Below, piece after piece: positions 1 through 64,000 of a stretch of DNA of 64,000 nt. How positions within the stretch are numbered: the stretch's first letter is position 1; each line of letters opens with the position of its first letter. Under the pieces are notes generated by a model. That model did no database searches, was not told the origin of the DNA, and saw nothing but the letters and a program-made list of their open reading frames with translations. Position numbers and translations under genes: made by a program. Origin of the DNA: Loxodes magnus (Eukaryota > Ciliophora > Karyorelictea > Loxodida > Loxodidae); contig CAMPDV010000006.1 of NCBI GenBank assembly GCA_946699065.1, positions 1,976,811 through 2,040,810 of the forward strand, given 5' to 3'.

Positions 1-1
1 C

Positions 2-3000
2 TGTAAGACCATGAGCGGTCGCACACATTATGTATATGCTGTGGCTATATCCAGTGATTCAGAGTTCATCGTATCGGGAAGTGAAGATTATACGGTGAGA
101 CTATGGAACGTCAAGACAGGTACCTGTAAGACCATGAGTGGCCACACTAGTTATGTATATGCTGTGGCTATATCCAGTGATTCAGAGTTCATCGTATCGG
201 GAAGTAATGATTATACGGTGAGACTATGGGACGTCAAGACAGGTACCTGTAAGACCATGAGGTGTCACACAGGTTATGTATATGCTGTGGCTATATCCAG
301 TGATTCAGAGTTCATCGTATCGGGAAGTAATGATTATACGGTGAGACTATGGGACGTCAAGACAGGTACCTGTAAGACCATGAGTGGTCACACACATTAT
401 GTATATGCTTTGGCTATATCCAGTGATTCAGAGTTCATCGTATCGGGAAGTGCAGATTAGACGGTGAGACTATGGGACGTCAAGACAGGTACCTGTAAGA
501 CCATGAGCGGTCGCACACATTATGTATATGCTGTGGCTATATCCAGTGATTCAGAGTTCATCGTATCGGGAAGTGAAGATTATACGGTGAGACTATGGAA
601 CGTCAAGACAGGTACCTGTAAGACCATGAGTGGCCACACTAGTTATGTATATGCTGTGGCTATATCCAGTGATTCAGAGTTCATCGTATCGGGAAGTAAT
701 GATTAGACGGTGAGACTATGGAACGTCAAGACAGGTACCTGTAAGACCATGAGTGGTCACACAAATTAGGTATATGCTGTGGCTATATCCAGTGATTCAG
801 AGTTCATCGTATCGGGAAGTGCAGATTATACGGTGAGACTATGGGACGTCAAGACAGGTACCTGTAAGACCATGAGGTGTCACGCACATTATGTATATGC
901 TGTGGCTATATCCAGTGATTCAGAGTTCATCGTATCGGGAAGTGCAGATACTACGGTGAGACTATGGGACGTCAAGACAGGTACCTGTAAGACCATGAGC
1001 GGTCACACACATTATGTATATGCTGTGGCTATATCCAGTGATTCAGAGTTCATCGTATCGGGAAGTCATGATAAGACAGTGAGACTATGGGACGTCAAGA
1101 CAGGTACCTGTAAGACCATGAGGTGTCACGCACATTATGTATATGCTGTGGCTATATCCAGTGATTCAGAGTTCATCGTATCGGGAAGTGCAGATTAGAC
1201 GGTGAGACTATGGAACGTCAAGACAGGTACCTGTAAGACCATGAGTGGTCACACAAATTAGGTATATGCTGTGGCTATATCCAGTGATTCAGAGTTCATC
1301 GTATCGGGAAGTGAAGATTATACGGTGAGACTATGGAACGTCAAGACAGGTACCTGTAAGACCATGAGGTGTCACACAGGTTATGTATATGCTGTGGCTA
1401 TATCCAGTGATTCAGAGTTCATCGTATCGGGAAGTAATGATTATACGGTGAGACTATGGGACGTCAAGACAGGTACCTGTAAGACCATGAGTGGTCACAC
1501 ACATTATGTATATGCTTTGGCTATATCCAGTGATTCAGAGTTCATCGTATCGGGAAGTGCAGATTAGACGGTGAGACTATGGGACGTCAAGACAGGTACC
1601 TGTAAGACCATGAGCGGTCGCACACATTATGTATATGCTGTGGCTATATCCAGTGATTCAGAGTTCATCGTATCGGGAAGTGAAGATTATACGGTGAGAC
1701 TATGGAACGTCAAGACAGGTACCTGTAAGACCATGAGTGGCCACACTAGTTATGTATATGCTGTGGCTATATCCAGTGATTCAGAGTTCATCGTATCGGG
1801 AAGTAATGATTAGACGGTGAGACTATGGAACGTCAAGACAGGTACCTGTAAGACCATGAGTGGTCACACAAATTAGGTATATGCTGTGGCTATATCCAGT
1901 GATTCAGAGTTCATCGTATCGGGAAGTGCAGATTATACGGTGAGACTATGGGACGTCAAGACAGGTACCTGTAAGACCATGAGGTGTCACGCACATTATG
2001 TATATGCTGTGGCTATATCCAGTGATTCAGAGTTCATCGTATCGGGAAGTGCAGATACTACGGTGAGACTATGGGACGTCAAGACAGGTACCTGTAAGAC
2101 CATGAGGTGTCACACAGGTTATGTATATGCTGTGGCTATATCCAGTGATTCAGAGTTCATCGTATCGGGAAGTCATGATAATACGGTGAGACTATGGAAC
2201 GTCAAGACAGGTACCTGTAAGACCATGAGGTGTCACGCACATTATGTATATGCTGTGGCTATATCCAGTGATTCAGAGTTCATCGTATCGGGAAGTGCAG
2301 ATTAGACGGTGAGACTATGGAACGTCAAGACAGGTACCTGTAAGACCATGAGGTGTCACACTAGTTATGTATGATCTGTGGCTATATCCAGTGATTCAGA
2401 GTTCATCGTATCGGGAAGTGAAGATTATACGGTGAGACTATGGAACGTCAAGACAGGTACCTGTAAGACCATGAGTGGTCACACAAATTAGGTATGATCT
2501 GTGGCTATATCCAGTGATTCAGAGTTCATCGTATCGGGAAGTGCAGATTATACGGTGAGACTATGGGACGTCAAGACAGGTACCTGTAAGACCATGAGTG
2601 GTCACACACATTATGTATATGCTGTGGCTATATCCAGTGATTCAGAGTTCATCGTATCGGGAAGTAATGATTATACGGTGAGACTATGGAACGTCAAGAC
2701 AGGTACCTGTAAGACCATGAGGTGTCACACTAGTTATGTATGATCTGTGGCTATATCCAGTGATTCAGAGTTCATCGTATCGGGAAGTGCAGATTCTACG
2801 GTGAGACTATGGGACGTCAAGACAGGTACCTGTAAGACCATGAGTGGTCACACTAGTTGTATATATGATGTGGCTATATCCAGTGATTCAGAGTTCATCG
2901 TATCGGGAAGTGCAGATTCTACGGTGAGACTATGGGACGTCAAGACAGGTACCTGTAAGACCATGAGGTGTCACACAGGTTATGTATATGATGTGGCTAT

Positions 3001-6000
3001 ATCCAGTGATTCAGAGTTCATCGTATCGGGAAGTCATGATTATACGGTGAGACTATGGGACGTCAAGACAGGTACCTGTAAGACCATGAGGTGTCACACA
3101 GGTTATGTATATGATGTGGCTATATCCAGTGATTCAGAGTTCATCGTATCGGGAAGTAATGATTAGACGGTGAGACTATGGAACGTCAAGACAGGTACCT
3201 GTAAGACCATGAGTGGTCACACAAATTAGGTATGATCTGTGGCTATATCCAGTGATTCAGAGTTCATCGTATCGGGAAGTGCAGATTAGACGGTGAGACT
3301 ATGGGACGTCAAGACAGGTACCTGTAAGACCATGAGGTGTCACACAGGTTATGTATATGATGTGGCTATATCCAGTGATTCAGAGTTCATCGTATCGGGA
3401 AGTGCAGATTATACGGTGAGACTATGGGACGTCAAGACAGGTACCTGTAAGACCATGAGGTGTCACACAGGTTATGTATATGCTGTGGCTATATCCAGTG
3501 ATTCAGAGTTCATCGTATCGGGAAGTGCAGATACTACGGTGAGACTATGGGACGTCAAGACAGGTACCTGTAAGACCATGAGCGGTCGCACACATTATGT
3601 ATATGCTGTGGCTATATCCAGTGATTCAGAGTTCATCGTATCGGGAAGTGAAGATTATACGGTGAGACTATGGAACGTCAAGACAGGTACCTGTAAGACC
3701 ATGAGTGGCCACACTAGTTATGTATATGCTGTGGCTATATCCAGTGATTCAGAGTTCATCGTATCGGGAAGTAATGATTAGACGGTGAGACTATGGAACG
3801 TCAAGACAGGTACCTGTAAGACCATGAGTGGTCACACAAATTAGGTATATGCTGTGGCTATATCCAGTGATTCAGAGTTCATCGTATCGGGAAGTGCAGA
3901 TTATACGGTGAGACTATGGGACGTCAAGACAGGTACCTGTAAGACCATGAGGTGTCACACAGGTTATGTATATGATGTGGCTATATCCAGTGATTCAGAG
4001 TTCATCGTATCGGGAAGTGCAGATACTACGGTGAGACTATGGAACGTCAAGACAGGTACCTGTAAGACCATGAGGTGTCACACACATTATGTATATGATG
4101 TGGCTATATCCAGTGATTCAGAGTTCATCGTATCGGGAAGTGCAGATTAGACGGTGAGACTATGGGACGTCAAGACAGGTACCTGTAAGACCATGAGTGG
4201 TCACACAAATTAGGTATGATCTGTGGCTATATCCAGTGATTCAGAGTTCATCGTATCGGGAAGTGCAGATTATACGGTGAGACTATGGGACGTCAAGACA
4301 GGTACCTGTAAGACCATGAGTGGTCACACACATTATGTATATGCTGTGGCTATATCCAGTGATTCAGAGTTCATCGTATCGGGAAGTAATGATTAGACGG
4401 TGAGACTATGGAACGTCAAGACAGGTACCTGTAAGACCATGAGTGGTCACACAAATTAGGTATGATCTGTGGCTATATCCAGTGATTCAGAGTTCATCGT
4501 ATCGGGAAGTGCAGATACTACGGTGAGACTATGGAACGTCAAGACAGGTACCTGTAAGACCATGAGGTGTCACACACATTATGTATATGCTGTGGCTATA
4601 TCCAGTGATTCAGAGTTCATCGTATCGGGAAGTGCAGATTAGACGGTGAGACTATGGGACGTCAAGACAGGTACCTGTAAGACCATGAGGTGTCACACAG
4701 GTTATGTATATGATGTGGCTATATCCAGTGATTCAGAGTTCATCGTATCGGGAAGTGCAGATTATACGGTGAGACTATGGGACGTCAAGACAGGTACCTG
4801 TAAGACCATGAGTGGTCACACTAGTTATGTATGATCTGTGGCTATATCCAGTGATTCAGAGTTCATCGTATCGGGAAGTGCAGATACTACGGTGAGACTA
4901 TGGAACGTCAAGACAGGTACCTGTAAGACCATGAGGTGTCACACACATTATGTATATGATGTGGCTATATCCAGTGATTCAGAGTTCATCGTATCGGGAA
5001 GTAATGATTATACGGTGAGACTATGGGACGTCAAGACAGGTACCTGTAAGACCATGAGTGGCCACACTAGTTATGTATATGCTGTGGCTATATCCAGTGA
5101 TTCAGAGTTCATCGTATCGGGAAGTGCAGATTAGACGGTGAGACTATGGGACGTCAAGACAGGTACCTGTAAGACCATGAGTGGCCACACTAGTTATGTA
5201 TATGCTGTGGCTATATCCAGTGATTCAGAGTTCATCGTATCGGGAAGTAATGATTATACGGTGAGACTATGGAACGTCAAGACAGGTACCTGTAAGACCA
5301 TGAGTGGTCACACACATTATGTATATGCTGTGGCTATATCCAGTGATTCAGAGTTCATCGTATCGGGAAGTAATGATTATACGGTGAGACTATGGAACGT
5401 CAAGACAGGTACCTGTAAGACCATGAGGTGTCACACACATTATGTATATGCTGTGGCTATATCCAGTGATTCAGAGTTCATCGTATCGGGAAGTAATGAT
5501 TAGACGGTGAGACTATGGGACGTCAAGACAGGTACCTGTAAGACCATGAGTGGTCACACACATTATGTATATGCTGTGGCTATATCCAGTGATTCAGAGT
5601 TCATCGTATCGGGAAGTGCAGATTAGACGGTGAGACTATGGGACGTCAAGACAGGTACCTGTAAGACCATGAGGTGTCACACAGGTTATGTATATGATGT
5701 GGCTATATCCAGTGATTCAGAGTTCATCGTATCGGGAAGTGCAGATTATACGGTGAGACTATGGGACGTCAAGACAGGTACCTGTAAGACCATGAGTGGT
5801 CACACTAGTTATGTATGATCTGTGGCTATATCCAGTGATTCAGAGTTCATCGTATCGGGAAGTGCAGATACTACGGTGAGACTATGGAACGTCAAGACAG
5901 GTACCTGTAAGACCATGAGGTGTCACACACATTATGTATATGATGTGGCTATATCCAGTGATTCAGAGTTCATCGTATCGGGAAGTAATGATTATACGGT

Positions 6001-9000
6001 GAGACTATGGGACGTCAAGACAGGTACCTGTAAGACCATGAGTGGCCACACTAGTTATGTATATGCTGTGGCTATATCCAGTGATTCAGAGTTCATCGTA
6101 TCGGGAAGTGCAGATTAGACGGTGAGACTATGGGACGTCAAGACAGGTACCTGTAAGACCATGAGTGGCCACACTAGTTATGTATATGCTGTGGCTATAT
6201 CCAGTGATTCAGAGTTCATCGTATCGGGAAGTAATGATTATACGGTGAGACTATGGAACGTCAAGACAGGTACCTGTAAGACCATGAGTGGTCACACACA
6301 TTATGTATATGATGTGGCTATATCCAGTGATTCAGAGTTCATCGTATCGGGAAGTGCAGATACTACGGTGAGACTATGGGACGTCAAGACAGGTACCTGT
6401 AAGACCATGAGGTGTCACACAGGTTATGTATATGCTGTGGCTATATCCAGTGATTCAGAGTTCATCGTATCGGGAAGTAATGATTAGACGGTGAGACTAT
6501 GGGACGTCAAGACAGGTACCTGTAAGACCATGAGTGGTCACACACATTATGTATATGCTGTGGCTATATCCAGTGATTCAGAGTTCATCGTATCGGGAAG
6601 TAATGATTAGACGGTGAGACTATGGGACGTCAAGACAGGTACCTGTAAGATCATGAGTGGTCACACTAGTTGTGTATCATCTGTGGCTTTATCCAGTGAT
6701 TCAGAGTTCATCGTATCGGGAAGTAATGATTATACGGTGAGACTATGGGACGTCAAGACAGGTACCTGTAAGACCATGAGGTGTCACACTAGTTATGTAT
6801 CATCTGTGGCTTTATCCAGTGATTCAGAGTTCATCGTATCGGGAAGTGCAGATTAGACGGTGAGACTATGGGACGTCAAGACAGGTACCTGTAAGACCAT
6901 GAGGTGTCACACACATTATGTATATGATGTGGCTATATCCAGTGATTCAGAGTTCATCGTATCGGGAAGTAATGATTATACGGTGAGACTATGGAACGTC
7001 AAGACAGGTACCTGTAAGACCATGAGTGGTCACACACATTATGTATATGCTGTGGCTATATCCAGTGATTCAGAGTTCATCGTATCGGGAAGTAATGATT
7101 AGACGGTGAGACTATGGGACGTCAAGACAGGTACCTGTAAGACCATGAGGTGTCACACACATTATGTATATGCTGTGGCTATATCCAGTGATTCAGAGTT
7201 CATCGTATCGGGAAGTAATGATTAGACGGTGAGACTATGCGACGTCAAGACAGGTACCTGTAAGACCATGAGTGGTCACACAGGTTATGTATATGCTGTG
7301 GCTATATCCAGTAATTCAGAGTTCATCGTATCGGGAAGTAATGATTATACGGTGAGACTATGGAACGTCAAGACAGGTACCTGTAAGACCATGAGTGGTC
7401 ACACACATTATGTATATGCTGTGGCTATATCCAGTGATTCAGAGTTCATCGTATCGGGAAGTAATGATTATACGGTGAGACTATGGAACGTCAAGACAGG
7501 TACCTGTAAGACCATGAGGTGTCACACACATTATGTATATGCTGTGGCTATATCCAGTGATTCAGAGTTCATCGTATCGGGAAGTGCAGATTATACGGTG
7601 AGACTATGGGACGTCAAGACAGGTACCTGTAAGACCATGAGTGGTCACACACATTATGTATATGCTGTGGCTATATCCAGTGATTCAGAGTTCATCGTAT
7701 CGGGAAGTGCAGATTATACGGTGAGACTATGGGACGTCAAGACAGGTACCTGTAAGACCATGAGGTGTCACACAGGTTATGTATATGATAAAGCTATATC
7801 CAGTGATTCAGAGTTCATCGTATCGGGAAGTAATGATTATACGGTGAGACTATGGGACGTCAAGACAGGTACCTGTAAGACCATGAGTGGTCACACTAGT
7901 TATGTATCTGCTGTGGCTATATCCAGTGATTCAGAGTTCATCGTATCGGGAAGTAATGATTAGACGGTGAGACTATGGGACGTCAAGACAGGTACCTGTA
8001 AGACCATGAGGTGTCACACAGGTTATGTATATGCTTTGGCTATATCCAGTGATTCAGAGTTCATCGTATCGGGAAGTGCAGATACTACGGTGAGACTATG
8101 GAACGTCAAGACAGGTACCTGTAAGACCATGAGTGGCCACACTAGTTATGTATATGCTTTGGCTATATCCAGTGATTCAGAGTTCATCGTATCGGGAAGT
8201 GCAGATACTACGGTGAGACTATGGAACGTCAAGACAGGTACCTGTAAGACCATGAGTGGCCACACTAGTTATGTATATGCTGTGGCTTTATCCAGTGATT
8301 CAGAGTTCATCGTATCGGGAAGTGCAGATTATACGGTGAGACTATGGGACGTCAAGACAGGTACCTGTAAGACCATGAGTGGTCACACTGATTATGTATA
8401 TGCTGTGGCTATATCCAGTGATTCAGAGTTCATCGTATCGGGAAGTGCAGATTATACGGTGAGATTATGGAACGTCAAGACAGGTACCTGTAAGACCATG
8501 AGTGGCCACACTAGTTATGTATGATCTGTGGCTATATCCAGTGATTCAGAGTTCATCGTATCGGGAAGTGCAGATTATACGGTGAGACTATGCGACGTCA
8601 AGACAGGTACCTGTAAGACCATGAGTGGTCACACAGGTTATGTATATGCTGTGGCTATATCCAGTAATTCAGAGTTCATCGTATCGGGAAGTAATGATTA
8701 TACGGTGAGACTATGGAACGTCAAGACAGGTACCTGTAAGACCATGAGTGGTCACACACATTATGTATATGCTGTGGCTATATCCAGTGATTCAGAGTTC
8801 ATCGTATCGGGAAGTAATGATTATACGGTGAGACTATGGAACGTCAAGACAGGTACCTGTAAGACCATGAGGTGTCACACACATTATGTATATGCTGTGG
8901 CTATATCCAGTGATTCAGAGTTCATCGTATCGGGAAGTAATGATTATACGGTGAGACTATGGAACGTCAAGACAGGTACCTGTAAGACCATGAGTGGTCA

Positions 9001-12000
9001 CACACATTATGTATATGCTGTGGCTATATCCAGTGATTCAGAGTTCATCGTATCGGGAAGTAATGATTATACGTTGAGACTATGGGACGTCAAGACAGGT
9101 ACCTGTAAGACCATGAGTGGTCACACTGATTATGTATATGCTGTGGCTATATCCAGTGATTCAGAGTTCATCGTATCGGGAAGTGCAGATTATACGGTGA
9201 GACTATGGGACGTCAAGACAGGTACCTGTAAGACCATGAGTGGCCACACTAGTTATGTATGATCTGTGGCTATATCCAGTGATTCAGAGTTCATCGTATC
9301 GGGAAGTGCAGATTATACGGTGAGACTATGCGACGTCAAGACAGGTACCTGTAAGACCATGAGGTGTCACACAGGTTATGTATATGCTGTGGCTATATCC
9401 AGTGATTCAGAGTTCATCGTATCGGGAAGTAATGATTAGACGGTGAGACTATGGAACGTCAAGACAGGTACCTGTAAGACCATGAGGTGTCACACAGGTT
9501 ATGTATATGCTGTGGCTATATCCAGTGATTCAGAGTTCATCGTATCGGGAAGTAATGATTATACGGTGAGACTATGGAACGTCAAGACAGGTACCTGTAA
9601 GACCATGAGGTGTCACACAGGTTATGTATATGATGTGGCTATATCCAGTGATTCAGAGTTCATCGTATCGGGAAGTCATGATTATACGGTGAGACTATGG
9701 GACGTCAAGACAGGTACCTGTAAGACCATGAGGTGTCACACAGGTTATGTATATGATGTGGCTATATCCAGTGATTCAGAGTTCATCGTATCGGGAAGTA
9801 ATGATTAGACGGTGAGACTATGGAACGTCAAGACAGGTACCTGTAAGACCATGAGTGGTCACACAAATTAGGTATGATCTGTGGCTATATCCAGTGATTC
9901 AGAGTTCATCGTATCGGGAAGTGCAGATTAGACGGTGAGACTATGGGACGTCAAGACAGGTACCTGTAAGACCATGAGTGGCCACACTAGTTATGTATAT
10001 GCTGTGGCTTTATCCAGTGATTCAGAGTTCATCGTATCGGGAAGTGCAGATTAGACGGTGAGACTATGGGACGTCAAGACAGGTACCTGTAAGACCATGA
10101 GGTGTCACACAGGTTATGTATATGCTTTGGCTATATCCAGTGATTCAGAGTTCATCGTATCGGGAAGTGCAGATACTACGGTGAGACTATGGAACGTCAA
10201 GACAGGTACCTGTAAGACCATGAGTGGCCACACTAGTTATGTATATGCTTTGGCTATATCCAGTGATTCAGAGTTCATCGTATCGGGAAGTGCAGATACT
10301 ACGGTGAGACTATGGAACGTCAAGACAGGTACCTGTAAGACCATGAGTGGCCACACTAGTTATGTATATGCTGTGGCTTTATCCAGTGATTCAGAGTTCA
10401 TCGTATCGGGAAGTGCAGATTATACGGTGAGACTATGGGACGTCAAGACAGGTACCTGTAAGACCATGAGTGGTCACACTGATTATGTATATGCTGTGGC
10501 TATATCCAGTGATTCAGAGTTCATCGTATCGGGAAGTGCAGATTATACGGTGAGATTATGGAACGTCAAGACAGGTACCTGTAAGACCATGAGTGGCCAC
10601 ACTAGTTATGTATGATCTGTGGCTATATCCAGTGATTCAGAGTTCATCGTATCGGGAAGTGCAGATTATACGGTGAGACTATGGGACGTCAAGACAGGTA
10701 CCTGTAAGACCATGAGTGGTCACACACATTATGTATATGATAAAGCTATATCCAGTGATTCAGAGTTCATCGTATCGGGAAGTAATGATTATACGGTGAG
10801 ACTATGGGACGTCAAGACAGGTACCTGTAAGACCATGAGTGGCCACACTAGTTATGTATATGCTGTGGCTATATCCAGTGATTCAGAGTTCATCGTATCG
10901 GGAAGTGCAGATTAGACGGTGAGACTATGGGACGTCAAGACAGGTACCTGTAAGACCATGAGTGGCCACACTAGTTATGTATATGCTGTGGCTATATCCA
11001 GTGATTCAGAGTTCATCGTATCGGGAAGTAATGATTATACGGTGAGACTATGGAACGTCAAGACAGGTACCTGTAAGACCATGAGTGGTCACACACATTA
11101 TGTATATGATGTGGCTATATCCAGTGATTCAGAGTTCATCGTATCGGGAAGTGCAGATACTACGGTGAGACTATGGGACGTCAAGACAGGTACCTGTAAG
11201 ACCATGAGGTGTCACACAGGTTATGTATATGCTGTGGCTATATCCAGTGATTCAGAGTTCATCGTATCGGGAAGTAATGATTATACGGTGAGACTATGGA
11301 ACGTCAAGACAGGTACCTGTAAGACCATGAGTGGCCACACTAGTTATGTATATGCTGTGGCTTTATCCAGTGATTCAGAGTTCATCGTATCGGGAAGTGC
11401 AGATTATACGGTGAGACTATGGGACGTCAAGACAGGTACCTGTAAGACCATGAGTGGTCACACTGATTATGTATATGCTGTGGCTATATCCAGTGATTCA
11501 GAGTTCATCGTATCGGGAAGTGCAGATTATACGGTGAGATTATGGAACGTCAAGACAGGTACCTGTAAGACCATGAGTGGCCACACTAGTTATGTATGAT
11601 CTGTGGCTATATCCAGTGATTCAGAGTTCATCGTATCGGGAAGTGCAGATTATACGGTGAGACTATGGGACGTCAAGACAGGTACCTGTAAGACCATGAG
11701 TGGTCACACACATTATGTATATGATAAAGCTATATCCAGTGATTCAGAGTTCATCGTATCGGGAAGTAATGATTATACGGTGAGACTATGGGACGTCAAG
11801 ACAGGTACCTGTAAGACCATGAGTGGCCACACTAGTTATGTATATGCTGTGGCTATATCCAGTGATTCAGAGTTCATCGTATCGGGAAGTGCAGATTAGA
11901 CGGTGAGACTATGGGACGTCAAGACAGGTACCTGTAAGACCATGAGTGGCCACACTAGTTATGTATATGCTGTGGCTATATCCAGTGATTCAGAGTTCAT

Positions 12001-15000
12001 CGTATCGGGAAGTAATGATTATACGGTGAGACTATGGAACGTCAAGACAGGTACCTGTAAGACCATGAGTGGTCACACACATTATGTATATGATGTGGCT
12101 ATATCCAGTGATTCAGAGTTCATCGTATCGGGAAGTGCAGATACTACGGTGAGACTATGGGACGTCAAGACAGGTACCTGTAAGACCATGAGGTGTCACA
12201 CAGGTTATGTATATGCTGTGGCTATATCCAGTGATTCAGAGTTCATCGTATCGGGAAGTAATGATTATACGGTGAGACTATGGAACGTCAAGACAGGTAC
12301 CTGTAAGACCATGAGTGGTCACACACATTATGTATATGCTGTGGCTATATCCAGTGATTCAGAGTTCATCGTATCGGGAAGTAATGATTATACGGTGAGA
12401 CTATGGGACGTCAAGACAGGTACCTGTAAGATCATGAGTGGTCACACTAGTTGTGTATCATCTGTGGCTTTATCCAGTGATTCAGAGTTCATCGTATCGG
12501 GAAGTAATGATTATACGGTGAGACTATGGGACGTCAAGACAGGTACCTGTAAGACCATGAGGTGTCACACTAGTTATGTATCATCTGTGGCTTTATCCAG
12601 TGATTCAGAGTTCATCGTATCGGGAAGTGCAGATTAGACGGTGAGACTATGGGACGTCAAGACAGGTACCTGTAAGACCATGAGGTGTCACACACATTAT
12701 GTATATGATGTGGCTATATCCAGTGATTCAGAGTTCATCGTATCGGGAAGTAATGATTATACGGTGAGACTATGGAACGTCAAGACAGGTACCTGTAAGA
12801 CCATGAGTGGTCACACACATTATGTATATGCTGTGGCTATATCCAGTGATTCAGAGTTCATCGTATCGGGAAGTAATGATTAGACGGTGAGACTATGGAA
12901 CGTCAAGACAGGTACCTGTAAGACCATGAGGTGTCACACACATTATGTATATGCTGTGGCTATATCCAGTGATTCAGAGTTCATCGTATCGGGAAGTAAT
13001 GATTAGACGGTGAGACTATGGGATGTCAAGACAGGTACCTGTAAGACCATGAGTGGTCACACAGGTTATGTATATGCTGTGGCTATATCCAGTAATTCAG
13101 AGTTCATCGTATCGGGAAGTAATGATTATACGGTGAGACTATGGAACGTCAAGACAGGTACCTGTAAGACCATGAGTGGTCACACACATTATGTATATGC
13201 TGTGGCTATATCCAGTGATTCAGAGTTCATCGTATCGGGAAGTAATGATTATACGGTGAGACTATGGAACGTCAAGACAGGTACCTGTAAGACCATGAGG
13301 TGTCACACACATTATGTATATGCTGTGGCTATATCCAGTGATTCAGAGTTCATCGTATCGGGAAGTAATGATTATACGGTGAGACTATGGAACGTCAAGA
13401 CAGGTACCTGTAAGACCATGAGTGGTCACACACATTATGTATATGCTGTGGCTATATCCAGTGATTCAGAGTTCATCGTATCGGGAAGTAATGATTATAC
13501 GTTGAGACTATGGGACGTCAAGACAGGTACCTGTAAGACCATGAGTGGTCACACACATTATGTATATGATGTGGCTATATCCAGTGATTCAGAGTTCATC
13601 GTATCGGGAAGTAATGATTATACGGTGAGACTATGGAACGTCAAGACAGGTACCTGTAAGACCATGAGTGGTCACACACATTATGTATATGCTGTGGCTA
13701 TATCCAGTGATTCAGAGTTCATCGTATCGGGAAGTAATGATTAGACGGTGAGACTATGGAACGTCAAGACAGGTACCTGTAAGACCATGAGGTGTCACAC
13801 ACATTATGTATATGCTGTGGCTATATCCAGTGATTCAGAGTTCATCGTATCGGGAAGTAATGATTAGACGGTGAGACTATGGGATGTCAAGACAGGTACC
13901 TGTAAGACCATGAGTGGTCACACAGGTTATGTATATGCTGTGGCTATATCCAGTAATTCAGAGTTCATCGTATCGGGAAGTGCAGATTATACGGTGAGAC
14001 TATGGAACGTCAAGACAGGTACCTGTAAGACCATGAGTGGTCACACACATTATGTATATGCTGTGGCTATATCCAGTGATTCAGAGTTCATCGTATCGGG
14101 AAGTAATGATTATACGGTGAGACTATGGAACGTCAAGACAGGTACCTGTAAGACCATGAGTGGCCACACTAGTTATGTATGATCTGTGGCTATATCCAGT
14201 GATTCAGAGTTCATCGTATCGGGAAGTGCAGATTATACGGTGAGACTATGGGACGTCAAGACAGGTACCTGTAAGACCATGAGTGGTCACACACATTATG
14301 TATATGCTGTGGCTATATCCAGTGATTCAGAGTTCATCGTATCGGGAAGTAATGATTATACGGTGAGACTATGGGACGTCAAGACAGGTACCTGTAAGAC
14401 CATGAGTGGCCACACTAGTTATGTATATGCTGTGGCTATATCCAGTGATTCAGAGTTCATCGTATCGGGAAGTGCAGATTAGACGGTGAGACTATGGGAC
14501 GTCAAGACAGGTACCTGTAAGACCATGAGTGGCCACACTAGTTATGTATATGCTGTGGCTATATCCAGTGATTCAGAGTTCATCGTATCGGGAAGTAATG
14601 ATTATACGGTGAGACTATGGAACGTCAAGACAGGTACCTGTAAGACCATGAGTGGTCACACACATTATGTATATGCTGTGGCTATATCCAGTGATTCAGA
14701 GTTCATCGTATCGGGAAGTAATGATTATACGGTGAGACTATGGGACGTCAAGACAGGTACCTGTAAGACCATGAGTGGTCACACACATTATGTATATGCT
14801 GTGGCTATATCCAGTGATTCAGAGTTCATCGTATCGGGAAGTCATGATAAGACAGTGAGACTATGGGACGTCAAGACAGGTACCTGTAAGACCATGAGTG
14901 GTCACACTAGTTATGTATATGCTGTGGCTTTATCCAGTGATTCAGAGTTCATCGTATCGGGAAGTAATGATTATACGGTGAGACTATGGGACGTCAAGAC

Positions 15001-18000
15001 AGTTACCTGTAAGACCATGAGTGGTCACACTAGTAATGTATCATCTGTGGCTTTATCCAGTGATTCAGAGTTCATCGTATCGGGAAGTTATGATTATACG
15101 GTGAGACTATGGGACGTCAAGACAGGTACCTGTAAGACCATGAGTGGTCACACTAGTAATGTATTCACTGTGGCTATATCCAGTGATTCAGAGTTCATCG
15201 TATCGGAAAGTAATGATTAGACGGTGAGACTATGGGATGTCAAGACAGGTACCTGTAAGACCATGAGTGGTCACACTAGTTATGTATCTGCTGTGGCTAT
15301 ATCCAGTGATTCAGAGTTCATCGTATCGGGAAGTGCAGATTATACGGTGAGACTATGGAACGTCAAGACAGGTACCTGTAAGACCATGAGTGGTCACACT
15401 AGTTATGTATGATCTGTGGCTATATCCAGTGATTCAGAGTTCATCGTATCGGGAAGTGCAGATTATACGGTGAGACTATGGGACGTCAAGACAGGTACCT
15501 GTAAGACCATGAGTGGTCACACACATTATGTATATGCTGTGGCTATATCCAGTGATTCAGAGTTCATCGTATCGGGAAGTGCAGATTAGACGGTGAGACT
15601 ATGGGACGTCAAGACAGGTACCTGTAAGACCATGAGCGGTCACACACATTATGTATATGATGTGGCTATATCCAGTGATTCAGAGTTCATCGTATCGGGA
15701 AGTGCAGATACTACGGTGAGACTATGGGACGTCAAGACAGGTACCTGTAAGACCATGAGGTGTCACACAGGTTATGTATATGCTGTGGCTATATCCAGTG
15801 ATTCAGAGTTCATCGTATCGGGAAGTAATGATTAGACGGTGAGACTATGGGATGTCAAGACAGGTACCTGTAAGACCATGAGTGGTCACACTAGTTATGT
15901 ATCTGCTGTGGCTATATCCAGTGATTCAGAGTTCATCGTATCGGGAAGTGCAGATTATACGGTGAGACTATGGAACGTCAAGACAGGTACCTGTAAGACC
16001 ATGAGTGGTCACACTAGTTATGTATGATCTGTGGCTATATCCAGTGATTCAGAGTTCATCGTATCGGGAAGTGCAGATACTACGGTGAGACTATGGGACG
16101 TCAAGACAGGTACCTGTAAGACCATGAGTGGTCACACACATTATGTATATGCTGTGGCTATATCCAGTGATTCAGAGTTCATCGTATCGGGAAGTAATGA
16201 TTAGACGGTGAGACTATGGGACGTCAAGACAGGTACCTGTAAGATCATGAGTGGTCACACTAGTTGTGTATCATCTGTGGCTTTATCCAGTGATTCAGAG
16301 TTCATCGTATCGGGAAGTAATGATTATACGGTGAGACTATGGGACGTCAAGACAGGTACCTGTAAGACCATGAGGTGTCACACTAGTTATGTATCATCTG
16401 TGGCTTTATCCAGTGATTCAGAGTTCATCGTATCGGGAAGTGCAGATTAGACGGTGAGACTATGGGACGTCAAGACAGGTACCTGTAAGACCATGAGGTG
16501 TCACACAGGTTATGTATATGATGTGGCTATATCCAGTGATTCAGAGTTCATCGTATCGGGAAGTAATGATTATACGGTGAGACTATGGGACGTCAAGACA
16601 GGTACCTGTAAGACCATGAGTGGTCACACACATTATGTATATGCTGTGGCTTTATCCAGTGATTCAGAGTTCATCGTATCGGGAAGTAATGATTAGACGG
16701 TGAGACTATGGGACGTCAAGACAGGTACCTGTAAGACCATGAGTGGTCACACTAGTTATGTGCATGATGTGGCTATATCCAGTGATTCAGAGTTCATCGT
16801 ATCGGGAAGTCATGATAAGACAGTGAGACTATGGGACGTCAAGACAGGTACCTGTAAGACCATGAGTGGTCACACTAGTTATGTATATGCTGTGGCTTTA
16901 TCCAGTGATTCAGAGTTCATCGTATCGGGAAGTAATGATTATACGGTGAGACTATGGGACGTCAAGACAGTTACCTGTAAGACCATGAGTGGTCACACTA
17001 GTAATGTATCATCTGTGGCTTTATCCAGTGATTCAGAGTTCATCGTATCGGGAAGTTATGATTATACGGTGAGACTATGGGACGTCAAGACAGGTACCTG
17101 TAAGACCATGAGTGGTCACACTAGTAATGTATTCACTGTGGCTTTATCCAGTGATTCAGAGTTCATCGTATCGGGAAGTGCAGATTATACGGTGAGACTA
17201 TGGGACGTCAAGACAGGTACCTGTAAGACCATGAGTGGTCACACACATTATGTATATGCTGTGGCTATATCCAGTGATTCAGAGTTCATCGTATCGGGAA
17301 GTGCAGATACTACGGTGAGACTATGGGACGTCAAGACAGGTACCTGTAAGACCATGAGTGGTCACACACATTATGTATATGCTGTGGCTATATCCAGTGA
17401 TTCAGAGTTCATCGTATCGGGAAGTAATGATTAGACGGTGAGACTATGGGACGTCAAGACAGGTACCTGTAAGACCATGAGTGGTCACACACATTATGTA
17501 TATGCTGTGGCTATATCCAGTGATTCAGAGTTCATCGTATCGGGAAGTAATGATTAGACGGTGAGACTATGGGACGTCAAGACAGGTACCTGTAAGACCA
17601 TTAGTGGCCACACTAGTTATGTATGATCTGTGGCTATATCCAGTGATTCAGAGTTCATCGTATCGGGAAGTGCAGATTATACGGTGAGACTATGGGACGT
17701 CAAGACAGGTACCTGTAAAACCATGAGTGGTCACACACATTATGTATCATCTGTGGCTATATCCAGTGATTCAGAGTTCATCGTATCGGGAAGTGCAGAT
17801 TATACGGTGAGACTATGGAACGTCAAGACAGGTACCTGTAAGACCATGAGGTGTCACACAGGTTATGTATATGCTTTGGCTATATCCAGTGATTCAGAGT
17901 TCATCGTATCGGGAAGTGCAGATTATACGGTGAGACTATGGAACGTCAAGACAGGTACCTGTAAGACCATGAGTGGCCACACTAGTTATGTATCTGCTGT

Positions 18001-21000
18001 GGCTATATCCAGTGATTCAGAGTTCATCGTATCGGGAAGTGCAGATTATACGGTGAGACTATGGGACGTCAAGACAGGTACCTGTAAGACCATGAGGTGT
18101 CACACAGGTTATGTATATGCTGTGGCTATATCCAGTGATTCAGAGTTCATCGTATCGGGAAGTGCAGATTATACGGTGAGACTATGGAACGTCAAGACAG
18201 GTACCTGTAAGACCATGAGTGGTCACACACATTATGTATATGCTGTGGCTATATCCAGTGATTCAGAGTTCATCGTATCGGGAAGTGCAGATTATACGGT
18301 GAGACTTTGGGACGTCAAGACAGGTACCTGTAAGACCATGAGTGGTCACACACATTATGTATATGCTGTGGCTATATCCAGTGATTCAGAGTTCATCGTA
18401 TCGGGAAGTGCAGATTATACGGTGAGACTTTGGGACGTCAAGACAGGTACCTGTAAGACCATGAGTGGTCACACACATTATGTATATGCTGTGGCTATAT
18501 CCAGTGATTCAGAGTTCATCGTATCGGGAAGTAATGATTAGACGGTGAGACTATGGGACGTCAAGACAGGTACCTGTAAGACCATGAGTGGTCACACACA
18601 TTATGTATATGCTGTGGCTATATCCAGTGATTCAGAGTTCATCGTATCGGGAAGTAATGATTAGACGGTGAGACTATGGGACGTCAAGACAGGTACCTGT
18701 AAGACCATGAGTGGTCACACACATTATGTATATGCTGTGGCTATATCCAGTGATTCAGAGTTCATCGTATCGGGAAGTGCAGATTATACGGTGAGACTAT
18801 GGGACGTCAAGACAGGTACCTGTAAGACCATGAGGTGTCACACAGGTTATGTATATGCTGTGGCTATATCCAGTGATTCAGAGTTCATCGTATCGGGAAG
18901 TGCAGATTAGACGGTGAGACTATGGGACGTCAAGACAGGTACCTGTAAGACCATGAGCGGTCACACACATTATGTATATGCTGTGGCTATATCCAGTGAT
19001 TCAGAGTTCATCGTATCGGGAAGTGCAGATTATACGGTGAGACTATGGAACGTCAAGACAGGTACCTGTAAGACCATGAGTGGTCACACACATTATGTAT
19101 ATGCTGTGGCTATATCCAGTGATTCAGAGTTCATCGTATCGGGAAGTGCAGATACTACGGTGAGACTATGGAACGTCAAGACAGGTACCTGTAAGACCAT
19201 GAGTGGCCACACTAGTTATGTATCTGCTGTGGCTATATCCAGTGATTCAGAGTTCATCGTATCGGGAAGTCATGATTATACGGTGAGACTATGGGACGTC
19301 AAGACAGGTACCTGTAAGACCATGAGTGGTCACACACATTATGTATATGCTGTGGCTATATCCAGTGATTCAGAGTTCATCGTATCGGGAAGTGCAGATT
19401 ATACGGTGAGACTATGGGACGTCAAGACAGGTACCTGTAAGACCATGAGGTGTCACACAGGTTATGTATATGATAAAGCTATATCCAGTGATTCAGAGTT
19501 CATCGTATCGGGAAGTAATGATTATACGGTGAGACTATGGGACGTCAAGACAGGTACCTGTAAGACCATGAGTGGTCACACTAGTTATGTATCTGCTGTG
19601 GCTATATCCAGTGATTCAGAGTTCATCGTATCGGGAAGTGCAGATTATACGGTGAGACTATGGGACGTCAAGACAGGTACCTGTAAGACCATGAGTGGTC
19701 ACACTAGTAATGTATTCACTGTGGCTTTATCCAGTGATTCAGAGTTCATCGTATCGGGAAGTGCAGATTATACGGTGAGACTATGGGACGTCAAGACAGG
19801 TACCTGTAAGACCATGAGTGGTCACACACATTATGTATATGCTGTGGCTATATCCAGTGATTCAGAGTTCATCGTATCGGGAAGTGCAGATACTACGGTG
19901 AGACTATGGGACGTCAAGACAGGTACCTGTAAGACCATGAGTGGTCACACACATTATGTATATGCTGTGGCTATATCCAGTGATTCAGAGTTCATCGTAT
20001 CGGGAAGTAATGATTAGACGGTGAGACTATGGGACGTCAAGACAGGTACCTGTAAGACCATGAGGTGTCACACAGGTTATGTATATGATGTGGCTATATC
20101 CAGTGATTCAGAGTTCATCGTATCGGGAAGTAATGATTATACGGTGAGACTATGGGACGTCAAGACAGGTACCTGTAAGACCATGAGTGGTCACACTAGT
20201 TATGTATCTGCTGTGGCTATATCCAGTGATTCAGAGTTCATCGTATCGGGAAGTGCAGATTATACGGTGAGACTATGGAACGTCAAGACAGGTACCTGTA
20301 AGACCATGAGTGGCCACACTAGTTATGTATGATCTGTGGCTATATCCAGTGATTCAGAGTTCATCGTATCGGGAAGTGCAGATTATACGGTGAGACTATG
20401 GGACGTCAAGACAGGTACCTGTAAGACCATGAGTGGTCACACACATTATGTATATGCTGTGGCTATATCCAGTGATTCAGAGTTCATCGTATCGGGAAGT
20501 TATGATTATACGGTGAGACTATGGGACGTCAAGACAGGTACCTGTAAGACCATGAGTGGCCACACTAGTTATGTATCTGCTGTGGCTATATCCAGTGATT
20601 CAGAGTTCATCGTATCGGGAAGTGCAGATTATACGGTGAGACTATGGGACGTCAAGACAGGTACCTGTAAGACCATGAGTGGTCACACACATTATGTATA
20701 TGCTGTGGCTATATCCAGTGATTCAGAGTTCATCGTATCGGGAAGTAATGATTATACGGTGAGACTATGGGACGTCAAGACAGGTACCTGTAAGACCATG
20801 AGTGGTCACACACATTATGTATCATCTGTGGCTATATCCAGTGATTCAGAGTTCATCGTATCGGGAAGTAATGATTATACGGTGAGACTATGGGACGTCA
20901 AGACAGGTACCTGTAAGACCATGAGGTGTCACACAGGTTATGTATATGATGTGGCTATATCCAGTGATTCAGAGTTCATCGTATCGGGAAGTAATGATTA

Positions 21001-24000
21001 GACGGTGAGACTATGGGACGTCAAGACAGGTACCTGTAAGACCATGAGGTGTCACACTAGTTATGTATATGCTTTGGCTATATCCAGTGATTCAGAGTTC
21101 ATCGTATCGGGAAGTGCAGATACTACGGTGAGACTATGGAACGTCAAGACAGGTACCTGTAAGACCATGAGTGGCCACACTAGTTATGTATCTGCTGTGG
21201 CTATATCCAGTGATTCAGAGTTCATCGTATCGGGAAGTGCAGATTATACGGTGAGACTATGGGACGTCAAGACAGGTACCTGTAAGACCATGAGTGGCCA
21301 CACTAGTTATGTATGATCTGTGGCTATATCCAGTGATTCAGAGTTCATCGTATCGGGAAGTGCAGATTATACGGTGAGACTATGGGACGTCAAGACAGGT
21401 ACCTGTAAGACCATGAGTGGTCACACACATTATGTATATGCTGTGGCTATATCCAGTGATTCAGAGTTCATCGTATCGGGAAGTGCAGATTATACGGTGA
21501 GACTATGGGACGTCAAGACAGGTACCTGTAAGACCATGAGGTGTCACACAGGTTATGTATATGATGTGGCTATATCCAGTGATTCAGAGTTCATCGTATC
21601 GGGAAGTAATGATTATACGGTGAGACTATGGGACGTCAAGACAGGTACCTGTAAGACCATGAGTGGTCACACTAGTTATGTATCTGCTGTGGCTATATCC
21701 AGTGATTCAGAGTTCATCGTATCGGGAAGTGCAGATTATACGGTGAGACTATGGGACGTCAAGACAGGTACCTGTAAGACCATGAGGTGTCACACAGGTT
21801 ATGTATATGCTGTGGCTATATCCAGTGATTCAGAGTTCATCGTATCGGGAAGTGCAGATTATACGGTGAGACTATGGGACGTCAAGACAGGTACCTGTAA
21901 GACCATGAGGTGTCACACAGGTTATGTATATGCTGTGGCTATATCCAGTGATTCAGAGTTCATCGTATCGGGAAGTGCAGATTATACGGTGAGACTATGG
22001 GACGTCAAGACAGGTACCTGTAAGACCATGAGGTGTCACACAGGTTATGTATATGATGTGGCTATATCCAGTGATTCAGAGTTCATCGTATCGGGAAGTG
22101 CAGATTAGACGGTGAGACTATGGGACGTCAAGACAGGTACCTGTAAGACCATGAGCGGTCACACACATTATGTATATGCTGTGGCTATATCCAGTGATTC
22201 AGAGTTCATCGTATCGGGAAGTGCAGATTATACGGTGAGACTATGGGACGTCAAGACAGGTACCTGTAAGACCATGAGGTGTCACACAGGTTATGTATAT
22301 GATGTGGCTATATCCAGTGATTCAGAGTTCATCGTATCGGGAAGTAATGATTAGACGGTGAGACTATGGGACGTCAAGACAGGTACCTGTAAGACCATGA
22401 GTGGTCACACACATTATGTATATGCTGTGGCTATATCCAGTGATTCAGAGTTCATCGTATCGGGAAGTGCAGATTATACGGTGAGACTATGGGACGTCAA
22501 GACAGGTACCTGTAAGACCATGAGGTGTCACACAGGTTATGTATATGCTGTGGCTATATCCAGTGATTCAGAGTTCATCGTATCGGGAAGTGCAGATTAG
22601 ACGGTGAGACTATGGGACGTCAAGACAGGTACCTGTAAGACCATGAGCGGTCACACACATTATGTATATGCTGTGGCTATATCCAGTGATTCAGAGTTCA
22701 TCGTATCGGGAAGTGCAGATTATACGGTGAGACTATGGAACGTCAAGACAGGTACCTGTAAGACCATGAGTGGTCACACACATTATGTATATGCTGTGGC
22801 TATATCCAGTGATTCAGAGTTCATCGTATCGGGAAGTGCAGATTATACGGTGAGACTATGGGACGTCAAGACAGGTACCTGTAAGACCATGAGTGGCCAC
22901 ACTAGTTATGTATGATCTGTGGCTATATCCAGTGATTCAGAGTTCATCGTATCGGGAAGTAATGATTATACGGTGAGACTATGGGACGTCAAGACAGGTA
23001 CCTGTAAGACCATGAGTGGTCACACTAGTTATGTATGATCTGTGGCTATATCCAGTGATTCAGAGTTCATCGTATCGGGAAGTGCAGATTATACGGTGAG
23101 ACTATGGGACGTCAAGACAGGTACCTGTAAGACCATGAGGTGTCACACAGGTTATGTATATGATGTGGCTATATCCAGTGATTCAGAGTTCATCGTATCG
23201 GGAAGTAATGATTATACGGTGAGACTATGGGACGTCAAGACAGGTACCTGTAAGACCATGAGTGGTCACACTAGTTATGTATCTGCTGTGGCTATATCCA
23301 GTGATTCAGAGTTCATCGTATCGGGAAGTGCAGATTAGACGGTGAGACTATGGGACGTCAAGACAGGTACCTGTAAGACCATGAGCGGTCACACACATTA
23401 TGTATATGCTGTGGCTATATCCAGTGATTCAGAGTTCATCGTATCGGGAAGTGCAGATTATACGGTGAGACTATGGAACGTCAAGACAGGTACCTGTAAG
23501 ACCATGAGTGGTCACACACATTATGTATATGATGTGGCTTTATCCAGTGATTCAGAGTTCATCGTATCGGGAAGTAATGATTATACGGTGAGACTATGGG
23601 ACGTCAAGACAGGTACCTGTAAGACCATGAGGTGTCACACAGGTTATGTATATGATGTGGCTATATCCAGTGATTCAGAGTTCATCGTATCGGGAAGTAA
23701 TGATTATACGGTGAGACTATGGGACGTCAAGACAGTTACCTGTAAGACCATGAGTGGTCACACTGATTATGTATATGCTGTGGCTATATCCAGTGATTCA
23801 GAGTTCATCGTATCGGGAAGTGCAGATTATACGGTGAGACTATGCGACGTCAAGACAGTTACCTGTAAAACCATGAGTGGTCACACTAGTAATGTATGAT
23901 CTGTGGCTATATCCAGTGATTCAGAGTTCATCGTATCGGGAAGTAATGATTAGACGGTGACACTATGGGACGTCAAGACAGGTACCTGTAAGACCATGAG

Positions 24001-27000
24001 TGGCCACACTAGTTATGTATATGCTGTGGCTATATCCAGTGATTCAGAGTTCATCGTATCGGGAAGTGCAGATTATACGGTGAGACTATGGAACGTCAAG
24101 ACAGGTACCTGTAAGACCATGAGTGGCCACACTAGTTATGTATCTGCTGTGGCTATATCCAGTGATTCAGAGTTCATCGTATCGGGAAGTAATGATTAGA
24201 CGGTGAGACTATGGGACGTCAAGACAGGTACCTGTAAGACCATGAGTGGTCACACACATTATGTATATGCTGTGGCTTTATCCAGTGATTCAGAGTTCAT
24301 CGTATCGGGAAGTAATGATTATACGGTGAGACTATGGGACGTCAAGACAGTTACCTGTAAGACCATGAGTGGCCACACTAGTTATGTATGATCTGTGGCT
24401 ATATCCAGTGATTCAGAGTTCATCGTATCGGGAAGTGCAGATTATACGGTGAGACTATGGGACGTCAAGACAGGTACCTGTAAGACCATGAGTGGTCACA
24501 CACATTATGTATATGCTGTGGCTATATCCAGTGATTCAGAGTTCATCGTATCGGGAAGTGCAGATTATACGGTGAGACTATGGGACGTCAAGACAGGTAC
24601 CTGTAAGACCATGAGTGGTCACACTAGTTATGTATCTGCTGTGGCTATATCCAGTGATTCAGAGTTCATCGTATCGGGAAGTAATGATTATACGGTGAGA
24701 CTATGGAACGTCAAGACAGGTACCTGTAAGACCATGAGTGGTCACACACATTATGTATATGCTGTGGCTATATCCAGTGATTCAGAGTTCATCGTATCGG
24801 GAAGTGCAGATTAGACGGTGAGACTATGGGACGTCAAGACAGGTACCTGTAAGACCATGAGCGGTCACACACATTATGTATATGCTGTGGCTATATCCAG
24901 TGATTCAGAGTTCATCGTATCGGGAAGTGCAGATTATACGGTGAGACTATGGGACGTCAAGACAGGTACCTGTAAGACCATGAGTGGTCACACTAGTTAT
25001 GTATATGCTGTGGCTATATCCAGTGATTCAGAGTTCATCGTATCGGGAAGTGCAGATTAGACGGTGAGACTATGGGACGTCAAGACAGGTACCTGTAAGA
25101 CCATGAGGTGTCACACACATTATGTATATGCTGTGGCTATATCCAGTGATTCAGAGTTCATCGTATCGGGAAGTGCAGATTATACGGTGAGACTATGGGA
25201 CGTCAAGACAGGTACCTGTAAGACCATGAGGTGTCACACAGGTTATGTATATGATGTGGCTATATCCAGTGATTCAGAGTTCATCGTATCGGGAAGTAAT
25301 GATTATACGGTGAGACTATGGGACGTCAAGACAGGTACCTGTAAGACCATGAGGTGTCACACACATTATGTATATGCTGTGGCTATATCCAGTGATTCAG
25401 AGTTCATCGTATCGGGAAGTGCAGATTATACGGTGAGACTATGGGACGTCAAGACAGGTACCTGTAAGACCATGAGGTGTCACACAGGTTATGTATATGA
25501 TGTGGCTATATCCAGTGATTCAGAGTTCATCGTATCGGGAAGTGCAGATTATACGGTGAGACTATGGAACGTCAAGACAGGTACCTGTAAGACCATGAGT
25601 GGCCACACTAGTTATGTATATGCTGTGGCTATATCCAGTGATTCAGAGTTCATCGTATCGGGAAGTGCAGATTATACGGTGAGACTATGGAACGTCAAGA
25701 CAGGTACCTGTAAGACCATGAGTGGTCACACACATTATGTATATGCTGTGGCTATATCCAGTGATTCAGAGTTCATCGTATCGGGAAGTAATGATTATAC
25801 GGTGAGACTATGGGACGTCAAGACAGGTACCTGTAAGACCATGAGGTGTCACACACATTATGTATATGCTGTGGCTATATCCAGTGATTCAGAGTTCATC
25901 GTATCGGGAAGTAATGATTATACGGTGAGACTATGGAACGTCAAGACAGGTACCTGTAAGACCATGAGTGGCCACACACATTATGTATATGCTGTGGCTA
26001 TATCCAGTGATTCAGAGTTCATCGTATCGGGAAGTGCAGATTATACGGTGAGACTATGGGACGTCAAGACAGGTACCTGTAAGACCATGAGGTGTCACAC
26101 AGGTTATGTATATGATGTGGCTATATCCAGTGATTCAGAGTTCATCGTATCGGGAAGTAATGATTATACGGTGAGACTATGGGACGTCAAGACAGGTACC
26201 TGTAAGACCATGAGGTGTCACACACATTATGTATATGCTGTGGCTATATCCAGTGATTCAGAGTTCATCGTATCGGGAAGTGCAGATTATACGGTGAGAC
26301 TATGGGACGTCAAGACAGGTACCTGTAAGACCATGAGGTGTCACACAGGTTATGTATATGATGTGGCTATATCCAGTGATTCAGAGTTCATCGTATCGGG
26401 AAGTGCAGATTATACGGTGAGACTATGGAACGTCAAGACAGGTACCTGTAAGACCATGAGTGGTCACACACATTATGTATATGCTGTGGCTATATCCAGT
26501 GATTCAGAGTTCATCGTATCGGGAAGTGCAGATTATACGGTGAGACTTTGGGACGTCAAGACAGGTACCTGTAAGACCATGAGTGGTCACACACATTATG
26601 TATATGCTGTGGCTATATCCAGTGATTCAGAGTTCATCGTATCGGGAAGTGCAGATTATACGGTGAGACTTTGGGACGTCAAGACAGGTACCTGTAAGAC
26701 CATGAGTGGTCACACACATTATGTATATGCTGTGGCTATATCCAGTGATTCAGAGTTCATCGTATCGGGAAGTAATGATTAGACGGTGAGACTATGGGAC
26801 GTCAAGACAGGTACCTGTAAGACCATGAGTGGTCACACACATTATGTATATGCTGTGGCTATATCCAGTGATTCAGAGTTCATCGTATCGGGAAGTAATG
26901 ATTAGACGGTGAGACTATGGGACGTCAAGACAGGTACCTGTAAGACCATGAGTGGTCACACACATTATGTATATGCTGTGGCTATATCCAGTGATTCAGA

Positions 27001-30000
27001 GTTCATCGTATCGGGAAGTGCAGATTATACGGTGAGACTATGGGACGTCAAGACAGGTACCTGTAAGACCATGAGGTGTCACACAGGTTATGTATATGCT
27101 GTGGCTATATCCAGTGATTCAGAGTTCATCGTATCGGGAAGTGCAGATTAGACGGTGAGACTATGGGACGTCAAGACAGGTACCTGTAAGACCATGAGCG
27201 GTCACACACATTATGTATATGCTGTGGCTATATCCAGTGATTCAGAGTTCATCGTATCGGGAAGTGCAGATTATACGGTGAGACTATGGAACGTCAAGAC
27301 AGGTACCTGTAAGACCATGAGTGGTCACACACATTATGTATATGCTGTGGCTATATCCAGTGATTCAGAGTTCATCGTATCGGGAAGTGCAGATACTACG
27401 GTGAGACTATGGAACGTCAAGACAGGTACCTGTAAGACCATGAGTGGCCACACTAGTTATGTATCTGCTGTGGCTATATCCAGTGATTCAGAGTTCATCG
27501 TATCGGGAAGTCATGATTATACGGTGAGACTATGGGACGTCAAGACAGGTACCTGTAAGACCATGAGTGGTCACACACATTATGTATATGCTGTGGCTAT
27601 ATCCAGTGATTCAGAGTTCATCGTATCGGGAAGTGCAGATTATACGGTGAGACTATGGGACGTCAAGACAGGTACCTGTAAGACCATGAGGTGTCACACA
27701 GGTTATGTATATGATAAAGCTATATCCAGTGATTCAGAGTTCATCGTATCGGGAAGTAATGATTATACGGTGAGACTATGGGACGTCAAGACAGGTACCT
27801 GTAAGACCATGAGTGGTCACACTAGTTATGTATCTGCTGTGGCTATATCCAGTGATTCAGAGTTCATCGTATCGGGAAGTGCAGATTATACGGTGAGACT
27901 ATGGGACGTCAAGACAGGTACCTGTAAGACCATGAGTGGTCACACTAGTAATGTATTCACTGTGGCTTTATCCAGTGATTCAGAGTTCATCGTATCGGGA
28001 AGTGCAGATTATACGGTGAGACTATGGGACGTCAAGACAGGTACCTGTAAGACCATGAGTGGTCACACACATTATGTATATGCTGTGGCTATATCCAGTG
28101 ATTCAGAGTTCATCGTATCGGGAAGTGCAGATACTACGGTGAGACTATGGGACGTCAAGACAGGTACCTGTAAGACCATGAGTGGTCACACACATTATGT
28201 ATATGCTGTGGCTATATCCAGTGATTCAGAGTTCATCGTATCGGGAAGTAATGATTAGACGGTGAGACTATGGGACGTCAAGACAGGTACCTGTAAGACC
28301 ATGAGGTGTCACACAGGTTATGTATATGATGTGGCTATATCCAGTGATTCAGAGTTCATCGTATCGGGAAGTAATGATTATACGGTGAGACTATGGGACG
28401 TCAAGACAGGTACCTGTAAGACCATGAGTGGTCACACTAGTTATGTATCTGCTGTGGCTATATCCAGTGATTCAGAGTTCATCGTATCGGGAAGTGCAGA
28501 TTATACGGTGAGACTATGGAACGTCAAGACAGGTACCTGTAAGACCATGAGTGGCCACACTAGTTATGTATGATCTGTGGCTATATCCAGTGATTCAGAG
28601 TTCATCGTATCGGGAAGTGCAGATTATACGGTGAGACTATGGGACGTCAAGACAGGTACCTGTAAGACCATGAGTGGTCACACACATTATGTATATGCTG
28701 TGGCTATATCCAGTGATTCAGAGTTCATCGTATCGGGAAGTTATGATTATACGGTGAGACTATGGGACGTCAAGACAGGTACCTGTAAGACCATGAGTGG
28801 CCACACTAGTTATGTATCTGCTGTGGCTATATCCAGTGATTCAGAGTTCATCGTATCGGGAAGTGCAGATTATACGGTGAGACTATGGGACGTCAAGACA
28901 GGTACCTGTAAGACCATGAGTGGTCACACACATTATGTATATGCTGTGGCTATATCCAGTGATTCAGAGTTCATCGTATCGGGAAGTAATGATTATACGG
29001 TGAGACTATGGGACGTCAAGACAGGTACCTGTAAGACCATGAGTGGTCACACACATTATGTATCATCTGTGGCTATATCCAGTGATTCAGAGTTCATCGT
29101 ATCGGGAAGTAATGATTATACGGTGAGACTATGGGACGTCAAGACAGGTACCTGTAAGACCATGAGGTGTCACACAGGTTATGTATATGATGTGGCTATA
29201 TCCAGTGATTCAGAGTTCATCGTATCGGGAAGTAATGATTAGACGGTGAGACTATGGGACGTCAAGACAGGTACCTGTAAGACCATGAGGTGTCACACTA
29301 GTTATGTATATGCTTTGGCTATATCCAGTGATTCAGAGTTCATCGTATCGGGAAGTGCAGATACTACGGTGAGACTATGGAACGTCAAGACAGGTACCTG
29401 TAAGACCATGAGTGGCCACACTAGTTATGTATCTGCTGTGGCTATATCCAGTGATTCAGAGTTCATCGTATCGGGAAGTGCAGATTATACGGTGAGACTA
29501 TGGGACGTCAAGACAGGTACCTGTAAGACCATGAGTGGCCACACTAGTTATGTATGATCTGTGGCTATATCCAGTGATTCAGAGTTCATCGTATCGGGAA
29601 GTGCAGATTATACGGTGAGACTATGGGACGTCAAGACAGGTACCTGTAAGACCATGAGTGGTCACACACATTATGTATATGCTGTGGCTATATCCAGTGA
29701 TTCAGAGTTCATCGTATCGGGAAGTGCAGATTATACGGTGAGACTATGGGACGTCAAGACAGGTACCTGTAAGACCATGAGTGGTCACACTAGTTATGTA
29801 TCTGCTGTGGCTATATCCAGTGATTCAGAGTTCATCGTATCGGGAAGTGCAGATTATACGGTGAGACTATGGGACGTCAAGACAGGTACCTGTAAGACCA
29901 TGAGGTGTCACACAGGTTATGTATATGATGTGGCTATATCCAGTGATTCAGAGTTCATCGTATCGGGAAGTGCAGATTATACGGTGAGACTATGGGACGT

Positions 30001-33000
30001 CAAGACAGGTACCTGTAAGACCATGAGTGGTCACACACATTATGTATATGCTGTGGCTATATCCAGTGATTCAGAGTTCATCGTATCGGGAAGTGCAGAT
30101 TATACGGTGAGACTATGGGACGTCAAGACAGGTACCTGTAAGACCATGAGTGGTCACACACATTATGTATATGCTGTGGCTATATCCAGTGATTCAGAGT
30201 TCATCGTATCGGGAAGTGCAGATTATACGGTGAGACTATGGGACGTCAAGACAGGTACCTGTAAGACCATGAGGTGTCACACAGGTTATGTATCTGATGT
30301 GGCTATATCCAGTGATTCAGAGTTCATCGTATCGGGAAGTGCAGATTATACGGTGAGACTATGGGACGTCAAGACAGGTACCTGTAAGACCATGAGGTGT
30401 CACACAGGTTATGTATATGCTGTGGCTATATCCAGTGATTCAGAGTTCATCGTATCGGGAAGTGCAGATTATACGGTGAGACTATGGGACGTCAAGACAG
30501 GTACCTGTAAGACCATGAGGTGTCACACAGGTTATGTATATGCTGTGGCTATATCCAGTGATTCAGAGTTCATCGTATCGGGAAGTGCAGATTATACGGT
30601 GAGACTATGGGACGTCAAGACAGGTACCTGTAAGACCATGAGGTGTCACACAGGTTATGTATATGATGTGGCTATATCCAGTGATTCAGAGTTCATCGTA
30701 TCGGGAAGTGCAGATTAGACGGTGAGACTATGGGACGTCAAGACAGGTACCTGTAAGACCATGAGCGGTCACACACATTATGTATATGCTGTGGCTATAT
30801 CCAGTGATTCAGAGTTCATCGTATCGGGAAGTGCAGATTATACGGTGAGACTATGGGACGTCAAGACAGGTACCTGTAAGACCATGAGGTGTCACACAGG
30901 TTATGTATATGATGTGGCTATATCCAGTGATTCAGAGTTCATCGTATCGGGAAGTAATGATTAGACGGTGAGACTATGGGACGTCAAGACAGGTACCTGT
31001 AAGACCATGAGTGGTCACACACATTATGTATATGCTGTGGCTATATCCAGTGATTCAGAGTTCATCGTATCGGGAAGTGCAGATTATACGGTGAGACTAT
31101 GGGACGTCAAGACAGGTACCTGTAAGACCATGAGGTGTCACACAGGTTATGTATATGCTGTGGCTATATCCAGTGATTCAGAGTTCATCGTATCGGGAAG
31201 TGCAGATTAGACGGTGAGACTATGGGACGTCAAGACAGGTACCTGTAAGACCATGAGCGGTCACACACATTATGTATATGCTGTGGCTATATCCAGTGAT
31301 TCAGAGTTCATCGTATCGGGAAGTGCAGATTATACGGTGAGACTATGGAACGTCAAGACAGGTACCTGTAAGACCATGAGTGGTCACACACATTATGTAT
31401 ATGCTGTGGCTATATCCAGTGATTCAGAGTTCATCGTATCGGGAAGTGCAGATTATACGGTGAGACTATGGGACGTCAAGACAGGTACCTGTAAGACCAT
31501 GAGTGGCCACACTAGTTATGTATGATCTGTGGCTATATCCAGTGATTCAGAGTTCATCGTATCGGGAAGTAATGATTATACGGTGAGACTATGGGACGTC
31601 AAGACAGGTACCTGTAAGACCATGAGTGGTCACACTAGTTATGTATGATCTGTGGCTATATCCAGTGATTCAGAGTTCATCGTATCGGGAAGTGCAGATT
31701 ATACGGTGAGACTATGGGACGTCAAGACAGGTACCTGTAAGACCATGAGGTGTCACACAGGTTATGTATATGATGTGGCTATATCCAGTGATTCAGAGTT
31801 CATCGTATCGGGAAGTAATGATTATACGGTGAGACTATGGGACGTCAAGACAGGTACCTGTAAGACCATGAGTGGTCACACTAGTTATGTATCTGCTGTG
31901 GCTATATCCAGTGATTCAGAGTTCATCGTATCGGGAAGTGCAGATTAGACGGTGAGACTATGGGACGTCAAGACAGGTACCTGTAAGACCATGAGCGGTC
32001 ACACACATTATGTATATGCTGTGGCTATATCCAGTGATTCAGAGTTCATCGTATCGGGAAGTGCAGATTATACGGTGAGACTATGGAACGTCAAGACAGG
32101 TACCTGTAAGACCATGAGTGGTCACACACATTATGTATATGATGTGGCTTTATCCAGTGATTCAGAGTTCATCGTATCGGGAAGTAATGATTATACGGTG
32201 AGACTATGGGACGTCAAGACAGGTACCTGTAAGACCATGAGGTGTCACACAGGTTATGTATATGATGTGGCTATATCCAGTGATTCAGAGTTCATCGTAT
32301 CGGGAAGTAATGATTATACGGTGAGACTATGGGACGTCAAGACAGTTACCTGTAAGACCATGAGTGGTCACACTGATTATGTATATGCTGTGGCTATATC
32401 CAGTGATTCAGAGTTCATCGTATCGGGAAGTGCAGATTATACGGTGAGACTATGCGACGTCAAGACAGTTACCTGTAAAACCATGAGTGGTCACACTAGT
32501 AATGTATGATCTGTGGCTATATCCAGTGATTCAGAGTTCATCGTATCGGGAAGTAATGATTAGACGGTGACACTATGGGACGTCAAGACAGGTACCTGTA
32601 AGACCATGAGTGGCCACACTAGTTATGTATATGCTGTGGCTATATCCAGTGATTCAGAGTTCATCGTATCGGGAAGTGCAGATTATACGGTGAGACTATG
32701 GAACGTCAAGACAGGTACCTGTAAGACCATGAGTGGCCACACTAGTTATGTATCTGCTGTGGCTATATCCAGTGATTCAGAGTTCATCGTATCGGGAAGT
32801 AATGATTAGACGGTGAGACTATGGGACGTCAAGACAGGTACCTGTAAGACCATGAGTGGTCACACACATTATGTATATGCTGTGGCTTTATCCAGTGATT
32901 CAGAGTTCATCGTATCGGGAAGTAATGATTATACGGTGAGACTATGGGACGTCAAGACAGTTACCTGTAAGACCATGAGTGGCCACACTAGTTATGTATG

Positions 33001-36000
33001 ATCTGTGGCTATATCCAGTGATTCAGAGTTCATCGTATCGGGAAGTGCAGATTATACGGTGAGACTATGGGACGTCAAGACAGGTACCTGTAAGACCATG
33101 AGTGGTCACACACATTATGTATATGCTGTGGCTATATCCAGTGATTCAGAGTTCATCGTATCGGGAAGTGCAGATTATACGGTGAGACTATGGGACGTCA
33201 AGACAGGTACCTGTAAGACCATGAGTGGTCACACTAGTTATGTATCTGCTGTGGCTATATCCAGTGATTCAGAGTTCATCGTATCGGGAAGTAATGATTA
33301 TACGGTGAGACTATGGAACGTCAAGACAGGTACCTGTAAGACCATGAGTGGTCACACACATTATGTATATGCTGTGGCTATATCCAGTGATTCAGAGTTC
33401 ATCGTATCGGGAAGTGCAGATTAGACGGTGAGACTATGGGACGTCAAGACAGGTACCTGTAAGACCATGAGCGGTCACACACATTATGTATATGCTGTGG
33501 CTATATCCAGTGATTCAGAGTTCATCGTATCGGGAAGTGCAGATTATACGGTGAGACTATGGGACGTCAAGACAGGTACCTGTAAGACCATGAGTGGTCA
33601 CACTAGTTATGTATATGCTGTGGCTATATCCAGTGATTCAGAGTTCATCGTATCGGGAAGTGCAGATTAGACGGTGAGACTATGGGACGTCAAGACAGGT
33701 ACCTGTAAGACCATGAGGTGTCACACACATTATGTATATGCTGTGGCTATATCCAGTGATTCAGAGTTCATCGTATCGGGAAGTGCAGATTATACGGTGA
33801 GACTATGGGACGTCAAGACAGGTACCTGTAAGACCATGAGGTGTCACACAGGTTATGTATATGATGTGGCTATATCCAGTGATTCAGAGTTCATCGTATC
33901 GGGAAGTAATGATTATACGGTGAGACTATGGGACGTCAAGACAGGTACCTGTAAGACCATGAGGTGTCACACACATTATGTATATGCTGTGGCTATATCC
34001 AGTGATTCAGAGTTCATCGTATCGGGAAGTGCAGATTATACGGTGAGACTATGGGACGTCAAGACAGGTACCTGTAAGACCATGAGGTGTCACACAGGTT
34101 ATGTATATGATGTGGCTATATCCAGTGATTCAGAGTTCATCGTATCGGGAAGTGCAGATTATACGGTGAGACTATGGAACGTCAAGACAGGTACCTGTAA
34201 GACCATGAGTGGCCACACTAGTTATGTATATGCTGTGGCTATATCCAGTGATTCAGAGTTCATCGTATCGGGAAGTGCAGATTATACGGTGAGACTATGG
34301 AACGTCAAGACAGGTACCTGTAAGACCATGAGTGGTCACACACATTATGTATATGCTGTGGCTATATCCAGTGATTCAGAGTTCATCGTATCGGGAAGTA
34401 ATGATTATACGGTGAGACTATGGGACGTCAAGACAGGTACCTGTAAGACCATGAGGTGTCACACACATTATGTATATGCTGTGGCTATATCCAGTGATTC
34501 AGAGTTCATCGTATCGGGAAGTAATGATTATACGGTGAGACTATGGAACGTCAAGACAGGTACCTGTAAGACCATGAGTGGCCACACACATTATGTATAT
34601 GCTGTGGCTATATCCAGTGATTCAGAGTTCATCGTATCGGGAAGTGCAGATTATACGGTGAGACTATGGGACGTCAAGACAGGTACCTGTAAGACCATGA
34701 GGTGTCACACAGGTTATGTATATGATGTGGCTATATCCAGTGATTCAGAGTTCATCGTATCGGGAAGTAATGATTATACGGTGAGACTATGGGACGTCAA
34801 GACAGGTACCTGTAAGACCATGAGGTGTCACACACATTATGTATATGCTGTGGCTATATCCAGTGATTCAGAGTTCATCGTATCGGGAAGTGCAGATTAT
34901 ACGGTGAGACTATGGGACGTCAAGACAGGTACCTGTAAGACCATGAGGTGTCACACAGGTTATGTATATGATGTGGCTATATCCAGTGATTCAGAGTTCA
35001 TCGTATCGGGAAGTGCAGATTATACGGTGAGACTATGGAACGTCAAGACAGGTACCTGTAAGACCATGAGTGGTCACACACATTATGTATATGCTGTGGC
35101 TATATCCAGTGATTCAGAGTTCATCGTATCGGGAAGTGCAGATTAGACGGTGAGACTATGGAACGTCAAGACAGGTACCTGTAAGACCATGAGGTGTCAC
35201 ACAGGTTATGTATATGCTGTGGCTATATCCAGTGATTCAGAGTTCATCGTATCGGGAAGTGCAGATTATACGGTGAGACTATGGGACGTCAAGACAGGTA
35301 CCTGTAAGACCATGAGTGGTCACACACATTATGTATATGCTGTGGCTATATCCAGTGATTCAGAGTTCATCGTATCGGGAAGTGCAGATTATACGGTGAG
35401 ACTATGGGACGTCAAGACAGGTACCTGTAAGACCATGAGGTGTCACACAGGTTATGTATATGATGTGGCTATATCCAGTGATTCAGAGTTCATCGTATCG
35501 GGAAGTAATGATTATACGGTGAGACTATGGGATGTCAAGACAGGTACCTGTAAGACCATGAGTGGTCACACACATTATGTATATGCTGTGGCTATATCCA
35601 GTGATTCAGAGTTCATCGTATCGGGAAGTGCAGATTATACGGTGAGACTATGGGACGTCAAGACAGGTACCTGTAAGACCATGAGGTGTCACACAGGTTA
35701 TGTATATGCTGTGGCTATATCCAGTGATTCAGAGTTCATCGTATCGGGAAGTGCAGATTAGACGGTGAGACTATGGGACGTCAAGACAGGTACCTGTAAG
35801 ACCATGAGGTGTCACACAGGTTATGTATATGATGTGGCTATATCCAGTGATTCAGAGTTCATCGTATCGGGAAGTGCAGATTATACGGTGAGACTTTGGG
35901 ACGTCAAGACAGGTACCTGTAAGACCATGAGTGGTCACACTAGTTATGTATATGCTGTGGCTATATCCAGTGATTCAGAGTTCATCGTATCGGGAAGTGC

Positions 36001-39000
36001 AGATTATACGGTGAGACTTTGGGACGTCAAGACAGGTACCTGTAAGACCATGAGTGGTCACACACATTATGTATATGCTGTGGCTATATCCAGTGATTCA
36101 GAGTTCATCGTATCGGGAAGTGCAGATACTACGGTGAGACTATGGAACGTCAAGACAGGTACCTGTAAGACCATGAGGTGTCACACACATTATGTATATG
36201 CTGTGGCTATATCCAGTGATTCAGAGTTCATCGTATCGGGAAGTAATGATTAGACGGTGAGACTATGGGACGTCAAGACAGGTACCTGTAAGACCATGAG
36301 GTGTCACACACATTATGTATATGCTGTGGCTATATCCAGTGATTCAGAGTTCATCGTATCGGGAAGTAATGATTAGACGGTGAGACTATGGGACGTCAAG
36401 ACAGGTACCTGTAAGACCATGAGGTGTCACACAGGTTATGTATATGATGTGGCTATATCCAGTGATTCAGAGTTCATCGTATCGGGAAGTAATGATTATA
36501 CGGTGAGACTATGGGACGTCAAGACAGTTACCTGTAAGACCATGAGTGGTCACACTGATTATGTATATGCTGTGGCTATATCCAGTGATTCAGAGTTCAT
36601 CGTATCGGGAAGTGCAGATTATACGGTGAGACTATGCGACGTCAAGACAGTTACCTGTAAAACCATGAGTGGTCACACTAGTAATGTATGATCTGTGGCT
36701 ATATCCAGTGATTCAGAGTTCATCGTATCGGGAAGTAATGATTAGACGGTGACACTATGGGACGTCAAGACAGGTACCTGTAAGACCATGAGTGGCCACA
36801 CTAGTTATGTATATGCTGTGGCTATATCCAGTGATTCAGAGTTCATCGTATCGGGAAGTGCAGATTATACGGTGAGACTATGGAACGTCAAGACAGGTAC
36901 CTGTAAGACCATGAGTGGCCACACTAGTTATGTATCTGCTGTGGCTATATCCAGTGATTCAGAGTTCATCGTATCGGGAAGTAATGATTAGACGGTGAGA
37001 CTATGGGACGTCAAGACAGGTACCTGTAAGACCATGAGTGGTCACACACATTATGTATATGCTGTGGCTTTATCCAGTGATTCAGAGTTCATCGTATCGG
37101 GAAGTAATGATTATACGGTGAGACTATGGGACGTCAAGACAGTTACCTGTAAGACCATGAGTGGCCACACTAGTTATGTATGATCTGTGGCTATATCCAG
37201 TGATTCAGAGTTCATCGTATCGGGAAGTGCAGATTATACGGTGAGACTATGGGACGTCAAGACAGGTACCTGTAAGACCATGAGTGGTCACACACATTAT
37301 GTATATGCTGTGGCTATATCCAGTGATTCAGAGTTCATCGTATCGGGAAGTGCAGATTATACGGTGAGACTATGGGACGTCAAGACAGGTACCTGTAAGA
37401 CCATGAGTGACTACACTAGTTATGTATGATCTGTGGCTATATCCAGTGATTCAGAGTTCATCGTATCGGGAAGTGCAGATTATACGGTGAGACTATGGGA
37501 CGTCAAGACAGGTACCTGTAAGACCATGAGTGGTCACACACATTATGTATATGCTGTGGCTATATCCAGTGATTCAGAGTTCATCGTATCGGGAAGTAAT
37601 GATTATACGGTGAGACTATGGGACGTCAAGACAGGTACCTGTAAGACCATGAGTGGTCACACACATTATGTATATGCTGTGGCTATATCCAGTGATTCAG
37701 AGTTCATCGTATCGGGAAGTGCAGATTATACGGTGAGACTATGGGACGTCAAGACAGGTACCTGTAAGACCATGAGGTGTCACACAGGTTATGTATATGA
37801 TGTGGCTATATCCAGTGATTCAGAGTTCATCGTATCGGGAAGTAATGATTATACGGTGAGACTATGGGACGTCAAGACAGGTACCTGTAAGACCATGAGT
37901 GGTCACACTAGTTATGTATATGCTGTGGCTATATCCAGTGATTCAGAGTTCATCGTATCGGGAAGTTCAGATACTACGGTGAGACTATGGAACGTCAAGA
38001 CAGGTACCTGTAAGACCATGAGTGGCCACACTAGTTATGTATGATCTGTGGCTATATCCAGTGATTCAGAGTTCATCGTATCGGGAAGTGCAGATTATAC
38101 GGTGAGACTATGGGACGTCAAGACAGGTACCTGTAAGACCATGAGGTGTCACACAGGTTATGTATATGCTGTGGCTATATCCAGTGATTCAGAGTTCATC
38201 GTATCGGGAAGTGCAGATTATACGGTGAGACTATGGAACGTCAAGACAGGTACCTGTAAGACCATGAGTGGTCACACAGGTTATGTATATGCTGTGGCTA
38301 TATCCAGTGATTCAGAGTTCATCGTATCGGGAAGTGCAGATTAGACGGTGAGACTATGGGACGTCAAGACAGGTACCTGTAAGACCATGAGGTGTCACAC
38401 ACATTATGTATATGCTGTGGCTATATCCAGTGATTCAGAGTTCATCGTATCGGGAAGTGCAGATTATACGGTGAGACTTTGGGACGTCAAGACAGGTACC
38501 TGTAAGACCATGAGTGGTCACACACATTATGTATATGCTGTGGCTATATCCAGTGATTCAGAGTTCATCGTATCGGGAAGTGCAGATACTACGGTGAGAC
38601 TATGGAACGTCAAGACAGGTACCTGTAAGACCATGAGGTGTCACACACATTATGTATATGCTGTGGCTATATCCAGTGATTCAGAGTTCATCGTATCGGG
38701 AAGTGCAGATTAGACGGTGAGACTATGGGACGTCAAGACAGGTACCTGTAAGACCATGAGTGGTCACACACATTATGTATATGCTGTGGCTATATCCAGT
38801 GATTCAGAGTTCATCGTATCGGGAAGTAATGATTAGACGGTGAGACTATGGGACGTCAAGACAGGTACCTGTAAGACCATGAGTGGCCACACTAGTTATG
38901 TATGATCTGTGGCTATATCCAGTGATTCAGAGTTCATCGTATCGGGAAGTGCAGATTATACGGTGAGACTATGGGACGTCAAGACAGGTACCTGTAAGAC

Positions 39001-42000
39001 CATGAGTGGTCACACACATTATGTATATGCTGTGGCTATATCCAGTGATTCAGAGTTCATCGTATCGGGAAGTAATGATTATACGGTGAGACTATGGGAC
39101 GTCAAGACAGGTACCTGTAAGACCATGAGTGGTCACACACATTATGTATATGCTGTGGCTATATCCAGTGATTCAGAGTTCATCGTATCGGGAAGTGCAG
39201 ATTATACGGTGAGACTATGGGACGTCAAGACAGGTACCTGTAAGACCATGAGGTGTCACACAGGTTATGTATATGATGTGGCTATATCCAGTGATTCAGA
39301 GTTCATCGTATCGGGAAGTAATGATTATACGGTGAGACTATGGGACGTCAAGACAGGTACCTGTAAGACCATGAGTGGTCACACTAGTTATGTATATGCT
39401 GTGGCTATATCCAGTGATTCAGAGTTCATCGTATCGGGAAGTTCAGATACTACGGTGAGACTATGGAACGTCAAGACAGGTACCTGTAAGACCATGAGTG
39501 GCCACACTAGTTATGTATGATCTGTGGCTATATCCAGTGATTCAGAGTTCATCGTATCGGGAAGTGCAGATTATACGGTGAGACTATGGGACGTCAAGAC
39601 AGGTACCTGTAAGACCATGAGGTGTCACACAGGTTATGTATATGATGTGGCTATATCCAGTGATTCAGAGTTCATCGTATCGGGAAGTAATGATTATACG
39701 GTGAGACTATGGGACGTCAAGACAGGTACCTGTAAGACCATGAGTGGTCACACTAGTTATGTATATGCTGTGGCTATATCCAGTGATTCAGAGTTCATCG
39801 TATCGGGAAGTGCAGATTAGACGGTGAGACTATGGGACGTCAAGACAGGTACCTGTAAGACCATGAGTGGCCACACTAGTTATGTATGATTTGTGGCTAT
39901 ATCCAGTGATTCAGAGTTCATCGTATCGGGAAGTGCAGATTATACGGTGAGACTATGGAACGTCAAGACAGGTACCTGTAAGACCATGAGTGGCCACACT
40001 AGTTATGTATGATCTGTGGCTATATCCAGTGATTCAGAGTTCATCGTATCGGGAAGTGCAGATTATACGGTGAGACTATGGGACGTCAAGACAGGTACCT
40101 GTAAGACCATGAGTGGTCACACACATTATGTATCTGCTGTGGCTATATCCAGTGATTCAGAGTTCATCGTATCGGGAAGTAATGATTAGACGGTGAGACT
40201 ATGGGACGTCAAGACAGGTACCTGTAAGACCATGAGGTGTCACACAGGTTATGTATATGATGTGGCTATATCCAGTGATTCAGAGTTCATCGTATCGGGA
40301 AGTGCAGATACTACGGTGAGACTATGGAACGTCAAGACAGGTACCTGTAAGACCATGAGGTGTCACACACATTATGTATATGCTGTGGCTATATCCAGTG
40401 ATTCAGAGTTCATCGTATCGGGAAGTAATGATTAGACGGTGAGACTATGGAACGTCAAGACAGGTACCTGTAAGACCATGAGTGGTCACACACATTATGT
40501 ATATGCTGTGGCTATATCCAGTGATTCAGAGTTCATCGTATCGGGAAGTGCAGATTAGACGGTGAGACTATGGGACGTCAAGACAGGTACCTGTAAGACC
40601 ATGAGGTGTCACACAGGTTATGTATATGCTTTGGCTATATCCAGTGATTCAGAGTTCATCGTATCGGGAAGTGCAGATACTACGGTGAGACTATGGAACG
40701 TCAAGACAGGTACCTGTAAGACCATGAGGTGTCACACACATTATGTATATGCTGTGGCTATATCCAGTGATTCAGAGTTCATCGTATCGGGAAGTAATGA
40801 TTAGACGGTGAGACTATGGGACGTCAAGACAGGTACCTGTAAGACCATGAGTGGTCACACACATTATGTATATGCTGTGGCTATATCCAGTGATTCAGAG
40901 TTCATCGTATCGGGAAGTGCAGATTATACGGTGAGACTATGGGACGTCAAGACAGGTACCTGTAAGACCATGAGGTGTCACACAGGTTATGTATATGATG
41001 TGGCTATATCCAGTGATTCAGAGTTCATCGTATCGGGAAGTGCAGATTATACGGTGAGACTATGGGACGTCAAGACAGGTACCTGTAAGACCATGAGTGG
41101 TCACACTAGTTATGTATCTGCTGTGGCTATATCCAGTGATTCAGAGTTCATCGTATCGGGAAGTGCAGATTATACGGTGAGACTATGGAACGTCAAGACA
41201 GGTACCTGTAAGACCATGAGTGGCCACACTAGTTATGTATGATCTGTGGCTATATCCAGTGATTCAGAGTTCATCGTATCGGGAAGTGCAGATTATACGG
41301 TGAGACTATGGAACGTCAAGACAGGTACCTGTAAGACCATGAGTGGTCACACTAGTTATGTATGATCTGTGGCTATATCCAGTGATTCAGAGTTCATCGT
41401 ATCGGGAAGTGCAGATTATACGGTGAGACTATGGGACGTCAAGACAGGTACCTGTAAGACCATGAGGTGTCACACTAGTTATGTATGATCTGTGGCTATA
41501 TCCAGTGATTCAGAGTTCATCGTATCGGGAAGTGCAGATTATACGGTGAGACTATGGGACGTCAAGACAGGTACCTGTAAGACCATGAGTGGTCACACAC
41601 ATTATGTATATGCTGTGGCTATATCCAGTGATTCAGAGTTCATCGTATCGGGAAGTAATGATTATACGGTGAGACTATGGGACGTCAAGACAGGTACCTG
41701 TAAGACCATGAGTGGTCACACACATTATGTATATGCTGTGGCTATATCCAGTGATTCAGAGTTCATCGTATCGGGAAGTGCAGATTATACGGTGAGACTA
41801 TGGGACGTCAAGACAGGTACCTGTAAGACCATGAGGTGTCACACAGGTTATGTATATGATGTGGCTATATCCAGTGATTCAGAGTTCATCGTATCGGGAA
41901 GTAATGATTATACGGTGAGACTATGGGACGTCAAGACAGGTACCTGTAAGACCATGAGTGGTCACACTAGTTATGTATCTGCTGTGGCTATATCCAGTGA

Positions 42001-45000
42001 TTCAGAGTTCATCGTATCGGGAAGTGCAGATTATACGGTGAGACTATGGGACGTCAAGACAGGTACCTGTAAGACCATGAGGTGTCACACAGGTTATGTA
42101 TATGATGTGGCTATATCCAGTGATTCAGAGTTCATCGTATCGGGAAGTAATGATTATACGGTGAGACTATGGGATGTCAAGACAGGTACCTGTAAGACCA
42201 TGAGTGGTCACACTAGTTATGTATCTGCTGTGGCTATATCCAGTGATTCAGAGTTCATCGTATCGGGAAGTGCAGATTATACGGTGAGACTATGGAACGT
42301 CAAGACAGGTACCTGTAAGACCATGAGTGGTCACACTAGTTATGTATGATCTGTGGCTATATCCAGTGATTCAGAGTTCATCGTATCGGGAAGTGCAGAT
42401 TATACGGTGAGACTATGGGACGTCAAGACAGGTACCTGTAAGACCATGAGTGGTCACACACATTATGTATATGCTGTGGCTATATCCAGTGATTCAGAGT
42501 TCATCGTATCGGGAAGTGCAGATTAGACGGTGAGACTATGGGACGTCAAGACAGGTACCTGTAAGACCATGAGCGGTCACACACATTATGTATATGCTGT
42601 GGCTATATCCAGTGATTCAGAGTTCATCGTATCGGGAAGTGCAGATTATACGGTGAGACTATGGGACGTCAAGACAGGTACCTGTAAGACCATGAGTGGT
42701 CACACTAGTTATGTATATGCTGTGGCTATATCCAGTGATTCAGAGTTCATCGTATCGGGAAGTGCAGATTAGACGGTGAGACTATGGAACGTCAAGACAG
42801 GTACCTGTAAGACCATGAGTGGCCACACACATTATGTATATGCTGTGGCTATATCCAGTGATTCAGAGTTCATCGTATCGGGAAGTGCAGATTATACGGT
42901 GAGACTATGGAACGTCAAGACAGGTACCTGTAAGACCATGAGTGGCCACACTAGTTATGTATCTGCTGTGGCTATATCCAGTGATTCAGAGTTCATCGTA
43001 TCGGGAAGTCATGATTATACGGTGAGACTATGGGACGTCAAGACAGGTACCTGTAAGACCATGAGTGGTCACACACATTATGTATCTGCTGTGGCTATAT
43101 CCAGTGATTCAGAGTTCATCGTATCGGGAAGTCATGATTATACGGTGAGACTATGGGACGTCAAGACAGGTACCTGTAAGACCATGAGTGGTCACACACA
43201 TTATGTATATGCTGTGGCTATATCCAGTGATTCAGAGTTCATCGTATCGGGAAGTGCAGATTATACGGTGAGACTATGGGACGTCAAGACAGGTACCTGT
43301 AAGACCATGAGGTGTCACACAGGTTATGTATATGCTGTGGCTATATCCAGTGATTCAGAGTTCATCGTATCGGGAAGTGCAGATTATACGGTGAGACTAT
43401 GGGACGTCAAGACAGGTACCTGTAAGACCATGAGTGGTCACACTAGTTATGTATGATCTGTGGCTATATCCAGTGATTCAGAGTTCATCGTATCGGGAAG
43501 TAATGATTATACGGTGAGACTATGGAACGTCAAGACAGGTACCTGTAAGACCATGAGTGGTCACACACATTATGTATATGCTGTGGCTATATCCAGTGAT
43601 TCAGAGTTCATCGTATCGGGAAGTGCAGATTATACGGTGAGACTATGGGACGTCAAGACAGGTACCTGTAAGACCATGAGGTGTCACACAGGTTATGTAT
43701 ATGCTGTGGCTATATCCAGTGATTCAGAGTTCATCGTATCGGGAAGTGCAGATTATACGGTGAGACTATGGAACGTCAAGACAGGTACCTGTAAGACCAT
43801 GAGTGGCCACACACATTATGTATATGCTGTGGCTATATCCAGTGATTCAGAGTTCATCGTATCGGGAAGTGCAGATTATACGGTGAGACTATGGGACGTC
43901 AAGACAGGTACCTGTAAGACCATGAGGTGTCACACAGGTTATGTATATGATGTGGCTATATCCAGTGATTCAGAGTTCATCGTATCGGGAAGTGCAGATT
44001 ATACGGTGAGACTATGGGACGTCAAGACAGGTACCTGTAAGACCATGAGTGGTCACACACATTATGTATATGCTGTGGCTATATCCAGTGATTCAGAGTT
44101 CATCGTATCGGGAAGTGCAGATTAGACGGTGAGACTATGGGACGTCAAGACAGGTACCTGTAAGACCATGAGCGGTCACACACATTATGTATATGCTGTG
44201 GCTATATCCAGTGATTCAGAGTTCATCGTATCGGGAAGTGCAGATTATACGGTGAGACTATGGGACGTCAAGACAGGTACCTGTAAGACCATGAGTGGTC
44301 ACACTAGTTATGTATATGCTGTGGCTATATCCAGTGATTCAGAGTTCATCGTATCGGGAAGTGCAGATTAGACGGTGAGACTATGGAACGTCAAGACAGG
44401 TACCTGTAAGACCATGAGTGGCCACACACATTATGTATATGCTGTGGCTATATCCAGTGATTCAGAGTTCATCGTATCGGGAAGTGCAGATTATACGGTG
44501 AGACTATGGAACGTCAAGACAGGTACCTGTAAGACCATGAGTGGCCACACTAGTTATGTATCTGCTGTGGCTATATCCAGTGATTCAGAGTTCATCGTAT
44601 CGGGAAGTCATGATTATACGGTGAGACTATGGGACGTCAAGACAGGTACCTGTAAGACCATGAGTGGTCACACACATTATGTATCTGCTGTGGCTATATC
44701 CAGTGATTCAGAGTTCATCGTATCGGGAAGTCATGATTATACGGTGAGACTATGGGACGTCAAGACAGGTACCTGTAAGACCATGAGTGGTCACACACAT
44801 TATGTATATGCTGTGGCTATATCCAGTGATTCAGAGTTCATCGTATCGGGAAGTGCAGATTATACGGTGAGACTATGGGACGTCAAGACAGGTACCTGTA
44901 AGACCATGAGTGGTCACACTAGTTATGTATGATCTGTGGCTATATCCAGTGATTCAGAGTTCATCGTATCGGGAAGTAATGATTATACGGTGAGACTATG

Positions 45001-48000
45001 GAACGTCAAGACAGGTACCTGTAAGACCATGAGTGGTCACACACATTATGTATATGCTGTGGCTATATCCAGTGATTCAGAGTTCATCGTATCGGGAAGT
45101 GCAGATTATACGGTGAGACTATGGGACGTCAAGACAGGTACCTGTAAGACCATGAGGTGTCACACAGGTTATGTATATGCTGTGGCTATATCCAGTGATT
45201 CAGAGTTCATCGTATCGGGAAGTGCAGATTATACGGTGAGACTATGGAACGTCAAGACAGGTACCTGTAAGACCATGAGTGGCCACACACATTATGTATA
45301 TGCTGTGGCTATATCCAGTGATTCAGAGTTCATCGTATCGGGAAGTGCAGATTATACGGTGAGACTATGGGACGTCAAGACAGGTACCTGTAAGACCATG
45401 AGGTGTCACACAGGTTATGTATATGATGTGGCTATATCCAGTGATTCAGAGTTCATCGTATCGGGAAGTAATGATTATACGGTGAGACTATGGGACGTCA
45501 AGACAGGTACCTGTAAGACCATGAGGTGTCACACACATTATGTATATGCTGTGGCTATATCCAGTGATTCAGAGTTCATCGTATCGGGAAGTGCAGATTA
45601 TACGGTGAGACTATGGGACGTCAAGACAGGTACCTGTAAGACCATGAGGTGTCACACAGGTTATGTATATGATGTGGCTATATCCAGTGATTCAGAGTTC
45701 ATCGTATCGGGAAGTGCAGATTATACGGTGAGACTATGGAACGTCAAGACAGGTACCTGTAAGACCATGAGTGGTCACACACATTATGTATATGCTGTGG
45801 CTATATCCAGTGATTCAGAGTTCATCGTATCGGGAAGTGCAGATTATACGGTGAGACTATGGAACGTCAAGACAGGTACCTGTAAGACCATGAGGTGTCA
45901 CACAGGTTATGTATATGCTGTGGCTATATCCAGTGATTCAGAGTTCATCGTATCGGGAAGTGCAGATTATACGGTGAGACTATGGGACGTCAAGACAGGT
46001 ACCTGTAAGACCATGAGTGGTCACACACATTATGTATATGCTGTGGCTATATCCAGTGATTCAGAGTTCATCGTATCGGGAAGTGCAGATTATACGGTGA
46101 GACTATGGGACGTCAAGACAGGTACCTGTAAGACCATGAGGTGTCACACAGGTTATGTATATGATGTGGCTATATCCAGTGATTCAGAGTTCATCGTATC
46201 GGGAAGTAATGATTATACGGTGAGACTATGGGACGTCAAGACAGGTACCTGTAAGACCATGAGTGGTCACACACATTATGTATATGCTGTGGCTATATCC
46301 AGTGATTCAGAGTTCATCGTATCGGGAAGTGCAGATTATACGGTGAGACTATGGAACGTCAAGACAGGTACCTGTAAGACCATGAGGTGTCACACAGGTT
46401 GTGTATATGCTATGGCTATATCCAGTGATTCAGAGTTCATCGTATCGGGAAGTGCAGATTATACGGTGAGACTATGGGACGTCAAGACAGGTACCTGTAA
46501 GACCATGAGGTGTCACACAGGTTATGTATATGCTGTGGCTATATCCAGTGATTCAGAGTTCATCGTATCGGGAAGTGCAGATTATACGGTGAGACTATGG
46601 AACGTCAAGACAGGTACCTGTAAGACCATGAGTGGTCACACACATTATGTATATGCTGTGGCTATATCCAGTGATTCAGAGTTCATCGTATCGGGAAGTG
46701 CAGATTATACGGTGAGACTATGGGACGTCAAGACAGGTACCTGTAAGACCATGAGTGGTCACACTAGTTATGTATGATCTGTGGCTATATCCAGTGATTC
46801 AGAGTTCATCGTATCGGGAAGTGCAGATTATACGGTGAGACTATGGGACGTCAAGACAGGTACCTGTAAGACCATGAGGTGTCACACTAGTTATGTATGA
46901 TCTGTGGCTATATCCAGTGATTCAGAGTTCATCGTATCGGGAAGTGCAGATTATACGGTGAGACTATGGGACGTCAAGACAGGTACCTGTAAGACCATGA
47001 GTGGTCACACACATTATGTATATGCTGTGGCTATATCCAGTGATTCAGAGTTCATCGTATCGGGAAGTAATGATTATACGGTGAGACTATGGGACGTCAA
47101 GACAGGTACCTGTAAGACCATGAGTGGTCACACACATTATGTATATGCTGTGGCTATATCCAGTGATTCAGAGTTCATCGTATCGGGAAGTGCAGATTAT
47201 ACGGTGAGACTATGGGACGTCAAGACAGGTACCTGTAAGACCATGAGGTGTCACACAGGTTATGTATATGATGTGGCTATATCCAGTGATTCAGAGTTCA
47301 TCGTATCGGGAAGTAATGATTATACGGTGAGACTATGGGACGTCAAGACAGGTACCTGTAAGACCATGAGTGGTCACACTAGTTATGTATCTGCTGTGGC
47401 TATATCCAGTGATTCAGAGTTCATCGTATCGGGAAGTGCAGATTATACGGTGAGACTATGGGACGTCAAGACAGGTACCTGTAAGACCATGAGGTGTCAC
47501 ACAGGTTATGTATATGATGTGGCTATATCCAGTGATTCAGAGTTCATCGTATCGGGAAGTAATGATTATACGGTGAGACTATGGGATGTCAAGACAGGTA
47601 CCTGTAAGACCATGAGTGGTCACACTAGTTATGTATCTGCTGTGGCTATATCCAGTGATTCAGAGTTCATCGTATCGGGAAGTGCAGATTATACGGTGAG
47701 ACTATGGAACGTCAAGACAGGTACCTGTAAGACCATGAGTGGTCACACTAGTTATGTATGATCTGTGGCTATATCCAGTGATTCAGAGTTCATCGTATCG
47801 GGAAGTGCAGATTATACGGTGAGACTATGGGACGTCAAGACAGGTACCTGTAAGACCATGAGTGGTCACACACATTATGTATATGCTGTGGCTATATCCA
47901 GTGATTCAGAGTTCATCGTATCGGGAAGTGCAGATTAGACGGTGAGACTATGGGACGTCAAGACAGGTACCTGTAAGACCATGAGCGGTCACACACATTA

Positions 48001-51000
48001 TGTATATGCTGTGGCTATATCCAGTGATTCAGAGTTCATCGTATCGGGAAGTGCAGATTATACGGTGAGACTATGGGACGTCAAGACAGGTACCTGTAAG
48101 ACCATGAGTGGTCACACTAGTTATGTATATGCTGTGGCTATATCCAGTGATTCAGAGTTCATCGTATCGGGAAGTGCAGATTAGACGGTGAGACTATGGA
48201 ACGTCAAGACAGGTACCTGTAAGACCATGAGTGGCCACACACATTATGTATATGCTGTGGCTATATCCAGTGATTCAGAGTTCATCGTATCGGGAAGTGC
48301 AGATTATACGGTGAGACTATGGGACGTCAAGACAGGTACCTGTAAGACCATGAGGTGTCACACAGGTTATGTATATGATGTGGCTATATCCAGTGATTCA
48401 GAGTTCATCGTATCGGGAAGTAATGATTATACGGTGAGACTATGGGACGTCAAGACAGGTACCTGTAAGACCATGAGGTGTCACACACATTATGTATATG
48501 CTGTGGCTATATCCAGTGATTCAGAGTTCATCGTATCGGGAAGTGCAGATTATACGGTGAGACTATGGGACGTCAAGACAGGTACCTGTAAGACCATGAG
48601 GTGTCACACAGGTTATGTATATGATGTGGCTATATCCAGTGATTCAGAGTTCATCGTATCGGGAAGTGCAGATTATACGGTGAGACTATGGAACGTCAAG
48701 ACAGGTACCTGTAAGACCATGAGTGGCCACACTAGTTATGTATCTGCTGTGGCTATATCCAGTGATTCAGAGTTCATCGTATCGGGAAGTCATGATTATA
48801 CGGTGAGACTATGGGACGTCAAGACAGGTACCTGTAAGACCATGAGTGGTCACACACATTATGTATATGCTGTGGCTATATCCAGTGATTCAGAGTTCAT
48901 CGTATCGGGAAGTGCAGATTATACGGTGAGACTATGGGACGTCAAGACAGGTACCTGTAAGACCATGAGGTGTCACACAGGTTATGTATATGCTGTGGCT
49001 ATATCCAGTGATTCAGAGTTCATCGTATCGGGAAGTGCAGATTATACGGTGAGACTATGGAACGTCAAGACAGGTACCTGTAAGACCATGAGTGGCCACA
49101 CACATTATGTATATGCTGTGGCTATATCCAGTGATTCAGAGTTCATCGTATCGGGAAGTGCAGATTATACGGTGAGACTATGGGACGTCAAGACAGGTAC
49201 CTGTAAGACCATGAGGTGTCACACAGGTTATGTATATGATGTGGCTATATCCAGTGATTCAGAGTTCATCGTATCGGGAAGTAATGATTATACGGTGAGA
49301 CTATGGGACGTCAAGACAGGTACCTGTAAGACCATGAGGTGTCACACACATTATGTATATGCTGTGGCTATATCCAGTGATTCAGAGTTCATCGTATCGG
49401 GAAGTGCAGATTATACGGTGAGACTATGGGACGTCAAGACAGGTACCTGTAAGACCATGAGGTGTCACACAGGTTATGTATATGATGTGGCTATATCCAG
49501 TGATTCAGAGTTCATCGTATCGGGAAGTGCAGATTAGACGGTGAGACTATGGAACGTCAAGACAGGTACCTGTAAGACCATGAGTGGCCACACACATTAT
49601 GTATATGCTGTGGCTATATCCAGTGATTCAGAGTTCATCGTATCGGGAAGTGCAGATTATACGGTGAGACTATGGGACGTCAAGACAGGTACCTGTAAGA
49701 CCATGAGGTGTCACACAGGTTATGTATATGATGTGGCTATATCCAGTGATTCAGAGTTCATCGTATCGGGAAGTAATGATTATACGGTGAGACTATGGGA
49801 CGTCAAGACAGGTACCTGTAAGACCATGAGGTGTCACACACATTATGTATATGCTGTGGCTATATCCAGTGATTCAGAGTTCATCGTATCGGGAAGTGCA
49901 GATTATACGGTGAGACTATGGGACGTCAAGACAGGTACCTGTAAGACCATGAGGTGTCACACAGGTTATGTATATGATGTGGCTATATCCAGTGATTCAG
50001 AGTTCATCGTATCGGGAAGTGCAGATTATACGGTGAGACTATGGAACGTCAAGACAGGTACCTGTAAGACCATGAGTGGCCACACTAGTTATGTATCTGC
50101 TGTGGCTATATCCAGTGATTCAGAGTTCATCGTATCGGGAAGTCATGATTATACGGTGAGACTATGGGACGTCAAGACAGGTACCTGTAAGACCATGAGT
50201 GGTCACACACATTATGTATATGCTGTGGCTATATCCAGTGATTCAGAGTTCATCGTATCGGGAAGTGCAGATTATACGGTGAGACTATGGGACGTCAAGA
50301 CAGGTACCTGTAAGACCATGAGGTGTCACACAGGTTATGTATATGCTGTGGCTATATCCAGTGATTCAGAGTTCATCGTATCGGGAAGTGCAGATTATAC
50401 GGTGAGACTATGGAACGTCAAGACAGGTACCTGTAAGACCATGAGTGGCCACACACATTATGTATATGCTGTGGCTATATCCAGTGATTCAGAGTTCATC
50501 GTATCGGGAAGTGCAGATTATACGGTGAGACTATGGGACGTCAAGACAGGTACCTGTAAGACCATGAGGTGTCACACAGGTTATGTATATGATGTGGCTA
50601 TATCCAGTGATTCAGAGTTCATCGTATCGGGAAGTAATGATTATACGGTGAGACTATGGGACGTCAAGACAGGTACCTGTAAGACCATGAGGTGTCACAC
50701 ACATTATGTATATGCTGTGGCTATATCCAGTGATTCAGAGTTCATCGTATCGGGAAGTGCAGATTATACGGTGAGACTATGGGACGTCAAGACAGGTACC
50801 TGTAAGACCATGAGGTGTCACACAGGTTATGTATATGATGTGGCTATATCCAGTGATTCAGAGTTCATCGTATCGGGAAGTGCAGATTATACGGTGAGAC
50901 TATGGAACGTCAAGACAGGTACCTGTAAGACCATGAGTGGTCACACTAGTTATGTATGATCTGTGGCTATATCCAGTGATTCAGAGTTCATCGTATCGGG

Positions 51001-54000
51001 AAGTAATGATTATACGGTGAGACTATGGGATGTCAAGACAGGTACCTGTAAGACCATGAGTGGTCACACTAGTTATGTATCTGCTGTGGCTATATCCAGT
51101 GATTCAGAGTTCATCGTATCGGGAAGTGCAGATTATACGGTGAGACTATGGAACGTCAAGACAGGTACCTGTAAGACCATGAGTGGTCACACTAGTTATG
51201 TATGATCTGTGGCTATATCCAGTGATTCAGAGTTCATCGTATCGGGAAGTGCAGATTATACGGTGAGACTATGGGACGTCAAGACAGGTACCTGTAAGAC
51301 CATGAGTGGTCACACACATTATGTATATGCTGTGGCTATATCCAGTGATTCAGAGTTCATCGTATCGGGAAGTGCAGATTAGACGGTGAGACTATGGGAC
51401 GTCAAGACAGGTACCTGTAAGACCATGAGCGGTCACACACATTATGTATATGCTGTGGCTATATCCAGTGATTCAGAGTTCATCGTATCGGGAAGTAATG
51501 ATTATACGGTGAGACTATGGGACGTCAAGACAGGTACCTGTAAGACCATGAGGTGTCACACAGGTTGTGTATATGCTGTGGCTATATCCAGTGATTCAGA
51601 GTTCATCGTATCGGGAAGTGCAGATTATACGGTGAGACTATGGAACGTCAAGACAGGTACCTGTAAGACCATGAGTGGTCACACACATTATGTATATGCT
51701 GTGGCTATATCCAGTGATTCAGAGTTCATCGTATCGGGAAGTAATGATTAGACGGTGAGACTATGGGACGTCAAGACAGGTACCTGTAAGACCATGAGTG
51801 GTCACACACATTATGTATATGCTGTGGCTATATCCAGTGATTCAGAGTTCATCGTATCGGGAAGTGCAGATTATACGGTGAGACTATGGGACGTCAAGAC
51901 AGGTACCTGTAAGACCATGAGGTGTCACACAGGTTATGTATATGCTGTGGCTATATCCAGTGATTCAGAGTTCATCGTATCGGGAAGTGCAGATTATACG
52001 GTGAGACTATGGAACGTCAAGACAGGTACCTGTAAGACCATGAGTGGCCACACACATTATGTATATGCTGTGGCTATATCCAGTGATTCAGAGTTCATCG
52101 TATCGGGAAGTGCAGATTATACGGTGAGACTATGGGACGTCAAGACAGGTACCTGTAAGACCATGAGGTGTCACACAGGTTATGTATATGATGTGGCTAT
52201 ATCCAGTGATTCAGAGTTCATCGTATCGGGAAGTAATGATTATACGGTGAGACTATGGGACGTCAAGACAGGTACCTGTAAGACCATGAGGTGTCACACA
52301 CATTATGTATATGCTGTGGCTATATCCAGTGATTCAGAGTTCATCGTATCGGGAAGTGCAGATTATACGGTGAGACTATGGGACGTCAAGACAGGTACCT
52401 GTAAGACCATGAGGTGTCACACAGGTTATGTATATGATGTGGCTATATCCAGTGATTCAGAGTTCATCGTATCGGGAAGTGCAGATTATACGGTGAGACT
52501 ATGGAACGTCAAGACAGGTACCTGTAAGACCATGAGTGGTCACACTAGTTATGTATGATCTGTGGCTATATCCAGTGATTCAGAGTTCATCGTATCGGGA
52601 AGTAATGATTATACGGTGAGACTATGGGATGTCAAGACAGGTACCTGTAAGACCATGAGTGGTCACACTAGTTATGTATCTGCTGTGGCTATATCCAGTG
52701 ATTCAGAGTTCATCGTATCGGGAAGTGCAGATTATACGGTGAGACTATGGAACGTCAAGACAGGTACCTGTAAGACCATGAGTGGTCACACTAGTTATGT
52801 ATGATCTGTGGCTATATCCAGTGATTCAGAGTTCATCGTATCGGGAAGTGCAGATTATACGGTGAGACTATGGGACGTCAAGACAGGTACCTGTAAGACC
52901 ATGAGTGGTCACACACATTATGTATATGCTGTGGCTATATCCAGTGATTCAGAGTTCATCGTATCGGGAAGTGCAGATTAGACGGTGAGACTATGGGACG
53001 TCAAGACAGGTACCTGTAAGACCATGAGCGGTCACACACATTATGTATATGCTGTGGCTATATCCAGTGATTCAGAGTTCATCGTATCGGGAAGTAATGA
53101 TTATACGGTGAGACTATGGGACGTCAAGACAGGTACCTGTAAGACCATGAGGTGTCACACAGGTTGTGTATATGCTGTGGCTATATCCAGTGATTCAGAG
53201 TTCATCGTATCGGGAAGTGCAGATTATACGGTGAGACTATGGAACGTCAAGACAGGTACCTGTAAGACCATGAGTGGTCACACACATTATGTATATGCTG
53301 TGGCTATATCCAGTGATTCAGAGTTCATCGTATCGGGAAGTAATGATTAGACGGTGAGACTATGGGACGTCAAGACAGGTACCTGTAAGACCATGAGTGG
53401 TCACACACATTATGTATATGCTGTGGCTATATCCAGTGATTCAGAGTTCATCGTATCGGGAAGTAATGATTATACGGTGAGACTATGGGACGTCAAGACA
53501 GGTACCTGTAAGACCATGAGTGGTCACACAAATTAGGTATGATCTGTGGCTATATCCAGTGATTCAGAGTTCATCGTATCGGGAAGTGCAGATTATACGG
53601 TGAGACTATGGGACGTCAAGACAGGTACCTGTAAGACCATGAGGTGTCACACAGGTTATGTATATGATGTGGCTATATCCAGTGATTCAGAGTTCATCGT
53701 ATCGGGAAGTAATGATTATACGGTGAGACTATGGGACGTCAAGACAGGTACCTGTAAGACCATGAGTGGTCACACTAGTTATGTATATGCTGTGGCTATA
53801 TCCAGTGATTCAGAGTTCATCGTATCGGGAAGTTCAGATACTACGGTGAGACTATGGAACGTCAAGACAGGTACCTGTAAGACCATGAGTGGCCACACTA
53901 GTTATGTATGATCTGTGGCTATATCCAGTGATTCAGAGTTCATCGTATCGGGAAGTGCAGATTATACGGTGAGACTATGGGACGTCAAGACAGGTACCTG

Positions 54001-57000
54001 TAAGACCATGAGGTGTCACACAGGTTATGTATATGCTGTGGCTATATCCAGTGATTCAGAGTTCATCGTATCGGGAAGTGCAGATTATACGGTGAGACTA
54101 TGGAACGTCAAGACAGGTACCTGTAAGACCATGAGTGGTCACACAGGTTATGTATATGCTGTGGCTATATCCAGTGATTCAGAGTTCATCGTATCGGGAA
54201 GTGCAGATTAGACGGTGAGACTATGGGACGTCAAGACAGGTACCTGTAAGACCATGAGGTGTCACACACATTATGTATATGCTGTGGCTATATCCAGTGA
54301 TTCAGAGTTCATCGTATCGGGAAGTGCAGATTATACGGTGAGACTTTGGGACGTCAAGACAGGTACCTGTAAGACCATGAGTGGTCACACACATTATGTA
54401 TATGCTGTGGCTATATCCAGTGATTCAGAGTTCATCGTATCGGGAAGTGCAGATACTACGGTGAGACTATGGAACGTCAAGACAGGTACCTGTAAGACCA
54501 TGAGGTGTCACACACATTATGTATATGCTGTGGCTATATCCAGTGATTCAGAGTTCATCGTATCGGGAAGTGCAGATTAGACGGTGAGACTATGGGACGT
54601 CAAGACAGGTACCTGTAAGACCATGAGTGGTCACACACATTATGTATATGCTGTGGCTATATCCAGTGATTCAGAGTTCATCGTATCGGGAAGTAATGAT
54701 TAGACGGTGAGACTATGGGACGTCAAGACAGGTACCTGTAAGACCATGAGTGGCCACACTAGTTATGTATGATCTGTGGCTATATCCAGTGATTCAGAGT
54801 TCATCGTATCGGGAAGTGCAGATTATACGGTGAGACTATGGGACGTCAAGACAGGTACCTGTAAGACCATGAGTGGTCACACACATTATGTATATGCTGT
54901 GGCTATATCCAGTGATTCAGAGTTCATCGTATCGGGAAGTAATGATTATACGGTGAGACTATGGGACGTCAAGACAGGTACCTGTAAGACCATGAGTGGT
55001 CACACACATTATGTATATGCTGTGGCTATATCCAGTGATTCAGAGTTCATCGTATCGGGAAGTGCAGATTATACGGTGAGACTATGGGACGTCAAGACAG
55101 GTACCTGTAAGACCATGAGGTGTCACACAGGTTATGTATATGATGTGGCTATATCCAGTGATTCAGAGTTCATCGTATCGGGAAGTAATGATTATACGGT
55201 GAGACTATGGGACGTCAAGACAGGTACCTGTAAGACCATGAGTGGTCACACTAGTTATGTATATGCTGTGGCTATATCCAGTGATTCAGAGTTCATCGTA
55301 TCGGGAAGTTCAGATACTACGGTGAGACTATGGAACGTCAAGACAGGTACCTGTAAGACCATGAGTGGCCACACTAGTTATGTATGATCTGTGGCTATAT
55401 CCAGTGATTCAGAGTTCATCGTATCGGGAAGTGCAGATTATACGGTGAGACTATGGGACGTCAAGACAGGTACCTGTAAGACCATGAGTGGTCACACACA
55501 TTATGTATATGCTGTGGCTATATCCAGTGATTCAGAGTTCATCGTATCGGGAAGTAATGATTATACGGTGAGACTATGGAACGTCAAGACAGGTACCTGT
55601 AAGACCATGAGTGGTCACACACATTATGTATATGCTGTGGCTATATCCAGTGATTCAGAGTTCATCGTATCGGGAAGTAATGATTATACGGTGAGACTAT
55701 GGGACGTCAAGACAGGTACCTGTAAGACCATGAGTGGTCACACACATTATGTATATGCTGTGGCTATATCCAGTGATTCAGAGTTCATCGTATCGGGAAG
55801 TAATGATTATACGGTGAGACTATGGGACGTCAAGACAGGTACCTGTAAGACCATGAGTGGTCACACACATTATGTATATGCTGTGGCTATATCCAGTGAT
55901 TCAGAGTTCATCGTATCGGGAAGTGCAGATTAGACGGTGAGACTATGGGACGTCAAGACAGGTACCTGTAAGACCATGAGTGGCCACACTAGTTATGTAT
56001 ATGCTGTGGCTATATCCAGTGATTCAGAGTTCATCGTATCGGGAAGTGCAGATTATACGGTGAGACTATGGAACGTCAAGACAGGTACCTGTAAGACCAT
56101 GAGTGGCCACACTAGTTATGTATGATCTGTGGCTATATCCAGTGATTCAGAGTTCATCGTATCGGGAAGTGCAGATTATACGGTGAGACTATGGGACGTC
56201 AAGACAGGTACCTGTAAGACCATGAGTGGTCACACACATTATGTATATGCTGTGGCTATATCCAGTGATTCAGAGTTCATCGTATCGGGAAGTAATGATT
56301 ATACGGTGAGACTATGGGACGTCAAGACAGGTACCTGTAAGACCATGAGTGGCCACACTAGTTATGTATATGCTGTGGCTATATCCAGTGATTCAGAGTT
56401 CATCGTATCGGGAAGTAATGATTATACGGTGAGACTATGGGACGTCAAGACAGGTACCTGTAAGACCATGAGTGGCCACACTAGTTATGTATATGCTGTG
56501 GCTATATCCAGTGATTCAGAGTTCATCGTATCGGGAAGTGCAGATTATACGGTGAGACTATGGGACGTCAAGACAGGTACCTGTAAGACCATGAGTGGTC
56601 ACACACATTATGTATATGCTGTGGCTATATCCAGTGATTCAGAGTTCATCGTATCGGGAAGTGCAGATTATACGGTGAGACTATGGGACGTCAAGACAGG
56701 TACCTGTAAGACCATGAGTGGTCACACACATTATGTATATGCTGTGGCTATATCCAGTGATTCAGAGTTCATCGTATCGGGAAGTGCAGATTATAAGGTG
56801 AGACTATGGGACGTCAAGACAGGTACCTGTAAGACCATGAGTGGTCACACACATTATGTATATGCTGTGGCTATATCCAGTGATTCAGAGTTCATCGTAT
56901 CGGGAAGTGCAGATTATACGGTGAGACTATGGGACGTCAAGACAGGTACCTGTAAGACCATGAGTGGTCACACTAGTTATGTATCTGCTGTGGCTATATC

Positions 57001-60000
57001 CAGTGATTCAGAGTTCATCGTATCGGGAAGTGCAGATTATACGGTGAGACTATGGAACGTCAAGACAGGTACCTGTAAGACCATGAGTGGCCACACTAGT
57101 TATGTATGATCTGTGGCTATATCCAGTGATTCAGAGTTCATCGTATCGGGAAGTTCAGATTATACGGTGAGACTATGGAACGTCAAGACAGGTACCTGTA
57201 AGACCATGAGTGGCCACACTAGTTATGTATGATCTGTGGCTATATCCAGTGATTCAGAGTTCATCGTATCGGGAAGTGCAGATTATACGGTGAGACTATG
57301 GGACGTCAAGACAGGTACCTGTAAGACCATGAGGTGTCACACAGGTTATGTATATGATGTGGCTATATCCAGTGATTCAGAGTTCATCGTATCGGGAAGT
57401 AATGATTATACGGTGAGACTATGGGACGTCAAGACAGGTACCTGTAAGACCATGAGTGGTCACACTAGTTATGTATATGCTGTGGCTATATCCAGTGATT
57501 CAGAGTTCATCGTATCGGGAAGTGCAGATTAGACGGTGAGACTATGGGACGTCAAGACAGGTACCTGTAAGACCATGAGTGGCCACACTAGTTATGTATG
57601 ATCTGTGGCTATATCCAGTGATTCAGAGTTCATCGTATCGGGAAGTGCAGATTATACGGTGAGACTATGGAACGTCAAGACAGGTACCTGTAAGACCATG
57701 AGTGGCCACACTAGTTATGTATGATCTGTGGCTATATCCAGTGATTCAGAGTTCATCGTATCGGGAAGTAATGATTATACGGTGAGACTATGGGACGTCA
57801 AGACAGGTACCTGTAAGACCATGAGTGGCCACACTAGTTATGTATATGCTGTGGCTATATCCAGTGATTCAGAGTTCATCGTATCGGGAAGTGCAGATTA
57901 TACGGTGAGACTATGGGACGTCAAGACAGGTACCTGTAAGACCATGAGTGGTCACACTAGTTATGTATGATCTGTGGCTATATCCAGTGATTCAGAGTTC
58001 ATCGTATCGGGAAGTAATGATTATACGGTGAGACTATGGAACGTCAAGACAGGTACCTGTAAGACCATGAGTGGTCACACAGGTTATGTATCTGCTGTGG
58101 CTATATCCAGTGATTCAGAGTTCATCGTATCGGGAAGTAATGATTAGACGGTGAGACTATGGGACGTCAAGACAGGTACCTGTAAGACCATGAGTGGTCA
58201 CACACATTATGTATATGCTGTGGCTATATCCAGTGATTCAGAGTTCATCGTATCGGGAAGTAATGATTATACGGTGAGACTATGGGACGTCAAGACAGGT
58301 ACCTGTAAGACCATGAGTGGTCACACACATTATGTATATGCTGTGGCTATATCCAGTGATTCAGAGTTCATCGTATCGGGAAGTGCAGATTAGACGGTGA
58401 GACTATGGGACGTCAAGACAGGTACCTGTAAGACCATGAGTGGCCACACTAGTTATGTATATGCTGTGGCTATATCCAGTGATTCAGAGTTCATCGTATC
58501 GGGAAGTGCAGATTATACGGTGAGACTATGGAACGTCAAGACAGGTACCTGTAAGACCATGAGTGGCCACACTAGTTATGTATGATCTGTGGCTATATCC
58601 AGTGATTCAGAGTTCATCGTATCGGGAAGTGCAGATTATACGGTGAGACTATGGGACGTCAAGACAGGTACCTGTAAGACCATGAGTGGTCACACACATT
58701 ATGTATATGCTGTGGCTATATCCAGTGATTCAGAGTTCATCGTATCGGGAAGTAATGATTATACGGTGAGACTATGGGACGTCAAGACAGGTACCTGTAA
58801 GACCATGAGTGGCCACACTAGTTATGTATATGCTGTGGCTATATCCAGTGATTCAGAGTTCATCGTATCGGGAAGTGCAGATTATACGGTGAGACTATGG
58901 AACGTCAAGACAGGTACCTGTAAGACCATGAGTGGCCACACTAGTTATGTATGATCTGTGGCTATATCCAGTGATTCAGAGTTCATCGTATCGGGAAGTG
59001 CAGATTATACGGTGAGACTATGGGACGTCAAGACAGGTACCTGTAAGACCATGAGTGGTCACACACATTATGTATATGCTGTGGCTATATCCAGTGATTC
59101 AGAGTTCATCGTATCGGGAAGTGCAGATTAGACGGTGAGACTATGGAACGTCAAGACAGGTACCTGTAAGACCATGAGGTGTCACACAGGTTATGTATAT
59201 GCTTTGGCTATATCCAGTGATTCAGAGTTCATCGTATCGGGAAGTGCAGATACTACGGTGAGACTATGGAACGTCAAGACAGGTACCTGTAAGACCATGA
59301 GTGGTCACACACATTATGTATATGCTGTGGCTATATCCAGTGATTCAGAGTTCATCGTATCGGGAAGTGCAGATTATACGGTGAGACTATGGGACGTCAA
59401 GACAGGTACCTGTAAGACCATGAGTGGTCACACACATTATGTATATGCTGTGGCTATATCCAGTGATTCAGAGTTCATCGTATCGGGAAGTGCAGATTAT
59501 ACGGTGAGACTATGGGACGTCAAGACAGGTACCTGTAAGACCATGAGGTGTCACACAGGTTATGTATATGATGTGGCTATATCCAGTGATTCAGAGTTCA
59601 TCGTATCGGGAAGTAATGATTATACGGTGAGACTATGGGACGTCAAGACAGGTACCTGTAAGACCATGAGTGGTCACACTAGTTATGTATCTGCTGTGGC
59701 TATATCCAGTGATTCAGAGTTCATCGTATCGGGAAGTGCAGATTATACGGTGAGACTATGGAACGTCAAGACAGGTACCTGTAAGACCATGAGTGGCCAC
59801 ACTAGTTATGTATGATCTGTGGCTATATCCAGTGATTCAGAGTTCATCGTATCGGGAAGTAATGATTATACGGTGAGACTATGGAACGTCAAGACAGGTA
59901 CCTGTAAGACCATGAGTGGCCACACTAGTTATGTATGATCTGTGGCTATATCCAGTGATTCAGAGTTCATCGTATCGGGAAGTGCAGATTATACGGTGAG

Positions 60001-62113
60001 ACTATGGAACGTCAAGACAGGTACCTGTAAGACCATGAGTGGCCACACTAGTTATGTATGATCTGTGGCTATATCCAGTGATTCAGAGTTCATCGTATCG
60101 GGAAGTGCAGATTATACGGTGAAACTATGGGACGTCAAGACAGGTACCTGTAAGACCATGAGTGGTCACACACATTATGTATATGCTGTGGCTATATCCA
60201 GTGATTCAGAGTTCATCGTATCGGGAAGTGCAGATTATACGGTGAGACTATGGGACGTCAAGACAGGTACCTGTAAGACCATGAGGTGTCACACAGGTTA
60301 TGTATATGATGTGGCTATATCCAGTGATTCAGAGTTCATCGTATCGGGAAGTAATGATTATACGGTGAGACTATGGGACGTCAAGACAGGTACCTGTAAG
60401 ACCATGAGTGGTCACACTAGTTATGTATCTGCTGTGGCTATATCCAGTGATTCAGAGTTCATCGTATCGGGAAGTGCAGATTATACGGTGAGACTATGGA
60501 ACGTCAAGACAGGTACCTGTAAGACCATGAGTGGCCACACTAGTTATGTATGATCTGTGGCTATATCCAGTGATTCAGAGTTCATCGTATCGGGAAGTGC
60601 AGATTATACGGTGAGACTATGGGACGTCAAGACAGGTACCTGTAAGACCATGAGTGGTCACACACATTATGTATATGCTGTGGCTATATCCAGTGATTCA
60701 GAGTTCATCGTATCGGGAAGTAATGATTATACGGTGAGACTATGGGACGTCAAGACAGGTACCTGTAAGACCATGAGTGGCCACACTAGTTATGTATATG
60801 CTGTGGCTATATCCAGTGATTCAGAGTTCATCGTATCGGGAAGTGCAGATTATACGGTGAGACTATGGGACGTCAAGACAGGTACCTGTAAGACCATGAG
60901 TGGCCACACTAGTTATGTATGATCTGTGGCTATATCCAGTGATTCAGAGTTCATCGTATCGGGAAGTGCAGATTATACGGTGAGACTATGGAACGTCAAG
61001 ACAGGTACCTGTAAGACCATGAGTGGCCACACTAGTTATGTATGATCTGTGGCTATATCCAGTGATTCAGAGTTCATCGTATCGGGAAGTGCAGATTATA
61101 CGGTGAGACTATGGGACGTCAAGACAGGTACCTGTAAGACCATGAGTGGTCACACACATTATGTATATGCTGTGGCTATATCCAGTGATTCAGAGTTCAT
61201 CGTATCGGGAAGTAATGATTATACGGTGAGACTATGGGACGTCAAGACAGGTACCTGTAAGACCATGAGTGGCCACACTAGTTATGTATATGCTGTGGCT
61301 ATATCCAGTGATTCAGAGTTCATCGTATCGGGAAGTGCAGATTAGACGGTGAGACTATGGGACGTCAAGACAGGTACCTGTAAGACCATGAGCGGTCACA
61401 CACATTATGTATATGCTGTGGCTATATCCAGTGATTCAGAGTTCATCGTATCGGGAAGTGCAGATTATACGGTGAGACTATGGAACGTCAAGACAGGTAC
61501 CTGTAAGACCATGAGTGGCCACACTAGTTATGTATGATCTGTGGCTATATCCAGTGATTCAGAGTTCATCGTATCGGGAAGTGCAGATTATACGGTGAGA
61601 CTATGGAACGTCAAGACAGGTACCTGTAAGACCATGAGTGGTCACACACATTATGTATATGCTGTGGCTATATCCAGTGATTCAGAGTTCATCGTATCGG
61701 GAAGTGCAGATTAGACGGTGAGACTATGGAACGTCAAGACAGGTACCTGTAAGACCATGAGTGGCCACACTAGTTATGTATGATCTGTGGCTATATCCAG
61801 TGATTCAGAGTTCATCGTATCGGGAAGTGCAGATTATACGGTGAGACTATGGAACGTCAAGACAGGTACCTGTAAGACCATGAGTGGTCACACACATTAT
61901 GTATATGCTGTGGCTATATCCAGTGATTCAGAGTTCATCGTATCGGGAAGTAATGATTAGACGGTGAGACTATGGGACGTCAAGACAGGTACCTGTAAGA
62001 CCATGAGTGGCCACACTAGTTATGTATGATCTGTGGCTAAATCCAGTGATTCAGAGTTCATCGTATCGGGAAGTGCAGATTATACGGTGAGACTATGGGA
62101 CGTCAAGACAGGT
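2..62113 (+). CDS. Giant WD40-repeat protein, internal fragment; continuous only if UAG and UGA are sense codons
   Basis: Codons start at nt 2 and stay in one frame for 62.1 kb, about 505 WD40 repeats of 41 residues, partial at both ends. Repeat landmarks: GH at residues 3-4, SSDSEF at 14-19, VSGS at 21-24, tight-turn Asp at 26, Trp at 32, Asp or Asn at 33. The Asp, His, Ser and Trp of the structural tetrad that stabilises WD40 blades are all present in the main repeat class. Such repeats fold into beta-propellers, usually seven blades each, that act as binding scaffolds. Under the standard code more than 120 TAG or TGA codons interrupt the frame, all at repeat residues 7, 9 or 27. No in-frame TAA and no frameshift was seen. 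Reading TGA as Trp and TAG as Gln or Glu gives canonical WD40 sequence. The alternative is a pseudogenic or satellite array. No start codon, signal peptide or partner domain is visible. Confidence 0.5.
257..999 (+). repeat. Six-unit block, first copy (offset 1,107 bp)
   Basis: The unit order here is [20 protein letters not shown] ending in [13 protein letters not shown] with [12 protein letters not shown] ending in [21 protein letters not shown]. The same order recurs 1,107 bp (nine units) downstream. The units with SGRT (repeat His4 to Arg) and CHA (Thr5 to Ala) are almost confined to the first 4 kb of the window. Loss of the GH histidine in the SGRT units removes one member of the structural tetrad. 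Confidence 0.85.
1364..2106 (+). repeat. Six-unit block, second copy (offset 1,107 bp)
   Basis: This repeats the order of 257-999, including the in-frame TAG codons ending at 1,567 and 1,813 and the N-TAG at 1,874-1,876. A shorter third copy of the SGRT, SGHTSYV-TAG and N-TAG units lies at about 3,578-3,946, offset 1,968 bp (16 units) from this copy. Stops are copied together with their units. Confidence 0.85.
2486..2500 (+). other. Double-stop repeat: N-TAG-V-TGA-S
   Basis: In-frame codons are AAT (2,486-2,488), TAG (2,489-2,491), GTA, TGA (2,495-2,497) and TCT. Units with the same pair are at TAG 3,227, 4,211, 4,457, 9,869 and 53,534, each with TGA six bases later. Four further units carry the N-TAG without TGA (767, 1,259, 1,874, 3,842). 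Read with UAG as Gln and UGA as Trp the segment is H-T-N-Q-V-W-S-V-A, the commonest style of WD40 strand-a sequence. Under the standard code two nonsense codons three codons apart recur six times. Confidence 0.9.
4570..5320 (+). repeat. Local duplication, eight-unit offset (984 bp), first copy
   Basis: This run includes SGHTSYV-TGA with [13 protein letters not shown], and [10 protein letters not shown] ending in TAG at 5,132-5,134, and it recurs 984 bp downstream. The open segments 4,646-4,834 and 4,838-5,134 match 5,630-5,818 and 5,822-6,118 residue for residue. Boundaries are approximate because the units themselves are so similar. Confidence 0.8.
5554..6304 (+). repeat. Local duplication, eight-unit offset (984 bp), second copy
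   Basis: Second copy of 4,570-5,320. It diverges near 6,310, where the downstream unit switches from YAV to YDV. Part of this copy and what follows (about 5,980-7,585) also matches about 11,761-13,366 at an offset of 5,781 bp (47 units). Confidence 0.8.
5980..7585 (+). repeat. Left copy of a 1.6-kb block shared at a 47-unit offset
   Basis: Matches about 11,761-13,366, offset 5,781 bp. Shared landmarks are the rare [15 protein letters not shown] unit (near 6,650 and 12,431), the [12 protein letters not shown] unit ending in TAG at 6,854-6,856 and 12,635-12,637, and the SSN variant (Asp16 to Asn, near 7,313 and 13,094). The copies differ at a few bases, for example the TAG or TAT state near 6,608 and the Trp32 to Cys codon at 7,238-7,240, where the other copy has TGG. 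Confidence 0.8.
7962..8590 (+). repeat. Five-unit block, first copy (17-unit offset)
   Basis: Encodes [42 protein letters not shown] and SGHTSYV-TGA, and recurs 2,091 bp downstream at about 10,053-10,681. A rare synonymous TTA leucine codon (gagattatgg near 8,462) is preserved in the copies near 10,553 and 11,537, so these are copies by descent. Confidence 0.85.
10343..11326 (+). repeat. Eight-unit higher-order repeat, copy 1 of 2
   Basis: Eight units in the order [52 protein letters not shown] ending in [33 protein letters not shown]. The next 984 bp repeat the same order exactly. The YDK unit is unusual: residues 11 and 12 read Lys-Ala instead of Val-Ala, placing a lysine at a normally hydrophobic strand-a position. 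Confidence 0.9.
11327..12310 (+). repeat. Eight-unit higher-order repeat, copy 2 of 2
   Basis: Direct tandem copy of 10,343-11,326, including the TTA leucine codon, the TGA ending at 11,599 and the TAG ending at 11,899. The order changes at the next unit ([10 protein letters not shown] with ND), which marks the right edge. Confidence 0.9.
11761..13366 (+). repeat. Right copy of the 47-unit-offset block
   Basis: Counterpart of 5,980-7,585. The [15 protein letters not shown] and [12 protein letters not shown] pair appears a third time at about 16,208-16,450, 31 units further on. This gives three positions at which the same rare substitutions were copied together. Confidence 0.8.
12680..13117 (+). 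repeat. Four-unit block, first copy (seven-unit offset)
   Basis: [13 protein letters not shown] ending in [13 protein letters not shown] ending in TAG, then a unit with the synonymous GAT Asp33 codon and the SSN change. The order recurs 861 bp downstream at about 13,541-13,978. Confidence 0.75.
14843..15165 (+). repeat. Block with HDK, TVTC, SNVSS and SNVFT units, first copy (16-unit offset)
   Basis: Contains catgataagacagtg (HDKT), the TVTC change (repeat Gly37 to Val, which also destroys the palindrome of that unit), SNVSSVAL with YD, and SNVFTV. The same series is at about 16,811-17,133, offset 1,968 bp. A glycine-to-glutamate change (SES in place of SGS, near 15,208) follows in this copy only. 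Confidence 0.85.
15224..15475 (+). repeat. Short block, first copy (five-unit offset, 615 bp)
   Basis: Starts after a TAG with a synonymous GAT Asp33 codon, then [10 protein letters not shown] and SGHTSYV-TGA. The same segment is at 15,839-16,090. Both copies have TGA at the same relative place (15,410-15,412 and 16,025-16,027). Confidence 0.75.
16811..17133 (+). repeat. Block with HDK, TVTC, SNVSS and SNVFT units, second copy
   Basis: Counterpart of 14,843-15,165. It is preceded by a unit with His at residue 9 (SYVHDV, near 16,760), which I noticed nowhere else in the window. The residue-13 Leu (VAL) form is concentrated in this neighbourhood. Confidence 0.85.
18122..26362 (+). repeat. 67-unit (8,241-bp) segmental duplication, copy 1
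   Basis: The order of units and stops from about 18,122 onward is repeated 8,241 bp downstream; the 367-codon open segment at 18,914-20,017 matches 27,155-28,258 and the 221-codon segment at 20,336-21,001 matches 28,577-29,242. After about 21,560 the offset becomes 8,610 bp because the second copy has three more units. Shared rare markers include gtgacacta at 23,957 and 32,567 (Arg30 to Thr), the TGC codon for residue 32 at 23,844 and 32,454, and ctttgg synonymous changes. Matching continues about 170 bp past the end of the unit, as expected for a tandem duplication. Confidence 0.9.
25064..26782 (+). other. Long stop-free stretch (572 codons, about 14 WD40 repeats)
   Basis: The second longest run without TAG or TGA under the standard code; its duplicate at 33,674-35,146 is interrupted earlier by one TAG. 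It is bounded upstream by a residue-27 TAG and downstream by another, so it has no independent start signal: the first in-frame start-like codon is the GTG inside T-V-R-L-W. It is a segment of the giant frame and not a separate gene. Confidence 0.6.
26363..35145 (+). repeat. 70-unit segmental duplication, copy 2 (three extra units)
   Basis: Second copy of 18,122-26,535. The open run that starts at 21,320 has seven units, whereas its counterpart at 29,561-30,718 has ten, including one [10 protein letters not shown] unit. Elsewhere the copies are near-identical; the right edge is a TAT to TAG difference (26,534 region versus 35,144-35,146). Unequal crossover in register, followed by a local three-unit gain or loss, accounts for the layout. 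Confidence 0.9.
36380..37404 (+). repeat. Third partial copy of the 67-unit segment
   Basis: Matches about 32,198-33,222 (offset 4,182 bp, 34 units) and therefore also about 23,588-24,612. It keeps the markers TVTC, SGHTDYV, Cys32, SNV-TGA (36,689-36,691) and gtgacacta (36,749). It ends next to the only unit I saw with MSDYTSYV (near 37,404), where Gly3-His4 becomes Asp-Tyr. Confidence 0.85.
37673..39610 (+). repeat. 1.9-kb block shared with 53.5-55.5 kb, left copy
   Basis: Matches about 53,540-55,477 at exactly 15,867 bp (129 units). The 203-codon open segments 38,909-39,520 and 54,776-55,387 are identical, as are 38,048-38,344 and 53,915-54,211. Internally the 203-codon segment is also duplicated at 37,433-38,044, offset 1,476 bp (12 units). 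The rare SSDTT unit (residue 25 Ser) marks every copy. Confidence 0.9.
41312..42910 (+). repeat. 13-unit block, left copy (44-unit offset)
   Basis: Matches about 46,724-48,322 at 5,412 bp. The 285-codon open segments 41,492-42,349 and 46,904-47,761 agree residue for residue, including the synonymous gggatgtc in both. The TGA cluster just upstream is partly shared. Confidence 0.88.
42530..43456 (+). repeat. Block recurring at 44.1 kb with one unit removed
   Basis: Starts with a TAG-following unit, then [10 protein letters not shown] ending in [13 protein letters not shown] with [12 protein letters not shown] with HD and onward to SGHTSYV-TGA. The copy at 44,129-44,932 is offset 1,599 bp and lacks one [10 protein letters not shown] unit, after which the offset becomes 1,476 bp. 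This is an in-register loss or gain of exactly 123 bp. Confidence 0.85.
44936..46777 (+). other. Longest stop-free stretch (613 codons, about 15 WD40 repeats)
   Basis: The longest run readable with the standard code, enough for about two seven-bladed propellers. It lies between two residue-9 TGA codons (44,930-44,932 and 46,775-46,777). One unit carries GCVYAM (Tyr7 to Cys and Val11 to Met, near 46,400). There is no upstream promoter or translation signal distinct from neighbouring units, so I do not call it an independent gene. Confidence 0.6.
46724..48322 (+). repeat. 13-unit block, right copy (44-unit offset)
   Basis: Right copy of 41,312-42,910. At its right end it joins the 11-unit tandem repeat that begins near 48,188, so the junction here is between two different amplification events. 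Confidence 0.88.
48188..49540 (+). repeat. 11-unit higher-order repeat, copy 1 of 2
   Basis: Eleven units (1,353 bp) whose order is repeated directly at 49,541-50,893. Copy 1 ends with ADTAG (49,535-49,537); copy 2 has TAT at the equivalent codon and reads on to a TGA at 50,957-50,959. The two copies therefore differ chiefly in the stop state of residue 27. Confidence 0.9.
49541..50893 (+). repeat. 11-unit higher-order repeat, copy 2 of 2
   Basis: Tandem copy of 48,188-49,540. Its last six units and about eight more then recur with a 13-unit (1,599-bp) offset: about 50,190-51,840 matches about 51,789-53,439. Confidence 0.9.
51789..53439 (+). repeat. 13-unit duplication, right copy
   Basis: Repeats about 50,190-51,840 at 1,599 bp, including the TGA ending at 52,558 and 52,804, the TAG at 52,979-52,981, and the [10 protein letters not shown] unit (Tyr7 to Cys, near 51,563 and 53,162). 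The copies diverge after 53,440, where residue 25-27 reads NDY and not ADY. Confidence 0.88.
53540..55477 (+). repeat. 1.9-kb block shared with 37.7-39.6 kb, right copy
   Basis: Right copy, preceded by the double-stop N-TAG-V-TGA unit at 53,534-53,542, which is absent from the left copy. The right edge is where the next unit switches from [10 protein letters not shown] to [10 protein letters not shown]. Its distance from the left copy implies a long-range transfer, or a larger duplication later overwritten in the middle. Confidence 0.9.
57107..62029 (+). repeat. TGA-rich part of the array
   Basis: In this stretch SYV-TGA-SV units are frequent and often adjacent: for example TGA at 57,107, 57,230, 57,597, 57,720, 57,968, 58,583, 58,952, 59,813, 59,936, 60,059, 60,551, 60,920, 61,043, 61,535, 61,781 and 62,027. 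Elsewhere TAG at residue 27 is the commoner interruption. Under UGA as Trp these units carry the canonical V-W-S-V strand. Also seen: Arg30 to Lys at about 60,122. A partial copy of 55,700-56,410 lies at 58,160-58,870, offset 2,460 bp (20 units). Confidence 0.8.
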
Positions 62114-62770
62114 AACCTGTAAGACCATGAGTGGTCACACACATTATGTATATGCTGTGGCTATATCCAGTGATTCAGAGTTCATCGTATCGGGAAGTAA
62201 TGATTATACGGTGAGACTATGGGACGTCAAGACAGGTACCTGTAAGACCATGAGTGGTCACACACATTATGTATATGCTGTGGCTATATCCAGTGATTCA
62301 GAGTTCATCGTATCGGGAAGTGCAGATTATACGGTGAGACTATGGGACGTCAAGACAGGTACCTGTAAGACCATGAGGTGTCACACAGGTTATGTATATG
62401 ATGTGGCTATATCCAGTGATTCAGAGTTCATCGTATCGGGAAGTAATGATTATACGGTGAGACTATGGGACGGTCAAGACAGGTACCTGTAAGACCATGA
62501 GTGGTCACACTAGTTATGTATATGCTGTGGCTATATCCAGTGATTCAGAGTTCATCGTATCGGGAAGTTCAGATACTACGGTGAGACTATGAACGTCAAG
62601 ACAGGTACCTGTAAGACCATGAGTGGCCACACTAGTTATGTATGATCTGTGGCTATATCCAGTGATTCAGAGTTCATCGTATCGGGAAGTGCAGATTATA
62701 ACGGTGAGACTATGGGACGTCAAGACAGGTACCTGTAAGACCATGAGTGGTCACACACATTATGTATATT
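62040..62770 (+). other. Cluster of five single-base indels and one substitution; probable consensus errors
   Basis: Compared with neighbouring units: an extra A in ggtaacc (62,114-62,115), an extra G in gacggtc (62,472-62,473), a missing G in ctatgaacg (near 62,591), an extra A in ttataacgg (62,700-62,701) and an extra T in tatattgc (62,769-62,770). In addition T to A at 62,040 changes repeat Ile13 to Lys. All indels are homopolymer length changes. They sum to +3 and restore the frame. The first insertion creates the only effective TAA terminator I noticed (62,490-62,492). The matching copy at 54,783-55,513 has none of these changes. Unpolished long-read consensus is the simplest explanation; local decay after duplication is possible. 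Confidence 0.85.
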
Positions 62771-64000
62771 GCTGTGGCTATATCCAGTGATTCAGAGTTC
62801 ATCGTATCGGGAAGTAATGATTATACGGTGAGACTATGGAACGTCAAGACAGGTACCTGTAAGACCATGAGTGGTCACACACATTATGTATATGCTGTGG
62901 CTATATCCAGTGATTCAGAGTTCATCGTATCGGGAAGTAATGATTATACGGTGAGACTATGGGACGTCAAGACAGGTACCTGTAAGACCATGAGTGGTCA
63001 CACACATTATGTATATGCTGTGGCTATATCCAGTGATTCAGAGTTCATCGTATCGGGAAGTAATGATTATACGGTGAGACTATGGGACGTCAAGACAGGT
63101 ACCTGTAAGACCATGAGTGGTCACACACATTATGTATATGCTGTGGCTATATCCAGTGATTCAGAGTTCATCGTATCGGGAAGTGCAGATTAGACGGTGA
63201 GACTATGGGACGTCAAGACAGGTACCTGTAAGACCATGAGTGGCCACACTAGTTATGTATATGCTGTGGCTATATCCAGTGATTCAGAGTTCATCGTATC
63301 GGGAAGTGCAGATTATACGGTGAGACTATGGAACGTCAAGACAGGTACCTGTAAGACCATGAGTGGCCACACTAGTTATGTATGATCTGTGGCTATATCC
63401 AGTGATTCAGAGTTCATCGTATCGGGAAGTGCAGATTATACGGTGAGACTATGGGACGTCAAGACAGGTACCTGTAAGACCATGAGTGGTCACACACATT
63501 ATGTATATGCTGTGGCTATATCCAGTGATTCAGAGTTCATCGTATCGGGAAGTAATGATTATACGGTGAGACTATGGGACGTCAAGACAGGTACCTGTAA
63601 GACCATGAGTGGCCACACTAGTTATGTATATGCTGTGGCTATATCCAGTGATTCAGAGTTCATCGTATCGGGAAGTAATGATTATACGGTGAGACTATGG
63701 GACGTCAAGACAGGTACCTGTAAGACCATGAGTGGCCACACTAGTTATGTATATGCTGTGGCTATATCCAGTGATTCAGAGTTCATCGTATCGGGAAGTG
63801 CAGATTATACGGTGAGACTATGGGACGTCAAGACAGGTACCTGTAAGACCATGAGTGGTCACACACATTATGTATATGCTGTGGCTATATCCAGTGATTC
63901 AGAGTTCATCGTATCGGGAAGTGCAGATTATACGGTGAGACTATGGGACGTCAAGACAGGTACCTGTAAGACCATGAGTGGTCACACACATTATGTATAT
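62771..64000 (+). CDS. Continuation of the WD40 frame after the indel cluster
   Basis: After the last of five single-base indels the WD40 frame is again at positions congruent to 2 modulo 3, the same as before 62,113, because the net change is +3 bases. About ten further repeats follow to the edge of the window, with the same residue-27 TAG (63,191-63,193) and residue-9 TGA (63,383-63,385) codons as the rest of the array. The sequence matches 55,511-56,740 repeat for repeat. I treat it as part of the same giant frame. If the indels are real rather than consensus errors, 62,114-62,770 would be out of frame and this part would not be translated with the left part. Confidence 0.45.

Follow-up and report, generated by a model that had tools for sequence, protein, structure and literature searches.

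A stretch of the Loxodes magnus assembly (705,730,643 bases in 7,843 contigs) reads as one WD40 repeat after another with TAG and TGA codons standing in frame, which raises the question of whether these codons are sense codons of a working gene, nonsense mutations in an array of pseudogenes, or part of something that is no longer a gene. The DNA analysed here, called the window, is the whole stretch of 64,000 nucleotides and forms the final 64 kb of contig C6 (2,040,810 bases). A sequence-only reading of the window had taken the array as coding, with UAG as Gln and UGA as Trp.

A tandem array of 123-bp WD40 units

TRF reported a single array over positions 1-64000 of the window, with a period of 123, 520 copies, and 94% matches, and 505 units of 123 bp (41 codons) are in register from base 2. 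Three units scored 115 bits against the WD40 profile PF00400 and single units scored 45.4 and 47.2 bits (cut-off 27), while the conserved residues D29 and W35 are present in 505 and 499 of the 505 window units, respectively. The best PDB match was 2ymu (E 7.2e-158), a repetitive propeller presumably from Nostoc, which shares with the array 41-residue near-identical blades and Trp at R1, the column of the codon-12 TGA, in several blades, and which has Lys at the codon-30 column. It differs from the array in being one 577-residue chain and no satellite.

The array on C6 runs from about C6:1908314 to the contig end at 2040810, or 132.5 kb. Contig C242 (427,843 bases) carries the same sequence as C6 at a constant offset of 2,030,423, and four match pairs in the overlap agree in both place and score; because the offset is constant in the matched pairs, C242 is most likely the continuation of C6. 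Satellite-unit matches on C242 reach position 248,735 and, if the two contigs join and the array runs on unbroken (6 kb of C242 were read), the whole array would probably measure about 370 kb. At sampled points, the register of C242 is identical before, within, and after the stretch equivalent to the cluster of 1-bp indels near the end of C6 (Table 1), and since the register is unchanged there and the cluster lies at a contig end, these indels are probably assembly errors. The unbroken frame around the window is about 63 kb. Within the window, one run of 38 units and one of 27 have identical copies, at lags of 70 and 67 units, the 38-unit repeat being a recent block duplication, and two segments, with 49 and 28 haplotypes, occur in 135 combinations among the 505 units.

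Table 1 Features of the window (positions counted from its first base)
Feature	Position	Strand	Basis
Part of the 123-bp WD40-unit satellite array	1..64000	+	TRF; contig position; C242 overlap
Frame uninterrupted under table 27, about 505 WD40 units	2..62113	+	Unit-by-unit reading
Example of TAG at codon 30 (D+1), read as Gln; 104/505 units	458..460	+	Unit 371-493 scored
Example of TAG at codon 10 (R1-2), read as Gln; 10/505 units	767..769	+	Unit counts
Example of TGA at codon 12 (R1), read as Trp; 71/505 units	2372..2374	+	Unit 2339-2461 scored
38 consecutive units, identical copy 70 units on at 30383-35056	21773..26446	+	Unit comparison
1-bp indel cluster near contig end	61993..62857	+	Register unchanged at equivalent place on C242

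Stop codons are confined to three variable codons

The 505 in-register window units contain 185 in-frame stops, and these occupy only 3 of the 41 codons. TAG is found at codon 10 in 10 units, every one after AAT, and at codon 30 in 104 units, after GAT, while TGA is found at codon 12 in 71 units and is followed by TCT in 70 of them and by TTT in one. No stop is present in 331 units, one in 165, two in seven, and three in two. These codons are the residues 7, 9, and 27 at which the sequence-only reading had placed the stops, and its remark that the array holds no other Gln codon was borne out over all 505 units, in which in-frame TAA, CAA, and CAG are absent. In the consensus unit, 17 single-base changes in 12 codons would create a stop, and the window has stops only at three variable codons, a restriction that exceeds chance.

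Outside the window, a TAA stands where codon 35 would give the structural Trp in 52 of the 359 upstream units that could be parsed (of 557, 198 dropped out of the parse), and genome-wide 650 places carry this change. Of the 100 such places listed, 69 are concentrated upstream of the window on C6:1912349-1972383, C372:111-7073 is also frequent among those listed with TGG changed to TAA, and in the C6 units seen with TAA at this position the following codon is AAC. The TGA form of codon 12 occurs 59,099 times genome-wide versus once for TGG. At codons 12 and 13 in the window, TGA pairs with TCT, TAT pairs with GCT or GAT, and TCA-TCT is also seen, with AGA at codon 12 found upstream of the window as well. 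Because the TCA-TCT and AGA forms coexist with it, TGA at codon 12 lies within a network of sense codons joined by single steps.

The residues read at these codons were examined by scoring single units against PF00400, with 10 of the 20 residues tried per stop codon. For TGA at codon 12, Trp ranked second of the ten readings over a spread of 3.5 bits (T 45.7, W 45.4, Y 45.0, R 44.5, S 44.4, C 44.2, L 43.6, Q 42.8, E 42.4, and G 42.2), and for TAG at codon 30, Gln ranked third over a spread of 5.2 bits (G 49.3, K 48.3, Q 47.2, S 47.1, A 46.0, E 45.6, W 45.3, Y 45.1, P 44.7, and L 44.1). The earlier argument from the WD40 pattern therefore holds in that Trp and Gln both fit well, but neither is singled out by the profile scores, which barely discriminate, and the assignment of residues from the WD40 pattern alone was rejected.

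Conserved genes carry in-frame TAA and TAG

A single base separates TAG from TAT at codons 10 and 30 and TGA from TCA, itself present at codon 12, as would be expected of a standard-code pseudogene array whose TAG and TGA codons are simple nonsense mutations. This explanation was weighed against conserved genes of the same assembly, a check that the sequence-only reading had proposed. A PF00118 search returned 29 Cpn60/CCT matches, 22 of them full length and 7 partial and distant. All 22 full-length matches contain internal TAA and TAG, 13-25 in-frame codons each, including one on C6 itself (C6:954136, with 4 TAG and 14 TAA), while an internal TGA was found, once each, in 2 of the 22 full-length matches and in 5 of the 7 partial, distant ones. 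In the matched parts of 20 of the 22 full-length genes, we counted 249 TAA, 96 TAG, 112 CAA, and 36 CAG codons, along with 44 TGG versus 2 TGA. An in-frame TGA lies no more than 24 codons past the matched part in 20 of 20 genes, and we infer that this TGA is the stop. In 19 of these 20 genes, a partner at 52-92% identity exists within the same 20.

Codon meanings were compared in 14 pairs of Cpn60/CCT paralogues with at least 50% identity, counting cells from both sides. Of the 356 cells with TAA on one side, 214 had TAA, TAG, or Q on the other, and for TAG the figure was 84 of 134. Among the sense letters opposite TAA, Q came first (53 of 195) and E second (35), and the same order was seen opposite TAG (Q 19 of 69, E 13). 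The TGA cells held W twice and N once; both W cells come from the TGA of one gene, L017, facing the TGG of two paralogues, and the TGA of another, L024, faces N. Sense TGA is thus documented here by one good site (L017) plus the literature.

In the available part of a published account of Loxodes magnus (PMC11441545), the organism is described as using NCBI table 27, in which TAA and TAG are Gln and TGA is Trp or stop, with TGA read as Trp when it is far enough from the poly-A tail. The same account gives a macronuclear assembly of 706 Mb, of which 231 Mb are low-complexity tandem repeats, and a CDS GC content of 33.5%; the corresponding values here are 705.7 Mb for the assembly and 34.2% GC for the matched parts of the 20 Cpn60/CCT genes, and no difference from that part of the account was found. 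Reading UAG as Gln is supported by the in-frame TAG codons of the Cpn60/CCT genes, by the lead of Q among sense letters, and by the published table, and reading UGA as Trp by the L017 site and the same table, so the proposed code is supported, but it was already known as the karyorelict table 27. Given the in-frame TAA and TAG of the chaperonin genes, one of them on the same contig, and a published code in which these codons are sense, the standard-code pseudogene array was rejected and we regard it as extremely improbable.

A search with a tRNA pattern of 33 places, with UUA or CUA allowed, gave 73 matches in the genome and none in the control. The 42 matches printed with their letters were all CUA and all at the limit of 3 mismatches, as matches to the pattern and not to whole genes, and because copy number is high and the matches are partly tandem, some of them may be tRNA-derived repeats. 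Sixteen CUA-pattern matches lie at exactly 588-bp spacing on C130:557668-566520, which therefore holds a tandem array of either tRNA genes or tRNA-derived repeats, and many of the 73 matches are clustered on C48, C106, C153, C253, and C448. A tRNA scan of regions L001-L008 found no tRNA. For the tRNA-Trp of some ciliates, an anticodon stem of 4 bp has been reported (PMC13092985).

The unit is a genome-wide satellite

When a 26-mer taken from the unit's invariant part was searched in the whole assembly, it matched the two strands exactly 175,980 and 223,306 times (399,286 copies), and with up to 3 mismatches 219,474 and 275,213 times (494,687 copies), while reversed 26-mer controls gave 0. At 123 bp per unit, these counts correspond to 49.1 Mb, or 7.0% of the assembly, for exact matches and to 60.8 Mb, or 8.6%, with up to 3 mismatches. 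Among the matches listed, many contigs are represented, and arrays were read on C6, C242, and C623. The 123-bp unit is, therefore, a genome-wide satellite of roughly half a million copies.

The array is like satellite DNA generally, as far as the sources at hand describe it, in its long head-to-tail arrays, its presence on many contigs, its local variants, and its block duplications, and unlike it in that the unit is a complete protein-domain repeat whose frame is still largely legible. The term WD40 has no occurrence in the main text of PMC11441545 (supplements apart), and no report of a WD40-derived satellite was found in the literature searched (supplements and subscription papers apart). 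What is new here is that, in the somatic genome of a ciliate, a protein-domain repeat has turned into a large satellite and can still be read as WD40 under table 27. Since that table has no dedicated stop codon, such arrays resemble giant open frames, which is a warning for gene predictors.

Frame, indels, and selection along the array

The segment upstream of the window was parsed by anchors into 532 intervals (13 dropped) and the window into 503; because the anchor occupies the invariant block at about codons 20-25, the indel, N/S, and diversity analyses all undercount changes within it. Frame-breaking indels of 8 classes were present in 44 of the 532 upstream intervals, and a single 132-kb gene was rejected on this basis. 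Thirty of the 44 indel copies are one 121-bp variant, which in its exact form occurs 30 times in the genome, always on C6 upstream of the window, indicating local amplification of a unit that had lost its frame. Between 101 points sampled among the matches listed on C242, the register showed 18 net changes, never by a multiple of 3, and on C4 four of the unit spacings among those listed are 125 bp. The window had 0 indels in its 503 intervals against 56 substitution alleles, compared with 8 indel classes against 55 substitution alleles upstream (Fisher p 0.007), a contrast to be expected of a frame under constraint.

For distinct core changes, N/S relative to opportunity was 1.04 upstream, from 27 N and 8 S (Fisher p 1.0), and 0.68 in the window, from 22 N and 10 S (Fisher p 0.28). 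An earlier anchored count gave 1.26 and 0.61 for these two segments, 1.15 for the C242 tail, from 15 N and 4 S, and 0.10 for C623, where it is based on 1 N and 3 S only. The core is near neutral in three of the four segments, and C623 speaks against neutrality on a few changes. On C623, 31 of 31 units are in frame, and outside six variable codons there are changes at only 4 codons. The window frame is the best fit to chaperonin codon usage among the six frames. A satellite in decay would be expected to look worse than the window and C623 do, and genome-wide W35 is TAA at just 650 places, against 59,099 with TGA at R1. Recent homogenisation from intact units would explain this condition as well as selection does.

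This condition is what lends some appeal to the view that stretches such as part of the window or C623 are real giant WD40 genes of many blades, in which TGA is Trp far from the poly-A tail: the frame runs unbroken for about 63 kb, the 503 window intervals are free of indels, codon usage favours this frame, diversity sits at top-face codons (see below), and the C623 core is low in N/S. Set against this, no start, unique N-terminal exon, or other coding exon was recognised by eye at the left border, the only array border examined, farther upstream this array loses its frame and on C242 its register shifts, N/S in the window core is not significantly below 1, and 61 Mb of such sequence would demand very many of these genes. 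We consider giant genes decidedly unlikely, and the earlier assumption that the array is coding appears doubtful in light of the frameshifts outside the window and the near-neutral core of most segments. The repeat is probably no longer one working gene.

Variable codons and the probable founder gene

Top-face binding residues of WD40 propellers are located by the rule (V/L/I)-R1-R2-(V/L/I), as given in the available part of PMC3419727, which places R1 at codon 12 of the unit, R1-2 at codon 10, and D-1 at codon 28. The window is most diverse in amino acids at codons 9, 28, 13, 30, 6, 5, 12, and 36. In Podospora HIC repeats, the sites with high dN/dS are 10, 11, 12, 14, 30, 32, and 39, according to the part of PMC12222747 at hand, and these were mapped by spacing (12, 14, and 30 being R1-2, R1, and D-1) to codons 8, 9, 10, 12, 28, 30, and 37, with the offset picked from the spacing after the data had been seen. 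Five of the seven mapped codons vary in the array. Under this mapping, the HIC set was enriched in diversity in the window (permutation p 0.0017), upstream (0.0041), in the C242 tail (0.0016), and on C623 (0.00035), and the three top-face codons alone gave p values of 0.029, 0.055, 0.011, and 0.00008 for the same four segments.

The array and the WD40 domains of the fungal HIC NLRs (het-e/het-d of Podospora; PMC12222747, available part) have near-identical blades in common, and HIC sites 11, 12, 14, 30, and 32 correspond, by the spacing-inferred mapping, to the diverse codons 9, 10, 12, 28, and 30. The two differ in that HIC site 39 falls on codon 37, which is invariant in the window, and site 10 on codon 8, nearly invariant as protein, while codons 5, 6, 13, and 36 are variable yet outside the mapped set. 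They also differ in that the HIC WD40 is a domain of one gene and the array belongs to about half a million genome units, and in that, unlike in the HIC NLRs, no NACHT/NB-ARC or effector domain was recognised by eye in the 11.5 kb to the left of the array. Because diversity clusters at top-face codons as it does in the fungal HIC receptors, the founder was probably a hypervariable WD40 receptor-like gene.

Origin of the array

Taken together, the window is very likely karyorelict satellite DNA derived from a diversified WD40 gene, with units that can be read under table 27 and that were amplified and would for the most part not be translated. One unit would correspond to one WD40 blade under table 27, with TGA as Trp away from the mRNA end. 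The putative founder gene would have carried near-identical WD40 repeats with diversified top-face residues, and a stretch of it may have been amplified by unequal exchange together with block duplication, giving long arrays in both orientations and about half a million copies. As both TAG and TGA would have been sense codons in the founder, they could be copied along with the units just as other codons are, and most of the resulting satellite is presumably not translated. The array would then probably be the fossil of a hypervariable receptor gene and might also serve as its reservoir.

The reservoir idea can be taken further, to a satellite that stores variant WD40 blades and passes them to expressed receptor genes through gene conversion. 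Many top-face alleles are common to C6, C242, and C623, 49 and 28 segment haplotypes yield 135 combinations in 505 units, and W35 is rarely TAA genome-wide, all of which would suit such a store. No founder or recipient gene was identified in this analysis, however, and a diverse founder followed by exchange gives the same pattern, making a reservoir of this kind very unlikely in our estimate. In a wider form, 8.6% of the macronuclear assembly would be a living library of WD40 blades that expressed receptors recombine, with some long in-frame stretches perhaps translated directly; this is very unlikely, and if true the arrays would keep diversified top-face codons, sense UGA and UAG included, that supply new binding surfaces. 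A satellite derived from a diversified WD40 gene, which we prefer, offers a test case for how a diversified binding domain becomes satellite DNA or stays useful as a store of variants.

The left flank of the array

The left border of the array sits in DNA of 25% GC. When the left flank was read with seven different stop sets and its ORF lengths were compared with those of 20 shuffles, no useful answer emerged, as the longest ORF exceeded all 20 shuffles with the standard stop set (123 vs 112), with TAA alone (205 vs 175), and with TAA and TAG (174 vs 158), and with TGA as the sole stop was 482, below a shuffle value of 621. A plasmid BLAST with one unit gave no match. AT-rich tandem repeats, roughly 85-120 bp by eye, abut the start of the WD40 array at C6:1907890-1908310. 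An AT-rich element is found twice in this flank on C6 in opposite orientations (L001:2270-2623 and L001:7311 onward), and its two copies have most of a 117-residue frame in common.
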